Shown here one piece after another: positions 1 through 64,000 of a DNA stretch of 64,000 nucleotides. Each line of letters starts with the position of its first letter. Positions within the stretch are counted from its first letter, which is position 1. Below the pieces are notes generated by a model that made no database searches, had not been told where the DNA came from, and worked only from the letters and a program-made list of their open reading frames with translations. The stretch comes from Chitinophaga vietnamensis (lineage in GTDB: Bacteria; Bacteroidota; Bacteroidia; Chitinophagales; Chitinophagaceae), in the NCBI RefSeq assembly GCF_902167635.1, contig NZ_CABHMS010000003.1, positions 558,001 through 622,000 of the forward strand. Reading direction: 5' to 3'. The translations under genes were made by a program, and so were the position numbers.

Positions 1-1
1 T

Positions 2-121
2 GCAGACAGCATACAATCGCTGCTGAACCGCTATCTCTCCGGCGAAAAGGTGAATCACCAGAAACTCTGGAACCTGTTGGTATTCCAGTTGTGGTACAGC
101 CGCTGGATGTCACCGTTGTAA
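2..121 (+). CDS. Asparagine synthase (glutamine-hydrolysing), C-terminal tail, partial
   Basis: An open frame enters from the left edge and stops at TAA 119-121. Its last 39 residues read as a typical asparagine synthetase B tail, with a KLWNLLVFQLWYSRW segment close to the stop; this aromatic ending is common in AsnB-like enzymes of Bacteroidota polysaccharide loci. Such enzymes make asparagine or amidate sugars or peptides from glutamine nitrogen. The catalytic domains lie outside the window, so the assignment rests on the tail and on the glycosyltransferase that begins two bases after its stop. The close spacing suggests one operon. Confidence 0.7.
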   Translation, partial: ADSIQSLLNRYLSGEKVNHQKLWNLLVFQLWYSRWMSPL

Positions 122-123
122 TC

Positions 124-1281
124 ATGAACATGCATCTGAACAGGAAAATAAGGGTATTACAAACGATCCATCAGGGAAAGGTAGGTGGAGGGGAACGGCA
201 TGTGCTGGACCTGGTATCCTGTATGGACAAGTCACGCTTCGAGCCTATTGTACTATCGTTCACCGACGGGCCTATGATCACTGCCTTGCGGCAGATGCAG
301 GTACCGGCCTATATCATTCCCACCGAAAGGTCTTTTGATGTCCGCGTATGGCGGAAAGTGAGACAGTTTCTCATCGATCATCGTATCGACGTAGTACATG
401 TGCATGGCTCCCGCGCCAATACTAATGTGCTGTGGATGGCCCGCTCGCTGGGCATTCCCACGATCTACACCGTACATGGCTGGTCCTTCCACAACGATCT
501 TTCTTTCTTCACACGCCGTGCCCGCATGGCGGCGGAACAGTTCATCACACGCCGCACGATGGTAAACATCACCGTGTCGGAAGCCAACCGGCAAACCGGC
601 CTTAAAGCCTTTGGCCGCTTCCGTTCCATCGTGATCAGGAACGGCGTCAACCTGGGCCGCTTTAACCCCGACAGTATCTCCGGGCATCGCCTGAGAAGAA
701 GTTTTGGATTTACGGAAGATGATATTGTGATAGGATTTATTGTGCGGATGACCTTACAGAAAGATCCCCTTGGCATGATCCGCGCCTTTGCACTGGCAGC
801 CGGGCAGGAGACCCGCCTCAAGCTGCTCATGGTAGGCGAAGGGGAGCTGAAACACGCTGCCATAGCGCTTGCGAACGACCTCGGACTGGAAGGCGCCGTG
901 ATATTCGACGACTTCCGCGAAGATATTCCCGAAGTGCTTAAAGCCATCGATATCTATTGTCTGCCATCCCTGTGGGAAGGCTTTCCCATCGGCGTACTGG
1001 AAGCAATGGCCATGGGCCGCGCCATCATTGCTACCGATGTAGATGGCACCCGTGAAGCCATTGATGACGAGGTGAGCGGCTTGCTCATCCCGCCGAAAGA
1101 TACGGTGGCCTTGTCGGCCGCCATCCTCAAACTGGCGCACAACAACAGCCTCCGCGCACGCCTGCAGGAAGCCGCGCTCCGCAAGGTGCGCAGCGAATAC
1201 AGCATCACCACCATGACCGAAAAAGTAGAAGCCGTATACACACAACTGTATTACCAAAAAAAGATTTTTGCATCAACATGA
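124..1281 (+). CDS. GT4 family glycosyltransferase
   Basis: A 385-residue retaining glycosyltransferase of the GT-B fold, probably adding a sugar to a lipid-linked or surface polysaccharide on the cytoplasmic face. The N-terminal domain has the acceptor-side glycine loop (GGGERH, about residues 21-26). The C-terminal domain has the nucleotide-sugar E-x7-E motif in WEGFPIGVLEAMAMG (about 284-298), the signature of GT4. I chose ATG 124 because an in-frame GTG at 91 lies inside the upstream asparagine synthase frame; ATG 130 is also possible. It overlaps the next gene by ATGA, so the two are probably translationally coupled. The exact donor and acceptor cannot be read from sequence. Confidence 0.88.
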   Translation: MNMHLNRKIRVLQTIHQGKVGGGERHVLDLVSCMDKSRFEPIVLSFTDGPMITALRQMQVPAYIIPTERSFDVRVWRKVRQFLIDHRIDVVHVHGSRANTNVLWMARSLGIPTIYTVHGWSFHNDLSFFTRRARMAAEQFITRRTMVNITVSEANRQTGLKAFGRFRSIVIRNGVNLGRFNPDSISGHRLRRSFGFTEDDIVIGFIVRMTLQKDPLGMIRAFALAAGQETRLKLLMVGEGELKHAAIALANDLGLEGAVIFDDFREDIPEVLKAIDIYCLPSLWEGFPIGVLEAMAMGRAIIATDVDGTREAIDDEVSGLLIPPKDTVALSAAILKLAHNNSLRARLQEAALRKVRSEYSITTMTEKVEAVYTQLYYQKKIFAST

Positions 1282-2015
1282 AAACAAGGAACCCTGCCTC
1301 ACGTTTCGATATACACGTAAAAAAGCACGACCGCGTACTGGAAGTGGGCGGCGGCCACAATCCGCATCCACGCTCGAATGTAGTGGTCGACAAATACGCC
1401 GATGACAACACGCACCGCAGCGGCGATATCAAAGTGCTGCGCAACCAGCAGTTCCTTTCCGCCGATGGCGAGCACTTGCCATTCGATCATCATGCCTTCG
1501 ACTACGTAATTTGCAATCATGTGCTCGAACATGTCGAAGACCCGCATGCCTTTCTGCAAGAACAGTTCCGGGTGGCCAAACGCGGCTACATCGAAACGCC
1601 CTCTTTGCTGGGCGAGCATCTCTATCCTAAAAAGTCCCACAAATGGGTACTGCTGGAAATCGACAACAAACTGGTACTGGTAGATAAACAACGTATAGGC
1701 TTCCCCGTTAACTTCGATTTCGGAGAGCTGTTCCAGGCTTACTTCCCTAAAAACTCTATCGGCTACAAAATGATGGAGCGCACGCATCCCAACCTGCACA
1801 CCGTACGCATAGAGTGGGAGGGCAGCTTCGACTACCTCATCAACCCCGACGACGCTACCCTCATGCAATATTTCCTCGCTCCCTGGAGCGAAGAAATGGT
1901 ATACCATCACTTCCCCAAACGCTCCATGGGCGCCGAACTCGCCGCCGCTGCCCGCGCCTTCGCGGATATATGCCGCAGTATAGTCAAATCCAGGCTCAGG
2001 ATTACAGGATTATAA
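1278..2015 (+). CDS. Class I SAM-dependent methyltransferase
   Basis: A 245-residue methyltransferase. Motif I is VLEVGGG (about residues 20-26) followed by an acidic residue at the end of strand 2, and the post-motif segment FDYVICNHVLEHVEDP (about 74-89) matches Methyltransf_11-type enzymes. The target is unknown; its place after a glycosyltransferase suggests a sugar or a lipid-linked glycan. The start overlaps the previous stop (ATGA). The last codons and the TAA lie inside a long inverted repeat, so the C-terminal TGL is set by the repeat sequence rather than by a conserved domain. Confidence 0.85.
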   Translation: MKTRNPASRFDIHVKKHDRVLEVGGGHNPHPRSNVVVDKYADDNTHRSGDIKVLRNQQFLSADGEHLPFDHHAFDYVICNHVLEHVEDPHAFLQEQFRVAKRGYIETPSLLGEHLYPKKSHKWVLLEIDNKLVLVDKQRIGFPVNFDFGELFQAYFPKNSIGYKMMERTHPNLHTVRIEWEGSFDYLINPDDATLMQYFLAPWSEEMVYHHFPKRSMGAELAAAARAFADICRSIVKSRLRITGL

Positions 2016-2164
2016 TGCAGGATTACAGGATTTTTTTTCAGGATTAATAAAGATTAAAAAAGATTCGCGAAGATCATTTCGATTTGATCTCCGCGAATCT
2101 TTTTTAATCTTTATTAATCCTGAAAAAAAATCCTGATAATCCTTCCAATCATTATAATCCTGAG
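1995..2164. repeat. Long intergenic inverted repeat A (convergent junction)
   Basis: Imperfect outer arms begin CTCAGGATTA on both strands. A perfect 44-bp inner stem pairs 2026-2069 with 2092-2135, and after one mismatch it extends by five more pairs around a short loop. The arms repeat words such as CAGGATT and GATTAA. It covers the stop codons of both convergent genes (stops at 2015 and 2152) and probably ends transcription in both directions. Its inner arm is nearly the same as that of the repeat at 16779-16948. Confidence 0.93.
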
Positions 2165-3009
2165 TAAGACAAAATTCGCTCATCAATCTTATCCATCAAC
2201 TCCGGGGTCTTCGCCATATCGAACTTGCGGGCGAAGAATTTTCCTGATTGCATGATGGCTGGAAAGTCGCTATTGGTAAATGTTTTGGGATGCGATCCTT
2301 TGGTGCTCCAGTCGATGTATCGGTGGTTGTTAGGCACTACGGTGGCGCGCATGGCGGGATCGTTCATGATGAGGGTCTGGAATACGAATTCGTCGCAGCC
2401 CCAGGTGTAGCGGAAATATTGCATCACGGAAGGGTGTTGCCGGGCGAAGTGGAGGCAGAAGCGGGCGCACTCTTCGGTGATGGACCACCATGCGGATCCT
2501 CCATAGAAGCGCATCCCCAGGGGCAGTTTGCGCCGGGGCATGAGGCGGTTGAAGAGGTTGGTCAGAAAATATTTGCCTTTGAACTGGATGTCTACAAAAT
2601 GGTAGCGTTCCATTTTGCTGCTGGTAGCGCGTACTTCTTCGTCGGGAAAGAGATCGAGGAATTGCTGGCCGCGGTGCTGGCTGTAGAAGGTATAGAGTTC
2701 ATCCATGCTCACGAGCGGGTAACAGGCGCCGCTCAGGAGATTGATGGACATATATCTGCGTTCCGCTTCCAGGGCCACTTTGAGGCCGTCGAGCGTAGCG
2801 CGCACGGTGCCGAAGCCGGCCCAGTTTACACGGGTGCGCTTCGGCAGAAAGTATACTTGCGGCTGTTCCGCAAGCGGGAGAAAAGGAGCGATGTCTGATT
2901 TGGCATCGATGTGAATGTAACAGTCCACTTTGGGATGTGACAGCCTGCTGATCAGCCGTTTCAGCTGTTCAGGGTTGTTGTACGCAAGAATGATAAATGC
3001 GAGGCGCAT
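2152..3009 (-). CDS. GT14 core-2/I-branching-type glycosyltransferase
   Basis: A 285-residue protein of the core-2/I-branching beta-1,6-N-acetylglucosaminyltransferase family (GT14). The N-terminus has the family's AFIILAYNNPEQL start, then YIHIDAKSD (about 31-39), LLSGACYPL (about 91-99), FYGGSAWWSI and GCDEFVFQTL near residue 205. These are the usual landmarks, including the acidic residues thought to act in catalysis. It probably adds a branch sugar to a surface polysaccharide. It follows the flippase gene with a 7-bp gap, so the two are likely co-transcribed. The final SGL-stop is encoded within the inverted repeat at 1995-2164. Confidence 0.88.
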   Translation of the reverse strand: MRLAFIILAYNNPEQLKRLISRLSHPKVDCYIHIDAKSDIAPFLPLAEQPQVYFLPKRTRVNWAGFGTVRATLDGLKVALEAERRYMSINLLSGACYPLVSMDELYTFYSQHRGQQFLDLFPDEEVRATSSKMERYHFVDIQFKGKYFLTNLFNRLMPRRKLPLGMRFYGGSAWWSITEECARFCLHFARQHPSVMQYFRYTWGCDEFVFQTLIMNDPAMRATVVPNNHRYIDWSTKGSHPKTFTNSDFPAIMQSGKFFARKFDMAKTPELMDKIDERILSYSGL

Positions 3010-3016
3010 GTAAAAG

Positions 3017-4357
3017 CTATTTTTTAACGAGTTGTAGTTTCAGGGATAATTTGCCAGTCATATTTCTGCATTCTGCCCAGCCTTGTTTTAGTATATCCGT
3101 TACCGTGAAGCGCACGTATCTTTTCAGAAAGAAGTAGCCGAAAGCCACGCCAGCCAACAGGTTCAGGAAAGATACTGCTGCTACGGCGCGCAGGTCCATG
3201 AACATCCAAATGAAAAGGATGTCGCCAACTATGTTGATGCTTACTTTCACCAGGTTCTTGTAAAAGTTGACCTGTGGCTTGTTGATCATATCCAGTGTTA
3301 CGCCGGTGAAGCGGTCGATCGGGTAGAAGATGGCGGAACAAAGAAAGATGAGTACCAGCGGAGTGGCGTCGAGATAATTCTTTTTGGCAAGGATGATGAT
3401 AAGGGGTTGTATGAGGATGATCAGCCCGATGATGAAGGGGAGGATGATGATGGTGACGGCGCCGGTATAACGGCAGAAGGCGCGCGCTACGGCGGGCCAG
3501 TCGTTGCGGTTCACGGCGGCCGACAACGTTGGTTGCGCGGTGGCCACAAAACTGCGCAGGATGATCTCTATCACTTCCATGAACTTTTGCGGGATGCTGT
3601 AAATGGCTACTGCAGCGGGGTTGATCATGGTGCGTATCAGGAAATTGTCGGAATAGGTGATGAGGCCGGAGCTGAGCATGCTGCCTACTATCAGTCTGCC
3701 ATATACGAAAAGTGCATGCACCTGTTCCTTTGTTTTGAAGAAGATGCTGCGCAGCTCCGTCCAGCCCTGTGCCATGCAATACAGGCTGGTGGCCAGTTGC
3801 GCGAGGCAGTAGGCATACAGCACGGTAGGGATGCTCACACGGTGCAGGAGGTGTAAGGCCAGGAGGAACAGGAGGAAGCTGCTGTTCTGTATCAGGCGGA
3901 TGTGCACGATCTTGTCGAACAGGTGCCTGGCTTGCAGCAGCCAGCTGGCAAAGTTGAGTGGGAGCGCCAGCAAAAAAAGGATGCCGATATGTGATAGCAG
4001 GAATATCCAGGTGGCATTAAAAAAGTGGAAGCCGGCCAGCAATACGATGCCGTTAATAGCCAGTGTGACCACTGTGAGCGCGATGGCCACATACCAGGCC
4101 GCCCCGCATACCTGGCGCGCTTTGCCGGGATCAGTGCCGGCATAGAAGCGGATGAGGCCCGATTGCAGTAAGGCTGTCCGCACCTGGTCGATGATATTGA
4201 AAGTACCCATGAATAATACCCACTCGCCAAAATCGCCCGCAGGTAATATGCGCACCAATACTGCAAAGGAAAGTACATTAAAGAAGGCAGAGATCACATT
4301 ACCCAGCAAGGATTGAAAATGATGATTCCTGACCACCGACAACAACCTGAAACCCAT
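3017..4357 (-). CDS. Polysaccharide flippase (Wzx/MATE-like, MOP superfamily)
   Basis: An integral membrane protein of about 446 residues with roughly 12 to 14 hydrophobic helices, typical of oligosaccharide flippases that move lipid-linked repeat units across the inner membrane. The N-terminus fits the family (NVISAFFNVLSFAVLVRILP, then a GDFGEW turn). An upstream ATG at 4393 is in frame, but the 12 residues it adds are unlike a flippase start, so ATG 4357 is preferred. The gene leads a two-gene leftward set with the GT14 enzyme. Substrate identity is unknown. Confidence 0.87.
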   Translation of the reverse strand: MGFRLLSVVRNHHFQSLLGNVISAFFNVLSFAVLVRILPAGDFGEWVLFMGTFNIIDQVRTALLQSGLIRFYAGTDPGKARQVCGAAWYVAIALTVVTLAINGIVLLAGFHFFNATWIFLLSHIGILFLLALPLNFASWLLQARHLFDKIVHIRLIQNSSFLLFLLALHLLHRVSIPTVLYAYCLAQLATSLYCMAQGWTELRSIFFKTKEQVHALFVYGRLIVGSMLSSGLITYSDNFLIRTMINPAAVAIYSIPQKFMEVIEIILRSFVATAQPTLSAAVNRNDWPAVARAFCRYTGAVTIIILPFIIGLIILIQPLIIILAKKNYLDATPLVLIFLCSAIFYPIDRFTGVTLDMINKPQVNFYKNLVKVSINIVGDILFIWMFMDLRAVAAVSFLNLLAGVAFGYFFLKRYVRFTVTDILKQGWAECRNMTGKLSLKLQLVKK

Positions 4358-4733
4358 AATAACATATGTTGCGGCAGGTATATGCACGATCATTCCGCAT
4401 ATGCCGGCCGTAGATAATAATAAATGTTTTGCTGGTTTTTATGGACAGGATATAGTTGAGGTTAAATGTGGAGATAAGTAGCTTTCCACGTAACAGGACG
4501 CAATATACAACCTTTTTTTATAAATAGATGAATTATTTATCTAATAAAAAATTAAAATAATATGTTGATGTTCTGTGAATTGAATATATTAAAAATTTAT
4601 GCTTTATTTTTTGCTACTATATATATGAAAAAAAATTACTATTTGTTGAATAATTTGTTTTTACTTTGTAGCAGTAGAACAGTTTTTATCATTTAAAACG
4701 GTTTACTTATCTGAACAACTTTACCATACTTTT
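4358..4733. other. AT-rich intergenic region between divergent genes
   Basis: About 340-375 bases separate the flippase from the secreted esterase. The right half is very AT-rich with long A and T runs. The element TTACTTTG near 4667-4674 resembles the Bacteroidota -7 box (TAnnTTTG) with one mismatch and may drive the rightward gene. I found no credible small gene or strong hairpin. Confidence 0.5.
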
Positions 4734-7700
4734 ATGAACAACCTCGCGACTTTCAATGTAAGATTGAAATGGGTGTGTGTAAACGGAATGCGGCTGTTGG
4801 GTGCGATCATGATACTCCTTTTTACACAGGCAGCGATGGGCCAGCAGGGCCCGCTCACGCCCCGCACATTGAACTACCCCAATATGGGCGGCATGATGGA
4901 ATCATTGCCGCAAGGCTATAACTCCGGCAACAACACTTATCCCTTGCTTATTGCCATGCATGGCATCGGCGAAGAAGGGGACGGCTCCGCACAACAGATC
5001 ACCAGGCTAACCAATACCGGCATCCCCAAACTCATTAACAGTGGCGGGTTTCCAGCCAGCGTCAACGCCAACGGAAAATCATTTTCTTTCATCGTGCTTT
5101 GTCCGCAGTTCAACGGCATCCCGCAGGAAATACAGATGTGGCAACTGATCAACTACGCCAAACAACATTACCGCATCGATACCACCCGTATGTACCTCAC
5201 TGGCCTGAGCCGCGGTGGTGGCGCCACCTGGGGCTTTTCCAGTCTTAATAATAAAGATGCCGGCACCCTCGCGGCTATCGTACCTGTAGCTGGTAACTAT
5301 GATCCCGGTGTGCCCGTAGCGGATACCATCGCCGCCAACAACCTGCCCGTATGGGCCTTTCACAACGATGGCGACCCCACCGTGCCATCTGATTATTCTA
5401 AAAGATGGGTGCAATATATCAATGCTTACCGCCCGGCTGCCAACCCGCAAGCCCGGCTTACCATATTTAATGTATCAGGCCACGATGCCTGGACAAAAGC
5501 CTATGATCCCGCTTATCGTGAAAACGGAAAGAACATTTATGAATGGATGTTGCAGTACACCCGCGGCACGGCTGTGAGCACGCCCGCCACGCCCGGCCGC
5601 CGCATCACCCTGCAACCCAATACCGGCGCCACTCCCGGCTTCTATTATCCCAATGCCAATACTCAACTGGGTGTAAACCCCGGTGATACCCTTTGTATCC
5701 CGCCGGGCGATTATACCGGTATGATGCTCGGTAACCTCAGCGGCACCGCTGCACAACCTGTCGTGATCATCAACTGCGGCGGCCTCGTACGTTTCGGTAT
5801 CAACAATACCAGCACCTCATACTCCACCACCGTTGACCTTGAAAACTGCCGCTACGTGGAGTTTGCCGGCACCGGCGCTCCCAACCTCGAATACGGCTTC
5901 GATATCCTGGGCAGCAACAGCAAAGGCGAAGGGATGTTTGCCATGTACTGGACCAATGGCAGCTCAGACTTCGACGTGCATAATATTTACATCCATAACG
6001 CCGGCATGTTCTTCGTGGCCAAAACCACGCAGGACTGCGCCACGCCACAGTATTGGGAAACCGGCGGCTATGTAATGCGCAACTGCCGCGTACATCATCT
6101 TAAATGCATCACCAGCCAGTACGAAGGTTTCTATATCGGCAACTCACACTACCTGCTCGATCTGCCCTGCGGCAATAACATCCGTTCGCATCACATCGAA
6201 AACCTGGAAGTATACGATAACTATCTCGAAAACACCGGCAGCGATGGCATCCAGATCGGGATGGCCTACGACGGCAACAACAAAGTGCATCATAATAAAG
6301 TGATCAACTATGGCACCCGTCATGATGATCTCAATGGTTATGGTATCCTCATGAACCCCGGCAGCCGCATGGAAGTGTACGATAACTATCTTAACGGCGG
6401 CTATGCCTCCGGCATCTGTTTCTTTGGCTCGGGCCTGAGCAAGGCCTATAACAATGTGGTGGCCAATCTCACCTGGGATGGCTTCACCGTGGCCGATCGC
6501 CCTGTGTTCGATTCCGTTACTGCCTATGTATATAATAATACCTTCATCAACGTTACCCGCGCAGGCACTGTATATGCTCCCGGCGTAGGTGAAGGCCATA
6601 AATTCTACAACAATGTATGCGTGTCGCCCTCTGGCGCCGCACAGGACAAGCCTTTCAACGGTTACTACATCGTAGGATCGGCGCCTATCAAATACGATTA
6701 CAAGAACAATCTATATTATACCAATATCGCCGATGCGAAATTCGTGAACCCTGCCGCCGGCGATTTTCATCTGCAAGCTACTTCGCCCTTGATAGACAAA
6801 GGCCTCGATCTCTCCACTACGCTGGGATTGAAAACTGATTTCGACGGCGTGTCACGCCCGCAGGGCAAGGCTTTCGACGCAGGCGCTTACGAATACCGTA
6901 CCGGTACCGGCAATATCCCGCCACAGGCGAATGCCGGTCCGGATATCGTGATCACGCTGCCGGTCAATTCGGTTACCCTGGACGGCAGCGCCTCTATGGA
7001 CCCCGATGGCAGCATCGCCAGCTATAGCTGGTCCATGCTGAATGGACCTTCCACCGCAGTGTTTAACAATGCAACCATCGCCAAGCCAATGGTGTCCGGA
7101 TTGGTAAAAGGCGTATATACGTTCCGGTTAGTAGTCACAGACAACGGCGGCCTTACCGATACCGCTACCACTACCGTAACCGTACAATCGTCCGCAGGCG
7201 GGAAAAAGCCGCCGGTGGCCATCGCCGGCGCTGCGGAAACCATTATACTGCCCAACAATACCATCAACCTCGATGGCAGCGCCTCCTATGATCCGGATGG
7301 CAGCATCGTATCCTATAGCTGGACGCAGATCGCCGGTCCGGCATCTACGATACTGGCGCCCGACAGAGCGCATACCAGCGCCCTGGTAGTGGCCAAAGGC
7401 GTATATACGTACCAGTTAGTAGTGAGAGACAACGACAGTCTTACCGGCACAGCCACCAAACAGGTAAAGGTCATAGACCCCAGCGATGTGCATCCGCCGG
7501 ATGATACCACCGTCACCATCAGGTTGTATCCCAATCCCACGAGAGATCATGTGAAGCTGGAGATCAATAACCACGATATCAAGATGGCTTATGTAACCAT
7601 CTACAATACCCGCGGCATGGCGGTGATCAAAGGGGCTTATGCCATTACCAATACGCTGAACATAGACCTCAACATTGGCAGCCTGGCTACCGGTATCTAT

Positions 7701-7760
7701 TTCGTGGAAGTGAAGGGGGAGAATAATTTCAAATGGGTAGGGCGGCTGCTGAAGTTGTAA
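4734..7760 (+). CDS. Secreted esterase/beta-helix/PKD protein with T9SS type A sorting domain
   Basis: A 1008-residue multidomain exported protein. Residues 1 to about 36 form a signal peptide ending AAMGQQ. Residues 40-280 are an alpha/beta hydrolase of the PHB-depolymerase/carboxylesterase type, with nucleophile elbow GLSRG (Ser159), acid in HNDGDPTVP (Asp214) and His250 in SGHDAW. About 285-720 is an Asn- and Gly-rich right-handed beta-helix of the pectate-lyase type. Two PKD domains follow (about 725-820 and 828-922), each with a DPDGSI(A/V)SYSW core. The end is a type IX secretion type A signal (RLYPNPT to LLKL). It probably de-esterifies and binds or cleaves a polysaccharide outside the cell. 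Its 3' end overlaps the convergent regulator by 32 bp. Confidence 0.9.
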   Translation: MNNLATFNVRLKWVCVNGMRLLGAIMILLFTQAAMGQQGPLTPRTLNYPNMGGMMESLPQGYNSGNNTYPLLIAMHGIGEEGDGSAQQITRLTNTGIPKLINSGGFPASVNANGKSFSFIVLCPQFNGIPQEIQMWQLINYAKQHYRIDTTRMYLTGLSRGGGATWGFSSLNNKDAGTLAAIVPVAGNYDPGVPVADTIAANNLPVWAFHNDGDPTVPSDYSKRWVQYINAYRPAANPQARLTIFNVSGHDAWTKAYDPAYRENGKNIYEWMLQYTRGTAVSTPATPGRRITLQPNTGATPGFYYPNANTQLGVNPGDTLCIPPGDYTGMMLGNLSGTAAQPVVIINCGGLVRFGINNTSTSYSTTVDLENCRYVEFAGTGAPNLEYGFDILGSNSKGEGMFAMYWTNGSSDFDVHNIYIHNAGMFFVAKTTQDCATPQYWETGGYVMRNCRVHHLKCITSQYEGFYIGNSHYLLDLPCGNNIRSHHIENLEVYDNYLENTGSDGIQIGMAYDGNNKVHHNKVINYGTRHDDLNGYGILMNPGSRMEVYDNYLNGGYASGICFFGSGLSKAYNNVVANLTWDGFTVADRPVFDSVTAYVYNNTFINVTRAGTVYAPGVGEGHKFYNNVCVSPSGAAQDKPFNGYYIVGSAPIKYDYKNNLYYTNIADAKFVNPAAGDFHLQATSPLIDKGLDLSTTLGLKTDFDGVSRPQGKAFDAGAYEYRTGTGNIPPQANAGPDIVITLPVNSVTLDGSASMDPDGSIASYSWSMLNGPSTAVFNNATIAKPMVSGLVKGVYTFRLVVTDNGGLTDTATTTVTVQSSAGGKKPPVAIAGAAETIILPNNTINLDGSASYDPDGSIVSYSWTQIAGPASTILAPDRAHTSALVVAKGVYTYQLVVRDNDSLTGTATKQVKVIDPSDVHPPDDTTVTIRLYPNPTRDHVKLEINNHDIKMAYVTIYNTRGMAVIKGAYAITNTLNIDLNIGSLATGIYFVEVKGENNFKWVGRLLKL

Positions 7761-8139
7761 GGCTTTCAGCGGCCCGCTGCTGGCGCCATACGGCGGGCGT
7801 TACGCCCACAAAGCGTTTGAAGAACTTGTTGAAATTGGAAGGATCGAAAGTGAGGCGATAGGCGATCTGCGCTACGGACAAGTCGGAAGTAGCCAGCATC
7901 TCTTTGGCGATCTTCACCAGCTTGTCCTCAAAAAAGTAGCAGGGAGCATGGCCGGTTTCCATCTTGATCACATTGCTCAGATGTGTGGGATGAATATACA
8001 GCCTGGCCGCCAGGTCTTTGATATGGTACATCTCTACCTGTGTGCCCGCTTCAATCTCCTGCAGGTGTATATCTATCTCTTTCAGAAAATCCTGGAAGAT
8101 CTCCTGGCTGCGGTTCATGATTTTTTTAGGCAGTTTCAT
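7729..8139 (-). CDS. AraC-type helix-turn-helix protein, stand-alone DNA-binding domain
   Basis: A 136-residue protein that is almost entirely an AraC/XylS DNA-binding domain. The first helix-turn-helix covers VKDLAARLYIHPTHLSNVIK-like sequence in its first half, and the second is DLSVAQIAYRLTFDPSNFNKFFKR followed by the family GVTPAVWR. The sensor or dimerisation domain of full AraC proteins is missing; only about 25 residues precede the first helix. Its stop lies inside the 3' end of the convergent secreted esterase. It may regulate neighbouring polysaccharide genes, but no operator is visible. Confidence 0.83.
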   Translation of the reverse strand: MKLPKKIMNRSQEIFQDFLKEIDIHLQEIEAGTQVEMYHIKDLAARLYIHPTHLSNVIKMETGHAPCYFFEDKLVKIAKEMLATSDLSVAQIAYRLTFDPSNFNKFFKRFVGVTPAVWRQQRAAESLTTSAAALPI

Positions 8140-8163
8140 ATGGCTAAGTTACGCATTTAGGCG

Positions 8164-8204
8164 GAGAAGCCCTTGAAGCGCTCAAAGCGTTTCAAGGGCT
8201 TCTC
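8164..8204. repeat. Hairpin K with GCCCTTGAAGCGCT core
   Basis: A 19-bp stem with one G-T mismatch and a 3-base loop, arm GAGAAGCCCTTGAAGCGCT. It spans the stop codon of the leftward glycosyltransferase (8192-8194), whose last residues KRSP are coded by the arm. The same core appears as the inner hairpin at 52100-52130. It probably acts as a 3'-end processing or termination element, though it has no clear U run. Confidence 0.85.
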
Positions 8205-9397
8205 TTTTCAAACGCTTCAATCGCCGCATAGATCGCTGCTACCGAATTTTCCCAGGTATGCGACAGCGCAAACTGCCGTCTGGCTGCGGCGAGGCGACTG
8301 TTATGTTCCGCGAGCGCTTTTTCTGCCTGTGAAAGATAAGCTGCGAGGCCATTGGCCAGGTATACATGTTCGGCAAAAAGTTCCATGGTAGGGGTAGCGG
8401 TGGCCAGCACCGGCTTACCCATCGCGAGGTATTCATCTACTTTCAGCGGATAGTTGCCGATAGTGAGGTCGTTCACCAGTTGTGGATTGATGCATAGATC
8501 AAAATGTTGCAGGTAGGGCGGCAGTTCCTCCATCGGTTTGGGACCGGTGAAAAATACATTCGGCAGCTGATGCAAGGCCGAGCGCCGGAAATCATCATCT
8601 TCATTACCCACCAGCACAAATTGCCATTGCGGCCTGGCGGCGGCCATCTCCGTCAGCAGCGGGATATCCAGCCGCAGGCTGGTGAGCGCACCGATATAAC
8701 CAATGATGGTACCGCTGATCGGCTGAAGGTCTAACGGTTTCGCATACACTTTGTCGGGGTCGAAGAGGGAGAGGTCGCAACCCTGGCCCACATAATAACT
8801 GTTAGGGTTATACGATTTCATACGGTTGGCGAGGTATTGAGAGTTGGCCACACCTACATCCGCCTTGGCGATATGCTCCGGTTCCAGCTGCCGGCCGTGT
8901 TTCTTCCAATAGTCTACCGCTACGAGGTAGTCGCGGCTATAATACAGGTATACAGCAGGTTGTAGCAGTTCTTTGAGATAATAGCCGCGGAAGATATCGT
9001 TGTCGTTGAACAGGATGATATCCCTGAACCCCAGTTCTTTGATAGCTTGTTTGATGCAGGCGGCAAAGCGCAGGTTATTTATTTTATTGAAGATTTTAAA
9101 CACCTGAGTAGCGGGCACCCAGTTCACCGATTCCATCAATGCTGGCGGAAAGAGGTTCCACATGTTTTCACTGATGCGCACGATGGCGGGTTCCTTGCGT
9201 TTGATCACCCGGCGGTGGTGCTGCACTTCCGGGTTGTGGTGCGCTTTGAGCAGGGTACGTCGGTCCAGGGGCATGTTCACGTATAACACGCGGTTATGAC
9301 GCGCAAATTCACGTGCGATATTTTTGCAGTTGCTACCGATCTTGGTATGCCAGGGTTGCAGACCAATGATAACAATATCGCGGTTATGTACAGGCAT
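8192..9397 (-). CDS. Glycosyltransferase, GT4/TuaH-like
   Basis: A 401-residue GT-B glycosyltransferase related to proteins such as TuaH. The N-terminus has a Rossmann start with QPWHTKIGSNCKNIAREFA, and the C-terminal nucleotide-binding domain has IIGYIGALTSLRLDIPLL, FVLVGNED and NYPLKVDEYLAMGKPVLAT, which corresponds to the usual acidic donor-binding motif. It likely builds a surface polysaccharide together with the genes between 1 and 4.4 kb. ATG 9397 is the only sensible start. It is transcribed away from the GNAT-nitrilase gene across a 156-bp divergent spacer. Confidence 0.83.
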   Translation of the reverse strand: MPVHNRDIVIIGLQPWHTKIGSNCKNIAREFARHNRVLYVNMPLDRRTLLKAHHNPEVQHHRRVIKRKEPAIVRISENMWNLFPPALMESVNWVPATQVFKIFNKINNLRFAACIKQAIKELGFRDIILFNDNDIFRGYYLKELLQPAVYLYYSRDYLVAVDYWKKHGRQLEPEHIAKADVGVANSQYLANRMKSYNPNSYYVGQGCDLSLFDPDKVYAKPLDLQPISGTIIGYIGALTSLRLDIPLLTEMAAARPQWQFVLVGNEDDDFRRSALHQLPNVFFTGPKPMEELPPYLQHFDLCINPQLVNDLTIGNYPLKVDEYLAMGKPVLATATPTMELFAEHVYLANGLAAYLSQAEKALAEHNSRLAAARRQFALSHTWENSVAAIYAAIEAFEKRSP

Positions 9398-9553
9398 AGT
9401 GCTGAATGAGCTTGGATAAAAAATGGCGGCTGCTCAGAGGATGGATGGGTAAAATCGGTGTGAGATGTAAAGTAAATGAAATATCCGCGCTGTAGCAAAA
9501 AAACTTTATTCGGACGAAATAGATTAACTTAAAGAGAGAATAATCATTGTGTT

Positions 9554-11074
9554 ATGCCAGAAACAGTTGCTATCAGAAATCTTACAGCGGAAGATTATTT
9601 TGATCTGAAAGAATCAATGGTGTCTGCCTACCCGGATATGGCCGGCAGCTATTGGCGCGAGCCCACACTGCAACGCCTGATCGATATATTCCCGGAAGGA
9701 CAGATCGCCGTAACGGTCAATGATAAAGTGGTGGGAGTAGCTTTATCGATCATCGTGGAGTATGATAAATTCGGTGATAATCACACCTATGAACAAATCA
9801 CCGGTTACTATACTTTCAGTACGCACAATCCCAAAGGCGACGTGCTGTATGGTATAGAAGTGTTTGTGCATCCGGACTATCGCGGCAAGCGGCTTGCCCG
9901 CCGTTTGTATGATGCCCGCAAAAGTTTGTGCGAGCAATTGAATCTGGAAGGTATCGTAGCGGGAGGGCGTATCCCGAATTATGAAAAGTATGCCGACAAA
10001 ATGTCACCACGCGAGTACATTGAAAAAGTGCGCGACAAAGAAATATATGATCCTACGCTTACCTTTCAGTTCTCCAATGATTTCCAGGTGAAGAAGATAC
10101 TGCGCAATTACCTGCCGAATGATGAGGCTTCCAAAGGTTTCGCCACTTTGCTGAAATGGTACAATATATATTATGAGCCCGACCAGGATACGATCCGGTA
10201 TAACAAGTCTACCGTGCGCATCGGCCTGGTGCAGTGGCAGATGCGCGACTATGGCGGCCTTGATGGTTTCCTGCAGCAGGTGGAGTACTTTATTGATGCG
10301 GTGAGTGATTATGGTTCCGACTTCGTGGTGTTTCCGGAGTTGTTCAATGCGCCGTTGATGGCGGAGTTCAACCAGCTCGATCCGGCAGGGGCCATCCGCG
10401 GGGTGGCGCGCTATACGGCTCAGATACTGGAAGTGCTGCGCAAGCATGCAGTGTCTTACAACGTGAATATTATTTCCGGCAGCATGCCGATCATCATCGA
10501 CGAAGTGTTGTACAACATCTCTTATCTTTGCCGCCGCGATGGCACGCATGAACAGTATATCAAGATACATCCCACACCTGCCGAAGTGCAGGCCTGGGGT
10601 ATCAAAGGTGGTTCCGAGATCAAAGTGTTCGATACGGATTGCGGCAAGATAGGCATACAGATCTGCTACGATATAGAGTTCCCGGAACCTTCCCGGGTGC
10701 TCGCACAACAAGGCGTGCAGATATTGTTTGTGCCTTTCATGACAGATACCCAACATGCCTACAACCGTGTACGTTTCTGCGCGCAGGCGAGGGCGATAGA
10801 GAACGAATGCTATGTAGCCATCGCCGGATGTATCGGTAACCTGCCGAAGGTGAATAATATGGACCTGCAATATGCGCAGTCTTGTGTGCTCACACCTTCG
10901 GATTTTGCATTCCCGGTAACAGGCATCAAAGCCGATGCAACACCCAATACCGAGATGGTAGTGATCGCAGATGTGGACCTGGTGTTGTTGAAAGAACTGC
11001 ACACTTTCGGCAGCGTACAAACGATCAAGGATATACGAAATGATCTGTATGAAGTAAAATGGAAGAAGGAGTAA
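9554..11074 (+). CDS. GNAT acetyltransferase fused to carbon-nitrogen hydrolase
   Basis: A 506-residue two-domain protein. Residues 1 to about 170 are a GNAT domain with the acetyl-CoA loop in VHPDYRGKRLARRLYD (106-121). Residues about 220-500 are a nitrilase-superfamily amidase with the full catalytic triad: Glu262 in FPELFNAP, Lys337 in YIKIHP and Cys371 in IQICYDIEFPEPS. This fusion occurs in a known family of uncertain substrate. The product may acetylate and deamidate the same small amine or amide. It appears monocistronic; the next gene begins 187 bp later. Confidence 0.92.
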   Translation: MPETVAIRNLTAEDYFDLKESMVSAYPDMAGSYWREPTLQRLIDIFPEGQIAVTVNDKVVGVALSIIVEYDKFGDNHTYEQITGYYTFSTHNPKGDVLYGIEVFVHPDYRGKRLARRLYDARKSLCEQLNLEGIVAGGRIPNYEKYADKMSPREYIEKVRDKEIYDPTLTFQFSNDFQVKKILRNYLPNDEASKGFATLLKWYNIYYEPDQDTIRYNKSTVRIGLVQWQMRDYGGLDGFLQQVEYFIDAVSDYGSDFVVFPELFNAPLMAEFNQLDPAGAIRGVARYTAQILEVLRKHAVSYNVNIISGSMPIIIDEVLYNISYLCRRDGTHEQYIKIHPTPAEVQAWGIKGGSEIKVFDTDCGKIGIQICYDIEFPEPSRVLAQQGVQILFVPFMTDTQHAYNRVRFCAQARAIENECYVAIAGCIGNLPKVNNMDLQYAQSCVLTPSDFAFPVTGIKADATPNTEMVVIADVDLVLLKELHTFGSVQTIKDIRNDLYEVKWKKE

Positions 11075-11261
11075 AACTGCGTATATACGTTAACGTTATA
11101 TGGCTGATTTTTAGAGAGATGTAGATGGATGATGATACCATTGCTTGAAAGATAGTGTTTGCAAATAGCCTTGTTTTCCATCTATCTTTATAAAAATACC
11201 TTCCTTTCGCTTAAATCAATCCGATAAACAATCTTTGTAATGAATTAATAACCAGTAAATA

Positions 11262-11570
11262 ATGAAAATGGATAAGAAGATCAATTTAGCCCTTCAAATA
11301 CTGCCTTCTGTGCCTTCGGAGCAGGTATATGCCGTGGTAGACGAAGCCATCGCCGTGATAAAAGCATCCGGCGTGAAGTACAGGGTATGCCCTTTTGAAA
11401 CGGTCATGGAAGGTACTTATGACGAGCTCATGGCAGTAGTGAAACAAACCCAGGAAGTATGTTTTAAAGCGGGCGCATCACAATTGCTGGTGTATATAAA
11501 AATGCAGATCAGGAAAGATGAGGATGTGACGATCGAAGAAAAAACCGCCAAGTATGATGCCGGACAATAA
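11262..11570 (+). CDS. Thiamine-binding protein, MTH1187/YqgV family
   Basis: A 102-residue protein of the small ferredoxin-fold family PF01910. LALQILP at the start and the VIKASGVKYRVCPFETVMEGTYDEL stretch, read in two parts, are its hallmarks. Members bind thiamine or a related pyrimidine and are thought to serve as carriers or regulators. The start could be ATG 11262 or the ATG six bases later. I see no TPP riboswitch upstream. AATCTTTG at about 11229-11236 may be a degenerate -7 element. Confidence 0.88.
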   Translation: MKMDKKINLALQILPSVPSEQVYAVVDEAIAVIKASGVKYRVCPFETVMEGTYDELMAVVKQTQEVCFKAGASQLLVYIKMQIRKDEDVTIEEKTAKYDAGQ

Positions 11571-11615
11571 ATAAATTTACCTACCTTTCTTTTTGATAAC
11601 CAAACAGTATCACTC

Positions 11616-12113
11616 ATGCGCTACGCCGCTACCATGGACAATACCTGCAAGCTCATCACCAACATCATCATCATGCTGGTATTGGCTATTGCTGTCCGCC
11701 AGATCACCGATATTTCCCATACGGCCGTCACTACCACCATATTGTTGTTCGTGCTCATCCCTGCGGTGCTGTTATCCTGGGGCTTCAGTCCGAAGTATTA
11801 CCTGCTCACTGATGATGCTATCATCATGAAAGGCCGCCTGCACAGCATCAACATTCCATTAGCTGATGTATTGCGCCTGCGCAGCATCGATGAGGAAGAG
11901 CTGGGTAAGAGCATCCGCCTGTTTGGCAGCGGCGGCTTGTTTGGATACCTTGGTAGTTATCAATCATCTGAAATAGGTCGCTACAAACGCTGGTGCACCA
12001 ATATGCAAAGCCTCGTGCTCATTGAATCGCAGGACGCCAAATGGGTGATCAGCCCTTCCGATCCCGGCGATTTTGTCCGGTCGGTCAACAAGATCATTAA
12101 CGCCATTGAATAA
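11616..12113 (+). CDS. Bacterial PH-domain membrane protein
   Basis: A 165-residue protein with two adjacent transmembrane helices (about residues 12-30 and 37-55) followed by a bacterial PH domain (YYLLTDDAIIMKGRL through WVISPSDPGDFVRSVN). That layout matches small bPH_6/YdbT-like proteins whose role is unknown; they are often linked to envelope stress. It starts 45 bp after the thiamine-binding protein and ends at a strong terminator, so the two may share a transcript. ATG 11634 is an alternative start. Confidence 0.75.
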   Translation: MRYAATMDNTCKLITNIIIMLVLAIAVRQITDISHTAVTTTILLFVLIPAVLLSWGFSPKYYLLTDDAIIMKGRLHSINIPLADVLRLRSIDEEELGKSIRLFGSGGLFGYLGSYQSSEIGRYKRWCTNMQSLVLIESQDAKWVISPSDPGDFVRSVNKIINAIE

Positions 12114-12142
12114 AAAAGGTGAAGCATCGCTTCACCTTTTTT
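12112..12142 (+). terminator. Rho-independent terminator
   Basis: Fourteen perfectly paired bases (AAAAAAGGTGAAGC) around an ATC loop, ending in six T residues. It begins inside the stop codon of the PH-domain gene and separates it from the SusC/SusD pair. Confidence 0.93.
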
Positions 12143-12159
12143 ATTGCCCGCAGGGTTTA

Positions 12160-12190
12160 TTGACTTTGATTTTTTATTGAAGTATATTTA
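12160..12190 (+). promoter_or_regulatory. Candidate promoter of the SusC/SusD pair
   Basis: TTG, a 20-base spacer, then TATATTTA, one base away from the TAnnTTTG -7 consensus. It lies 31 bp ahead of the susC-like start codon and just after the previous terminator. Confidence 0.55.
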
Positions 12191-12221
12191 AGCACTTTCT
12201 TACAAACCAAAATCTAAAGCT

Positions 12222-15200
12222 ATGAAGCTTATCTACACTATGGTGATAGTGTGTGCCTGCCTGTTCCTTCCACATCAAATGATAGCCCAGGGCCGTGTGG
12301 TGACCGGACGCGTTATTGCTGCCGGCAGCAACGAAGCCTTACCGGGTGTGAGCATTCAGCTCAGGGGAAGCGCCAGAGGTACCATTACCCAACCCGATGG
12401 CAGCTTCCGCATAGAAGTGCCCGGCAGTAATGCCATTCTTTATTTCACCTTCGTAGGCTACCTCTCCAAAGAAGTGGCCGTGAAAGACCAGCAAAACATT
12501 CAGGTAACATTGGAGCCCGATAGCCATAGCCTCGACCAGGTGGTGGTAACGGCGCTGGGTATACGAAAAGAGAAGCGCGCCCTCGGCTACTCCGTACAGG
12601 ATGTTAGCGGCGCAGATCTTGTGCAGTCAAAACAATCGAATGTAGTGAATGCCCTGCAAGGTAAAGTAGCAGGCGTGCAGATATCCAGCACCGGCGGCGC
12701 ACCCGGCCAGGGTTCCCGTATTGTGATACGCGGCATCAACTCCGCTGACCCACTTCGCAATAACCAGCCGCTCTTCGTAGTGGATGGCGTTACCATCGAC
12801 AATGATACCTATACCACTGGCGGCGCCGACAACCGCGGCATGAGTAACCGCGCAGCCGATATCAATCCTGATGATATCGAAAGCATCTCCGTATTGAAAG
12901 GTGGCGCGGCCACCGCCCTGTACGGCCTGCGTGCCGCCAACGGCGCCATCATCATCACCACCAAATCCGGCAAGGCCGGCCGCCTGCGCCTCAGCTACAG
13001 CACCTCCTACGGCTTCGACCGCGTAGGTAAAACGCCCGACGTACAAAGCACCTACACGCAAGGCAACATGGGCGTTTATGATAACCAGAGCTTCTGGCCC
13101 TCCTGGGGCCCCACTGTAGAGCAGGCCCGCAAACTGGATTCTACACATCCCGCGGAACTCTTCAACAACTACCGCCAGGCCTACAATACCGGGCAACAAT
13201 TCCGCAACACCCTGAGCCTCAGCGGCGGTTCGGAAAAACTGGTGTATGCAGCTTCCATCTCTCAACTGAATCAAAACGGTATCCTGCCTTTCAGCAATTA
13301 TAAGAACTACTCCGCCCGCGTGAGCGGCGATGCAAAGCTGAGCGACAAATTTCGTATGGGCGTTTCCGTTAACTATATCAATTCAGGGGGCAATCGTGCC
13401 AACCCCGACCGCTACGGTGAACAGATGATCTACTGGGCGCCCCGCTGGGATATGCGCGATTACATCAAGCCCGATGGCACACAAAAAACCTATGGCTCCA
13501 CTGATAACCCAATCTATGAATTGTATACCAACCGCTTTGAAGATAATGTGAACCGCATGATCGGTAATGTGCATTTCCTGTATTCACCATTCAAATGGGT
13601 GGATATCTCTTACCGCGCCGGTACTGATTTCTTTACCGACGCACGCACCCACGCTGCGCCAGGTCCCAAAGGTGCGGTGGGCGAGGTGCCCAACGGTGAT
13701 AACGGTGCAGGCTTTGTAGATGAGTACAATCTTAAAGTGCGTTCTCTCAGCTCTACACTCATGGTGAACTTCAAAAATAATATCGGCTCCCGCCTTAGTT
13801 CCGATCTGAAAATAGGCCAGGATATCTTCGACAAAAAAATCAAACGCGTTTCTACTGAAGCAGATACGCTCGATATCCCTGACCTGCTCATCTTACAGAA
13901 CGCCAAGAAAGTAGTCACCGAACAATACCTCGAAAACTATTACCTGATGGGCTTTTTCGCAGACTGGTCACTGGCCTGGGATCACTATCTCTATCTCACC
14001 CTCTCCGGTAGAACAGATATCAGTTCTACCTTGCCGGTTAACCATCGCGCATTCTTCTATCCATCTGCCAGTTTGTCGTACGTGTTCAGTGAACACCTCA
14101 AGGCGCCAACGAATATTTTCTCTTATGGTAAATTACGTGTGTCGTATGCGAAAGTGGGTAAAGACGCGGTACCCTACAGTACCAACTCCGGCTTTGTACC
14201 CCTCACTGGTGGCCCGATTGGCAGCAGCGTGATCGGCTGGACACGTGCGGACCGGCGCGGTGATCCACATCTCAAACCGGAATTTACCAACACCTTTGAA
14301 GCAGGTACCGAATTACGTTTCTGGAATAATCGTATAGGCCTTGACGTTACCTGGTACACTTCCAAAAGTGAAGACCTCCTCATCCCGGTGAAACTATCCA
14401 ACAGCACCGGCTACGATGAGTTATATACCAATGCCGGCTCTATCCGCAACCATGGCGTGGAATTGTCGCTCAGCGCCACGCTCATCCAGCAAAAGAAATT
14501 CAGCTGGGATATGCGCGTCAACTATTCTTCCAACCGTAACGAAGTGTTGAGCCTCGGCCGCGACCTCACCGAAGTACCGGTAGCCACACAAAGTGGATAC
14601 GCAGGTTCCAGTCCTACGATGAAGTACATCCCGGGATACCCGGTGGGCGCTATTTTCGGTACCAGCTATCTGCGTTACTACGGCAGCGACAAAGAAAATC
14701 CGATCCTGATCGATTACAGCAAACCGGTGGTGATCGGCAACAGCGGCGCCAAAGCAGGATTCCCGCTGGTGAACTCTGCACAGAAGTACCTGGGCAACTC
14801 ACAACCTAAATGGATCGGCAGTCTCTCTAATACCTTTAATTATGGTCCTTTGTCTTTGTCTATTTTGTTCGATACCCGGCAGGGTGTGAAAAAATATAAC
14901 CAGCTGGCCAACTTCATGGCATCCTTTGGCGAATCGGCCATCACAGGCAATCGCGCCGACCAGGTAACATTCGGCGGTGTACATGCCGATGGTACGCCTA
15001 ACACCACTAAAGTATATCTGCAACAAGGGGTAGGGCCTGATGGCCGTAATTATGGCGCTGGTTACTATCGCCTGGTATACCGTGCGGTAACGGAGAACTT
15101 TATCGAAGATGCATCGTGGATCCGCCTGAGGACGATCAGTCTCACATACCAGTTGCCGCCCGCTATGCTGGCCCGTACGCATTTCATCTCCGGCGCCACG

Positions 15201-15359
15201 CTTACGCTCACAGGTACTAATCTATGGCTGCATACCAAATATACCGGCTTTGATCCGGAGGCCAGCTCTTTCAATGCCGCCAGTAACGTAGATGCCTTTG
15301 CAGGGTTCACTTACCCTACTACCAAGGGTTTCCTCGCCACGCTTAATGTTACCTTCTAA
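12222..15359 (+). CDS. SusC/RagA family TonB-linked outer-membrane transporter
   Basis: A 1045-residue outer-membrane barrel that imports an oligosaccharide or other large solute with energy from TonB. Residues 1 to about 22 are a signal peptide ending MIAQG. A carboxypeptidase-D-like domain follows (about 25-105: TGRVIAAGSNEALPGVSI, then FVGY). The plug starts at DQVVVTALG and holds KVAGVQI, RGINSADPL and the long YGLRAANGAIIITTK element. The rest is a 22-strand-type barrel that ends in an aromatic residue (NVTF). The SusD-like partner starts 6 bp later. No glycoside hydrolase or sigma/anti-sigma pair is adjacent, so the substrate cannot be guessed. Confidence 0.96.
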   Translation: MKLIYTMVIVCACLFLPHQMIAQGRVVTGRVIAAGSNEALPGVSIQLRGSARGTITQPDGSFRIEVPGSNAILYFTFVGYLSKEVAVKDQQNIQVTLEPDSHSLDQVVVTALGIRKEKRALGYSVQDVSGADLVQSKQSNVVNALQGKVAGVQISSTGGAPGQGSRIVIRGINSADPLRNNQPLFVVDGVTIDNDTYTTGGADNRGMSNRAADINPDDIESISVLKGGAATALYGLRAANGAIIITTKSGKAGRLRLSYSTSYGFDRVGKTPDVQSTYTQGNMGVYDNQSFWPSWGPTVEQARKLDSTHPAELFNNYRQAYNTGQQFRNTLSLSGGSEKLVYAASISQLNQNGILPFSNYKNYSARVSGDAKLSDKFRMGVSVNYINSGGNRANPDRYGEQMIYWAPRWDMRDYIKPDGTQKTYGSTDNPIYELYTNRFEDNVNRMIGNVHFLYSPFKWVDISYRAGTDFFTDARTHAAPGPKGAVGEVPNGDNGAGFVDEYNLKVRSLSSTLMVNFKNNIGSRLSSDLKIGQDIFDKKIKRVSTEADTLDIPDLLILQNAKKVVTEQYLENYYLMGFFADWSLAWDHYLYLTLSGRTDISSTLPVNHRAFFYPSASLSYVFSEHLKAPTNIFSYGKLRVSYAKVGKDAVPYSTNSGFVPLTGGPIGSSVIGWTRADRRGDPHLKPEFTNTFEAGTELRFWNNRIGLDVTWYTSKSEDLLIPVKLSNSTGYDELYTNAGSIRNHGVELSLSATLIQQKKFSWDMRVNYSSNRNEVLSLGRDLTEVPVATQSGYAGSSPTMKYIPGYPVGAIFGTSYLRYYGSDKENPILIDYSKPVVIGNSGAKAGFPLVNSAQKYLGNSQPKWIGSLSNTFNYGPLSLSILFDTRQGVKKYNQLANFMASFGESAITGNRADQVTFGGVHADGTPNTTKVYLQQGVGPDGRNYGAGYYRLVYRAVTENFIEDASWIRLRTISLTYQLPPAMLARTHFISGATLTLTGTNLWLHTKYTGFDPEASSFNAASNVDAFAGFTYPTTKGFLATLNVTF

Positions 15360-15365
15360 AAACGG

Positions 15366-16778
15366 ATGATCATGAAAAGAACACTCCATATATTATATAG
15401 CGCATTGCTGGTATTATGTGTTGCAGCTTGCAGCAAGAACCTGGATATCAACGACAATCCCAACCAGGCCACCAAACCGCCGATCAACGGATCGCTGGCG
15501 GCTACCACGTATAATACGGCTTTCAATATTTACCGGGTGAGCAATATCACCTCATACTATATGCAATACCTGGCTTCGCCAAGGGCCGCCAGCGCCGCCG
15601 ACGTGTATGAAGCCACTGACTACAGCGGCACCTGGAAAAACCTGTATCACAACATGACCGACATAAAAGATATGATACAGCAGGGGAGAGACCTCGGCGC
15701 TGCGCAGCACGTTGGTGTTGGCGAAGTGCTGATGGCATTGAACCTGGAGATGGTGAACGACCTTTGGGGCAGCGCGCCCTATACGCAGGCTTTCAACGTG
15801 GAATACCTGCAACCCGCCTACACAGCCGATGACAGCCTGTACACATATTGCCTTCAGTTACTCGATGATGGCATCACGCAGCTGAAGCGCACCGATGCCA
15901 AATATGTGCTCGATCCGGTGAAAGACCTGCTCCACGGCGGTAACAGCGCTGCCTGGATCAAAACGGCCTATACGCTGAAAGCCAGGATTTTAAACCATAT
16001 CTCTAAAAAATCGAAGTATGATGCAGCCGCTATCCTGGCCGCTATCGCCAACGGCTATACGAATAATTCAGACGATGCACAACTCACGCAGTTTCAGTCG
16101 CTCAGTCCCTGGAACCAGGCTGTGGTCAATAATAACAGTAACCTGCTCGACGGCTGGATGAGCGATCATTTCATCAAGGCATTGAACGGCGCCACCTTCG
16201 GCGTAGCAGATCCACGTTTGCCATTGATCACGGACACTACCATCTACGGCGACTACCGCGGCACCGTAAATGGCGCGGGCGGCACCAGCTCCAATACCGA
16301 CGGCAAGCTGTGCTACCTCTCGGACAGAGGTTTCTATTCCAAGCCCGGCGCGCCGCTGATGGTGGCCACCAACGCAGAGTGCCGTTTCATTGAAGCCGAA
16401 GCCGCCTTCCGCAGCAACGACAAGGCCCGCGCCTACAGCGCCTACCTCGCCGGCATCAAAGCGCATATGGACAAACTCGGCGTAGATCCCGCTAAACGTG
16501 ACGCCTATACGAATAATCCGATCGTTGCCGTAGGAGCCGCCAACATCACCCTCGACCTGATCCTCAAAGAAAAGTACGTCGCCCAGTTCCTCATGCCCGA
16601 CGCCTGGAACGACGGCCGCCGCTACGACTACCAATACAAAAACTTCAACCTGCCCGTTGGCGCGCTGCTGGGCAACGCCTTCATCCGCCGCCTGGCCTAT
16701 CCCGATTCCGAGAAAGGCCGCAACAGCAAAAACGTCCCCACCGTGCAGCTGACGGACCACGTGTGGTGGGATCAATAA
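15366..16778 (+). CDS. SusD/RagB-like lipoprotein (SusD_2 type)
   Basis: A 470-residue surface lipoprotein that caps the preceding SusC barrel and binds its substrate. A lipobox (CVAAC, cysteine about residue 22) ends the signal peptide, and the mature start LDINDNPNQAT is the classic SusD opening. The helical TPR-like core includes YHNMTDIKDMIQ, LEMVNDLWGSAPYTQAF and the late CRFIEAEAAFR stretch. A second ATG two codons in (15372) may be the true start. A perfect 81-bp hairpin begins immediately after its TAA. Confidence 0.94.
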   Translation: MIMKRTLHILYSALLVLCVAACSKNLDINDNPNQATKPPINGSLAATTYNTAFNIYRVSNITSYYMQYLASPRAASAADVYEATDYSGTWKNLYHNMTDIKDMIQQGRDLGAAQHVGVGEVLMALNLEMVNDLWGSAPYTQAFNVEYLQPAYTADDSLYTYCLQLLDDGITQLKRTDAKYVLDPVKDLLHGGNSAAWIKTAYTLKARILNHISKKSKYDAAAILAAIANGYTNNSDDAQLTQFQSLSPWNQAVVNNNSNLLDGWMSDHFIKALNGATFGVADPRLPLITDTTIYGDYRGTVNGAGGTSSNTDGKLCYLSDRGFYSKPGAPLMVATNAECRFIEAEAAFRSNDKARAYSAYLAGIKAHMDKLGVDPAKRDAYTNNPIVAVGAANITLDLILKEKYVAQFLMPDAWNDGRRYDYQYKNFNLPVGALLGNAFIRRLAYPDSEKGRNSKNVPTVQLTDHVWWDQ

Positions 16779-16948
16779 GCTCATGATTAAAGGATTAAAA
16801 GGATTAGCAGGATTTTTTTACAGGATTAATAAAGATTAAAAAAGGATTCGCGAAGATCAAATCGAACTGATCTTCGCGAATCCTTTTTTAATCTTTATTA
16901 ATCCTGTAAAAAAATCCTGCTAATCCTTTTAATCCTTTAATCATGAGC
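16779..16948. repeat. Perfect 81-bp inverted repeat B (convergent junction)
   Basis: Arms 16779-16859 and 16868-16948 pair without any mismatch around an 8-base loop. The left arm starts on the base after the SusD stop codon. The arms are built from AGGATTA-like words and share the AATAAAGATTAAAAAAG core of the repeat at 1995-2164. A 15-bp direct duplication (AATCATGAGCTCAAT at 16939-16953 and 16954-16968) joins it to the stop of the opposite gene. Confidence 0.97.
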
Positions 16949-16963
16949 TCAATAATCATGAGC

Positions 16964-18196
16964 TCAATGGAAAAATAAGTAGCCCAGCAATATCGCCGAT
17001 ACGATACCGAAGAAATCCGCTATCAGGCCGGCAGCCAGGGCATAGCGGGTTTTCTTGATGTTCACGGAGCCGAAGTAAACGGCCAGTATATAAAAGGTGG
17101 TTTCAGTGGTGCCTTGTATGATGCTCACCAGGCGCCCAACGAAGGAGTCGGGTTTTTCGCGGGTCATGATCTCTACCATCAGGGCGCGGGAGCCGCCGCC
17201 GCTGAGCGGTTTCATGAAGGCTACCGGTAACGCAGGTACGAAATCAGTGTTGAGGCCGAGCCAGCCGAAGAATATTTTGAGGCCGTTCACCAGGTAGTCC
17301 ATACAGCCGGTGGCGCGGAAGGCGCTGATCGCCACCAGTATGCCCACCAGGTAAGGGATGATGCGGACCGAAATATTGAAGCCCTCTTTAGCGCCTTCGA
17401 TGAACACATCATATACATTGATCTTTTTGATGATGCCCGAACCAAGGAATATCACAACGATGGCGAAGATGATACCGCCACCCAGACTGGCCGTTTTAGG
17501 TCCGATCTGATCCGGGGGCATGCTCTTTACCCAGTAGTAAAGGCCCGTTACCAGTAAGGCGAAGCACCCAAGAAATACGAGCACCGGCAGTTTAAAGAGA
17601 TTGATACGTTGGTAGATGGCCACGGTGAACATACCTGCGATGAAGGCGATAAAAGTAGAAATGAGAATAGGGATGAACACATCCGCAGGGTTGGCCGCGC
17701 CGGCAGACATGCGCAGGGCGATCACCGAGGTAGGAATGAGGACCACGCCGGCCGTGTTGAGTACGAGGAACATGATCTGTGAATTGCTGGCCTCTTCCGG
17801 ATGCGGATTCAGCTCCTGCAACTCCTTCATGGCTTTGAGGCCCATCGGGGTGGCGGCATTGTCCATGCCCAGAGCGCTGGCAGAAAAATTCATCAGCATA
17901 GAACCCATAGCCGGATGGCCCTTGGGTATCTGTGGAAACAGCTTGGAAAAGAAAGGATTCACCAGCCTGGAAAACCTGGCGATCATGCCGCCAGCTTCAC
18001 CTACCCGCATGATGCCCAGCCAGAAGGTCATGACACCAATGAGCCCGATAGATATCTCTGCGCCGGTTTTGGCGCTGGACATCATCCCGTTCATCACCTG
18101 CCCGAAAACAACCGTATCGCCGAGGAAAAATGTCTTGAAAGCCGCTACTATAAAGGAAATAAGAAAGAATGCCAGCCAGACGTAGTTAAGAGCCAT
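16964..18196 (-). CDS. Nucleoside-recognition (Gate) domain membrane protein, SpmA-SpmB fusion type
   Basis: A 410-residue integral membrane protein joining two 'nucleoside recognition/Gate' halves. In spore formers these are separate proteins, SpmA and SpmB. The first half carries GLIGVMTFWLGIMRVGEAGG and a conserved MLMNFSASALGMDNAATPMG-like segment; the second has GFNISVRIIPYLVGILVAI and PLSGGGSRALMVEIM. About ten helices are expected. The fused form is common in non-sporulating Bacteroidota and its transported substrate is unknown. Its stop codon sits in the second copy of a 15-bp duplication next to the 81-bp hairpin. Confidence 0.85.
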   Translation of the reverse strand: MALNYVWLAFFLISFIVAAFKTFFLGDTVVFGQVMNGMMSSAKTGAEISIGLIGVMTFWLGIMRVGEAGGMIARFSRLVNPFFSKLFPQIPKGHPAMGSMLMNFSASALGMDNAATPMGLKAMKELQELNPHPEEASNSQIMFLVLNTAGVVLIPTSVIALRMSAGAANPADVFIPILISTFIAFIAGMFTVAIYQRINLFKLPVLVFLGCFALLVTGLYYWVKSMPPDQIGPKTASLGGGIIFAIVVIFLGSGIIKKINVYDVFIEGAKEGFNISVRIIPYLVGILVAISAFRATGCMDYLVNGLKIFFGWLGLNTDFVPALPVAFMKPLSGGGSRALMVEIMTREKPDSFVGRLVSIIQGTTETTFYILAVYFGSVNIKKTRYALAAGLIADFFGIVSAILLGYLFFH

Positions 18197-18256
18197 GTGT
18201 TATTTTATTGGTGATCAGTTTTTATATTTTCAGTGAAGATAATCAACAAATAAGCA

Positions 18257-18264
18257 TATCTTTG
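18257..18264 (+). promoter_or_regulatory. -7 element of the ychF promoter
   Basis: TATCTTTG, a full match to TAnnTTTG, 15 bp before ATG 18280. It places the transcript start just upstream of that ATG and excludes the longer reading frame that starts at 18208. Confidence 0.75.
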
Positions 18265-18279
18265 CGCAAATTTTTAAAA

Positions 18280-19383
18280 ATGGCTTTGCAAGCAGGAATT
18301 GTAGGATTGCCGAATGTAGGGAAATCGACTTTGTTTAATGCGGTGAGCAACAGCGCCAAGGCGCAGGCCAGCAACTACCGCTTCTGTACAATAGAACCTA
18401 ATGTAGGACTGGTAGACGTTCCGGATGCCCGCCTCCAGAAACTGGAAGAGCTGGTGAAACCGAATCGCGTAGTACCTACCACTATTGAATTTGTAGATAT
18501 TGCCGGTCTTGTAAAGGGCGCCAGCAAAGGGGAAGGACTTGGGAACAAGTTCCTGGCCAACATTCGCGAAGTGGACGCCATCGTACACGTGATCCGCTGC
18601 TTCGAAGATGATAACATCCTCCGCGAAGAAGGCCCTATCAACCCGGTAGCCGATAAGGATATCATCGATACCGAGTTGCAGCTGAAAGACCTCGAAAGCG
18701 TAGAGAAGAAAATCTCCCGCACCGAGAAAATGGCTAAAACCGGTGGCGACCCGAAAGCAAAAAGAGAATTCGAAATACTGAAACAATGCCAGGCCCACCT
18801 GGAACAAGGCCGCAATATCCGTGAGCTGAACCTGAGCAAGGAAGACCGCAGCGCAATCGCCGATCTGTTCCTCCTCACCGAAAAGCCCGTACTGTATGTG
18901 GCTAACGTAGATGAAGGCTCCATCCACACCGGCAACAAGTTCTCACAAGCCTTGCAGGAAGCCGTGAAAGCGGAAAATGCCCAGGTGATCGTTATGAACA
19001 ACTCTATCGAAGCGCAGATATCCGAAATGGAAGAACCGGCAGATAAAGAACTGTTCCTCTCTGAATACGGTCTTACCGAGCCAGGCCTCAACCGCCTGAT
19101 CCGCTCCGCTTACGAGCTGCTGGAACTCATCACTTACTTCACCGCCGGCGTACAGGAAGTGCGCGCCTGGACGATCCACAAAGGCTGGAAAGCCCCGCAG
19201 GCCGCCAGCGTGATCCACACCGATTTTGAAAAAGGCTTCATCAAGGCAGAAGTGATCGCCTATGATGATTACGTAAAATACGGCTCCGAAACCGCCGCCC
19301 GCGATAACGGCCGCCTCCGCATTGAAGGCAAAGAATATATCGTAGCCGATGGCGATGTGATGCACTTCCGTTTCAACGTATAG
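18280..19383 (+). CDS. ychF: YchF (Obg-family redox-regulated ATPase)
   Basis: A 367-residue cytosolic P-loop protein of the OLA1/YchF group, which hydrolyses ATP rather than GTP and binds ribosomes. The P-loop is GLPNVGKST (residues 9-17). The switch region DIAGLVKGASKGEGLGNKFL, the altered specificity motif NVDE (in YVANVDEGS), and the C-terminal TGS domain (from about 280, FFTAGVQEVRAWTI) all fit. The start at 18280 is set by the promoter element at 18257-18264 and by the family N-terminus MALQAGIVGLPN. Length matches the family. Confidence 0.96.
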   Translation: MALQAGIVGLPNVGKSTLFNAVSNSAKAQASNYRFCTIEPNVGLVDVPDARLQKLEELVKPNRVVPTTIEFVDIAGLVKGASKGEGLGNKFLANIREVDAIVHVIRCFEDDNILREEGPINPVADKDIIDTELQLKDLESVEKKISRTEKMAKTGGDPKAKREFEILKQCQAHLEQGRNIRELNLSKEDRSAIADLFLLTEKPVLYVANVDEGSIHTGNKFSQALQEAVKAENAQVIVMNNSIEAQISEMEEPADKELFLSEYGLTEPGLNRLIRSAYELLELITYFTAGVQEVRAWTIHKGWKAPQAASVIHTDFEKGFIKAEVIAYDDYVKYGSETAARDNGRLRIEGKEYIVADGDVMHFRFNV

Positions 19384-19406
19384 CCGTTAACGAAGGTTAC
19401 AACAAA

Positions 19407-19516
19407 AATTTAGGGATTTGAGGATTTACGAATGTAAGGATTGTATCGACGTTATATTTTAAACAACATAACATCCATACAATCCTTACATTCGTAAATT
19501 CTCAAATCCCTAAATT
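19407..19516. repeat. Inverted repeat E (convergent junction)
   Basis: Forty-base arms (19407-19446 with 19477-19516) pair with one mismatch; arm AATTTAGGGATTTGAG, then TTTACGAATG. The loop contains a small GTTAT/ATAAC pair. Between 19517 and 19565 partial copies of the right arm continue (CTTACATTCGTAAATTCT and ATCCCTAAATT), up to the stop of the TonB receptor. It probably terminates both genes. Confidence 0.9.
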
Positions 19517-19565
19517 CTTACATCCCTAAATTCTTACATTCGTAAATTCTCCCATCCCTAAATTT

Positions 19566-22457
19566 CTAAAGGTTATAACCCAGAGAGGCGTACCATTGCG
19601 CACCTACGGTGGGGTTACCCCATGACTGTATATATGCTTTGTTGAGTACATTGGCGCCGCCAATCTTCAAAGTAGTCTTGATCTTCGGGAACAGTTTACT
19701 CACCTGTGCATCCAGTGTGCCATAGGCAGGCATATTGCCTTGCTGCATCACATTCACGATAGGGTTCACGAAAGTAGATTGCCAGAGGAAGGCATCCTGC
19801 CATCTCCAGGTAACGTTGAAGCCTATATTACTTTTCGCGATGTTGCGGTTGCCCACATACAGGTTGTAACGGATCTTTGGCGTGTTATACATCGGGATGA
19901 AACTGCCAAGATCTTGCTGGTCCAGCAATTCATTGTACGATACGTTACCGCCTGCCACGAAATTCGCTGGCAGCGAGTAATCCAGGCCGAGGGCCCATCC
20001 CCAGGATTTGATGTTCTTATCCAGACTAACCGGCACCGAAAAGATCGTATTGCCGCTGGCGCCTGGCTTCACCAGTATTTGCGGGCCATTGAAGTTCTTG
20101 AAGGTATTGTAATATACATAGGCGTCCAAGAGCAGTTTGTTACCGAAGAGGCCTTTGTAACCTGCTTCATACGCCTGGATTTTCTCCGGTTCGAAATCGC
20201 GGAAGGTGTATTGCTTGGGACTTCCAGCCTGTACAGATTCCAGCGTATATACCGGCCCCTGGTTCAATCCATAGCGATCGCGGAGGAAAGGCAGGCCGCC
20301 AATCAGGTGCGCCTGTGGCGTTACGAGGTCGATATATTGATCCTGGTTGGTAGGAATACGGAAACCCGTTTGATAAGATGCCCTGATATTGTGCGTTTCC
20401 AGGAACGTGTACACGGCTGATAAACGCGGGCTGAACTGGCCTTTGAAGTTCTCGTTCTTGTCGTAACGCAAAGAACCGGTGAGCTTCAGATGATCGTCTA
20501 TCAAGGTTTTCATCAGCTGCACATAGCCGCCATATTCGTTGATGCGGAACTCATTGCCATTATCTTTCAGCGCAAACAGGGTTTTTTCAGAGTTAAGTGT
20601 ATAGAGACGGTAGTTACCGCCAATCAGTATTTCAGCAAATTTCACCAGGTTGTGGAAATTGTACATAAACTCTGCCTGGTACAGATTGGTTTTGTCGGTG
20701 AAGCGTGCGCCTACGCCCGTGGCATCGCCGGGGATCGGTTTGTTTTTCACTTTATCGGCAGCGGCATCAAAGCCGGGAGTGCCGGGCAGCAAGCGACCGC
20801 TGTCGGCCTTGGCACGCGCGGCATTGGCGATATCTGCACGATGGGTGTTCATGAAATTCTGTGCGGCAGCATAGGCAGCATCGGGTGTGGCGCCGCCTGC
20901 GAGGGCCTGGCCATAAGCCTGTGCAAAGGCGCCGATGGAATTGGTGGTGTAATTACCGAAGTAATCGCCGTACCACTGCCGGCTGCTCTTCCAGGCTTCG
21001 TTGATACCGGAAGCCAGCGTACCAACGGCATAGCTGTCGCCGGATCTTTCCTGTGTGGTGTACAAACGAACGTAGAAGTCGGAACCTTTCAGCTCTGCCT
21101 TGTATTGTCCCATGCGGAAGTTCTTGATCGCATAACGGTCGGCGCCGGTGTACACAGTAGTACCGGTACCATAACTGCCTTGTATAAACGCTTCCAGGTT
21201 TTCATGGATCTTGTAATGCAGGGCGCCATTGAATTTCAGGTTCTTGGTGTTGTAATCTGCTACATCCACTTCATCATAACCTGTGCGGCTTACATAAGCG
21301 TTGTTAACGCCGGGCATGGCGGCGTCGAATATTTTCTGTGGCGTGATGGTATTTTTAAATACTACGCTGGAAAGGTATCCCAGCTGCTGTGCGAGCGGGC
21401 TGGCGGGGTTGGCTAATTGTGCGCCAACAGTGGTGTACATGTTCTCATAATGTTCATCGCCATAAGTATTGATACCGTTGTATCCTTCGTTATTGGCCCT
21501 GGTACCGTCTTGCAGCGTGTGGCCATTCAGCAGGCTCTGGTCGCGCTTATCATAAGCCTGCCAGTCTTTCGCTTTAATATAACCAACATTCAGTTTGAAT
21601 GCCCATTTGTTATTGAATGCTTTGGCATAGCGTACGGCTACGTCGTAATAGCCGGTGGTGGCTTGGGTGCGGCCATTGTCGTTCAGCACGCCGGATTTTA
21701 CGATCGCGCTCAGGCCCTGGTACTGGAAGGGATTTTTACTGTTGAGCAGCACGATACCATTGAGCGCATTGGGGCCATACAGTGCGGAAGCTGCGCCAGG
21801 TATGAGTTCTACGTTATCCATATCCAGCTCGGTGATACCAACGATATTGCCCACGGAGAAGTTGAGGCCGGGCGCCTGGTTATCCATACCATCGATGAGT
21901 TGCAATACACGGGTGTTCCCATTGGCGTTGAAACCGCGGGTGTTCACGGATTTGAAGGTGAGCGATTGTGTGCTCATCTCCACGCCTTTCATGTTGGCGA
22001 GGGCGTCATAGAAAGTAGGAGCGGGAGAGGCTTTGATGGCGCGGGAATCCAGCTTTTCGATGGACACCGGCGATTTCAGAATGCTTTCCTGTACGCGGCT
22101 GGCAGCTACTACTACTTCCTGCCCAAGTATTTCAGTGGACACCAGCTGCACCGTGATGCTGCTGCCGGCGCTGGTAACTTCCGTTTCCACTGGTTTATAG
22201 CCTACATATGAGAAAACCAGCGTGAGTGGCATGGTATGCGTGGTTTTGAACTGGAACCCGCCACCGCTGCCAGTGATCGTACCGGCGGTAGATCCTTTGA
22301 TGCTAACGGTAACGCCGGGCATAGGAGTACCAGTGTTCTTGTCTGTTACAGTACCGCTAAGTGTTGTGGTTGTTGGAGTTTGTGCCTGGATTACCATCGA
22401 TAGGGATAATAACAGTAACAAGGAGCCCAAACAAGCCTTGAGTAAAGTGCTTTTCAT
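19566..22457 (-). CDS. TonB-dependent outer-membrane receptor with carboxypeptidase-like domain
   Basis: A 963-residue receptor. The signal peptide ends SMVIQAQ (about residue 26), followed by a carboxypeptidase regulatory-like domain (LSGTVTDKNTGTPMPGVTV to FSYVGY), the plug (QEVVVAASRVQESIL, then NTRGFNANGNTRVLQLIDG and GAASALYGPNALNGIVLL) and a barrel that ends SLGYNL. It lacks a SusD partner. It resembles Bacteroidota receptors for iron complexes or unknown solutes, and nothing in the neighbourhood fixes the ligand. Its 3' end is the repeat-rich spacer at 19407-19565. Confidence 0.92.
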   Translation of the reverse strand: MKSTLLKACLGSLLLLLSLSMVIQAQTPTTTTLSGTVTDKNTGTPMPGVTVSIKGSTAGTITGSGGGFQFKTTHTMPLTLVFSYVGYKPVETEVTSAGSSITVQLVSTEILGQEVVVAASRVQESILKSPVSIEKLDSRAIKASPAPTFYDALANMKGVEMSTQSLTFKSVNTRGFNANGNTRVLQLIDGMDNQAPGLNFSVGNIVGITELDMDNVELIPGAASALYGPNALNGIVLLNSKNPFQYQGLSAIVKSGVLNDNGRTQATTGYYDVAVRYAKAFNNKWAFKLNVGYIKAKDWQAYDKRDQSLLNGHTLQDGTRANNEGYNGINTYGDEHYENMYTTVGAQLANPASPLAQQLGYLSSVVFKNTITPQKIFDAAMPGVNNAYVSRTGYDEVDVADYNTKNLKFNGALHYKIHENLEAFIQGSYGTGTTVYTGADRYAIKNFRMGQYKAELKGSDFYVRLYTTQERSGDSYAVGTLASGINEAWKSSRQWYGDYFGNYTTNSIGAFAQAYGQALAGGATPDAAYAAAQNFMNTHRADIANAARAKADSGRLLPGTPGFDAAADKVKNKPIPGDATGVGARFTDKTNLYQAEFMYNFHNLVKFAEILIGGNYRLYTLNSEKTLFALKDNGNEFRINEYGGYVQLMKTLIDDHLKLTGSLRYDKNENFKGQFSPRLSAVYTFLETHNIRASYQTGFRIPTNQDQYIDLVTPQAHLIGGLPFLRDRYGLNQGPVYTLESVQAGSPKQYTFRDFEPEKIQAYEAGYKGLFGNKLLLDAYVYYNTFKNFNGPQILVKPGASGNTIFSVPVSLDKNIKSWGWALGLDYSLPANFVAGGNVSYNELLDQQDLGSFIPMYNTPKIRYNLYVGNRNIAKSNIGFNVTWRWQDAFLWQSTFVNPIVNVMQQGNMPAYGTLDAQVSKLFPKIKTTLKIGGANVLNKAYIQSWGNPTVGAQWYASLGYNL

Positions 22458-22530
22458 ACACAGTGGAGGTTTAAGTTTTGTGTTTGATGTAGACCTTGGT
22501 TGTGACAGATTAAATATAAGGATTTTATAA

Positions 22531-22573
22531 ATAAGAAAACGGCCCTGCGGTATCGCAGGGCCGTTTTTCTTAT
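22531..22573 (-). terminator. Terminator downstream of metX
   Basis: A GC-rich stem (ACGGCCCTGCG pairing with CGCAGGGCCGT) around a 4-base loop, flanked by A and T runs so it could work both ways. It follows the metX stop by 8 bp on the minus strand. Confidence 0.92.
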
Positions 22574-22580
22574 TTATTTT

Positions 22581-23594
22581 TTACCACCATTCGGTCAGTA
22601 TCGCACCGATCTTTTCAAACTCGATCAGGAAGCCATCATGACCATAGGAAGAATCAATTTCGAGATAGATGGCATGGGGAAGATGCGCAGCGAGCAGTTG
22701 CTGTTCTTCAGGCGGACAAAGGATATCGCTGGTAATGCCGATCAGCAGTACTTGCTGTTTGATCTGTGATAAAGCTGTGGCAATATCTTCACAACGGCCG
22801 CGGGCGATGTTGTGGCTGTCCATCGCTTTCGACAGCAACCAGTAGGATTGCGCATTGAAGCGGTTCACCAGTTTCTCGCCCTGGTATTTGATATAGGAAG
22901 ATGCTTTGAAATCATCTGTTTTTTCTTTGTCGGGGTCCGACTGTGTACGCACAAAGGTCTGATAGTTGCGATAGGTGAGCATACCGATGGCCCTCGCCGC
23001 TTTGAGGCCTCTGGCGCCGGCTTGCGGATGATCCTGTTGCCAGGTTTCATCTGCTTCGATCGCCAGTCGCTGCGCGGTGTGGATAGCAATACCCCAGGCG
23101 CTTTCCGCTGCGCCGGTGCTCAGAAGGAACAGGCGGTCGATGACGGCAGGCTCTGTGAGCGCCCATTCCAGTACCTGGTAGCCTCCCATGGAACCGCCGA
23201 TGAGCAGCCCGATATGTTGAATGCCGAGATGCTGACGCAACAGGATGTGCGCCTGCACCATATCACGGATGGTGATAGCCGGAAAGCTGCGGTACCAGGG
23301 CTTTCCCGTATCGGGGTTTATCGTTTGCGGCCCTGAGCTGCCATAGCAGGAGCCCAGGATATTGGCGCACACCACAAAGTGCTTCGAAGGATCAATCGCG
23401 CGGCCATGGCCGATCAGGCCAGACCACCAATCCGCCACATCGCTGTTGGCCGTCAAGGCATGACACACCCACACCACGTTACGCCCGTCGGGCTGCATCG
23501 TGCCATAAGTGTGATAGGCGATATGAACTTCGGGTAATACCTCCCCGGATTCGAGGCGGAACGCCACTTTGCTATGAAATACCTTTGCCGACAA
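22581..23594 (-). CDS. metX: Homoserine O-acetyltransferase
   Basis: An alpha/beta hydrolase of about 337 residues that acylates homoserine with acetyl-CoA, the first committed step of methionine synthesis. It opens with FRLESGEVLPEVHIAYHTYGT-like sequence in two conserved pieces, has the nucleophile elbow GGSMGG (Ser about 135), Asp in ITSDILCP and His in SYGHDGFL near the end. The frame stays open to 23654, but that extension lies in an inverted repeat and crosses the -7 element at 23612-23619, so translation more likely begins at TTG 23594. No ATG is available upstream. It is divergent from the osmC-like gene. Confidence 0.9.
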   Translation of the reverse strand: MSAKVFHSKVAFRLESGEVLPEVHIAYHTYGTMQPDGRNVVWVCHALTANSDVADWWSGLIGHGRAIDPSKHFVVCANILGSCYGSSGPQTINPDTGKPWYRSFPAITIRDMVQAHILLRQHLGIQHIGLLIGGSMGGYQVLEWALTEPAVIDRLFLLSTGAAESAWGIAIHTAQRLAIEADETWQQDHPQAGARGLKAARAIGMLTYRNYQTFVRTQSDPDKEKTDDFKASSYIKYQGEKLVNRFNAQSYWLLSKAMDSHNIARGRCEDIATALSQIKQQVLLIGITSDILCPPEEQQLLAAHLPHAIYLEIDSSYGHDGFLIEFEKIGAILTEWW

Positions 23595-23611
23595 ATCAGT
23601 AGAAATTTTCG

Positions 23612-23642
23612 CAAAGCTAATAGTTTCCCGCAAAGACGCAAA
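23612..23642 (-). promoter_or_regulatory. metX promoter
   Basis: Read on the minus strand: TTTG (23642-23639), a 19-base spacer, TAGCTTTG (23619-23612). This is an exact fit to the Bacteroidota consensus. The TTTG lies in the left arm of the inverted repeat at 23623-23728. Confidence 0.8.
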
Positions 23643-23728
23643 GCAGCAAAGCAATAATGCAGCGGAAACAGAAACGGATTTGCCTTCGCTGCATTATTGC
23701 TTTGCTGCTTTGCGTCTTTGCGGGAAAC
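23623..23728. repeat. Perfect 42-bp inverted repeat H between divergent genes
   Basis: Arms 23623-23664 and 23687-23728 pair perfectly around a 22-base loop; arm begins GTTTCCCGCAAAGACGCAAA. Each outer half carries the -33 TTTG of a promoter facing outward (metX on the left, the osmC-like gene on the right). Confidence 0.96.
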
Positions 23729-23740
23729 CCGTTATCTTTG
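23709..23740 (+). promoter_or_regulatory. Promoter of the osmC-like gene
   Basis: TTTG (23709-23712), a 20-base spacer, TATCTTTG (23733-23740). The TTTG is inside the right arm of the 42-bp inverted repeat; the -7 box is just outside it. The start codon is 18 bp downstream. Confidence 0.8.
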
Positions 23741-23758
23741 ACGTAAGAAATTTTTTTT

Positions 23759-24178
23759 ATGAAGATATCATTACAAAGAATAGACGACGGATTCAATATG
23801 GAAGCAGTGGACGAAAACGGCCACAAAGTACTGATGGACTCCTCCCTCGAAAATGGTGGTAAGAACAATGGCGTCCGCCCCATGCAGATGCTGATCATGG
23901 GCCTTGGTGGCTGCTCCGCCATCGATGTAGTGATGATCCTCAAGAAACAACGCCAGGAGATCACCGACTTCCGTATCGAAATAGAAGCAGACAGGGAAAA
24001 AGGCAAAGAACCTTCTCTCTGGGAAACCGCTCATATCGTCTTCTATCTTTCCGGTAATGTAGATGCAGACAAAGCTGCAAGAGCCGTAGAACTCTCCATG
24101 AACAAATATTGTTCTGTAGCAGAAACCCTGCGTAAGTCAAACACCAAACTTACCTGGGAAGTGAAAGTGAATGCATAA
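23759..24178 (+). CDS. OsmC-like peroxiredoxin-fold protein
   Basis: A 139-residue protein of the OsmC/Ohr fold. The two family cysteines are present: one in GLGGCSAIDVVMIL and one in NKYCSVAETL. Characterised relatives reduce organic hydroperoxides, but some OsmC-like proteins act in sulfur transfer. Here the gene stands between metX and a homoserine sulfhydrylase, 21 bp ahead of the latter, which favours a role in sulfur handling; this is inference from context. ATG 23759 lies downstream of a strong promoter. Confidence 0.88.
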   Translation: MKISLQRIDDGFNMEAVDENGHKVLMDSSLENGGKNNGVRPMQMLIMGLGGCSAIDVVMILKKQRQEITDFRIEIEADREKGKEPSLWETAHIVFYLSGNVDADKAARAVELSMNKYCSVAETLRKSNTKLTWEVKVNA

Positions 24179-24199
24179 TTGAAGAAACCACCCATATTC

Positions 24200-25384
24200 A
24201 TGAACCAGGAAAATCAATACCAGCCGGAAACCAACGCAGTAAGGATACAGACAGCCAGAACAGACCAGATGGAGCACTCCACACCCATGTTCCTGACTTC
24301 CAGCTTTTGTTTTGACGACGCAGAAGAAATGCGCGCCACCTTCGCGGATGAAACGGACTTCAATATCTACAGCCGTTTCAGCAATCCTAATGTAGACGAA
24401 TTTGTGCAGAAGATGGTGGCCCTCGAAGGAGGAGAAGCCGGCTATGCCACATCTTCCGGCATGAGCGCGATCTTCGCCAGCTTCATGGCATTGCTCAAAG
24501 CAGGCGATCACCTGCTGTCGGCCCGCTCTATCTTTGGCTCCACACATACCGTGATCACCAAGTTCCTGCCGAAATGGGGCATTGAATATTCCTATTTCGA
24601 TATGAACGATCCCGGTGGTATTGAAGCCATGATCAAGCCCAACACGAAAATGATCTTCGTGGAAACGCCCTCCAATCCTGGCCTTGAGATCATCGATATG
24701 GAACTGCTGGCCAATATTGCCAACAAACATAACATCATTCTCAACGTAGATAACTGTTTCGCTACACCGGTGCTGCAACGTCCTATCGCGGCGGGCGCCC
24801 ACCTGGTAACGCATTCGGCCACCAAGTGGATCGATGGCCAGGGACGTGTGCTTGGCGGCGCCGTCATCGGTAAAAAAGAACTGATCAAAGAGATCTATAC
24901 TTTCTGCAGAAGCACCGGCCCTGCCATGTCGCCCTTCAATGCATGGGTGCTGAGCAAAAGCCTGGAAACACTCTTCGTGCGCATGGAACGCCACTCTCAG
25001 AGTGCGCTGGCACTGGCGCAGGCGCTGGAAAACAATCCGCATCTGTCGACCGTGAAATATCCGTTCCTGCCCAGCCATCCGCAATATGCCATCGCCAAAA
25101 AGCAGATGAGCGGCGGCGGCGGCATCGTATGCTTTGAACTGAAAGGCGGCATACAAAGCGGCGTGCGCTTCCTCGATGCATTGCAACTGCTATCGCTCAC
25201 GGCTAACCTGGGCGACAGCCGGAGTATCGCTTCTCATCCGGCCAGCACCACCCACGCCAAACTCACCGATGCGGAACGCGCTAGCGTAGGCATCACGCCA
25301 GGCCTCATCAGAATATCTGTAGGACTGGAAAACGTGAAAGACATTATCGCCGATATCGAACAAGCACTGGAAAAAAGCAAATAG
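24200..25384 (+). CDS. O-acyl-homoserine sulfhydrylase (MetZ/MetY-like PLP enzyme)
   Basis: A 394-residue cystathionine gamma-synthase family enzyme. The PLP lysine is in HSATKWIDG (about Lys209); YATSSGMSAIFA and VDNCFATPVLQRPI are also typical, and the end GLIRISVGLENVKDIIADIEQAL is characteristic. It resembles O-succinylhomoserine sulfhydrylases, but with an acetyltransferase (metX) beside it the substrate is more likely O-acetylhomoserine plus sulfide, giving homocysteine. An in-frame TTG at 24179 directly abuts the previous stop; ATG 24200 (MNQENQYQPE) is preferred. It likely shares a transcript with the osmC-like gene. Confidence 0.9.
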   Translation: MNQENQYQPETNAVRIQTARTDQMEHSTPMFLTSSFCFDDAEEMRATFADETDFNIYSRFSNPNVDEFVQKMVALEGGEAGYATSSGMSAIFASFMALLKAGDHLLSARSIFGSTHTVITKFLPKWGIEYSYFDMNDPGGIEAMIKPNTKMIFVETPSNPGLEIIDMELLANIANKHNIILNVDNCFATPVLQRPIAAGAHLVTHSATKWIDGQGRVLGGAVIGKKELIKEIYTFCRSTGPAMSPFNAWVLSKSLETLFVRMERHSQSALALAQALENNPHLSTVKYPFLPSHPQYAIAKKQMSGGGGIVCFELKGGIQSGVRFLDALQLLSLTANLGDSRSIASHPASTTHAKLTDAERASVGITPGLIRISVGLENVKDIIADIEQALEKSK

Positions 25385-25398
25385 AAATATTTATGGAT

Positions 25399-25471
25399 GG
25401 ATTTGTGGATTTACGGATTTGAAGAGATGATTCAAATCCGTAAATCCGTAAATTCGTAAATCCACAAATCC
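25399..25471. repeat. Inverted repeat F
   Basis: Arms built of GGATTT and TTTACG words (GGATTTGTGGATTTACGG then TTTGAA) pair around a GAGATGA loop; the right arm has an extra TTTACGAA-like insertion. It lies between two rightward genes, so it would be a transcript hairpin rather than a convergent-junction element. Confidence 0.8.
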
Positions 25472-25481
25472 GTAAATTTTT

Positions 25482-25841
25482 ATGAAATCCTTTGCCCATT
25501 TTCTTCTCATCCTGATACTTGCCTATGTGGCCGGTATGGTATTACCCTGGTGGAGCGCCCCGCTCGCCGCTTTCCTGATCACATTAATGTATCCCTTATC
25601 ACCCGGCAAGGCATTCTTTAACGGGCTGCTATCGGTTTTTGTATTGTGGCTGGCACTGGCCTTCTACCTGGATGTCCGTAATGACCATCTCCTCGCCAAC
25701 CGTATGAGCGAAACCATCCTGAAAGTAAAGAGCGCCCCGCTGATGGGCGTAGTGAGCGCCCTCGTGGGCGGCCTGGTATCCGGTTTCGCCGCACTAACGG
25801 CAGCGTATATACGTATTCCGAAGAAAGTAACAACACACTAA
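25482..25841 (+). CDS. Small integral membrane protein, unknown function
   Basis: A 119-residue hydrophobic protein that I do not recognise. Three or four helices can be seen: 5-21, 25-40, 45-64 and 88-110. The third is followed by the polar stretch LDVRNDHLLANRM. There are no charged catalytic motifs. The gene lies 97 bp after the sulfhydrylase, beyond an inverted repeat, and 78 bp before the DUF5686 gene. It could be a small accessory membrane protein; the sequence gives no function. Confidence 0.7.
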   Translation: MKSFAHFLLILILAYVAGMVLPWWSAPLAAFLITLMYPLSPGKAFFNGLLSVFVLWLALAFYLDVRNDHLLANRMSETILKVKSAPLMGVVSALVGGLVSGFAALTAAYIRIPKKVTTH

Positions 25842-25907
25842 CTTATCGTGTGCTGTTAAAGTTGTGATAAATGCGGAGTGGCCTTTCCGGTAAAAAAGCC
25901 ATACTAC

Positions 25908-25915
25908 TACTTTTG
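25908..25915 (+). promoter_or_regulatory. -7 element of the DUF5686 gene
   Basis: TACTTTTG (TAnnTTTG) ends five bases before ATG 25920; TTTC about 20 bases upstream is a weak -33. The mRNA would have almost no leader. The element rules out the in-frame GTG start at 25878. Confidence 0.6.
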
Positions 25916-25919
25916 GTCT

Positions 25920-28439
25920 ATGATGAAATACCTGATCACCCTGTTCTGCCTGATCGCTGCCGGCAGCACTTATGCCAATACTGTCAAGGGACGTGTTACC
26001 GACGATAAAAATCAACCGCTCCCTTATGCAACAGTGCTGATCAAAGGAACCACCAATGGCACTACCACCAATGCTTCCGGTCAATACCAGCTGGAACTGG
26101 CTCCCGGTCAGTATACCGTTGTATGTCAGTATATCGGTTTCCGTAAAACAGAACAGCAGGTTAACGTCAACGCACCTACGACGCAGCTCGACTTCCACCT
26201 GCAACCCGTCAACATGCAGATCAAGGAAGTGGTGGTGAAAGCCGGTGGTGAAGATCCCGCCTACGCCATCATCCGGCAGGCCATCAAAAAACGGTCCTTC
26301 TACCAGCAACAGGTAAAGGAGTATACCTGCATGGCCTACAGCAAAGGCACCATCCAGATGAAAGGCATGCCCGACCGCTTTATGGGGCAGAAGATCGATA
26401 AGAAAGATGCCGGGGTAGACAGCCTCGGGCGCGGAATGGTTTTTCTCTCGGAGTCCATGACCAAAGTATCTGCGCGCCTGCCCGATAAAGTCAAACTGGA
26501 AGTGATATCCTCCCGCAAAAGCGGCGGGGGCTTCGGTTTGAGCTTCCCCGCCTTCATCAGCTTCTACGACAATAATGTGTCTGCCGTGATCACGCAGATG
26601 GGGCCGCGCGGCTATATTTCGCCCATCGCGCAGAACGCGCTGCTGTATTATAAATACCGGCTCGAAGGTACTTTTGTGGAAGATGGAAAGACGGTCAACA
26701 AGATCGCGGTGATACCCCGGCGTAAATTTGAACCGCTGTTCTCCGGTTTTATCTTTATTACAGATGAAGACTGGCGCATTCACAGCACCGATCTGATACT
26801 CACCTCCGAATACCAGCTGGAACTGATGGACACTTTGCGCATCCGGCAAACACATGTGCCGGTAACGCCGGAAGTATGGCGCACGAAAGATCAGCTGCTG
26901 CATCTCACTTTCAAGAAATTCGGCTTCGGTATGGAAGGTAATTTCGTCAACGTATATACGGATTACAACGTGCATCCCAACTTTCCGCCGAAATATTTCG
27001 ACAAGGTTTTCCTGAAATATGATTCCGCTTTCGATAAGCAGCGCCCGCCTTACTGGGACAGCATCCGGCCGGTGCCCTTGGAAGAGGCGGAAGTAAAAGA
27101 CTACCATGAAAAAGACAGTGCGGCGCAAGCCGCCCGCGATTCGGCCATGTCGCGCCACCACATTGATTCCCTGCAGAAAAAACAAAAGCCGGTGAAGCTG
27201 ATGGACGTGCTATGGGGCGGCGTGCGGCATAACTATTACTTCCAGCGCGATAGCGCGATTGCCTATAACCAGTTCCGGATGAAATCATTGTTGAAGGCGC
27301 TGAAATACAATACAGTAGAGGGTTTGGTAGCAGCGATAGAACCCAGCATGACCTTTGATCTGGGAGAAGAAAAACAATTGCGTATCGTGCCATACCTGCG
27401 CTATGGATTCAGTAATACTCACTTCAACGCCTATACGGAAATTAAATACAACAGTGCCGGCCGTCTTTTTAACAGGTATGGCCACAATGAATGGACGCTG
27501 GCAGGAGGGAAGCGCATTTCACAATTCAACCAGGATAATCCGATAGATAATCTCTCCAATGAATTTTATACGCTGTTGTTCAAAGAAAATTACATGAAGC
27601 TGTATGAGAACTGGTTCGGGCAATTGCGCTACAGCCGTGTGTTTCAGCAGAACAACCGTTTCACCGCGGGCCTTACATATGAGAACCGCATGCCCGTAGA
27701 GAATACCGCTGATTTTGTGATCTTCCCTAACGACAAAAAAGCCTGGTTGCCCAATCACCCTTACGAGTTGGCTCATGTGCCATTTGAGCGGCATAGTGTG
27801 GTGGTGCTGGATATCAGCTATCGCTTCCAGCCCGGGCAAACTTTTGTGCAGCTGCCGGATAGAAAAATTCCTTTCGGATCAAAATACCCGGTGTTCGAGA
27901 TTGGCTACAGCAAAGGGATTCCGGATATAGTTAATAGTGTGGTGGATTTTGATAAATGGGATGTATCGGTGAAAGACAATATGAATTTCAAATTGTTTGG
28001 CGAGTTCCGTTACCGCTTGGGCGCCGGTGGTTTCCTGAATGCGCGTAATGTGCAGCTGCCGGATTACCAGCATTTCAACGGCAATCAAACGTTTTACAAT
28101 ATCAAATACCTGAACAGTTTCCAGCTGGCGCCGTACTATCAATACAGCACAACGGCGGGCTTTTATGCCACTGCCAATGTAGAGCATCATTTCAATGGTT
28201 TGCTGACGAACAAGATACCTTGGTTCAACCGGCTGAAATGGAACCTGGTGGCGGGTTCTAACGCGTTCTATGTGAACGGCGACAATAACTATGTAGAAGT
28301 TTTTGCAGGACTGGAAAATATCCTGAAAGTATTGAGGGTAGATGTGATTGCGGGCTATCAGAGCAAAGACAATACGCGGGTGGGCGTAAGGCTTGGTTTC
28401 GGAGGTATATTCGGAAACCTGATCCGCTTTAATAACTAA
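25920..28439 (+). CDS. DUF5686 outer-membrane protein with carboxypeptidase-like domain
   Basis: An exported protein of about 839 residues. The signal peptide (MMKYLITLFCLIAAGSTYA) is followed by a carboxypeptidase-D regulatory-like fold (KGRVTDDKNQPLPYATVLI, then QYIGFRKTE) and a long DUF5686 region, starting AYAIIRQAIKKRSFYQQQVK and ending in beta strands (GVRLGFGGIFGNLIRF). DUF5686 proteins are common in Bacteroidota and are thought to be outer-membrane barrels; their function is not known. Start chosen at ATG 25920 (or 25923) because the -7 box lies just before it. Confidence 0.88.
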   Translation: MMKYLITLFCLIAAGSTYANTVKGRVTDDKNQPLPYATVLIKGTTNGTTTNASGQYQLELAPGQYTVVCQYIGFRKTEQQVNVNAPTTQLDFHLQPVNMQIKEVVVKAGGEDPAYAIIRQAIKKRSFYQQQVKEYTCMAYSKGTIQMKGMPDRFMGQKIDKKDAGVDSLGRGMVFLSESMTKVSARLPDKVKLEVISSRKSGGGFGLSFPAFISFYDNNVSAVITQMGPRGYISPIAQNALLYYKYRLEGTFVEDGKTVNKIAVIPRRKFEPLFSGFIFITDEDWRIHSTDLILTSEYQLELMDTLRIRQTHVPVTPEVWRTKDQLLHLTFKKFGFGMEGNFVNVYTDYNVHPNFPPKYFDKVFLKYDSAFDKQRPPYWDSIRPVPLEEAEVKDYHEKDSAAQAARDSAMSRHHIDSLQKKQKPVKLMDVLWGGVRHNYYFQRDSAIAYNQFRMKSLLKALKYNTVEGLVAAIEPSMTFDLGEEKQLRIVPYLRYGFSNTHFNAYTEIKYNSAGRLFNRYGHNEWTLAGGKRISQFNQDNPIDNLSNEFYTLLFKENYMKLYENWFGQLRYSRVFQQNNRFTAGLTYENRMPVENTADFVIFPNDKKAWLPNHPYELAHVPFERHSVVVLDISYRFQPGQTFVQLPDRKIPFGSKYPVFEIGYSKGIPDIVNSVVDFDKWDVSVKDNMNFKLFGEFRYRLGAGGFLNARNVQLPDYQHFNGNQTFYNIKYLNSFQLAPYYQYSTTAGFYATANVEHHFNGLLTNKIPWFNRLKWNLVAGSNAFYVNGDNNYVEVFAGLENILKVLRVDVIAGYQSKDNTRVGVRLGFGGIFGNLIRFNN

Positions 28440-28450
28440 ACAACAATGAT

Positions 28451-28493
28451 CGAATTTGAGAAAAGAGGGGCCCTGCTACCATTCTCAAATTCG
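28451..28493. terminator. Bidirectional hairpin between convergent genes
   Basis: A perfect 12-bp stem (CGAATTTGAGAA with TTCTCAAATTCG) around a 19-base loop, placed between the DUF5686 stop and the stop of the small leftward ORF. There is no U run, so termination is inferred from position. Confidence 0.6.
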
Positions 28494-28503
28494 ACGTCTC
28501 TGA

Positions 28504-28626
28504 TTACATGCGCACGGATCTTCTTCTTGTTGTTTTGATCTCTTTCTTGTCGAAAAAATAAGCCAGTAATCTATAGATCCAGATACCAACTACTGCGTAA
28601 ATAAAATAAGTAATGTAAACACTCAT
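28504..28626 (-). CDS. 40-residue single-pass membrane protein (small ORF)
   Basis: ATG 28626 to TAA 28504 codes for 40 residues: a hydrophobic aromatic helix (YITYFIYAVVGIWIYRLL, residues 4-21), then AYFFDKKEIKTT and a strongly basic tail RRRSVRM. The positive tail predicts it stays on the cytoplasmic side. A -7 element (TAACTTTG, 28727-28720) lies about 95 bp upstream on the same strand, and a hairpin follows the stop. I do not know the family; it could be a membrane-peptide regulator or a stress small protein. It is below the size usually called automatically. Confidence 0.55.
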   Translation of the reverse strand: MSVYITYFIYAVVGIWIYRLLAYFFDKKEIKTTRRRSVRM

Positions 28627-28719
28627 AACATAACATTTAAGGGTTAAACAATAAAATTTGATTTGCTTCTCAAACCATTTTTCAAAATTGATGCCAATCG
28701 GGGTACGCTAACTTGGGTT

Positions 28720-28727
28720 CAAAGTTA
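28720..28727 (-). promoter_or_regulatory. -7 element upstream of the 40-residue ORF
   Basis: TAACTTTG on the minus strand, an exact TAnnTTTG match. The best upstream TTTG is only 14 bases away, so the -33 is weak. Confidence 0.5.
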
Positions 28728-28895
28728 TATACAATAAATATCAAATAGTTATAAAACTATAGATGACTTTTTCACACTTTATGAACATTTGATCCTGATG
28801 AAGGCCCCAAAAAAGCTTCGCCAATTGAGTATGATTTCATCACACATAGATGTTAATCTTTATAGATAAAAAAACTGAATTTTTTTATCGGAAAT

Positions 28896-28925
28896 TTTGG
28901 AATGCTAAAAATATTAGTATATTTG
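28896..28925 (+). promoter_or_regulatory. Promoter of a candidate small RNA
   Basis: TTTG (28896-28899), an 18-base spacer, TATATTTG (28918-28925), one base short of the usual 19-21 spacing. The 10-mer ATATTAGTAT just before and overlapping the -7 box is found again at 29012-29021. Confidence 0.65.
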
Positions 28926-28931
28926 CCCAAG

Positions 28932-28995
28932 ACATATAAGTTGTAGAAAAAGCCCTGGATATCTTACTGCATTGAGGTTCCGGGGCTTTTCTGCT
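28932..28995 (+). ncRNA. Candidate short non-coding RNA ending in a terminator hairpin
   Basis: The stretch from the predicted transcript start to the end of a hairpin (28945-28991, AAAAGCCC pairing with GGGCTTTT, extended by GGA/TCC) would be about 65 nucleotides. It has no start codon with a meaningful frame. The T run after the stem is short. I match it to no known RNA family. An attenuator for something downstream is the main alternative. Confidence 0.45.
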
Positions 28996-29039
28996 TGACG
29001 GGTTACTAATTATATTAGTATGATTGGTGAAAACGCAGG

Positions 29040-29210
29040 CTAGTACTGTACCTTGCCGGCTTTGGAGTAAAACCACACTTTATCTGTTGCGCGGTCGTAA
29101 TACACAACCACTTCGTTGCCGCCTTGAATGGTGCATATTACCTGGCCTCGATGGTATTTTGTTTGGGTAACGCCGCAGGACTCGGTGTGCCCTATGAAGA
29201 ACTATTAGCC
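29040..29210 (-). pseudogene. Possible decayed coding remnant
   Basis: The minus frame ending at TAG 29040-29042 stays open for about 55 codons and reads like a real protein tail (GQVICTIQGGNEVVVYYD, then KVWFYSKAGKVQY). It has no in-frame ATG before a TAG at its upstream end. The plus frame over the same bases is also open and ends AAGLGVPYEELLAGL. Only one can be coding. I cannot tell which, nor name either family. Confidence 0.3.
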
Positions 29211-29214
29211 GGAC

Positions 29215-29245
29215 TCTGAAAATATGCGATGATGTTGTATCTTTG
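29215..29245 (+). promoter_or_regulatory. trhO promoter
   Basis: TCTG, a 19-base spacer, then TATCTTTG (29238-29245), a full -7 match. It predicts an 80-90 base leader before ATG 29335. Confidence 0.7.
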
Positions 29246-29283
29246 CGGCCTGCAAAGAATCTGGGCCCTTTGAAAGGGAATAG

Positions 29284-29327
29284 ATTTGAAATTTTGTTCA
29301 CCAGGCAAGTGTCCTTAAAATTTCAAA
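29284..29327 (+). promoter_or_regulatory. Stem-loop in the trhO 5' leader
   Basis: TTTGAAATTTT (29284-29294) pairs perfectly with AAAATTTCAAA just upstream of the start codon, leaving a loop of about 22 bases. A smaller CCCTTT/AAAGGG hairpin precedes it. The arrangement could control access to the start codon. Confidence 0.6.
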
Positions 29328-29334
29328 ACAAAAA

Positions 29335-30360
29335 ATGGTATTACACAACAGAGTATCCGCCGCTGAACTGAGAGAACGGCTGGCCAAAGAAACATTTAAA
29401 CGCGTTACCGTCTCCTTTTATCAGTACGCGAAAATCGCAGACCCACAGGCCTTTCGCGATTCACTTTACTCCTCGCTTTTTGCACTCGATGTATTCGGAC
29501 GCATATACGTAGCGCACGAAGGTATCAACGCACAGATCAGTGTGCCGGAACATCATTTTGAGGCGTTCCGCGAAACATTATACGCCATCAGCTTCCTTAA
29601 TGGCATCCGCCTCAACATCGCGGTAGATGATGACGGCAAGTCTTTCTTCGTACTGAAGATCAAAGTGAGGGAAAAGATTGTTGCAGACGGTATCGATGAT
29701 CCCTCCTTTGATATGGACAACCGCGGCCAATACCTCGATGCCGCCGCCTTCAACAAACTCACCGATGATCCCGACACTATCATCGTGGATATGCGCAACC
29801 ACTACGAATACGAAGTGGGCCATTTCGAAGGCGCCATAGAAGTGCCTTCCGACACCTTCCGCGAACAACTGCCCATGGCCGTTGACATGCTGAACGAACA
29901 GAAAGATAAGAACATCATCATGTACTGCACCGGTGGCATCCGCTGTGAAAAAGCCTCCGCCTACATGCTGCACAAAGGCTTCAAAAATGTATTCCACCTA
30001 GAAGGAGGCATCATCGAATACACCAACAAAGCCCGTCAACAAGGACTGCCCATCAAATTCAAAGGCAAAAATTTCGTATTCGACGAACGCCTCGGCGAAC
30101 GCATCAGCGACGATATCATCAGTTACTGCCACCAATGCGGCGCCCCTTGCGATACCCATACCAATTGCCTCAACGATGGCTGTCACCTGCTCTTCATTCA
30201 ATGCGAGAGCTGCGCTAAAAAATACGATGGCTGCTGCTCCGAAGCCTGCCAAACCACTCATGCACTCCCTCCCGAAGCACAAGCCGAAATGCGCAAAGGC
30301 ATTGACAAAGGTTTGATGTTTAATAAATCCCGGCGCCGCCGGGGGCTCAGGATTATATGA
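29335..30360 (+). CDS. trhO: tRNA uridine-34 hydroxylase TrhO (rhodanese family)
   Basis: A 341-residue YceA/TrhO protein, which hydroxylates U34 of certain tRNAs using oxygen. The N-terminal acylphosphatase-like domain has VSFYQYAKI and [11 protein letters not shown]. The rhodanese domain (about 130-235) has the active-site loop [12 protein letters not shown] with Cys198. A cysteine-rich zinc-type tail follows ([14 protein letters not shown], then [12 protein letters not shown], about 266-310). The frame ends RRRRGLRII, where the last residues are encoded by an inverted repeat arm. Confidence 0.93.
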
Positions 30361-30523
30361 TTAGAAAGGATTAACAGGATTTCTTTTTTTATTATAAAGG
30401 ATTAAAGGATTAACGAAGATTATGGAGGATGATAATACAATCTCCAATATAATCTTCGTTAATCCTTTAATCCTTTATAATAAAAGAAATCCTGTTAATC
30501 CTTTCTAATCATATAATCCTGAG
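30346..30523. repeat. Long inverted repeat C (convergent junction)
   Basis: Arms of about 75 bases, starting CTCAGGATTATATGATTAG on both strands, pair perfectly except for a 3-base T-run difference. The arms repeat GGATTAA words. A small TGGAG/CTCCA stem closes the tip. The left arm contains the trhO stop codon. Confidence 0.95.
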
Positions 30524-30566
30524 CAAAAAAATCCGCCCCGCGTTGTTTCTTCTCGGCAGGGCGGAG
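30524..30566 (-). terminator. Terminator of the porin operon
   Basis: TCCGCCC pairs with GGGCGGA across a 20-base loop, followed on the minus strand by seven T residues. It ends the leftward set that starts at the ABC-F gene. Confidence 0.85.
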
Positions 30567-30656
30567 CGAATGGAACATGATTGCGTTGCTTGCTTTCATG
30601 ATCATTCTATCAACCTATATGCGAACTAAAAATTTGATGCATGTTCAGGGAGGTTA

Positions 30657-31961
30657 TTAAAACAGTACCCGGGTTCTCAGGCCGAGGATGTTTACCGGCC
30701 CGCGATCCTTGTTGTATGCGGGATGCAGCACGAATTGGTAATCCGGGCTTAAAGCAATATGGAGCCGGGTAATATTTAATTGATAGAAGATTTCAGCGAT
30801 CATTTCCGGTGAATAGTTGAGACGACCATCACCCACCATGAAGCCTGCACCGCCGGCAGCGAGGTAGCGTTGGTGATCTTTGGAGATACCATTTGCCACG
30901 AATGCAATGCCTGCATTGTCCTGCGCACGGCGCCAGGAGCGGCCGTTCTGTAGCCAGCCTGCACTGATCGTTTGATCAATTTCCGTATAGGCCCAGGTTT
31001 CATTACGGCCATCATTCCAGGAGGCCTTGAGGAAGGCGCCGCCATCTTTGGTGAACTTCTGATCCATGTTGATGCCAAAGCCATATTTGGTGCGGCCATT
31101 GTGGCGCGTGGCTGTAACGTCAACAGAATCCAGCTTGATAGCCTGCAGGTAGTTGCCCATCGGCGCCTGGTTCAGGAAGGCCATCACGCGGATATTCCCT
31201 TCATATTCATGTATTTTATGTGTATGCGTCAGCTCTATTAGCTGGCCATTAGATTTGCCATAATCATAGTTGAGCGCAGGACCGTTGGCTGTCTTGGGTT
31301 CCAGCGAAGTGGCAGCTTGCAGCATCCAGTTATTCTTGCGGTACTGTATGGTGAAAGCTACAGTATAACCACGTACATCGGCAGGGTAGTCCCAGGCTGC
31401 ATTAGTTACGAGTGCCCAGTTGAGGAACTGGGTGCGCGGGTCATGGCTGTAGGCATTCAGGTCGAAAAAGTCGGACAGGCAATACTTACCTGCGATGAAG
31501 CGGAGATAATGCAATGGCCTTTCTCCGGCTACGTTATTCAGGTCGTCATCGCTCTTTTCTGTTTCATGGCCTAACGGCAACGTGTATACGCCATAAGCCC
31601 TGGCGAGGTATATCGTTGGTTCGGAACTGCCCACACGGAAGGTTTCACCATTCGGGAAGCCTGCGATACCGGTGGCGCGGCTTAAACCCTTGCCCCCGGA
31701 CAATTCGGGGTTGATATATAGTTCGAGGTTTTTTAATGGGCGGACGCCTGCATAAAAAGTGCTGGTAATGGAAGTGGCGCCAGGCTCATGGGGAACGAAA
31801 CTGTTGACACCACTGTATTTTGCCTGAAAGTCAGGATGCCATTGCGTTACCAGCGTTTGCTGGAAATGAAAGGTATATAGTCTCAGCGTATCTGTCTTTG
31901 CCTGTGCCAACAGGTGAGCAGTGCTCACGACCAGGAGGCCTGTTAGAAAGAATTGCTTCAT
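30657..31961 (-). CDS. Carbohydrate porin-like outer-membrane protein (OprB type)
   Basis: A 434-residue exported beta-barrel. The signal peptide ends AHLLAQ (about residue 20). The mature start TLRLYTFHFQQTLVTQWHPDFQAKYSGVNS, taken in two halves, is typical of OprB-like porins of Bacteroidota, as are LELYINPELSGGKGLS, NWALVTNAAWDYPADVRGYT and the terminal strand ending in Phe. It would allow diffusion of small solutes across the outer membrane. It follows the shortened efflux adaptor by 9 bp and is probably the last gene of that operon, which hints at movement of metal or another toxic solute. Confidence 0.85.
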   Translation of the reverse strand: MKQFFLTGLLVVSTAHLLAQAKTDTLRLYTFHFQQTLVTQWHPDFQAKYSGVNSFVPHEPGATSITSTFYAGVRPLKNLELYINPELSGGKGLSRATGIAGFPNGETFRVGSSEPTIYLARAYGVYTLPLGHETEKSDDDLNNVAGERPLHYLRFIAGKYCLSDFFDLNAYSHDPRTQFLNWALVTNAAWDYPADVRGYTVAFTIQYRKNNWMLQAATSLEPKTANGPALNYDYGKSNGQLIELTHTHKIHEYEGNIRVMAFLNQAPMGNYLQAIKLDSVDVTATRHNGRTKYGFGINMDQKFTKDGGAFLKASWNDGRNETWAYTEIDQTISAGWLQNGRSWRRAQDNAGIAFVANGISKDHQRYLAAGGAGFMVGDGRLNYSPEMIAEIFYQLNITRLHIALSPDYQFVLHPAYNKDRGPVNILGLRTRVLF

Positions 31962-31970
31962 TGCGGCGGT

Positions 31971-32672
31971 TTAGTCTTTTAGTGCGTCGTAAATCGGCAA
32001 CTGGTTTTTAGAAATTACTTTTTCGTCAGATTGCAAGCCGGAATCGAGATAGGTGGTATCGCCGGCGGTTTGTGATACCTCTACTTGCCGGAGCGCTACA
32101 TTGAAGGCATTTTTGAATACCAGTACATAATTCTTGCTATTATCGGAAATCACCGCACCAGAGGGCACGGCTATTTTTTCATCGTTGCTTTTGTATTTTA
32201 CCGCTGCGGTCACCGCCATGGCGGGTTTCAGCAGCATATGCCTGTTGTCGATCGAGATCCTGACCTGTGTGATTTTGGCGGTATCAGCACTATCGTAGAT
32301 CTTCTCGATATGACCATGGAATAACTTGCCGGGATAGCTGGCAGTGGTGATATCTGCATCAGCTACCTGCCTGATCCAGTTTACATCCTTCACAGCTGCA
32401 TCTACCGTTACCCAGGTTTGCGTTTTGTTATCTTGCACCTTACCGGAGAAGCGCTGCTCATGCTGTATGGCGAGCCGCCGCGCGGTATCTATGCGAATGT
32501 TCTTCAACATGGTATCGCTCAATACAAAGGTGCTGTCTTCAGTATCTTCAAATTTAGGATGCTTGCAACTGCTCCATATAAGGGTAGCGAACAGTAATAA
32601 GGTGAGGAGAACGAACGGGCTGGCGTATTTATCCGATCTGATAAATAAGTGCCGACGATTCATAGTTCGCAT
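31971..32672 (-). CDS. RND efflux periplasmic adaptor lacking lipoyl/alpha-hairpin section (CzcB/CusB type)
   Basis: A lipoprotein (lipobox IWSSC) of about 233 residues, against the 350-400 residues usual for the family. The opening FVLSDTMLKNIRIDT and first strand FSGKVQDNK match metal-efflux adaptors. Normally a biotinyl-lipoyl domain and a long coiled-coil hairpin follow. Here the chain goes directly to the beta-barrel (QTWVTVDAAVKDVNW, YPGKLFHGHIEKIYD) and the membrane-proximal end (VPSGAVISDNSKNYVLVFK, KVISKNQLPIYDAL). The reading frame is intact. The segment that contacts TolC-type channels is missing, and no RND pump is nearby. ATG 32663 is an alternative start. Confidence 0.85.
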   Translation of the reverse strand: MRTMNRRHLFIRSDKYASPFVLLTLLLFATLIWSSCKHPKFEDTEDSTFVLSDTMLKNIRIDTARRLAIQHEQRFSGKVQDNKTQTWVTVDAAVKDVNWIRQVADADITTASYPGKLFHGHIEKIYDSADTAKITQVRISIDNRHMLLKPAMAVTAAVKYKSNDEKIAVPSGAVISDNSKNYVLVFKNAFNVALRQVEVSQTAGDTTYLDSGLQSDEKVISKNQLPIYDALKD

Positions 32673-32743
32673 AATGCCCGGTTTCATCCGGCAAAAGTCA
32701 TAAAGCAAGCTTAAACCTGTCTTTAATTGCGATTAAAATGAAA

Positions 32744-34135
32744 TTAAAATTGATTTGAAACGGCTTCAAGGTGAGGCAGGATCACAGTGAAAGTGGTGCC
32801 TTCATTAGGATTGGAGGTAACGGTAATATGGCCCTGGTGTATCTGCACGATCTTTTTGCAGATCGACAGCCCGAGGCCATGGCCGCGGGTTTGGAGGGCA
32901 TTGTGCCCACGGTAGAAAGGTTCAAATATCTTGTTGATCTCTTCAGAAGGTATCCCGATGCCATTGTCTTTTATCTGTACAGTGATATACTGGGTGAAGA
33001 AATCAATATATACATGCGCGGTATTATTCCGGGAGAATTTAAGGGCATTGTCTACCAGGTTCACGAAGAGCACTTTCAGCAGGCTCTCGTTGCCGTAGCA
33101 GGTTACGAGCGAGTCGTTATCAGGCAGTTTGTTGAACTGGATATCGATCCTGGCGTTGCCGCGCTGTTTCAGGCGGATGATATTGGCGAGATCCATCAGC
33201 AGCTCATCAATGCGCACATTGCGCAGCACGAATTTTTCGGTCTGCATCTCTGACTGCGCCAGCTGCAACAGGCCATTGGTGAGGTCGGAAAGGTTTTCGG
33301 CATCTTCCAGTACGGAGGAGAGCACACCCTGGTATTCCTCTTTACTGCGCTCTTTACTGAGGGTTACCTGCAGCTGGCTGATCATGGAGGCCAGCGGCGT
33401 GCGCAGTTCATGCGAAGCGTTGCTGACAAAACTTTTTTGCAGGTCGAATGATTCGCTGAGGCGTTGCAACATGGTGTTGAAGTTGGCGCCCAGCTTGGCA
33501 ATTTCATCTTTCCCTTTCACGGCCACCTGCCGGTCTTGCAGGTTACTGGCATTGATGCTATCTACCTGTTGCACCAGTTTGTCGATCGGTTGTACCATCT
33601 TGCGCGCGAAAAAGATGCCTACGCCCACCAGCAGTACCAGCGCGGTGATCAGCTCCAGCAGCAGGATACGGCTCAGGTTCTGCAGGTTCTGAAACCCGTA
33701 TTTATCAAAGGAAGAGACGATCACAATCACCGACACGTTATCTTCTGTATAGACCACGCCTACCATCTCCTCACTGCCATTGTCGATCGTATATAGTTTG
33801 TGTTGCCTGATGTAGTTGAGCAAACTGCGATGCGTGCGGATGGTCGTATCTTTCAGATTACTGTAGAGCAGATCGTAATTGGTATTATATACGAGGATGG
33901 ATTCCCGGTAGAGATCCTGGAAGGTGGTCCTGTCGAGCTTCCGCAATAGGTCCACCTGAATGTGGCCATCTTCGATGATCACGTTGGCGATGGATTTGGC
34001 GCGGTATTCCATGCGCTCGCGGTATTCCGCCCTGCGGGATTTGGCAGAGAAATAATAGGCCAGCACGGCAAATGCGATCAGCATCAGCGTGGCCGACAGC
34101 GTATAGTAAATCGCTATTTTATATTTGATCTTCAT
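32744..34135 (-). CDS. Sensor histidine kinase with HAMP domain
   Basis: A 463-residue membrane kinase. Helices at about 8-30 and 157-177 bracket a periplasmic sensor. HAMP (about 178-232), HisKA with the phospho-acceptor in SHELRTPLAS (His242), and an ATPase domain with NLVDNALKFS, IKDNGIGIPSEEI and GHGLGLSICKKIV follow. It is 20 bp after its response regulator. The CusS/CzcS-like layout and the neighbouring adaptor fragment suggest it senses metal or envelope stress, but the sensor region itself is not diagnostic. Confidence 0.92.
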   Translation of the reverse strand: MKIKYKIAIYYTLSATLMLIAFAVLAYYFSAKSRRAEYRERMEYRAKSIANVIIEDGHIQVDLLRKLDRTTFQDLYRESILVYNTNYDLLYSNLKDTTIRTHRSLLNYIRQHKLYTIDNGSEEMVGVVYTEDNVSVIVIVSSFDKYGFQNLQNLSRILLLELITALVLLVGVGIFFARKMVQPIDKLVQQVDSINASNLQDRQVAVKGKDEIAKLGANFNTMLQRLSESFDLQKSFVSNASHELRTPLASMISQLQVTLSKERSKEEYQGVLSSVLEDAENLSDLTNGLLQLAQSEMQTEKFVLRNVRIDELLMDLANIIRLKQRGNARIDIQFNKLPDNDSLVTCYGNESLLKVLFVNLVDNALKFSRNNTAHVYIDFFTQYITVQIKDNGIGIPSEEINKIFEPFYRGHNALQTRGHGLGLSICKKIVQIHQGHITVTSNPNEGTTFTVILPHLEAVSNQF

Positions 34136-34155
34136 GCAGCAGGGCAGGAGCGCGC

Positions 34156-34842
34156 TTATTCTTCGGAAAGATAATAACCCATGCCGGTTTTTGTATGGAG
34201 GAGTTTATTGTCAAAGTCTTTGTCGATCTTCTTTCTCAGGAAGTTCATATATACTTCGATCACGTTGGTGCCGGTGTCAAAGTCAATATCCCAGACTTTT
34301 TCCGCGATGGTGAGTTTGGATATTACTTTCCCTTTGTGCAGCGCGAGAAATTCGAGCAGTTGGTATTCTTTGGCGGTGAGCGCGATTTTTTTGCCGCTGC
34401 GCGATACTTCTTTTTTCTCGCGGTCTATCTCGAGGTCGGCGATCACGATCTTGTATTGCGTGCTGTGCGGGGCGTCGGAGCCGGCGCGTTTCAGGAACAC
34501 GCGGATGCGGGCCAGCAGCTCGCGGAAATCGAAAGGCTTCACCAGGTAATCGTCGGCGCCCAGTTCAAAGGCTTGCATTTTATCTTCCATGCCGCCGAGT
34601 GCAGTGAGCATGATCACGGGTACGCGGTTATTTTTGCGGCGGATGACCTCACAAAGTTCATAGCCATTGCTATGCGGCAAATTGAGGTCGAGGATCACCA
34701 GGTCGTAATTATTGGTGCCGGCAAGACTTTTACCCATGCGGCCATCATAGGCCACATCTACGTCAAAGCCGTTTTCTTCGAGACCTTTCTTTACTGCATT
34801 CGCTACCTTCACTTCATCTTCTACGACGAGAATTTTTTGCAT
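34156..34842 (-). CDS. OmpR-family response regulator
   Basis: A 228-residue regulator with a receiver domain (acidic pair at VVEDE, phospho-acceptor Asp52 in ILDLNLP, Lys in VKPFDFREL) and a winged-helix OmpR/PhoB domain (LTAKEYQLLEFLALHKGKVIS, then VWDIDFDTGTNVIEVYMNFLR). It pairs with the kinase 20 bp downstream. It is only 11 bp after the ABC-F stop, so it may be read from that promoter. CusR/CzcR-type regulators have the same organisation. Confidence 0.93.
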   Translation of the reverse strand: MQKILVVEDEVKVANAVKKGLEENGFDVDVAYDGRMGKSLAGTNNYDLVILDLNLPHSNGYELCEVIRRKNNRVPVIMLTALGGMEDKMQAFELGADDYLVKPFDFRELLARIRVFLKRAGSDAPHSTQYKIVIADLEIDREKKEVSRSGKKIALTAKEYQLLEFLALHKGKVISKLTIAEKVWDIDFDTGTNVIEVYMNFLRKKIDKDFDNKLLHTKTGMGYYLSEE

Positions 34843-34853
34843 GATGCTGCTTT

Positions 34854-36836
34854 TTAACTTACCAGGGCTGCTTCCAGCTGCATGATCTTTTCAAACAATT
34901 CTTCGTATTGTTGGTTCGCTCTTTCCAGAAATTTCTGTACGTCCTGGTATTCGCTTTCCACCTGTGCGAACCGGGTTTTATCGCCGTAAGTGGCAGGATC
35001 TCCCAAACTGGCTTCCAGGCTGGCTTTGCGCTCTTTCAGGCTGGCCAGCTGGCCTTCTACCTGGGAGAACTGTTTCTGTTGTTTTTGCAGTTCGCGTTGC
35101 ACTTCTTTATTGATGGCGCCTTTGGGAGCCGCAGCAGGAGCGGCGGCCGGGCGGGTATCTTTTTTCGTATCTGCGTTCGCGTTATTGCCACCTGTAGGCG
35201 TTGATTTTACTGCCTGCTGTTGTTGTTGCTGTTGAAGGGCCATACGTTTTTTCCATTCTTCCCATTCTGCGTAGGTGCCTTTAAATTCCTTGATCTCACC
35301 GTCAACGATCTCCCATATCTTGTTGGCGGTCTGGCTCACGAAATAACGATCGTGCGAAACGAGCACCAGGCTGCCTTCGTACTTGGCGAGGGCATCGATC
35401 AGCATTTGCACGGAGTTCATGTCAAGGTGGTTCGTGGGCTCATCGAGCATGAGGAAGTTGGCCTGGCTGATGATGGTTTTCGCCAGCGCCACGCGGGCTT
35501 TTTCGCCACCGGAGAGGATGCGTATCTTTTTGAAAACGTCGTCGCCGGTAAAGAGGAAGCAACCGAGCAGCTGGCGCAATTCCAGTTCGGTGCGGCCACT
35601 GCCGGCATTTTTAAGCTCGTCCAGTATTTCGCTGTTAAGGTCGAGCGATTCCAGCTGGTGCTGTGCATAGAAGCTGGTTACTACGTTATGGCCGGGAGTG
35701 CGTTCGCCCTCAAAAGGTTCCATGCCGCCGATAATGCGCAGCAGCGTGGATTTACCCTTACCGTTGGCGCCGATCAGGGCGATCTTGTCGCCACGGTTGA
35801 TCTCCGCGCTGGTATTTTTCAGGATCACATTGTTCCCGAAACTTTTGCTCACGTTAGTGAGGGTGGCAAGTATCTTACCGGGTGTTTTATCGATGGTAAA
35901 GTTGATCCGGATCTTGGAAGGGCCATTATCTACCTGTTCCACACGTTCCAGTTTATCCAGGCGTTTCATGATACTCTGTGCCTGTGCGGCTTTGGAGGCT
36001 TTGGCTTTAAAGCGTTCGATGAAACGTTCCTGCTGGCGGATATAATCCTGCTGGTTTTCGTATGCGCGTTGCTGCATTTCGCGGCGCAGTTCTTTTTCCA
36101 CTTCATAGTCGGCATAGGTGCCGGCGTAATGATGCAGCTGTTGCTGGTATACCTCCACGATCTTGTTCACCATGCGATCGAGGAAGTAGCGGTCGTGCGA
36201 AACGATGATCACGGCTCCATTGTAGCCGATGAGGTACCTTTCCAGCCATTCGATGGAGGGGAGGTCCAGGTGGTTGGTGGGCTCATCGAGCATGAGTACA
36301 TCGGGCTGCTGAAGGATCAGGCGGGCGAGGAGCACGCGCATGCGCCAGCCTCCGGAGAACTGGCTGTAGGGGCGGTCGAGATCGGCGGTGCTGAAGCCAA
36401 GGCCTTCCAGTACCTGGGCGGTCTTGTGTTTCATATTATAGCCGTCGAGCGCTTCAAATTCATGGAGTTTGTCGCTGAATTCGTGCAACAGCGCGTCGCT
36501 CTGGTGTTCTTCCAGTTCTTTGGTGATACGCTCGATATCTTTCTCCAGCTCCAGCGCTTTGCCAAAGGCCATCATACCCACGGTGAGGATAGATTCGTCT
36601 GTCTCAAAGCTGAGCAGGTCCTGGTTAAAGAACCCGATGGTAACGTTCTTGCTTTTATTGATACTGCCTTTTGAAACAGAATATTCGCCATTGATGATGC
36701 GCAGGAGTGTTGATTTGCCTGTTCCGTTCAACCCGATGAGACCTACGCGGTCGCCGGGTTCAATGTGCCAAGAAGAATCTTCCAGTATCACCCTGGAGCC
36801 AAACTCGAACGTAATGTCCTGTATACCTATCAACAT
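34854..36836 (-). CDS. ABC-F family ATPase
   Basis: A soluble protein of about 660 residues with two ABC domains: Walker A GLNGTGKST with signature FSGGWRMRV, then GANGKGKST with LSGGEKARV, both followed by LDEPTNHLD. A linker between them (EKELRREMQQRAYENQQDYI region) and a C-terminal coiled coil with a Gln- and Ala-rich lead-in complete it. ABC-F proteins act at the ribosomal E site. The longest frame begins at 36866, but a -7 element (36871-36864) overlaps that codon, so ATG 36836 (MLIGIQDITFEFGSR) is the start. Confidence 0.92.
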   Translation of the reverse strand: MLIGIQDITFEFGSRVILEDSSWHIEPGDRVGLIGLNGTGKSTLLRIINGEYSVSKGSINKSKNVTIGFFNQDLLSFETDESILTVGMMAFGKALELEKDIERITKELEEHQSDALLHEFSDKLHEFEALDGYNMKHKTAQVLEGLGFSTADLDRPYSQFSGGWRMRVLLARLILQQPDVLMLDEPTNHLDLPSIEWLERYLIGYNGAVIIVSHDRYFLDRMVNKIVEVYQQQLHHYAGTYADYEVEKELRREMQQRAYENQQDYIRQQERFIERFKAKASKAAQAQSIMKRLDKLERVEQVDNGPSKIRINFTIDKTPGKILATLTNVSKSFGNNVILKNTSAEINRGDKIALIGANGKGKSTLLRIIGGMEPFEGERTPGHNVVTSFYAQHQLESLDLNSEILDELKNAGSGRTELELRQLLGCFLFTGDDVFKKIRILSGGEKARVALAKTIISQANFLMLDEPTNHLDMNSVQMLIDALAKYEGSLVLVSHDRYFVSQTANKIWEIVDGEIKEFKGTYAEWEEWKKRMALQQQQQQQAVKSTPTGGNNANADTKKDTRPAAAPAAAPKGAINKEVQRELQKQQKQFSQVEGQLASLKERKASLEASLGDPATYGDKTRFAQVESEYQDVQKFLERANQQYEELFEKIMQLEAALVS

Positions 36837-36863
36837 AAAAAATGAAAACTTGAGTAAAACGTG

Positions 36864-36871
36864 CAAAGATA
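36864..36871 (-). promoter_or_regulatory. -7 element of the ABC-F gene
   Basis: TATCTTTG on the minus strand, about 27 bp ahead of ATG 36836. It defines the start of a probable five-gene leftward transcript. No good -33 element is visible. Confidence 0.7.
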
Positions 36872-36923
36872 AAGATTATAAGGATAATTAAGAGATTATC
36901 ATTACAATGCATGACAATTCCTT

Positions 36924-36931
36924 TAGTTTTG
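36924..36931 (+). promoter_or_regulatory. -7 element of the DUF3347 gene
   Basis: TAGTTTTG, an exact TAnnTTTG match, 18 bp before ATG 36950. It faces away from the ABC-F promoter across about 50 bp. Confidence 0.6.
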
Positions 36932-36949
36932 TTGCACAAATAAGGAACT

Positions 36950-37534
36950 ATGAATTTGAAAGTATGCGTACCTGCGGGGTTATTGCTCGTTACGGTGTTG
37001 TTTTCCTGCCAGCAGCAGGCGCCGAAACAGGAGGAGCATTCGTCCGCATCCACAGCGGCTTTGCAGGCGCCCTATAGCCAGGTCTATTACGATTCCCTGC
37101 AATCGGCCATGAGTGCCTATCACCAGTTAACCGCCGCTTTCGTGAAATCCGACAGTGGTGCAGCGTCGCTTGCGGCGGCCGTGCTCCGGCAGCATATCGA
37201 CAGCCTCCCGGTGCAACTCCTGCAGATGGATAGCGCCCGCCTCAGTAACATTACCGGCATCAAAGGGAGTATCAGCGCCGAGCTCACAGGCCTCTGCGGC
37301 GAACCTTCCCTCGATGGCAAACGCGCTTCCTACCAGATGGTATCTGATATGCTCTACGACCTGGTGAAAAACACCGGCCTGAAAGGCCATACACTTTATC
37401 ATCAGTATTGCCCGATGGCATTCGATGATAAAGGGGCCTACTGGCTCAGCGACAAGGCTGGTATTGAAAATCCTTACTTCGGCAGCAAGATGCTCCATTG
37501 CGGAGAAACCAGCGATTCGCTGATCTACAAATAG
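36950..37534 (+). CDS. DUF3347 lipoprotein (metal-associated family)
   Basis: A 194-residue lipoprotein (lipobox LFSC, Cys20). The DUF3347 region starts YYDSLQSAMSAYHQLTAAFV and ends with the diagnostic HQYCPMAFDDKGAYWLSD and NPYFGSKMLHCG. The paired Cys, Met and His residues suggest copper or another soft metal. DUF3347 is often joined to or near CusB-like adaptors in Bacteroidota. Here it stands alone and divergent from the operon that carries the shortened adaptor. A metal-binding role is inference from family context. Confidence 0.83.
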   Translation: MNLKVCVPAGLLLVTVLFSCQQQAPKQEEHSSASTAALQAPYSQVYYDSLQSAMSAYHQLTAAFVKSDSGAASLAAAVLRQHIDSLPVQLLQMDSARLSNITGIKGSISAELTGLCGEPSLDGKRASYQMVSDMLYDLVKNTGLKGHTLYHQYCPMAFDDKGAYWLSDKAGIENPYFGSKMLHCGETSDSLIYK

Positions 37535-37543
37535 ATGATGGCG

Positions 37544-37642
37544 CAGTAAATCGTAGCGGAGAAAATTTCACAAATACATCAAACAGGAAATTTTTTATGG
37601 TGTAATTTTTGTTGCATCTTTTCCCCGATTTACGATTTACTG
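37544..37642. repeat. Inverted repeat I
   Basis: CAGTAAATCGTA (37544-37555) pairs perfectly with TACGATTTACTG (37631-37642); the next bases (GAGAAAA with TTTTCCCC) extend it imperfectly. It follows the DUF3347 stop by 9 bp and its right arm ends 8 bp before the -7 box of the next gene. Confidence 0.8.
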
Positions 37643-37650
37643 TATAACCA

Positions 37651-37658
37651 TATCTTTG
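37651..37658 (+). promoter_or_regulatory. -7 element abutting a start codon
   Basis: TATCTTTG ends one base before ATG 37660. If used, the mRNA would be leaderless or would start within the first codons. Confidence 0.55.
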
Positions 37659-37659
37659 T

Positions 37660-40020
37660 ATGAATAACATATTCGCGGCTATTCTATTGCTACTGGCATG
37701 CCTGGTGCATACAGCGAGCGCACAACACTACACTATCAGCGGATATGTGAAAGACAGTACCAACGGCGAATCCATGCCAGGCGCCACTATCCACGTTCAA
37801 AGTACTACTACCGGCGTGCAAACCAATCATTACGGATTTTATTCTCTCACCTTGCCTGCGGGCGATTATCAATTAGAAGTTACTTTTCTCGGTTATCAAC
37901 CACGTACCGTGTCGGTATCTTTACATAGCAGTGTGATGCAAAATGTGGAAATGCTGCCGCGGTCGTATCAGGCGAAGGAGGTCGTGATTACGAGCGACAA
38001 AAGAAAAGATGCCAATGTCAAGAACACGGAAATGGGAAAAGTGGAGATGGCCACTTCCCATGTTAAAAAGCTGCCTGCCCTGATGGGAGAGGTAGATGTG
38101 TTGAAAGCCCTGCAACTGATGCCGGGCGTGCAGGCCGCGGGCGAGGGCAATGCCGGTTTCTATGTGCGTGGTGGCGGCCCCGACCAGAACCTCATCCTGC
38201 TGGATGAGGCGCCAGTATACAATACCGGCCACCTTTTCGGATTTTTCTCGGTGTTCAATTCCGATGCCATCCGTAGCACCACTTTGATCAAAGGCGGTAT
38301 GCCTGCAAACTATGGCGGCCGCCTTTCCTCTGTGGTGGACGTTTCCATGAAAGAAGGTAACAATAAGGAATGGCAGGGAGAAGGCGGACTGGGCTTGATC
38401 GCATCACGACTATCGCTGCAAGGTCCATTGAAAAAAGATAAGGCTTCCTTCATCGTATCGGCCCGCCGTACTTATATTGATCTTGTCACCAAGCCCTATG
38501 TAAATGGAACTTCGTATAAGGGTTCGGGTTATTATTTTTATGATCTGAACCTGAAGATGAATTATATTTTTTCAGAGAAAGACCGCCTTTACCTGAGTGG
38601 TTACCTGGGAAAAGATGTGTTCAATTTCAACAGCGGCGACCGCACCTTCGGTATCAATATCCCCTGGGGCAATACCACGGCCACTTTGCGCTGGAACCAC
38701 GTATTCAGTAAAAAACTCTTTTCCAATACTTCCCTCATCTACAATAAATACCAGTTTGAATTTAATGCGCTGCAGAAAAATTTCAGGGTCCAGTTATTGT
38801 CTGGTATCAGCGATGGCAATGCCAAACTTGATTTTGATTACTATCCTGGCCCTAAACATCATATCAAGTTTGGCGGTAACTACATCTTTCACCAGTTCAC
38901 ACCGTCTACCGTCAGCGGAGGGCAGGATACCACGCAGTTTAAGCCAGACAACACTTTCCGGAAGTATGCGCATGAAGCCGGGTTGTACATCATGGATGAT
39001 TGGGAGATATCGCCCAGCTTGCAACTGAATGCCGGCTTACGTTACAGTGGATTTATGCAGATCGGGCCTTATACCCGGTATACTATGGATGCTTCGGGTC
39101 ACAAAACGGATACTGTCACCTATCGCAAATGGGAGCCGGTACGCCGCTATGGCGGCCTGGAACCCAGGCTGATCCTGCGTTACGCCTGGAACAACAAAAA
39201 CTCCGTGAAGGCATCGGTAACGCGCAATTACCAGTTCATTCACCTGGTATCCAATACAGGAACTACTTTACCTACAGACGTATGGGTGCCGAGTACTTAC
39301 CTGGTGAGGCCGCAGATATCCTGGCAGTATAGTGCAGGCTATTTCCGCAATTTTAACGATAATACCTGGGAAGCCTCTGTGGAAGCGTATTACAAGGAGA
39401 TGTCCAATCAGATAGAATACAAGGAAGGGTATACGCCTTCTTTAAGAGATCCGGAGCAGGATTTTGTTTTCGGTAAGGGAAGATCGTACGGACTGGAATT
39501 GTTTGTGAACAAACGGAAAGGGCAGTTCACCGGTTGGATTGGCTATACGCTGGCCTGGGCCTGGCGGCAATTTCCACAGCTGAACAACGGTAAGGAATTT
39601 CCTGCGAAATACGACCGGCGTCATGATCTGTCGCTCGTAGGTACTTACGATATCAATAAAAGATGGACCTTATCGGGCGTATTCATTTTCGGATCGGGTA
39701 ATACCACTACCTTACCGGAATCTTTTTACTTTATGGAAGGCACGCTGGTGCAGGGTTACGGGCAGATCAATTCTTACCGGATGGAGGCTTACCATCGTCT
39801 CGACCTGGCGGCAACGTACACGCCTATACCGAAAAAACCGAACCGGCGCTGGAGGAGCAGCTGGTCGTTCTCTATCTATAATGTATACAACCGGAAGAAT
39901 CCGTATTTCCTCTACTTCAAGCAGGAGGGTGGTGTGTTAGATGGAGCAGTGAAGGTATCGGCGAAGCAGGTATCGCTATTTCCGATCATACCTTCAGTAA
40001 CATATAACTTCAAGTTTTAA
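37660..40020 (+). CDS. TonB-dependent receptor with carboxypeptidase-like domain
   Basis: A 786-residue outer-membrane receptor. The signal peptide is MNNIFAAILLLLACLVHTASA, followed by a carboxypeptidase-like domain (ISGYVKDSTNGESMPGATI, FLGYQPRTV), a plug with ALQLMPGVQAAGEGNAGFYV and RGGGPDQNLILLDEAPVYN, then a barrel ending TYNFKF. This plug type occurs in a large Bacteroidota group annotated as receptors of unknown substrate. There is no later usable start, so ATG 37660 is kept despite the promoter element just upstream. It appears to be a single-gene unit. Confidence 0.92.
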   Translation: MNNIFAAILLLLACLVHTASAQHYTISGYVKDSTNGESMPGATIHVQSTTTGVQTNHYGFYSLTLPAGDYQLEVTFLGYQPRTVSVSLHSSVMQNVEMLPRSYQAKEVVITSDKRKDANVKNTEMGKVEMATSHVKKLPALMGEVDVLKALQLMPGVQAAGEGNAGFYVRGGGPDQNLILLDEAPVYNTGHLFGFFSVFNSDAIRSTTLIKGGMPANYGGRLSSVVDVSMKEGNNKEWQGEGGLGLIASRLSLQGPLKKDKASFIVSARRTYIDLVTKPYVNGTSYKGSGYYFYDLNLKMNYIFSEKDRLYLSGYLGKDVFNFNSGDRTFGINIPWGNTTATLRWNHVFSKKLFSNTSLIYNKYQFEFNALQKNFRVQLLSGISDGNAKLDFDYYPGPKHHIKFGGNYIFHQFTPSTVSGGQDTTQFKPDNTFRKYAHEAGLYIMDDWEISPSLQLNAGLRYSGFMQIGPYTRYTMDASGHKTDTVTYRKWEPVRRYGGLEPRLILRYAWNNKNSVKASVTRNYQFIHLVSNTGTTLPTDVWVPSTYLVRPQISWQYSAGYFRNFNDNTWEASVEAYYKEMSNQIEYKEGYTPSLRDPEQDFVFGKGRSYGLELFVNKRKGQFTGWIGYTLAWAWRQFPQLNNGKEFPAKYDRRHDLSLVGTYDINKRWTLSGVFIFGSGNTTTLPESFYFMEGTLVQGYGQINSYRMEAYHRLDLAATYTPIPKKPNRRWRSSWSFSIYNVYNRKNPYFLYFKQEGGVLDGAVKVSAKQVSLFPIIPSVTYNFKF

Positions 40021-40070
40021 AAAATAGGACAGACAATATTGGAATGCTACAGGAAGACAATGTTAGCGGG

Positions 40071-40460
40071 TTATGAAACGGTATTGCCCAGATACTTGTG
40101 TATCAGGTAGAGGCCTCCGAGAATGGTGAGCACACAGGTGATCACATTCAGGTGCAGGTTGGCCTTGATGCTGCTGAGATCTTTGGCAATGTTGGTTTCC
40201 AGTTTGCCGATACGGTCTGTGAAGCCTGTCTCCATTTTTGACATCAAAAGCAGTACATCATGAATATCGTCCTTGGTTGCGATTTTTTTGCTGTCTTCCT
40301 TGGTAAGAAAATCAGCAGCAAGGATGCGAAGCTCCTCTTTAGTTGTTGCGCTGCAACTATCGCCCAGCGTACTCACAAGATGCCTGGCTTTGTCGTCGGA
40401 AAGATGCAGGTCATTCCGGAAAATGTCGTAAAGCTCTAAACGTGCTTCCATTCTGGTCAT
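40071..40460 (-). CDS. Coiled-coil protein with C-terminal membrane anchor
   Basis: A 129-residue protein beginning MTRMEARLELYDIF. The middle (KEDSKKIATKDDIHDVLLLM, then TDRIGKLETNIAKDLSSIKANL) is heptad-like, and a single hydrophobic helix lies near the end (VITCVLTILGGLYLIHKYL). It resembles the DUF1640/CCDC90-like group by layout. The frame is open upstream to 40565, but those extra residues look non-coding. Function is unknown; such proteins may be membrane-tethered scaffolds. Confidence 0.65.
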   Translation of the reverse strand: MTRMEARLELYDIFRNDLHLSDDKARHLVSTLGDSCSATTKEELRILAADFLTKEDSKKIATKDDIHDVLLLMSKMETGFTDRIGKLETNIAKDLSSIKANLHLNVITCVLTILGGLYLIHKYLGNTVS

Positions 40461-40640
40461 ATTGTTTTGGTTAAGAATAAACAATGTTGTTAACCCTTTG
40501 CCTGTCTGCATTTCCAGGAATTGGTGTGGAGAATTGTTGGTTTTTCTACCACGAATGTCTGTCAATATTTTCGATCTGCAAAACGCCTTTTTCGCCAGAA
40601 TATTGGCTATCTCTCAAGACTATACGAAAAGTACTAAAAC

Positions 40641-40696
40641 GATAATTCCCTCTACAGTACTGATTTTGAAGAGATCAATCTGTAGAGGGAATTATC
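40641..40696. terminator. Hairpin downstream of the PAP2 gene
   Basis: A perfect 17-bp stem, GATAATTCCCTCTACAG with its complement, around a 22-base loop. It lies 27 bp past the stop of the leftward phosphatase. No U run is seen. Confidence 0.7.
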
Positions 40697-40722
40697 AGTA
40701 TGAAAGAAAATAATCGGAAAAA

Positions 40723-41343
40723 TTATTGTGCGGAGAACTTTGTTCTGCGTTTTTTGCGCAACCATTTGTTGCCTTCATAACACAGCCATGCGCTGCCAGC
40801 GCCTACCAGTGCGCCTCCCAGCACATCGCTGGGATAATGCATGCCCAGTTCCATGCGGGAGTATCCTACCGCGCCCGCCCAAACGAAGGCAGGTACTGCG
40901 ATATACCATTTCTTGAATTGCAAGGTAAGGCTGGTAGCCGTTGCAAAAGCAATACTGGCGTGCCCGGAAGGGAAGGAATAGGGCTCCGCTTTCTGCTTGC
41001 GAACAATGAAATCATATTTGTCGTAAGGGCGCTCGCGGTTCACCACCCTTTTGAGTACAAAGGCGGCGCCTGCGGCTACTATCTGGGTGGCAGCCAGCTG
41101 ATAGGCCGACCATTTCAGGGAACTGTCGTGCCTGATCAGTCCGGCCGTAAACAATCCCGCTGTGGTAGCGATGCTGAGCGGATAAGTACTTTCAGTCAGG
41201 AACTTGCAGGTTTGATCACCATGCGTACTTGGGCCATTAATGGCGTCCAGCAAATTGATATCTATGTTTTGTGCCTGGCCGGTACGCGCCGCCAGCAACA
41301 GGATCCCCAACAGGAGGTAACGGAACAGATGATTTTTTTGCAT
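40723..41343 (-). CDS. PAP2-family membrane phosphatase
   Basis: A protein of about 206 residues with an N-terminal signal or anchor (YLLLGILLLAARTGQAQ) and the three phosphatase motifs: KRVVNRERP, FPSGHASIAF and SRMELGMHYPSDVLGG. Relatives dephosphorylate undecaprenyl pyrophosphate or phosphatidate at the membrane. The frame is open to 41370, but a -7 element at 41355-41348 lies just before ATG 41343, which is therefore the preferred start. The basic tail LRKKRRTK is probably cytoplasmic or periplasmic; this cannot be decided. Confidence 0.9.
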   Translation of the reverse strand: MQKNHLFRYLLLGILLLAARTGQAQNIDINLLDAINGPSTHGDQTCKFLTESTYPLSIATTAGLFTAGLIRHDSSLKWSAYQLAATQIVAAGAAFVLKRVVNRERPYDKYDFIVRKQKAEPYSFPSGHASIAFATATSLTLQFKKWYIAVPAFVWAGAVGYSRMELGMHYPSDVLGGALVGAGSAWLCYEGNKWLRKKRRTKFSAQ

Positions 41344-41347
41344 GGCG

Positions 41348-41355
41348 CAAATATA
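41348..41355 (-). promoter_or_regulatory. -7 element abutting the PAP2 start
   Basis: TATATTTG on the minus strand ends four bases before ATG 41343. Like 37651-37658 it suggests a leaderless or very short-leader mRNA. Confidence 0.55.
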
Positions 41356-41451
41356 ATGCAGTTGCATCATCGGCGACTATTATGTTTCGCGGAAAAATAC
41401 TTAAATTACAAATTCTGAAATGCAAAAGGCTGTTTGCTAAAAGTGAATAGC

Positions 41452-41459
41452 TATATTTG
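41452..41459 (+). promoter_or_regulatory. -7 element of thrS
   Basis: TATATTTG, 40-60 bp before the thrS start; a TTTG 15 bases upstream is closer than usual. There is no long leader or T-box-like structure. Confidence 0.6.
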
Positions 41460-41520
41460 CAACCATTTTATAAAGGAAATATAGCGCATGTAAAAACAGA
41501 TGGCGCTAACAGTAAAACGT

Positions 41521-43461
41521 ATGATAAATATCACTTTTCCGGATGGTGCAGTACGACAGTATGAACAAGGGGTAACTGCATTGGACATTGCTAAATCCAT
41601 CAGCGAAGGATTGGCACGTAAGGTATTGGCAGCAAAAGTTGACGGGCAGGTAATCGATGCCACCCGCCCGATCACAACGGACGGCACGCTCCAACTGCTT
41701 ACGTGGACGGACACGGATGGCAAAGCTACGATGTGGCATTCCTCCGCGCACCTGATGGCCGAAGCCCTGGAAGCCCTGTATCCGGGCGTGAAACTGGGTA
41801 TTGGCCCCGCTATTGAGAACGGATTTTATTATGATATAGACCTGGGTGGAAGAACGATCACGGATGAGGACCTGAAAAAAGTAGAAGCTAAAATGGTGGA
41901 GCTGTCCAAACACAACAGCGTTTACCAGCGTAAAGAGGTGAGCAAGGCCGACGCCCTGAAATACTTCACAGAAAAAGGTGATGAATATAAACTGGAACTG
42001 ATCAACGATCTGCAGGACGGTTCCATTACTTTCTATACCCAGGGCGGATTTACGGACCTGTGCCGCGGCCCGCACATCCCTAACACCGGCTTCATCAAAG
42101 CGATCAAGCTCACCAACATCGCCGGCGCTTACTGGCGCGGGAATGAAAAGAACAAGATGCTTACCCGCATCTATGGTATCACATTCCCTACGCAGAAAGA
42201 ACTGGATGAATACCTGACCCTGGTGGAAGAGGCGAAGAAGCGCGACCATCGCAAGCTGGGCAAGGAACTGGAACTGTTCACCTTTTCCGAAAAGGTGGGC
42301 CTGGGCCTGCCTATGTGGCTGCCAAAAGGCGCGCTGCTGCGCGAACGTCTGCAACGTTTCCTCCAGGAAGCCCAGATGGCCAGCGGATACCTGCCTGTGG
42401 TAACGCCGCACATTGGTAATAAAAACCTGTACGTGACTTCCGGTCACTACGAGAAATATGGTAAAGACAGCTTCCAGCCAATACATACGCCGGAAGAAGG
42501 CGAGGAGTTCATGCTCAAACCTATGAACTGCCCGCATCACTGCGAACTGTACAAAGCGTCGCCGAAATCGTACAAGGAGCTGCCAGTGCGCTTTGCAGAA
42601 TTTGGTACCGTATACCGCTATGAGCAACATGGCGAACTGCATGGCCTCACCCGCGTAAGAGGATTTACTCAGGATGATGCGCATCTTTTCTGCCGTCCCG
42701 ACCAGGTAAAAGAAGAGTTCATCAAGGTGATCGACCTGGTACTTTACGTATTCAACAGCCTGGGCTTTACCAATTACACCGCACAGGTATCGCTGCGCGA
42801 TAAAGAAGACCGCGCCAAATATATTGGTACAGATGAGAACTGGGCGCTGGCTGAACAGGCGATCATCGAATCCGCTGCGGAGAAGGGCCTCCCTACAGTA
42901 GTGGAATACGGCGAGGCTGCGTTCTATGGCCCCAAGCTCGATTTTATGGTGAAAGACGCCCTGGGCCGCAAGTGGCAACTGGGTACCATCCAGGTGGACT
43001 ACAACCTGCCGGAGCGTTTTGAACTGGAGTACATTGGCGCCGATAACCAGCGTCATCGTCCGGTGATGATCCACCGTGCGCCATTCGGCTCACTGGAGCG
43101 CTTCATCGCCGTGCTGATCGAACACTGTGGCGGTAAGTTCCCATTGTGGCTGGCGCCTACACAGGTGAAGATCCTGCCGATCAGCGACAAGAGCCAGGCT
43201 TACGCAGAAAAAGTAGCAGAATTGCTGAAAAAAGCAGAAATTCGCGCTGAGATTGACGACAGGAGCGAAAAGATCGGTAAAAAGATCCGCGAGGCCGAGC
43301 TGGCAAAAATCCCGTATATGCTTGTCCTTGGCGAAAAAGAAGCTGCCGACAACCTCGTGGCGGTTCGCCGCCAGTCGAAAGGAGACCTGGGAACCATGAC
43401 CCTTGAACAGTTCACCGCAGTGGTGAACGAAGAAGTGGTAAACAGAAAACCATTCGAATGA
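41521..43461 (+). CDS. thrS: Threonyl-tRNA synthetase
   Basis: About 646 residues, full length for the family. It charges tRNA-Thr in the cytosol. In order: TGS domain ([16 protein letters not shown]), editing domain with [12 protein letters not shown], class II catalytic core (motif 2 in [20 protein letters not shown], zinc-binding Cys in [10 protein letters not shown], motif 3 in [12 protein letters not shown]) and an anticodon-binding domain ([12 protein letters not shown]). ATG 41521 matches the usual N-terminus; ATG 41500 would add seven residues. infC follows after 168 bp. Confidence 0.97.
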
Positions 43462-43543
43462 TCCTTATAAATGTGGAAAAAAAGTATATAAAACTTCGAA
43501 CATTACAGATTTCGGGTATGTTAATTGCTTGAATTTTTCACAT

Positions 43544-43551
43544 TACATTTG
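43544..43551 (+). promoter_or_regulatory. -7 element between thrS and infC
   Basis: TACATTTG, matching TAnnTTTG, about 78 bp ahead of infC. Downstream, GGTCCATGG and GTGGACC form a short inverted repeat (about 43569-43596) in the leader, possibly related to infC control. Confidence 0.5.
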
Positions 43552-43629
43552 TATAGAATTGTTTTTGGTCCATGGAAGGTATGTGGACCATGGACTATGG
43601 CAATTATTTAATTAACTTTTATTTTTTTA

Positions 43630-44307
43630 ATGCAAAACAGACCCAAACCAAGTTTTAACAACAACAACCGGGGCAGAAACCCCAATTTCCGCAGGGAACA
43701 ACAACAAGAACACCGTACTAACCGGATGATCCGTGTACCAGAGGTGAGACTTGTAGGCGACAATGTTGAGGTAGGCGTCTACAGAACCGAAGACGCACTG
43801 CGCATGGCAGAAGAGCAGAGCCTCGATCTCGTGGAGATCTCTCCCAACGCCGTTCCGCCTGTTTGCCGTATCATCGACTATAATAAATTCCTCTACGAAA
43901 AGAAGAAGAAGGAAAAGGAAATGAAGGCCAACGCTCACAAGAGCGAAGTGAAGGAAATCCGCTTCACGCCTAATACCGACGATCACGACTTCGACTTCAA
44001 AGCCAAACACGCTGAGAAATTCCTGAAAGATGGTAACAAGGTGAAGACCTATGTGCAGTTCAAAGGCCGTGCTATCATGTTTAAAGAGCGCGGTGAGCTG
44101 ATACTCCTGAAATTTGCGGAAAGACTCGCCGAAGTAGGCGGACTGGAAGGGATGCCGACGATGGAAGGCAAGCGCATGATCGCGATCTTCGCGCCTAAAT
44201 CAGCGAAGAAGAAAGAAGGCAAACCCAAGGAACCTAAAGAAGCCAGAGAACCCAGAGAGCCAAAAGAGCCGCGTGTTGCTGAAAGCAAACCGGAAGATAA
44301 CGCTTAA
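43630..44307 (+). CDS. infC: Translation initiation factor IF-3
   Basis: A 225-residue IF-3, longer than the roughly 180 residues usual in E. coli because of extra ends. The N-terminal domain has [15 protein letters not shown]-like sequence and [21 protein letters not shown]; the C-terminal domain has [16 protein letters not shown] and FKGRAIMF. An Asn/Arg-rich lead ([17 protein letters not shown]) and a Lys/Glu/Pro-rich tail ([15 protein letters not shown]) are typical of Bacteroidota. The start codon is ATG, not the rare AUU. The usual rpmI-rplT genes do not follow; a terminator does. Confidence 0.96.
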
Positions 44308-44332
44308 GCGGGCAGGTAATATTCTTGACAAG

Positions 44333-44375
44333 AAAAGCAGCATAGCAGGGGTTATACCTGCTGTGCTGCTTTTTT
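44333..44375. terminator. Bidirectional terminator after infC
   Basis: AAAAGCAGCATAGCAGG pairs with CCTGCTGTGCTGCTTTT (one T-G type mismatch) around a 7-base loop, with an A run on one side and six T on the other. It serves infC and the convergent HEAT-like gene. Confidence 0.93.
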
Positions 44376-44892
44376 ATTGACTGATCTCTTTCAGCACCTT
44401 CTTTGCCCTTGACCTGAAACCCGCGCTGGGATTGTGTTCCAGCTGGTCTTCTATCAGCAGTATAATTTCGTTCCGGATATCGGGATAGTCTTTGGCCAGG
44501 CGGGAGAGTACCGTCATGGAGAAGGCTTTCACTGCCGTGGGCGATTCGGGCGCTTCCAGAAATTGAAAGCAGGCATTCATTAAAGTGCCATGCACCGTTT
44601 CCGGGATGGGCATGAACTGAAACAGCCGCACAATATTTCGTGTAACCGCCGGCGTTAGTCCGGGCGTTCCGAGCATGGCTGCCATCTCCGGCAGGTATGG
44701 CGCTACAAGGGCAGGATGTGCTTCGGCTACGAAATTCACGATCCTGGCGGCGCGCTGCACCACGCGGTATTCGTCGTGCAGGAACAGCTGCATCAGCGCG
44801 GCAAAGCGCTGCGGATCGTTGCCGATCCACGCGGCGATACGTAGCGACTGCTCCCTGGAAAATTCTTTTAATATTTCTGATCTCAGCTGCAT
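44374..44892 (-). CDS. HEAT-like helical repeat protein
   Basis: A 172-residue all-helical protein that looks like four or five degenerate HEAT/ARM repeats, for example YRVVQRAARIVNFVAEAHPALV and AVKAFSMTVLSRLAKDYPDI. There is no signal peptide or catalytic motif. Such scaffolds bind proteins or nucleic acids. It follows the HD-domain gene by 27 bp and is likely co-transcribed with it. I do not recognise a closer family. Confidence 0.7.
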   Translation of the reverse strand: MQLRSEILKEFSREQSLRIAAWIGNDPQRFAALMQLFLHDEYRVVQRAARIVNFVAEAHPALVAPYLPEMAAMLGTPGLTPAVTRNIVRLFQFMPIPETVHGTLMNACFQFLEAPESPTAVKAFSMTVLSRLAKDYPDIRNEIILLIEDQLEHNPSAGFRSRAKKVLKEISQ

Positions 44893-44919
44893 ACGGGCAG
44901 CAAGTTAAAGCGCAGGCGC

Positions 44920-45498
44920 CTAATGTACAAATGTAGCATGCTCTTCGAGGTAGCGAAGCGCTTTTCCGCGCATCCGCTCAATATCTTCGGCTAATACCGG
45001 CACATCGGTTTCCTTGCCCATATCGTCCCAGATCCTTAGCTGGATGTATTCTTCGAACAGCGGATCATTGCGGAAGGTGATGGCTTCGGCCTCTGTCATA
45101 GGGCCGCCCTGGTGTTCGAGCGTTTTCTTGCTGGCTTCGGAAAGCGTATCGTAGTAGGCGCTGTCGGTGTAAGTGAGGTAACGTTTGGCTGCTACGTGGC
45201 TGGCAACGAGCATCACCATTCTCTCCGGAAAGCCGCGCTCGGTGAGGTATTTGGCGCCGAGGTGGTCGTGGGCACGGGTACCGTATCCTTCCATCTGATC
45301 TTCATTCTCAAAGAAATGCCCGATATCGTGCAGGAAGGCGGCCAGCACCATTTCATCGTCAAAGCCGGCGCTTTCTGCTATCAGCGCAGCCTGCATCATA
45401 TGCATGAGCATCGATACGTTTTCGCCGTACTCATGATGGCCAAGGGTTTCATACAGTGTGAAGATCTCGTTTACGACCTGTAAAGCCTGGTTATTCAT
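44920..45498 (-). CDS. PhnZ/TmpB-like HD-domain diiron oxygenase
   Basis: A 192-residue HD-domain protein. Segments match PhnZ, the oxygenase that cleaves the C-P bond of 2-amino-1-hydroxyethylphosphonate: YGENVSMLMHMMQ (Tyr24, Glu26, His33), FLHDIGH (His57, Asp58), His78, HVAAKRYL (His101, Lys105), LEHQGGPM and RIWDD (Asp158). These cover the metal ligands and substrate-site residues known for PhnZ and TmpB. No PhnY hydroxylase or phosphonate transporter is adjacent, so the substrate is open. ATG 45498 is preferred over an upstream frame to 45534. Confidence 0.82.
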   Translation of the reverse strand: MNNQALQVVNEIFTLYETLGHHEYGENVSMLMHMMQAALIAESAGFDDEMVLAAFLHDIGHFFENEDQMEGYGTRAHDHLGAKYLTERGFPERMVMLVASHVAAKRYLTYTDSAYYDTLSEASKKTLEHQGGPMTEAEAITFRNDPLFEEYIQLRIWDDMGKETDVPVLAEDIERMRGKALRYLEEHATFVH

Positions 45499-45648
45499 TT
45501 TCGTATATTGATGAGGGTTATATGACCCTTTCAAGTTCGGTAATAGTTATGAAGATGTATAGGGGCTTGTATTAATTAATCTTTAAGAAGTGGAGGGCTC
45601 TAAGAAAATTCTAATAGCGCCATCTCATGCCGCCCCTGCAATTTTCTC

Positions 45649-45656
45649 TATCTTTG
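45649..45656 (+). promoter_or_regulatory. -7 element of the CDF transporter gene
   Basis: TATCTTTG, 28 bp ahead of the TTG start at 45685. No -33 element is obvious. Confidence 0.6.
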
Positions 45657-45684
45657 CGCTTTACATCCATTCAAATCTGAACAA

Positions 45685-46665
45685 TTGCTGAAAAGAGAAC
45701 TGCGCGTCATTCTTTGGTCGCTGGCGGTGAGCTTTATACTTACCGGGGCCAAGTTTGCAGCTTACTTTATGACCCATTCTGTAGCTATCCTGTCGGATGC
45801 GCTGGAATCCATTATCAACGTGGTCGCTGGCGGTTTTGCGAGTTACAGTATTTATCTTGCGGGCATGCCCAAAGATGAGAACCACCCTTACGGGCATGGC
45901 AAGGTCGAATTTTTCTCGATAGGCTTTGAAGGCGCCATGATCTTTTTTGCGGGCATCCTCATCCTGGTGAAGGCGGCGCAGTATTTTATCTTCCCGCGGG
46001 AGCTGCACCAGGTGGATAGCGGTATCTGGGTACTGGGCATTACCACTGCGGCCAACCTCTTACTGGGCCTCTATCTCCGGCGTTCAGGAAAAGAATTGTC
46101 TTCCCTCACCATTACCGGCAACGGGCAACATATCATGACAGACGTATACAGCAGTGCCGGGCTGATCGTAGCCCTGTTGGTGATTCACTTCACTGGCTGG
46201 AACTGGCTGGACCCCCTTGTATCTGTGGTGATGGGCGTGCTCATTCTCATCAATGGTTATAAGCTGATGCGCCGCTCTATCTCAGGTCTGATGGACGAAA
46301 CGGATATGCAGGTGATAGACAAAGTGATCCGCATACTGGGCGCGCACCGGCGCCCCAACTGGATCGATGTACATAACATGCGCATGCAGCAATACGGCAA
46401 CAATTATCATATCGATTGTCACATTACATTGCCTTATTACCTGGAGTTAAACGAAGCGCATGAGGAGATGAAGCGCGTGGAAACTCTCGTGAATAAAGAG
46501 TTTGACAATGCCGATGTAGAATTTTTCATTCACATGGATCCTTGCATCCCATCTTGTTGCCACTATTGTTTAAAATCGGAATGCCCGGTGCGCAGTCATC
46601 CTTTTACCGGCGAAATTGCATGGTCGAGAGAGAATGTGCTGCCTAACCGTAAACACGGCGCATAA
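45685..46665 (+). CDS. Cation diffusion facilitator transporter with Cys-rich tail
   Basis: A 326-residue CDF protein with about six helices. The helix 2 metal site is HSVAILSDALES and the helix 5 site is HIMTDVYSSAG. The C-terminal domain is followed by a cysteine cluster, DPCIPSCCHYCLKSECPVR, that probably binds zinc or another metal. It exports divalent cations using the proton gradient. No ATG precedes the first helix, so TTG 45685, downstream of a -7 box, is the likely start. The gene converges on the serine hydrolase across a perfect hairpin. Confidence 0.88.
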   Translation: MLKRELRVILWSLAVSFILTGAKFAAYFMTHSVAILSDALESIINVVAGGFASYSIYLAGMPKDENHPYGHGKVEFFSIGFEGAMIFFAGILILVKAAQYFIFPRELHQVDSGIWVLGITTAANLLLGLYLRRSGKELSSLTITGNGQHIMTDVYSSAGLIVALLVIHFTGWNWLDPLVSVVMGVLILINGYKLMRRSISGLMDETDMQVIDKVIRILGAHRRPNWIDVHNMRMQQYGNNYHIDCHITLPYYLELNEAHEEMKRVETLVNKEFDNADVEFFIHMDPCIPSCCHYCLKSECPVRSHPFTGEIAWSRENVLPNRKHGA

Positions 46666-46677
46666 TAATTAGGGATT

Positions 46678-46743
46678 ACGAATTAAGAATTACGGCCCGC
46701 CATGTGCACACATGGCGGGCCGTAATTCTTAATTCGTAATCTG
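46678..46743. repeat. Perfect 32-bp inverted repeat G (convergent junction)
   Basis: Arms 46678-46709 and 46712-46743 pair fully around a 2-base centre; the inner half is GC-rich (CGGCCCGCCATGTG) and the outer half is ATTACGAATTAAGAATTA. Additional weaker pairing continues outward. It is probably a bidirectional terminator. Confidence 0.95.
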
Positions 46744-46750
46744 TAATTAT

Positions 46751-47968
46751 TTATTCTTCTCCTGCTTCTTCACCGTCGCCGTGGCCGATGATCTCGCGGA
46801 TAGGTTTTACGGCCTGATAGATACCGCGGTTGTATTTATTGCCGAGGATGATAAGGGTGGTGCTGTCTTGCACAAAGCGATAGAACACGGTATTGTTGCC
46901 GTGCCACCAGCCGTTGTGATAGACAATATTTTTTGAGCTGTCGGGGTATACCATGAGACGCCAGCCGAGGCCATAGTTGCGGACGCCGGGCTTCTCGTGG
47001 CTATACGGCGTATAGGCGGCTTTGAGCGTTTCAGGTTTCAGCAGTTTGCCGGAATAGAGCGCCTGGTCCCATTTGAGCATATCGCGGGCGGAGCTGTAGA
47101 TGCCTTTGTCGCCCATCACGCCATCAAAGTAGGTATCAGGTTCGAGTTGCCCGTTGTATTTGTGGCTTTGCGTCTGATGCGCGCGTGCGGCGGTATTGGG
47201 CGCATATACAAAGGTGTTGTGCATGCCCAATGGTTCAAAAAATGTTTGCTGCATGAAGTCAGCATATTTTTGTCCGCTTACTTTTTCAATGATAGAGGCG
47301 AGCAGGAGATAGTTGGTATTGCAATACTGGAAATGCGTATCGGGCAGGTGTTGGATCGGTGGTTTGTGCGCTTCCATGAGCCGGATCACTTCATCATTGG
47401 TGATGAATGCTGCCTGATCTTTCCAGAGGCTGTCGCAGAAATAAAGGTAGTTAGGCAGGCCACTGCGGTGGGTCAGGAGCATTTGTACGGTGATGCCTTT
47501 GTAGGGGAACTCGGGAAAAAATTTTTGTAAGGAATCCTGCAAAGACAGCTTCTCATGATCCGCGAGCCATAGCACAGCGGCGCCGGTAAAGGTTTTGGAC
47601 ACAGACGCCATTTGGAAGGAAGAGCTGTCGATGATGGCTGTTTTGCTCCGGAAATTTTCGAGGCCATGATATTGTTCAAAGATGATCACACCTTTGCGGG
47701 CCACGATCATGGAGCCATTGAAGCCGGTTCTTAAGAGCTTGTTATGATAGAATGCATTCAGGTCCTGCTGCATCTGCAATGTACGCGGTGCGTGGAGGAT
47801 TGCTTCTTTCTCTTCGGCCGATAATCCTAATGTATAGACAGAACTGTCTGTAACGGCCATTCTCTTTTCTGCTGCTGCCCTGCGAGCGGCGTTGCTTTGG
47901 CAACTTGTCGATATTGTTACAATCCCTGCAATCGTGATGAGGATACTTACTGCTTTCAATCGCTTCAT
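46751..47968 (-). CDS. Class C beta-lactamase-like serine hydrolase, lipoprotein
   Basis: A 405-residue exported protein with lipobox TSC (Cys23). It has the SxxK motif SVSK (Ser122, Lys125), a YxN motif in YCNTN and a late HNGWWHGN replacing KTG, as is usual in this broad family of esterases and D-amino acid peptidases. PLGMHNTFVYAP is a family landmark. It sits in the outer or inner membrane and its substrate is unknown. No regulator or partner lies nearby. Confidence 0.88.
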   Translation of the reverse strand: MKRLKAVSILITIAGIVTISTSCQSNAARRAAAEKRMAVTDSSVYTLGLSAEEKEAILHAPRTLQMQQDLNAFYHNKLLRTGFNGSMIVARKGVIIFEQYHGLENFRSKTAIIDSSSFQMASVSKTFTGAAVLWLADHEKLSLQDSLQKFFPEFPYKGITVQMLLTHRSGLPNYLYFCDSLWKDQAAFITNDEVIRLMEAHKPPIQHLPDTHFQYCNTNYLLLASIIEKVSGQKYADFMQQTFFEPLGMHNTFVYAPNTAARAHQTQSHKYNGQLEPDTYFDGVMGDKGIYSSARDMLKWDQALYSGKLLKPETLKAAYTPYSHEKPGVRNYGLGWRLMVYPDSSKNIVYHNGWWHGNNTVFYRFVQDSTTLIILGNKYNRGIYQAVKPIREIIGHGDGEEAGEE

Positions 47969-48280
47969 TGAAGTTGTGACTACTTATAATTCAAAATTAC
48001 GCTCCAAAAAACTAAGCGCTAAATTTATAATCAATGTGATAGTTTGCCAAATAAAACATCCCCTCCAGCCTGCTTTTAACCTGTTTTTAAGCCGAAAGAC
48101 TAAATAAGTTTCAAAAAAAGACGGCCTGCGCCTGCTTTTTTTGATAATATCGAATTTGAAAGGGTGAGTATTTGATTATTCCGGAACATCGAGTAGGTTT
48201 GTGCCTTGTTTTCCCCGCGTAATCAGCAATTATTAAGCCAATTGCATACTAAAGAAATACATATAATTCTTAATAATATT
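47969..48280. other. Divergent intergenic region ahead of serA
   Basis: About 310 bases. It holds the serA promoter and leader on the right. The middle has a short GC-rich run between A and T tracts (about 48112-48143). No small gene with convincing composition was found. Confidence 0.6.
48171..48201 (+). promoter_or_regulatory. serA promoter
   Basis: TTTG (48171-48174), a 19-base spacer, TAGGTTTG (48194-48201): a full consensus match. It predicts a leader of about 70 bases and rules out the longer frame that begins at 48206. Confidence 0.82.
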
Positions 48281-49516
48281 ATGGACCAGCAAAAGTTGAC
48301 AAGTTATCCGAAGGAGAAGATCAGTATTTTATTATTGGAGAACATCAGTGATGCCGCGATGGCCGAGTTCACATTGGCAGGCTACAAGGTCCGCAAGTTG
48401 TCGGGGGCGCTGAGCGAGGCCGATCTGATCAAAGAAATCAAGGATGTGCATTTGCTGGGTATCCGTTCGAAAACACAGGTAACGCGCAAAGCATTACAGG
48501 CCGCCAAGAAACTGCAAGCCATTGGCTGTTTCTGTATCGGTACCAACCAGGTAGACCTGAAAGCCGCTACAGAGGCGGGTGTGGCCGTATTCAATGCACC
48601 TTATTCCAATACACGTTCTGTTGCCGAGCTGGTGATAGGTTTGTCGATCATCCTCATCCGCCGTATCATGGACAAGAACATCGCCGCACACAACGGCGTC
48701 TGGATGAAAGAGGCCACCGGCAGCTATGAGCTGAGAGGCAAAACACTCGGCATTGTCGGCTATGGTAACATCGGCAGCCAGGTGAGCGTGCTGGCGGAAG
48801 GCATGGGCATGAACGTGATCTACTACGACGCAGAAACCAAGCTGCCACTGGGCAACGCGGTGCAGTACAAATCTCTCCAGGAACTGTTTGGCGAGGCGGA
48901 TATCATCTCCCTGCACGTTCCTTCCAATAAATCAACGGCCAATATGATCAATGATGAAACCCTTTCCTATGTGAAGAAAGGCGCCATCTTTATCAACTAT
49001 GCCCGTGGTGAAGTAGTGGACCTCGATGCGCTGAAACGTGCGCTGGATAAAGGTCAGCTCTCAGGCGCCGCCATCGATGTATTCCCGGTGGAGCCGGAAA
49101 AGAATGGCGCCGCATTTTCTTCGCCGCTGCAAAAAATGTCCAATGTGATCCTCACGCCACACATCGGGGGCAGCACCGAAGAAGCGCAGCATAATATCGG
49201 GCTGGATGTGAGCAGCAAATTGCTTAACTATCTCGAGAAGGGCGCCAGCTTTGGTTCTCACACGGTGCCTGCGATCAGCGTACCGGCGATCGAGCACACG
49301 CACCGTATCCTGCATATACACGAAAACGTGCCGGGCGTATTGTCTGCCATCAATACGGCATTGTCTGAAAACAAGATCAATATTCTCGGGCAGTACCTGA
49401 AAACAAATGAACAGATAGGTTATGTGGTGCTGGACGTAGACAGGCAGCTGTCGCAGGAAGCAGTGGCGCTGTTGAAGAATGTGAAGCACACGATTAAGAC
49501 GCGTTTGTTGTATTAA
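48281..49516 (+). CDS. serA: D-3-phosphoglycerate dehydrogenase
   Basis: A 411-residue NAD-dependent dehydrogenase that begins serine synthesis. The substrate domain opens ISILLLENISDAAMAEF. The NAD domain has GKTLGIVGYGNIGSQV, and catalytic residues are in NYARGEVVD (Arg) and LTPHIGGSTEEAQ (His). A C-terminal ACT domain (ILHIHENVPGVLSAINTAL) suggests feedback by serine. The layout is like E. coli SerA. The start MDQQKLTSYPKEK at 48281 follows a promoter with a 70-base leader. Confidence 0.95.
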   Translation: MDQQKLTSYPKEKISILLLENISDAAMAEFTLAGYKVRKLSGALSEADLIKEIKDVHLLGIRSKTQVTRKALQAAKKLQAIGCFCIGTNQVDLKAATEAGVAVFNAPYSNTRSVAELVIGLSIILIRRIMDKNIAAHNGVWMKEATGSYELRGKTLGIVGYGNIGSQVSVLAEGMGMNVIYYDAETKLPLGNAVQYKSLQELFGEADIISLHVPSNKSTANMINDETLSYVKKGAIFINYARGEVVDLDALKRALDKGQLSGAAIDVFPVEPEKNGAAFSSPLQKMSNVILTPHIGGSTEEAQHNIGLDVSSKLLNYLEKGASFGSHTVPAISVPAIEHTHRILHIHENVPGVLSAINTALSENKINILGQYLKTNEQIGYVVLDVDRQLSQEAVALLKNVKHTIKTRLLY

Positions 49517-49524
49517 GATAGTCT

Positions 49525-49561
49525 AAAAAAAAGCCCCCGCGCGCCAGCGTAGGGGCTTTTT
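49525..49561 (+). terminator. serA terminator
   Basis: AAGCCCC pairs with GGGGCTT, extended by CGC/GCG around GCCA, and ends in five T residues; it starts 8 bp after the stop. Confidence 0.92.
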
Positions 49562-49654
49562 CATTATTTCAACCCCACTTAACGCCTGTTCGTCGATCTG
49601 TTTTTGTATGAGCATCTTTTTTCAGTAACTTGTCTGAAAATTTTTTTTGCAAAG

Positions 49655-50452
49655 ATGAAAAGTGCACTATTATCAGGAGCGATGGCCGTGTTATGTGTTG
49701 CAGGGGCATATGCTCAGGATAGCGACAGTAACAAATGGGCGCCCGCAGAGATCAAGATCGACGGCAAGGCAACAGAATGGCCCAAGCCTTTACAGTTCTA
49801 TAATAACGATACCAAATTATTTTATACGATAGCCAACGATGCGGAACAATTATACGTAATCGTTAGTGTGCCTGATCAACAGAGCCAGATGAAGATCATG
49901 CGCTCGGGCCTTACCTTTTCCATCAACCCGGGCGGTAAGAAGAAAGCAACATCTTCCATCACTTTTCCGTTATGTGGAGACGCAGCAGCACCGGACGCAC
50001 AGGAGTCCCAGCTGCAACGCAGCGCCGGCGAGTGGAAGAAGGCCATCCTGGCCAATGTGAAAGAGATCAATGTAGAAGGTATCGCAGGCGTACAGGATGG
50101 TAATATCCCGGTGCAGAACAGTTACGGTATCCGTACCGCGGCTTCTGTTGACGATGCCAATAACCTGGTGTGCGAGCTGGCCATTCCGCTCAAGCTGGTA
50201 GGACTTTCCGCCAGCAGCGACCAACCAGTGGCGTACCGGTTCAGGGTGAATGCCCTTACCCGGGAAGACCGCAAGGCGAAAGAGAAAGAAGCCAAAGACA
50301 GAGCGGCTGCCGCCAAAGATAAAGACAAAGGCAATGGCGGCGGCATGCACGGCGGCGGTATTTATGGACAGCAGATGGGTGGGCAGCCAATGGAAAATCT
50401 GTTCTTCTCCAAAGATTTCTGGACCAAACAAACGATGGCGAAACATCAGTAG
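49655..50452 (+). CDS. Exported CBM9/DOMON-like protein
   Basis: A protein of about 265 residues with a signal peptide (MKSALLSGAMAVLCVAGAYA). The core is a beta-sandwich like carbohydrate-binding module 9 or DOMON (IKIDGKATEWPKPLQFY, then LYVIVSVPD). After about residue 205 it becomes Lys/Ala/Glu-rich, then Gly/Met/His-rich (GGGMHGGGIYGQQMGG), which might bind metal. The frame is open upstream to 49604, but ATG 49655 starts the signal peptide. The S41 peptidase starts 36 bp after it. Confidence 0.75.
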   Translation: MKSALLSGAMAVLCVAGAYAQDSDSNKWAPAEIKIDGKATEWPKPLQFYNNDTKLFYTIANDAEQLYVIVSVPDQQSQMKIMRSGLTFSINPGGKKKATSSITFPLCGDAAAPDAQESQLQRSAGEWKKAILANVKEINVEGIAGVQDGNIPVQNSYGIRTAASVDDANNLVCELAIPLKLVGLSASSDQPVAYRFRVNALTREDRKAKEKEAKDRAAAAKDKDKGNGGGMHGGGIYGQQMGGQPMENLFFSKDFWTKQTMAKHQ

Positions 50453-50488
50453 TGATCATCGATTTTTCATATAGTCTTAACCGTTACT

Positions 50489-52039
50489 ATGCACAAAACA
50501 TTATTTGCTACAGGACGTAAAACCTTGCTCGCAGCGGCTGTGTGCGTGGGTTTGCTGGCAGCCTGTAAAAAGGACCACAACGATAACCCGGGCGGCAACC
50601 CCAATCCCGGCAATGGCAGCACCGCCCTGACCCCGGAAGACTCCCTCAAATACCTGATGTACCAGATCATGCAGGTGACCTACGGCGATGGCGGCAGAAA
50701 CGCTGCCACCGGATTGCCTACCTATTACTGGTATAACATGGTGCCTTCACTGAACCCGCTGGATGCCAGTAAATATCCCAACGCCGATACCCTGCTGGCG
50801 GTAATGAAACGATATACTACCAACGATCGCTATAGCTTCCTCGACAGGAACGGTACGCTCACCAATAAAGTTATGAACGGCATATCCGCGCAGAATTTTA
50901 TGGCCACCTCCGGTGTAACGGGCGATTTTGGCTTCGAATACGCACCGGCACTGGATCAGACAGGGAAGCTGCATCTCTTTATTTTATATGCAGATAAAAA
51001 CGGCCCTGCGGGCCAGATAGGAGTGACGAGAGGATGGGAGATCACTTCGGTGAATGGCAATAGCAATTTCTCTAACACCAATGCATTCTTGCAGGAAGTG
51101 TACAATGCCATCTTCCAATCATCTACCGTTACACTCGGCTTCAAACGCAATGATGGCAGCAGCATGACCTCCACATTGAATGCCGGCTCCTATAACATCA
51201 ACCCGGTAGCTTTTGATACCGTGTATAATGTTGGCGGTAAAAAGACAGGCTACTTTGTGCTGTACACTTATTCCAGTGTGCTCAGCTCCAAAGGACAGCC
51301 TACCTTTACCAAAACCGCGCTGGACCAGCTTTTCTCCAAGTTCACCGCTAATGGTATCACGAATCTGATCGTGGATCTCCGCTACAATGGCGGCGGCGCC
51401 GTAACCACCGCAGAATATCTCGACAGCGCCATCGCGCCCGCATCCGCAGCGGGCAAAGTGATGTATAACTACAAATACAACGACAAGCTAACGCAGAACC
51501 TTGCCGCTACCGGACTGGATGCACAGGTGAAGTTCCCTTCGCCGGCAGGTGGCCTGGGTTTGCAGCATGTATTTTTCATCACCAGCAGGAACACCGCATC
51601 CGCCAGCGAGCTTACACTTAATAACCTCAAACCTTATATGTCGGTATTGCTTGTGGGTGATACTACCTACGGCAAGCCGGTTGGGTTCATCGATTTCAAC
51701 ATCTCGATGTACGACAGCACCCACGCCAAAAAATACCTGGCCGATCTTTACGCGATCAACTTTGAAACGCAGAACGCTAATAACCAGGGTGGCTACTATA
51801 AAGGCATTGCGCCGGATGCCCGCGCAGTGGACTATGTAAATGTGCCTTGGGGTAACACCACTTCTGATGTGAACCTGCGACAGGTATTCACTTACCTGAA
51901 CACCGGCATCTTCTCCAATGTCAGCACCCGCATGGCGGCTACTGAACTGACCGGCGCCGGACAGCTGGAGGCCTTGCCTGGCACTACACCGAAGAATAAC
52001 TTCAACGGCATGGTAGGAAGAAGGGTACAGATGAGATAA
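50489..52039 (+). CDS. S41-family peptidase, lipoprotein
   Basis: A 516-residue exported protein with lipobox LLAAC (Cys about 25), then a low-complexity Asn/Pro/Gly linker. A degenerate PDZ-like domain (GQIGVTRGWEITSVNG) precedes the tail-specific protease core: NLIVDLRYNGGGAVTTAEYL and the catalytic serine in SRNTASASELTLNNL. C-terminal processing peptidases of this group occur throughout Bacteroidota. It is probably in an operon with the CBM9-like protein. The TAA lies at the edge of a 49-bp inverted repeat. Confidence 0.88.
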   Translation: MHKTLFATGRKTLLAAAVCVGLLAACKKDHNDNPGGNPNPGNGSTALTPEDSLKYLMYQIMQVTYGDGGRNAATGLPTYYWYNMVPSLNPLDASKYPNADTLLAVMKRYTTNDRYSFLDRNGTLTNKVMNGISAQNFMATSGVTGDFGFEYAPALDQTGKLHLFILYADKNGPAGQIGVTRGWEITSVNGNSNFSNTNAFLQEVYNAIFQSSTVTLGFKRNDGSSMTSTLNAGSYNINPVAFDTVYNVGGKKTGYFVLYTYSSVLSSKGQPTFTKTALDQLFSKFTANGITNLIVDLRYNGGGAVTTAEYLDSAIAPASAAGKVMYNYKYNDKLTQNLAATGLDAQVKFPSPAGGLGLQHVFFITSRNTASASELTLNNLKPYMSVLLVGDTTYGKPVGFIDFNISMYDSTHAKKYLADLYAINFETQNANNQGGYYKGIAPDARAVDYVNVPWGNTTSDVNLRQVFTYLNTGIFSNVSTRMAATELTGAGQLEALPGTTPKNNFNGMVGRRVQMR

Positions 52040-52206
52040 CCAGGATTAAACGGATGAATAAGATTTTCCTGATTTAACGCGAAGATCAACGCGGTTGTAG
52101 CCCTTGAAGCGCTTTGAGCGCTTCAAGGGCTTCTTCGTTTAAATCGTCCTCGCTTAAATCTTCGCGTTAAATCAGGAAAATCTTATTCATCCGTTTAATC
52201 CTGGTT
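52038..52206. repeat. Nested inverted repeat D (convergent junction)
   Basis: Outer arms 52038-52086 and 52158-52206 pair perfectly over 49 bases (AACCAGGATTAAACGGATG start). Inside, 52100-52130 forms its own 14-bp hairpin (GCCCTTGAAGCGCT, 3-base loop), the core seen at 8164-8204. The left arm begins in the stop codon of the S41 gene. Confidence 0.96.
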
Positions 52207-52213
52207 CAGACAA

Positions 52214-54472
52214 TCAATATACAATTATCTCATCCGCAAATAGAAATCCCTTCTGTGCATTCTTCGCATGAACCCTGATGTAGCGGGCTTTGTAGCCGCT
52301 GAGGCGGAACTTGAAATCCTTGAATGACAAGGCAGCATCTGTAACAGGAATATCGTTATCTACCTGCTGTACTTTTTTGAAATGGGTGCCGTCGTCCGAT
52401 ACCAGCACTTCCACGAAGGCCGGCATGTACACGCCCGGGCCGGTGAGCTGCATGAAACCAACAGAGAGGCTTTGCAGGTCTTCTGCCTGATCCAGGTCGA
52501 TCGTAACATCCATATCGGCGTTCACGAAACCTTGCCACTGGCCATCGTTATAGGTAAGTGAGCCACGGTAACCATTGACGAGGGTGGCTTCTTTTTGTGC
52601 CGGATAGCTCTTGCTCCAGGGCTGATGGTAGATCACTTTTTTGCCGATGGCTTTGTGGTCGTCTACCTGGAGTACAACCGGTTTGCCAGGCATCGTGGTA
52701 TCTTTGAAGATGGCTGCGGTGACGGTAGCAGTGCCTTTCACCTCAAAACGGCCCTGGTAAAGGGTGGAGCGGTTGTTGGGCGTGCTGCCATCCAGGGTGT
52801 AGCGGATCTCAGGCTGATATTGTTCCGTGCTGAAAGTGATCGCAGTAGTATGATTTGCGTGATCGATCTCCGGATGGATAGTGAGGCTATACGAAGGACG
52901 ATAATAATTTACGTTTAGCCGTTGGAGTAGCCGGTAATGCGATTGCAGTCTCTTATGAAAATCTTCATAATTTTTGCGCAGGGTATCGGACCATACGACC
53001 TCTGAAAGTGCCAGTACGCGCGGATAGGCCATGTATTCCAGGTGATAGGAATTGGGAATGTATTCTGTCCAGATGTTAGCCTGCGCTCCCAGTACATGCG
53101 CTGCCGCTGCGGCGCCGCGCAGTTCGGCGGGCACGGGCTCATAGCTGTAAACTTTTTCTGTGGGCAGGTAGCCGCCGATGGCTTCAGGCTGTGTAACAGG
53201 ATCGGCCTGATAGCTATCGAAGTAGCAATAGTTGCCCGGCGTCATGATCACATCATGGCCTTGCTTTGCAGCGGCCACGCCGCCGGCTTCCCCGCGCCAC
53301 GACATCACCGTAGCGGCAGGAGCGAGGCCGCCCTCCAGTATTTCATCCCAGCCGAGCAGGCGGCGGTGATGCGCCAGCAGGAATTTTTCCATGCGACGAA
53401 CGGCATAACTTTGCAGCTCTTCTTCATCTTTCAGATGTTCTGTGCGGATACGCTGCTGGCATTTGGGGCAGATCTTCCAGCTTTTCTTGCTGGCTTCATC
53501 ACCACCGATATGGATATACGAAGAAGGGAAGATATCCATCACTTCCAGCAATACGTTTTCCAGAAAGGTGAAGGTGGAATCGTTGCCAATACAAAACTCT
53601 GAATTTTTATAAGGCACACCGGAGCAAGACAGTTCGGGATACACGGCCAGCACCTCTTCGGAGTGACCGGGCATCTCGATCTCGGGAATCACGGTGATGC
53701 CGCGCTGTGCCGCATAGGCAACGATATCGCGGGCTTCGTTCTGTGTGTAGTAGCCGCCATATGCATTGGGGTCGCCTTCCTGCGAATAGCGGCGGCCATT
53801 GTTCCACCAGGATTTCCAGTTGGCGGCCGTGCGCCATGCTGCTTGTTGCGTGAGCGCCGGATATTTTTTGATCTGCAAGCGCCAGCCAGCGCCATCTACA
53901 AGATGCCAGTGGAAAGTGTTCATATGATAAAGCGCCATCAGATCGATGAAACGCTTGATATAAGCGGCCGGGAAGAAATTACGCGATACGTCGAGATGCA
54001 CGCCGCGATAGCCAAAGCGGGGATGATCCACGATATCGGCGCAAGGCAGTTTCGATGGATCTGGTTGCAGCAGGATCAGTTGCAGGAGCGACTGCATACC
54101 ATTGACCGCGCCTGCATGCGTGCGCGCCGAGACATAGATATTCGTTGGCGTGATCTTTAGCTGATAGCCGTCAGCATCGGGGATACTGTTCAGCGTGGCA
54201 GGGATGAACGCGATGCTGTTTGCCGGCAGCACCTTCTTGCCGCCTGGCAAGGGTTTGGGCAGATGCGCTGCATCTGTGAAAAGCGTAGCTACGTCTTTGA
54301 AAATGGACGGTGCATACACACGGGTATGTGAGGTCATTTCAAAAACGCCCTTGCCAGGTGTGATCGCAACAGGGCGGGGGATCAGGTCGAGATTGCCGGA
54401 TTGCTGTGCCAGTGCGGATAAGGCGAGACTGGTCATCAACAGTAATAATATACCGCTAAAACGTTTAAACAT
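52214..54472 (-). CDS. Beta-N-acetylhexosaminidase, GH20
   Basis: A 752-residue exported hydrolase that removes terminal GlcNAc or GalNAc from chitin fragments or glycans. The signal peptide ends ALSALAQ. A GH20b domain precedes the barrel, which has HWHLVDGAGWRLQIKKYP, EIEMPGHSEEVLA and the catalytic pair in HIGGDEASKK (Asp325, Glu326). After the barrel, a chitobiase-like C-terminal domain (EIRYTLDGSTPNN) and a discoidin-like sandwich follow. A chitin role fits a Chitinophaga-like host. Confidence 0.94.
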   Translation of the reverse strand: MFKRFSGILLLLMTSLALSALAQQSGNLDLIPRPVAITPGKGVFEMTSHTRVYAPSIFKDVATLFTDAAHLPKPLPGGKKVLPANSIAFIPATLNSIPDADGYQLKITPTNIYVSARTHAGAVNGMQSLLQLILLQPDPSKLPCADIVDHPRFGYRGVHLDVSRNFFPAAYIKRFIDLMALYHMNTFHWHLVDGAGWRLQIKKYPALTQQAAWRTAANWKSWWNNGRRYSQEGDPNAYGGYYTQNEARDIVAYAAQRGITVIPEIEMPGHSEEVLAVYPELSCSGVPYKNSEFCIGNDSTFTFLENVLLEVMDIFPSSYIHIGGDEASKKSWKICPKCQQRIRTEHLKDEEELQSYAVRRMEKFLLAHHRRLLGWDEILEGGLAPAATVMSWRGEAGGVAAAKQGHDVIMTPGNYCYFDSYQADPVTQPEAIGGYLPTEKVYSYEPVPAELRGAAAAAHVLGAQANIWTEYIPNSYHLEYMAYPRVLALSEVVWSDTLRKNYEDFHKRLQSHYRLLQRLNVNYYRPSYSLTIHPEIDHANHTTAITFSTEQYQPEIRYTLDGSTPNNRSTLYQGRFEVKGTATVTAAIFKDTTMPGKPVVLQVDDHKAIGKKVIYHQPWSKSYPAQKEATLVNGYRGSLTYNDGQWQGFVNADMDVTIDLDQAEDLQSLSVGFMQLTGPGVYMPAFVEVLVSDDGTHFKKVQQVDNDIPVTDAALSFKDFKFRLSGYKARYIRVHAKNAQKGFLFADEIIVY

Positions 54473-54483
54473 GGGGGTAAAAT

Positions 54484-54517
54484 AAAAAATGTCCTGTGAA
54501 GGCAGGACATTTTTTTT
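54484..54517 (-). terminator. Terminator of the 54.5-kb small gene
   Basis: AATGTCCTG pairs with CAGGACATT around a 6-base loop with A and T runs on either side. It lies between the small gene and the GH20 gene on the minus strand. Confidence 0.88.
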
Positions 54518-54538
54518 ACCAAGGGCGTGTGAGCCGTA

Positions 54539-54832
54539 TTATTTTGATTTCAATTTGCGGATCATATCTTCGGAGATATCTTCTGCATACGCGCCATAGC
54601 CGTGCATCAGCACACCTTTCTTTCCGGATTTCGTTTCGATGGCGTATACGATGGCTTCGTCGCCTGGATCGGTATTACCTTCGAAGCGATAGGTTTCAAC
54701 GATCTCGAAATCCTGCGGCTTTATTTTCTCTTCATTCATCTGAATGCAGTCGAACTGCATATTGAAGTCGGCGGTATAACCGCGCAGGCGCAGGTCTTGC
54801 AGGGCTGCTGTTACAGTATCATACACTTTCAT
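54539..54832 (-). CDS. Small conserved Bacteroidota protein
   Basis: A 97-residue protein of a family often labelled 'phosphoribosylpyrophosphate synthetase' in databases, although it has none of that enzyme's motifs. It opens YDTVTAALQDLRLRGYTADF and has EIVETYRFEGNTDPGDEAIV and GVLMHGYGAYAEDIS. It looks like a compact alpha/beta fold. I regard the function as unknown. The frame has an upstream ATG at 54841; ATG 54832 (MKVYDTV) is the better start. It lies downstream of the giant adhesin gene, behind its terminator. Confidence 0.8.
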   Translation of the reverse strand: MKVYDTVTAALQDLRLRGYTADFNMQFDCIQMNEEKIKPQDFEIVETYRFEGNTDPGDEAIVYAIETKSGKKGVLMHGYGAYAEDISEDMIRKLKSK

Positions 54833-54871
54833 AAGAATCATATTTCCGTTTCAAGATAGTGAAATAAAAAT

Positions 54872-54910
54872 AAAAAAAGATGCCGGCCTGTTGAACAGAC
54901 CGGCATCTTC
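54872..54910 (-). terminator. Terminator of the giant adhesin gene
   Basis: AAGATGCCGG and CCGGCATCTT pair with an inner CTGT/ACAG stem; seven T follow on the minus strand. It is 14 bp after the stop. Confidence 0.93.
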
Positions 54911-54923
54911 TTACATCGATATT

Positions 54924-57900
54924 TTATCGGATCACTGTTACTTCGCCTTTCAGCACATTGGCGTTGCCGCCAGCAGATTTCTTGTAAGTGAGCCACCATA
55001 CGTAGGTGCCTACTTCTACCGGCCGGCCTTTGTAGGTGCCGTCCCATCCTCTGTGTTGATCGTCGGACATGAAGATCAGCTCACCCCAGCGGTTGAATAC
55101 GCGCAGTTCGTAGCTGTACATCGGTCCGCGTACAATGGGCCTGAACACATCGTTACGTCCGTCGCCATTCGGTGAGAAGGCGTTGGGGAACTGTGGTTTC
55201 GGATCGCACTGTACGAAGGCTACGGTGATGTTATCAGTAGCGCTGCCGCAATCGTTGAATACGGTTACGGTGTAGGTACCGCCTTCTGTTACGTTGAGTG
55301 TTGGTGAAGAAGAACCGTTATCCCAACGTACACCGGTGATGCCGCCGCCTTCTGCGTGGAGCACGAGTGTTTCGCCTTTACACATAGTGGTGTCGGGGCC
55401 GAGGTCGATCTTCGGTAATCCGGTGACGTTCACTTTCACGCTGTCCATCATCACGCGTTGGCAGAACCGATCCATGACGGCGAGTTTGTAGTTGCCGGCC
55501 TGGGTGATCTGTTTCACCGGGTTAGGATCGCCATCGTTCCAGAGGTAGGACACGGCGTCCGGCGTGGTTCCATCGAGTGTTACCATGGCGCCAGGGCAGA
55601 TGTTGCGGTCTGGTCCGAGGTCTACTTTGATGCCAGGTTTCAGTCTTACGTTCACGGTATCTTTCACCACGCAATTATCTCTGCTTACAGCTACCCAGTA
55701 TCCGCCTGGTTTGTTCACCACGATAGAGTTGGTGGTTTCGCCGGTCTGCCACTGGATACGTCCGCCATTGGAGTTCACGGTGAGCATCACTGACTGGTCA
55801 GGGCAGATCGCAGTGTCGCGGCTCAGGCTAATGTCTGGTGGCGGGTTCACGCTTACTTTCACGGTATCGATCGTGATACATCCGCTCTTCGTTACTTTCA
55901 CCCAGAACTGATCCTGTGTGCCTACGAGGATGGATGAGGTAGTAGCGCCATTGCTCCAGAGGTAGGTAGCGCCGTTTACATAAGCATCCAGTTTCACGGT
56001 CTGGCCGCGGCAGATGGTGGTATCAGGGATCACTACCAGCGGCGTAGGCACGAGGCTTACGTGGATAGAATCGGTGGTAGAACATTCGCCATTGCTGACG
56101 TTCACCCAGTAGGTACCCGCCTGTGTGATGTTGATGCGTTGCGTTGTTTCGCCGGTAGACCATTTGATCGGGTAGGCGAAGTTGGCTGCACCTGCATCGA
56201 GCACAAGGCTGTTGCCGCCGCAGATGGTGGTATCGTTGCCGAGGTGCACCACTGGTTTCTGGTTGTATTTCAGGTTGTAGGTCATCGTATCAGAAGAGCA
56301 ACCGGTGTTGCCGTCTGTTATGATGAAGGATGCGCTGGTGGCGCCGTTCAGGTTGAACACATTGCTGTTCTTCGTGATCGGCAGGCCGGTGACTGCGTTG
56401 GCAGGTGTTACGGCTACAAGCGTGAAGCTTGGCAGCGATACGTCGCCTACCGGTTGCAGGGCCACTCTCGGGTTATCGGAGCAGTTCACCGGCAGGGTAG
56501 CGTTGAGCTGCGGTTTCGCACAAGGCTTGATGATCACACGTTGTATCACGTCGTTGGCTTTGTTGCCGCAAGCGTCGGTGATGGTCCATCTCCTTATAAT
56601 CGTATAGCCGTTACAGATATCTTTCACGAACGGATCTTCGCTGTAGATTGCACGTTTCGGGAAGGTGCCATCGCAGTTGTCGGTAGCGTTGAGCACCGGT
56701 GGTGCAGGTATCTGATCCTGGCAGTAGATCACTACATCGGCAGGCGCTGGCTCGATCACAGGACGGGTGGTGTCTTTCACGGTGATCATCTGTCTGATAG
56801 AAGTAGCGTTGCCGCAAGCGTCGGTAGCGGTCCAGGTGCGGATGATGCGGTAGTTACTGCTGCAATCGCCCGGTATCTGTTCTTTCACGGTAGAGCGGGT
56901 GAAGCTCAGGCCGTTGCCGATGCTGCTGCAATTATCTGATACTGCTACATTGAGGGCAGGAGCAGGAATCGCGTCGCAGCTCACGGTGGTATCTGCCGGA
57001 GGCAGTACAGTAAACACTGGTCTGGTGGTATCCTGCACGGTGATCACCTGTTGCATGAAGGATCTGTTACCGCAATCGTCGGTGGCAGTCCAGCTGCGGA
57101 TTTCCTGGTACTGGTTTGCACAAGGTGCACCTGGTACTTTCACGGTTCTGGTGTTGGTGAGCACCTGTACGTTGCCGCTGCAATTGTCGGAGGCAGTGAT
57201 CTGCGGCCATCCCGGCACTTTGTCGCAATCCACGGTGGTGTCTTTCGGCGCAGGCATAGAGAACACTGGTTTGGTGGTATCCTGTACACGGATGATCTGT
57301 TGTACAGCCCTGGCATTGCCGCATTGATCGAAGGCCGTCCATTTACGGAAGATGAGGTAGTTGCTGGCGCAATTGTTCGCGCTGTGCGCCACGGAATCTT
57401 TCGGTGTAACGGTGATGATGCCAGGCGTACAGTTGTCGGTAGCCGTGAGGTTCATGCCGTTCGGTACCTTGTCGCAATCTACGGTGGTATCCGCTGGTGT
57501 GCTCATGTTGAAGACAGGCGCGGTCATATCTTTCACCGTGATCACCTGTGTGAGCGTTACGCCGGTGTTGCAGGCGTCTTTGGCGGTCCAGGTGCGGATC
57601 AGCTGATAGTTGCTGCTGCAGGCGCCTGGTATATCTTTCCTTACTTCTACCACTGGTATGATGATATCTCCGGCACAATCATCTGTTGCGGTCATGCTTA
57701 CCTGTGCGGGTACTTTATCACAATCTACCAGGGTATCGGCAGGAGCGGCTGTTTTGAATACAGGCGCTTTGGTATCTGTTACGGTGATGGTTTGTGAAGC
57801 CGTTACGGTGAATCCGCATCTGTCGGCGGCTGTCCATGTACGCGTGATAGTGGTGTTACATGGAGAGTTCACAGTAGTGACATCGTTGTAAGTGATGGTC

Positions 57901-60900
57901 AGCGGCACGTTGTTGTAAGGTGCGTGGCTGAACACTGGCGTACCGAACATGGTGGTGTAGTCGGCGCCTCTTACGCATTCGGTGGTGAAGGAAGCAGGGG
58001 TGCTTACTACTACCGGCGCTTTGAGCACCACGGTGATCTTCACCACGTTGCTGGCGTTGTTGATGCATGCGCCGGAAGTTACCAGTCTTCTGAACCAGGT
58101 GTCTTGTGTAAGTGTGCCTGGCTGATAGGTATCATTTACGGCGCCGTTGATGTTGGTGAAAGTGCCGTTAGCGCTGGTGCTTTGCTGCCACTGATAAGTG
58201 TAGTTGCTGTTGCCTCCGCTCAGGGTGCTGCCGCTGAGGGCTGCAGGCGTTTCGGAAGCACATACGGTTTGATCAGCCGTGATGTTGTTGCCCAGTATGG
58301 GTTTGCGGTTGATCAGCGTTACGCTGGAAGTAGTGGTGGCGCACACGCCGTTGCTCACTACCCAGTTGAGCTGGGCGGTTTCGCCGGCTGGCACGTTGAT
58401 GATTGCTTTCGGATCGTTTACGTTGCTGATGGTGATCAGGCTGGCGTTAGCGCTGGTGATGGTCCAGAGGCCTTTCGCGCCTGGCACGCCCGGTGCGCTG
58501 GCATTCATAGTGAAGGCGGCCTGGTCGCAATGTTCCTGGTTGCTGCCGGCATTGGCGGGCGCCGGTGTCATGTAGTTGATAAGTGTTACATCATCCCATG
58601 TAGCGGAGCAGGAGCCGTTGGTGATGGTCCAGCGCAGGGTAACGGTGTCGCCTATATTAACATTCACGCCTGTTTTAGGATCGTTGATCTGTCTGATGAT
58701 GGCATTACCTTTTACAAGGGACCAGAAACCTTTACCGGAGGCCACGCTGGGCGGATCGGCCTTCATGATGAAGTCGGCCGTGCTGCTGCACAACTGTTGG
58801 TCAGGGCCGGCTTTGGCGTTATCGGCCTGTTGGTAATTGATGAGGGTTACTACGCTGCTGGTGCTGGCGCAGGTACCGTTGGTGATGGTCCATTTCAGGA
58901 TCACGGTGTCGCCGATAGGCACGGTGACTGCGCTGGCCGGGTTGTTGGGCGATTTGATGACCGCGCGTCCCGGGATGCGGCTGATATCTGTCCAGGTGCC
59001 GATGGCGCTGGAAGATCCGGTATTGTTGGCTGCCATGATGAAGTCGGCAGTGCTGTTACATTTTTCCTGGTCAGGGCCGGCAGCAGCGGTGTTTGCCTGT
59101 TGGTAATTGATGAGGGTCACTACGCTGCTGGTGCTGGCGCATACGCCGTTGGTGATGGTCCATTTCAGGATCACGGTATCGCCGATTGGTACGGTCACTG
59201 CGGTGGCCGGGTTGTTGGGCGATTTGATGGTCGCTCTTCCTGGTATGCGACTGATGTCTGTCCAGGCGCCGATGGCCGTAGGCACGCCAGGCGCGTTCGC
59301 TGCCATGATGAAGTCGGCTGTTTGGTTACACAGTCGCTGATCTGGTCCGGCATTAGCATTGGCGGCGAGGGCGTAGTTGGTGAGCAGTACGCTGTCGGTG
59401 GTCGCGATGCAGGTGCCGTTGGAGATGGTCCATTTCAGTGTTACTGCGGCGCCGGCAGGAACGGTAACGCCGGTGGCGGCGTTGTGGATGTCTGCGATCA
59501 CTACGCCAGGAGCGGAGCCGGAGATGGTCCAGGTGCCGATGGCGCCAAATTCAACCGGTGCGTTGGCTTTCATGGTGAAGGCAGCATTGTTACATTGTGC
59601 TTGTGCAGGGCCAGCGACGGCTTTCGCAGGCATTTTGTAACTGGTGAGCCTTACAGTATCATAATTGCTCGCTGCACAGGCGCTGTTGGCGATACTCCAT
59701 TTGAAGAGTACGGTGCTGCCGGCAGGGATGGTTACAGCTGTTTTCGGATTGTGAATGTCCGCGATGGTAACGCCCGTCGCCGGAGATGCCGTCCAGGTGC
59801 CGACTGCGCCGTATTCTGTCGGAGCGGTGGCATTCATGGTGAAGGTGTTGATATCACAAGCTTTCTGTGCGGTGCCTGCACTTCTCATCACTGGTTTGAT
59901 GTAGCTGGTGATCTTCACTGTATCCACTTGAGAGGCGGCGCATACCGGGTTGGTGATGCTCCAGGTGAATACCACGGAGCTGCCTGCCGGGATGGTGACG
60001 CTTGTTTTCGGATCATTTACATTACCGATGATAACGCCGGCGGCCGGAGATGCAGACCAGGTACCAATCGCGCCGAATTCTGTCGGAGCGGTGGCATTCA
60101 TCGTGAAGGTAGTGATATCGCAGGCTTCCTGGTTGGAGCCGGCCTTCCTCACTACTGGTTTGATGTAGCTGGTAATCCTGACGGTATCTGTTTTATCAGC
60201 GGCACATACCGGGTTGGTGATGGTCCAGGTGAATACCACGGAGCTGCCTGCCGGAATGGTTACAGATGTTTTCGGATCGTTCGCATTGGCGATGGTAACA
60301 CCGGTGGCCGGAGAAGCTGTCCAGGTGCCGATGGCGCCATATTCAGCAGGTTTCTCGGCATTCATGGTGAAGGTAGTGATATCACAAGCTTGCTGGTTGC
60401 TGCCTGCGTCTCTTACCACTGGTTTGATATAGCTGGTGATCTTCACAGAATCTTTTCTATCCGCAGAACATACCGGGTTGGAGATGGTCCAGGTGAATAC
60501 CACGGTGCTGCCGGCCGGTATGGTCACAGACGTTTTCGGATCGTTTTTGTTGACGATGGTAACGCCGGTAGCCGGAGAAGCCGTCCAGGTGCCGATGGCG
60601 CCGAACTCGGTCGGTGGCAGGGCATTCATGGTGAAGGTAGTGATGTCGCAAGCTTGCTGACTGCTACCTGCATTTTGATAAGACGGTTTGATGTAGTTGA
60701 TGATATGAACCGTATCTACCCCGTTAGCGGCGCATTTCGGATTCGTGATGGTCCATGTGAATTTCACATCGCTGCCTGCCGGAACGGTTACAGACGTTTT
60801 TGGATTGTGAATATCGACGATCGTTACGCCGGCGGCAGGGTTTGCGGTCCAGGTACCGATGGCGCCAAACTCCGTAGGTGCGTTGGCGTTCATGTTGAAG

Positions 60901-63900
60901 GTAGTCTGGTTACAAACTTCCTGTTTGGTACCTGCGCTTTGTTTAGCTGGAGTTACATAGTTGATGATATGTACGGTGTCAGCACCTGTCGCCGCACAGA
61001 TCGGGTTAGTGATGGTCCAGGTGAACTTCACATCACTGCCGGCTGGTACGGTTACGGTTGTTTTCGGATTGTGCGTATCCGTGATCGTCACACCAGTGGC
61101 CGGATTCGCGGTCCAGGTACCAATCGCGCCAAACTCCGTAGGTGCGTTGGCGTTCATGGTGAAGGTGGTCTGGTTGCAGACTTCCTGTTTAGTGCCCGCG
61201 CTTTGTTTGGCGGGTGTTACATAGTTGATAATGTGCACCGTATCAGCCCCTACAGCAGCGCAGATCGGGTTGGTGATGGTCCAGGTGAATCTTACATCGC
61301 TGCCTGCTGGTACAGTTACGGTTGTTTTTGGATTGTGAATATCCGTGATGGTAACGCCAGTAGTTACGTTGGAAGTCCATGTACCGATCGCGCCAAACTC
61401 GGTAGGAGCGCCGGCGTTCATGGTAAAGGTAGTTTGGTTACAAACTTCCTGTTTAGTACCTGCGCTTTGTTTGGCTGGTGTTACATAGTTAATGATATGC
61501 ACCGTATCTGCACCATTGGCAGCACATTTCGGGTTGCTGATAGTCCATGTGAATTTCACATCGCTGCCAGCAGGAACGGTTACCGTTGTTTTCGGATTGT
61601 GTATATCTGTGATGGTAACGCCAGTGGTCACATCCGAGGTCCATGTACCAATCGCGCCAAACTCGGTAGGTGCGTTGGCGTTCATGGTGAAGGATGTTTG
61701 GTTACAAACCTCCTGTTTGCTGCCTGCACCTTGTTTGGCCGGCGTTACATAGTTAATGATATGAACGGTGTCGGCACCTACTGCTGCGCAGATCGGGTTA
61801 GTGATGGTCCATGTGAATCTTACATCGCTGCCAGCAGGAACAGTTACGGTTGTTTTCGGATTGTGAATATCCGTGATGGTAACGCCAGTAGTTACATTTG
61901 AAGTCCATGTGCCAATTGCGCCAAACTCGGTAGGAGTGCCGGCGTTCATGGTAAAGGTAGTTTGGTTACAAACTTCCTGTTTAGTACCTGCGCTTTGTTT
62001 GGCCGGTGTTACATAGTTAATGATATGTACGGTGTCAGCACCTACAGCAGCGCAGATCGGGTTCGTGATGGTCCATGTGAATTTCACATCGCTGCCAGCT
62101 GGAACGGTTACGGTTGTTTTCGGATTGTGAGTATCCGTGATGGTAACGCCAGTGGTTACGTTCGCAGTCCATGTACCAATCGCGCCAAACTCCGTAGGAG
62201 CATTGGCGTTCATGGTGAAGGTAGTTTGGTTACAAACTTCCTGTTTGCTGCCTGCGCCTTGTTTGGCTGGTGTTACATAGTTGATGATATGTACGGTGTC
62301 AGCTCCGTTGGCGGCGCATTTCGGGTTAGTAATGGTCCATGTGAATTTCACATCGCTGCCAGCAGGAACGGTTACCGTTGTTTTCGGATTGTGTATATCC
62401 GTGATGGTAACGCCAGTAGTTACGTTTGAAGTCCATGTACCAATCGCGCCAAATTCAGTAGGAGCGTTGGCGTTCATGGTGAAGGATGTTTGGTTACAAA
62501 CTTCCTGTTTGCTGCCCGCGCTTTGTTTGGCCGGTGTTACATAGTTAATGATATGCACCGTATCAGCACCTACAGCAGCACAGATCGGGTTAGTGATGGT
62601 CCATGTGAATTTCACATCACTGCCGGCTGGTACAGTTACGGTTGTTTTAGGATTGTGTATATCCGTAATGGTAACGCCAGTGGTCACATTCGCAGTCCAT
62701 GTACCGATAGCGCCAAACTCCGTAGGTGCGTTAGCGTTCATGGTGAAGGATGTTTGGTTACAAACTTCCTGTTTAGTACCTGCGCTTTGTTTGGCTGGTG
62801 TTACATAGTTGATGATATGCACCGTATCGGCCCCTACTGCTGCGCAGATCGGGTTAGTGATGGTCCATGTGAATTTCACATCGCTGCCAGCCGGAACGGT
62901 TACGGTTGTTTTAGGATTGTGTATATCCGTAATGGTAACGCCAGTGGTTACGTTCGCAGTCCATGTACCAATCGCGCCAAACTCGGTAGGAGCGTTGGCG
63001 TTCATGGTGAAGGATGTCTGGTTACAAACTTCCTGTTTGCTGCCTGCACCTTGTTTGGCTGGTGTTACATAGTTAATGATATGTACGGTGTCAGCTCCGT
63101 TGGCGGCGCATTTCGGGTTAGTGATAGTCCAGGTGAATTTCACATCGCTGCCGGCAGGAACGGTTACCGTTGTTTTTGGATTGTGTATATCCGTGATAGT
63201 AACGCCAGTGGTTACGTTTGAAGTCCATGTACCAATTGCGCCAAACTCGGTAGGAGCGCCGGCGTTCATGGTGAAGGTAGTTTGGTTACAAACTTCCTGT
63301 TTGCTGCCCGCAGTTTGTTTGGCTGGTGTTACATAGTTAATGATATGCACCGTATCTGCACCATTGGCGGCACATTTCGGGTTGCTAATAGTCCATGTGA
63401 ATTTCACATCGCTGCCAGCAGGAACGGTTACCGTTGTTTTCGGATTGTGTATATCTGTGATGGTAACGCCAGTAGTTACATCCGAGGTCCATGTACCAAT
63501 TGCGCCAAACTCGGTAGGTGCGTTGGCGTTCATGGTGAAGGATGTTTGGTTACAAACCTCCTGTTTGCTGCCTGCACCTTGTTTGGCCGGCGTTACATAG
63601 TTAATGATATGAACGGTGTCGGCACCTACTGCTGCGCAGATCGGGTTAGTGATGGTCCATGTGAATCTTACATCGCTACCGGCAGGAACAGTTACGGTTG
63701 TTTTCGGATTGTGAATATCCGTGATGGTAACGCCAGTAGTTACGTTTGAAGTCCATGTACCAATTGCACCAAACTCGGTAGGAGCGTTGGCATTCATGGT
63801 GAAGGATGTTTGGTTACAAACTTCCTGTTTGCTGCCTGCGCCTTGTTTGGCTGGTGTTACATAGTTAATGATATGCACCGTATCAGCTCCGTTGGCGGCG

Positions 63901-64000
63901 CATTTCGGGTTGGTGATGGTCCAAGTGAATTTCACATCACTGCCAGCCGGAACGGTTACTGTTGTTTTCGGATTGTGTATATCCGTGATAGTAACGCCAG
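54924..64000 (-). CDS. Giant repetitive surface protein with CHU_C (T9SS type B) signal, partial
   Basis: More than 3,000 residues are in the window and the frame stays open through the right edge, so the N-terminus and signal peptide are missing. From N to C: about 21 tandem 88-residue Ig/PKD-like repeats, a linker, about seven HYR-like domains (DTTVDCDKVP, TATDDCGN; 56.5-58.0 kb), several Ig-like units with LG(N/P)DTTIC (55.2-56.3 kb), and a CHU_C domain (FPNAFSPNGDGRNDVF to GEVTVIR). It is likely secreted by type IX and anchored at the surface as an adhesin, possibly SprB-like. Each repeat has two cysteines (CAA and EVCNQT) that may form a disulfide. Confidence 0.92.
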   Translation of the reverse strand, partial: GVTITDIHNPKTTVTVPAGSDVKFTWTITNPKCAANGADTVHIINYVTPAKQGAGSKQEVCNQTSFTMNANAPTEFGAIGTWTSNVTTGVTITDIHNPKTTVTVPAGSDVRFTWTITNPICAAVGADTVHIINYVTPAKQGAGSKQEVCNQTSFTMNANAPTEFGAIGTWTSDVTTGVTITDIHNPKTTVTVPAGSDVKFTWTISNPKCAANGADTVHIINYVTPAKQTAGSKQEVCNQTTFTMNAGAPTEFGAIGTWTSNVTTGVTITDIHNPKTTVTVPAGSDVKFTWTITNPKCAANGADTVHIINYVTPAKQGAGSKQEVCNQTSFTMNANAPTEFGAIGTWTANVTTGVTITDIHNPKTTVTVPAGSDVKFTWTITNPICAAVGADTVHIINYVTPAKQSAGTKQEVCNQTSFTMNANAPTEFGAIGTWTANVTTGVTITDIHNPKTTVTVPAGSDVKFTWTITNPICAAVGADTVHIINYVTPAKQSAGSKQEVCNQTSFTMNANAPTEFGAIGTWTSNVTTGVTITDIHNPKTTVTVPAGSDVKFTWTITNPKCAANGADTVHIINYVTPAKQGAGSKQEVCNQTTFTMNANAPTEFGAIGTWTANVTTGVTITDTHNPKTTVTVPAGSDVKFTWTITNPICAAVGADTVHIINYVTPAKQSAGTKQEVCNQTTFTMNAGTPTEFGAIGTWTSNVTTGVTITDIHNPKTTVTVPAGSDVRFTWTITNPICAAVGADTVHIINYVTPAKQGAGSKQEVCNQTSFTMNANAPTEFGAIGTWTSDVTTGVTITDIHNPKTTVTVPAGSDVKFTWTISNPKCAANGADTVHIINYVTPAKQSAGTKQEVCNQTTFTMNAGAPTEFGAIGTWTSNVTTGVTITDIHNPKTTVTVPAGSDVRFTWTITNPICAAVGADTVHIINYVTPAKQSAGTKQEVCNQTTFTMNANAPTEFGAIGTWTANPATGVTITDTHNPKTTVTVPAGSDVKFTWTITNPICAATGADTVHIINYVTPAKQSAGTKQEVCNQTTFNMNANAPTEFGAIGTWTANPAAGVTIVDIHNPKTSVTVPAGSDVKFTWTITNPKCAANGVDTVHIINYIKPSYQNAGSSQQACDITTFTMNALPPTEFGAIGTWTASPATGVTIVNKNDPKTSVTIPAGSTVVFTWTISNPVCSADRKDSVKITSYIKPVVRDAGSNQQACDITTFTMNAEKPAEYGAIGTWTASPATGVTIANANDPKTSVTIPAGSSVVFTWTITNPVCAADKTDTVRITSYIKPVVRKAGSNQEACDITTFTMNATAPTEFGAIGTWSASPAAGVIIGNVNDPKTSVTIPAGSSVVFTWSITNPVCAASQVDTVKITSYIKPVMRSAGTAQKACDINTFTMNATAPTEYGAVGTWTASPATGVTIADIHNPKTAVTIPAGSTVLFKWSIANSACAASNYDTVRLTSYKMPAKAVAGPAQAQCNNAAFTMKANAPVEFGAIGTWTISGSAPGVVIADIHNAATGVTVPAGAAVTLKWTISNGTCIATTDSVLLTNYALAANANAGPDQRLCNQTADFIMAANAPGVPTAIGAWTDISRIPGRATIKSPNNPATAVTVPIGDTVILKWTITNGVCASTSSVVTLINYQQANTAAAGPDQEKCNSTADFIMAANNTGSSSAIGTWTDISRIPGRAVIKSPNNPASAVTVPIGDTVILKWTITNGTCASTSSVVTLINYQQADNAKAGPDQQLCSSTADFIMKADPPSVASGKGFWSLVKGNAIIRQINDPKTGVNVNIGDTVTLRWTITNGSCSATWDDVTLINYMTPAPANAGSNQEHCDQAAFTMNASAPGVPGAKGLWTITSANASLITISNVNDPKAIINVPAGETAQLNWVVSNGVCATTTSSVTLINRKPILGNNITADQTVCASETPAALSGSTLSGGNSNYTYQWQQSTSANGTFTNINGAVNDTYQPGTLTQDTWFRRLVTSGACINNASNVVKITVVLKAPVVVSTPASFTTECVRGADYTTMFGTPVFSHAPYNNVPLTITYNDVTTVNSPCNTTITRTWTAADRCGFTVTASQTITVTDTKAPVFKTAAPADTLVDCDKVPAQVSMTATDDCAGDIIIPVVEVRKDIPGACSSNYQLIRTWTAKDACNTGVTLTQVITVKDMTAPVFNMSTPADTTVDCDKVPNGMNLTATDNCTPGIITVTPKDSVAHSANNCASNYLIFRKWTAFDQCGNARAVQQIIRVQDTTKPVFSMPAPKDTTVDCDKVPGWPQITASDNCSGNVQVLTNTRTVKVPGAPCANQYQEIRSWTATDDCGNRSFMQQVITVQDTTRPVFTVLPPADTTVSCDAIPAPALNVAVSDNCSSIGNGLSFTRSTVKEQIPGDCSSNYRIIRTWTATDACGNATSIRQMITVKDTTRPVIEPAPADVVIYCQDQIPAPPVLNATDNCDGTFPKRAIYSEDPFVKDICNGYTIIRRWTITDACGNKANDVIQRVIIKPCAKPQLNATLPVNCSDNPRVALQPVGDVSLPSFTLVAVTPANAVTGLPITKNSNVFNLNGATSASFIITDGNTGCSSDTMTYNLKYNQKPVVHLGNDTTICGGNSLVLDAGAANFAYPIKWSTGETTQRINITQAGTYWVNVSNGECSTTDSIHVSLVPTPLVVIPDTTICRGQTVKLDAYVNGATYLWSNGATTSSILVGTQDQFWVKVTKSGCITIDTVKVSVNPPPDISLSRDTAICPDQSVMLTVNSNGGRIQWQTGETTNSIVVNKPGGYWVAVSRDNCVVKDTVNVRLKPGIKVDLGPDRNICPGAMVTLDGTTPDAVSYLWNDGDPNPVKQITQAGNYKLAVMDRFCQRVMMDSVKVNVTGLPKIDLGPDTTMCKGETLVLHAEGGGITGVRWDNGSSSPTLNVTEGGTYTVTVFNDCGSATDNITVAFVQCDPKPQFPNAFSPNGDGRNDVFRPIVRGPMYSYELRVFNRWGELIFMSDDQHRGWDGTYKGRPVEVGTYVWWLTYKKSAGGNANVLKGEVTVIR
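60690..64000 (-). repeat. Near-identical 264-bp tandem repeats inside the adhesin gene
   Basis: Twelve or more 264-bp units in frame, each coding for 88 residues, differ at few positions (for example NPKCAAN versus NPICAAV, and AKQ followed by G, S or T). The array runs past the right edge. Toward 58.3 kb the units become steadily less alike. Blocks at about 61490-61880 and 63340-63730 are almost the same and lie 1,848 bp (seven units) apart. Confidence 0.93.

Follow-up and report, generated by a model that had tools for sequence, protein, structure and literature searches.

Long word-built palindromes at gene ends in Chitinophaga vietnamensis

Palindromes in the 64-kb window

The window (the whole 64,000-nucleotide stretch of Chitinophaga vietnamensis contig NZ_CABHMS010000003.1 that was analysed) contains nine convergent junctions by our own gene calls, and six of these carry a near-perfect palindrome with arms of 43–90 nt. 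The preliminary description had counted hairpins at eight of ten convergent junctions; the six long inverted repeats that it listed are all present, with 91–98% identity between arms. The palindromes were sorted into families (F1–F7) by crude word patterns. Three belong to F1. The first (1995..2164; convergent junction 2015(+)/2152(−)) has 51-nt arms at 2026–2076 and 2085–2135 that are 98% identical, and its core of A-tract, GC hairpin and T-tract is terminator-like in both strand directions. The second (16770..16957) has 90-nt arms (16770–16859 and 16868–16957, 97%) around an 8-nt loop, the innermost 82 nt of the arms being perfect. It fills the gap between the stops at 16778(+) and 16964(−), and its core likewise reads as a two-way terminator; as RNA, 16760–16965 has a folding energy of −134.7 kcal/mol (z = −24.7). 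The third (30345..30524; junction 30360(+)/30657(−)) has two arm pairs, the second nested within the first; the arms at 30345–30392 and 30477–30524 are 48 nt long and 98% identical, and no canonical terminator was found at this palindrome.

The F2 palindrome at 19404..19565 (junction 19383(+)/19566(−)) is built of GGATTTACG words, with 55-nt arms at 19404–19458 and 19465–19519 (91%) and additional words in the right arm; again no canonical terminator was found. An F3 palindrome of AATTACG/AATTAAG words (46664..46751; junction 46665(+)/46751(−); arms 46664–46706 and 46709–46751, 43 nt, 95%) is in contact with the stops of both genes. The last of the six (52038..52206; junction 52039(+)/52214(−); arms 52038–52093 and 52151–52206, 56 nt, 95%) encloses an F7 hairpin, AGCCCTTGAAGCGCT..AGCGCTTCAAGGGCT, at 52099–52131. 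The crude word label sorts it to F2, yet its GGATTAAACGG words resemble those of F1.

Two palindromes were absent from the earlier list: an F5 copy of GCAAAG words with perfect 42-nt arms at a divergent junction (23623..23728; 23594(−)/23759(+)), and a short F2 copy with arms of ∼ 22 nt at a codirectional junction (25398..25471; 25384(+)/25482(+)), which scores under the cut-off of the statistics below. Of two further hairpins that had been counted as convergent, the one at 44333 does lie at a convergent junction (44307/44374), but it is an ordinary two-way terminator of A-tract, hairpin and T-tract (44330..44373) rather than a long palindrome. The other, at 28451, is a short imperfect hairpin (28446..28494) 3′ of a gene ending at 28439(+); its junction counts as convergent only on the assumption that a short ORF of the minus strand (28504–28626, 40 aa, for example) is a gene; failing that, the next gene called, 29335–30360, has plus-strand orientation. 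Four Rfam miRNA models matched within 28000–31000, all below their gathering scores, and were rejected as shape matches to a bare long hairpin. Two junctions had been described as free of hairpins, and they are: 7729–7760 is a gene overlap, and nothing lies at 40020/40071.

Placement relative to genes

Junction statistics were compiled from 1.02 Mb of sampled sequence, the window included, out of a genome of 6.3 Mb; 12 F1 stretches fetched for matching the F1 core were left out of them. A score of ≥ 20 is reached by 87 clusters in the actual sequence and by no repeat in one local dinucleotide shuffle of the 1.02 Mb. The hairpins are genuine and greatly exceed chance expectation. All 72 long palindromes are intergenic and none lies inside a gene, where palindromes were allowed to run as much as 45 nt into a gene end. 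They occupy 24/121 convergent, 39/499 codirectional and 9/123 divergent junctions. The preliminary description held that such hairpins mark convergent junctions, and in this 1.02 Mb of 6.3 Mb the preference exists (24/121 versus 48/622 other junctions, Fisher p = 0.00015). The enrichment is carried by F1, however, and 48 of the 72 lie at other junctions. Excluding F1 leaves no significant per-junction preference (13/121 versus 46/622, p = 0.20), while 19 of 25 distinct F1 palindromes are convergent, six codirectional and none divergent. The window is richer than the remaining sample (6/9 versus 18/112 convergent junctions, by subtraction).

At codirectional junctions 36 of 39 palindromes lie closer to the stop than to the start, with median distances of 3 nt and 70 nt respectively. 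Both ends of 20 of the 24 convergent palindromes, counted by hand from the list, are within 30 nt of the stops, and gaps can be almost filled (202 of 204 nt and 246 of 251 nt in two examples). That several arms start on or inside stop codons had been noted for the window; such placement is general across the sampled genome, and attachment to stop codons is a better general rule than convergent junctions.

Word arrays, cores and turnover

The arms are arrays of words in a single fixed orientation (GGATTA words in F1). They reach 105 nt, and whole palindromes with spacers of up to 20 nt reach 208 bp. F1 comprises 29 groups, 27 of them palindromic, which reduce to 25 distinct palindromes once two exact mirror copies of two others, one weak single arm and one copy cut by a contig end are dropped. 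When word arrays were collected with no symmetry criterion, mirror pairs made up 29/41 in F2, 7/7 in F3, 5/7 in F4 and 3/3 in F5; 12 of the 41 F2 arrays are single, and no mirror pair among the F2–F5 groups has reversed polarity. Each arm resembles its own partner more than arms paired at random (identity 0.936 versus 0.854 in F1 and 0.902 versus 0.811 in F2), and in neither family were any of 10000 pairings as good, although in F2 the single best match is the own arm in just 12/29. This own-arm preference is equally expected from a one-time inverted duplication per copy with little divergence time. F1 copies at unrelated sites have up to ∼ 97 nt per arm in common; this likeness needs copying between sites, which in-place correction of arms does not supply. 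Separately, one contig of this assembly apparently opens with a mirror of 124.8 kb that has a terminator hairpin at its centre; this mirror is probably an assembly fold-back.

A canonical terminator core on one or both strands is present in 11/25 F1 copies, in 0/57 palindromes of F2–F6 and in one of two ‘other’ palindromes. Convergent gaps with a long palindrome more often have no canonical terminator (19/24) than those without a palindrome (22/52, p = 0.003).

Among 79 genus genomes and 80 matching loci there was no sister strain of this genome. The nearest relatives among them have 70–78% DNA identity to it, too distant for gap alignment, and we therefore compared other pairs in the genus. 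In G046 and G024, whose flanks are 94% alike, the inner terminator is shared and the arm words differ; in G043, 48-nt arms enclose a terminator that is bare in G038 (flanks 88% alike). Sister species can retain the junction and its inner terminator with both arms missing or replaced, and arm sequence varies between species while the two halves stay matched.

This genome has no SbcD match and no strong SbcC match. We sampled 20-kb stretches, at a fixed coordinate on contigs of known sufficient length, from all 24 SbcD+ genomes (including G009, with a partial SbcD and an internal stop) and 36 of 54 others, this genome excluded. Palindromes of score 30+ occurred in 0/24 SbcCD+ versus 9/36 SbcCD− genomes (p = 0.008), a contrast that is not phylogenetically independent because SbcCD status tracks clades; 27/36 SbcCD− samples had none. 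At thresholds of 20, 25, 30, 40 and 50 the Mann–Whitney p values are 0.17, 0.08, 0.009, 0.10 and 0.25, weak except at 30. The SbcCD hypothesis was framed after some junctions had been inspected, and the pooled count includes loci picked around one gene. Three SbcCD+ genomes have one score-30+ palindrome each, 3′ of the single gene compared genus-wide, and the near-sisters G046 (SbcCD+) and G024 (SbcCD−) show no visible difference.

Origin, role and known systems

We favour, with moderate confidence, a reading in which the gene-end palindromes are species-specific dispersed extragenic repeats, held symmetric by hairpin-templated copying, tolerated in the absence of SbcCD and probably serving as two-way 3′-end elements. 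Stop-codon position, word orientation, own-arm matching, arm turnover around kept cores and the failure to find SbcCD are sequence observations; from them we infer the termination role and the copying mechanism. A palindrome would extend from the stop codon up to whatever constrained sequence follows, either the stop of a convergent gene or the upstream region of a codirectional one. Template switching on a nascent hairpin could keep the arms alike and probably extend them, a change in one arm being copied into the other. With SbcCD missing, near-perfect palindromes of ∼ 200 bp might persist, and restriction to gene ends would follow if palindromes elsewhere disrupted genes or promoters. The symmetric hairpin may act as a 3′-end element for both genes: part of F1 as a plain two-way intrinsic terminator, the rest as a U-tract-less hairpin that would be an RNase III site or an exonuclease stop. 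The lack of a U-tract in F2–F6 counts against this reading. We advance only tentatively a bolder version, in which a gene-end hairpin in SbcCD-less genomes templates copying of one of its flanks onto the opposite flank, so that palindromes grow outward to the stop codon or promoter, their arms changing together, and displace U-tract terminators as two-way 3′-end signals with species-specific words.

We think it doubtful that the palindromes are a mutational by-product, grown neutrally and with no role in unconstrained DNA, so that their placement mirrors coding and promoter constraint. Gaps filled up to constrained boundaries and rapid turnover between sisters fit such growth, whereas it predicts neither strict word polarity nor a convergent bias as strong as that of F1; the frequent lack of another terminator in palindrome-bearing convergent gaps also speaks against it, though harmless displacement would fit as well. 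An unlikely account is that these are ordinary two-way intrinsic terminators, overlong in the stem and under selection to act for both genes of a convergent pair. The two-way cores at 2026–2135 and 16770–16957, the 11/25 F1 copies with such a core on at least one strand and the bare terminator of G038 speak for it; the convergent gaps with a palindrome but no canonical terminator and the 0/57 of F2–F6 speak against it, and an intrinsic terminator does not need arms of 50–100 bp.

A miniature element family of MITE or REP type, moved by a transposase and biased to gene ends by loss of other insertions, is likewise improbable. Mobile palindromes had been suggested for the window, and dispersal within the genome stands: the F1 arms shared between unrelated sites point to it, as do the 104 sites of the F7 hairpin. 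Dispersed F1 copies with terminal inverted repeats (the 27/29 palindromic groups) are MITE-like; placement is REP-like, with 63/72 at codirectional or convergent junctions, nine divergent and none genic, and REPs of other bacteria favour the same gaps (PMC3733652). However, flanking direct repeats across 72 flank pairs are at the random-pairing level apart from 2/72 at 6 nt (0.2 expected), with no general excess that would represent MITE target duplications. Y1 was the transposase family searched, and the 3.3-kb locus of the genome's single Y1_Tnp gene holds no inverted repeats of score 14+. No consistent REP tag was found (raw counts: GTAG near an end in 7/72, CGTC in 2/72). We rejected a RAYT/REP origin on this lone transposase without adjoining repeats and the inconsistent tag, and a REP/BIME unit size of 20–40 bp does not suit arms of up to 105 nt. 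Different cores are enclosed by F1 outer arms, and the F7 core occurs with varying arms or with none, a mixing unexpected from insertion of whole elements; palindrome ends also adjoin stop codons rather than scatter through the gap.

If our favoured reading is right, such genomes are natural laboratories for the origin and persistence of long palindromes without the hairpin nuclease SbcCD, and a system for studying how transcripts end at genes with a U-tract-less 3′ hairpin. Close species pairs offer the same junction with and without a palindrome.

We found no description of these palindromes in the open-licence literature, where searches for the arm words themselves matched papers that were unrelated, judged by title. 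Two-way intrinsic terminators between convergent genes have symmetric cores of A-tract, GC stem and T-tract; part of F1 and sister species share such cores, but the T-tract core is missing from most long palindromes here. REP/BIME elements (Di Nocera et al. 2013, PMC3733652) are likewise dispersed and extragenic, lie near gene 3′ ends and prefer codirectional and convergent gaps, and in one cyanobacterium REP pairs are located within longer palindromes. REPs measure 20–40 bp, carry GTAG/CGTC tags and are often accompanied by RAYT genes; here the maximum is ∼ 208 bp, the arms are word arrays, the tag is not consistent and no linked Y1 transposase was found. Inverted repeats of bacteria also cluster right after stop codons, only some of them fitting intrinsic terminators (Lillo 2002, via PMC6060812), although most such repeats of E. 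coli do fit them (PMC6060812). Our palindromes are similarly concentrated just 3′ of stop codons, but have stems of 25–105 nt and species-specific, periodic words, against units from ∼ 8–9 bp in those reports. In E. coli, long palindromes endanger genome stability and are cut by SbcCD (PMC3855049, PMC3315005); those here are similar in being near-perfect, with short spacers and arms of around 100 bp, but dozens reside naturally in a genome that yielded no SbcCD.

Palindromes at gene ends

The window (C3:558001-622000) belongs to a 6.31 Mb genome of 15 contigs. Its closest relatives, judged via one window protein, are Chitinophaga species, the best of which shares 77.7% DNA identity in the gene of that protein. 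An inverted-repeat search recovered all six long inverted repeats of the preliminary description (arms of 43–90 nt, complementarity 91–98%) and two that it lacked, at 23623-23728 (divergent junction) and 25398-25471 (codirectional junction). With genes called by a dicodon model, the window contains nine convergent (tail-to-tail) junctions. Long palindromes occupy six of them and an ordinary two-way terminator a seventh; of the other two, one is a gene overlap and the other is bare. RNA 16760-16965 has a folding energy of −134.7 kcal/mol versus a shuffle mean of −36.6. On the minus strand, one open frame with a called length of 4430 aa occupies 54924-64000 and continues past the window to 68216 (window numbering).

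The palindromes are real and abundant. A 1.02 Mb sample of the genome, window included, yielded 87 inverted-repeat clusters with a score of at least 20, one at a stretch end and none inside a gene (≤ 45 nt overlap with a gene end permitted); one local dinucleotide shuffle of this sample yielded no cluster of that score. At codirectional junctions the upstream stop is closer than the next start for 36/39 palindromes (median distances 3 nt and 70 nt respectively). At convergent junctions the palindrome ends within 30 nt of both stops in 20/24, occupying for example 202/204, 231/240 or 246/251 nt of the gap; the four exceptions have a single offset of 49, 90, 132 or 458 nt. In some cases the palindrome itself provides the stop codon, which for one F4 palindrome lies 18 nt within each arm. 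These positions agree with the earlier statement that several arms start on or inside stop codons.

Word families, junctions and mirrored arms

Palindromes scoring at least 25 were found at 24/121 convergent, 39/499 codirectional and 9/123 divergent junctions of the 1.02 Mb (convergent versus all others, Fisher p = 0.00015), or 12.5, 4.8 and 2.4 per 10 kb of intergenic DNA. In 34 Chitinophaga loci (∼ 21 kb each, centred on one gene) the figures at score 25+ are 11 palindromes per 100 convergent, 12 per 239 codirectional and 0 per 77 divergent junctions. The arms consist of short words with a repeat period of mostly 7–9 nt, which we sorted by crude word patterns into families with labels of our own. 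Convergent, codirectional and divergent counts at score 25 are 11, 2 and 0 for F1 (GGATTA/GATTAA), 8, 19 and 3 for F2 (GATTTACGGATTT), 1, 7 and 2 for F3 (AATTACGAATTAAG), 4, 4 and 0 for F4 (TTATTTGATTATTT), 0, 5 and 1 for F5 (GCAAAGACGCAAAG), 0, 0 and 3 for the REP-like F6 (GCCCCTACGGGGC) and 0, 2 and 0 for other palindromes. BLAST identified 25 distinct F1 palindromes, 19 convergent, 6 codirectional and none divergent (binomial p = 7e-11 against junction share). Once F1 is removed, the preference for convergent junctions is no longer significant per junction (p = 0.20), so the proposal that long hairpins mark convergent junctions is mostly an F1 rule.

Because circularity had to be avoided, word arrays were searched on single strands first and the mirror partner was checked afterwards. 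Mirror pairs were present in 29/41 groups of F2, 7/7 of F3, 5/7 of F4 and 3/3 of F5, the remainder being single arrays, and no mirror pair in this F2–F5 search had the opposite word order. For F1 (BLAST) 27/29 groups are mirrored; one of the other two is truncated by a contig end. The two arms of one palindrome resemble each other more than randomly paired arms do: identities are 0.936 versus 0.854 for F1 and 0.902 versus 0.811 for F2 (0/10000 random pairings as good in each), and random pairings matched own-arm likeness in 18/10000 for F3 (n = 7) and 88/10000 for F4 (n = 5). The best partner is the own arm for 20/25 F1 copies and for only 12/29 of F2. We infer a mechanism that mirrors the arms.

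The cores inside F1 outer arms vary (two-way terminator, F7 hairpin, REP-like block or F2 palindrome). F7, a 33 nt hairpin (AGCCCTTGAAGCGCTNNNAGCGCTTCAAGGGCT, window 52099-52131), stands by itself or at the core of a larger palindrome and has 104 sites genome-wide with ≤ 2 mismatches, of which those in the mirrored stretch of contig C7 may have been counted twice. Twelve exact copies in the sequence examined lie within GGATTA-type shells (8) or outside them (4), flanks being judged by eye. A related hairpin lies at 8164-8204.

Sister species (genomes G024, G038, G043 and G046) can differ at the same junctions. Where G046 and G024 are 94% alike in the flanks, they have in common an inner AAAAAGGAAGCAGA terminator, but the enclosing arms are built of AATTAATAATTAAG words in one genome and of AAAAAGCAAAAAGTAAAAA words in the other. 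A terminator that is bare in G038 is enclosed by arms of 48 nt in G043 (flanks 88% alike); at a second junction of this pair GCAAAG arms stand on both sides in G038, and G043 has only a short left remnant. A third compared junction has a 148-bp palindrome in G024 and a short gap in G046. One codirectional palindrome is kept between G043 and G038 with single changes. Orthologues of gene 15366-16778, whose neighbouring gene differs among some species, are followed by stems of 17–70 nt with very different words, or by none. Separately, six Chitinophaga loci have at similar position a 26–27-bp stem (GGGAGGGGC..) with a 20–22 nt loop (L099:3282-3355, L102:3247-3320, L105:3423-3496, L107:3437-3510, L108:3179-3252, L159:3419-3492). 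Its pairing is kept while the sequence changes, and it may be a conserved RNA element.

Termination, SbcCD and assembly

By a simple model (stem, loop of 3–9, ≥ 6 T in 8), a canonical terminator is absent from both strands in 19/24 convergent gaps with a long palindrome versus 22/52 gaps of ≥ 30 nt without one (p = 0.003, or 0.001 with 5 T in 8). Such terminators accompany 11/25 F1 copies, on one or both strands, and 0/57 F2–F6 palindromes. Judged from sequence, long palindromes would either act in some other way (cleavage by RNase III, a stop to exonucleases, Rho) or end no transcripts; any effect on transcripts is putative.

Hairpins at long palindromes are cut by SbcCD, according to PMC3855049 and PMC3315005. 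The NCBIfam SbcD model exceeds its cut-off in 24/79 Chitinophaga genomes, patchily over the genus (in one, G009, as a partial match with a stop), and has no match in C. vietnamensis. At its curated cut-off the SbcC model matches 0/79 of these genomes and 1/14 controls. Strong SbcC matches (E < 1e-40) occur in 23 genomes, all SbcD-positive (the 24 minus G009); elsewhere, C. vietnamensis included, SbcC matches are just short and weak. In 20-kb samples, palindromes scoring 30+ occur in 0/24 SbcCD+ and 9/36 SbcCD− genomes (Fisher p = 0.008; Mann–Whitney on counts p = 0.17, 0.08, 0.009, 0.10 and 0.25 at scores 20, 25, 30, 40 and 50), clades not being independent. All loci examined gave 3 in 0.72 Mb (SbcCD+), 29 in 1.27 Mb (SbcCD−) and 73 in 1.19 Mb (C. 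vietnamensis) at score 30+, and the top-scoring palindromes with spacers ≤ 20 nt measure 88, 121 and 206 bp respectively; SbcCD+ G046 has a less perfect one of 119 bp. Palindromes scoring 30+ are missing from most SbcCD− samples, and the near-sisters G046 and G024 show no visible palindrome difference. We read SbcCD loss as permissive, rather than as the cause.

Contig C7 starts with an apparent perfect inverted duplication (C7:1-124816; loci L077, L078, L258-L260), for which the coordinates imply arms of 62,407 bp and a spacer of 2 nt, with a GC-rich terminator hairpin at its centre near C7:62408. Identity is 100% over the parts compared (19.2 kb within the arms, a central 4.8 kb and 1.5 kb from the outer ends). 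It is probably an assembly fold-back at the hairpin, possibly a real palindrome-centred duplication. At C7:381180-381290 (L084 10180-10278) the contig stops shortly past one F1 arm, so F1-type palindromes probably break assembly as well.

Relation to known palindromic repeats

In general kind the palindromes are known: they belong with the extragenic palindromic repeats that lie at gene ends. Inverted repeats directly 3′ of stop codons are described in PMC6060812 as general among bacteria, and the share that are intrinsic terminators as disputed (Lillo 2002 versus PMC6060812, as told in the latter). REPs favour codirectional and convergent gaps, some lying within longer palindromes, according to PMC3733652. 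Among open-licence papers we found no match for word-built, species-specific gene-end palindromes this long. The palindromes described here differ from textbook terminators and from REPs alike in how long they are, how they are built, their polarity and their mirrored turnover.
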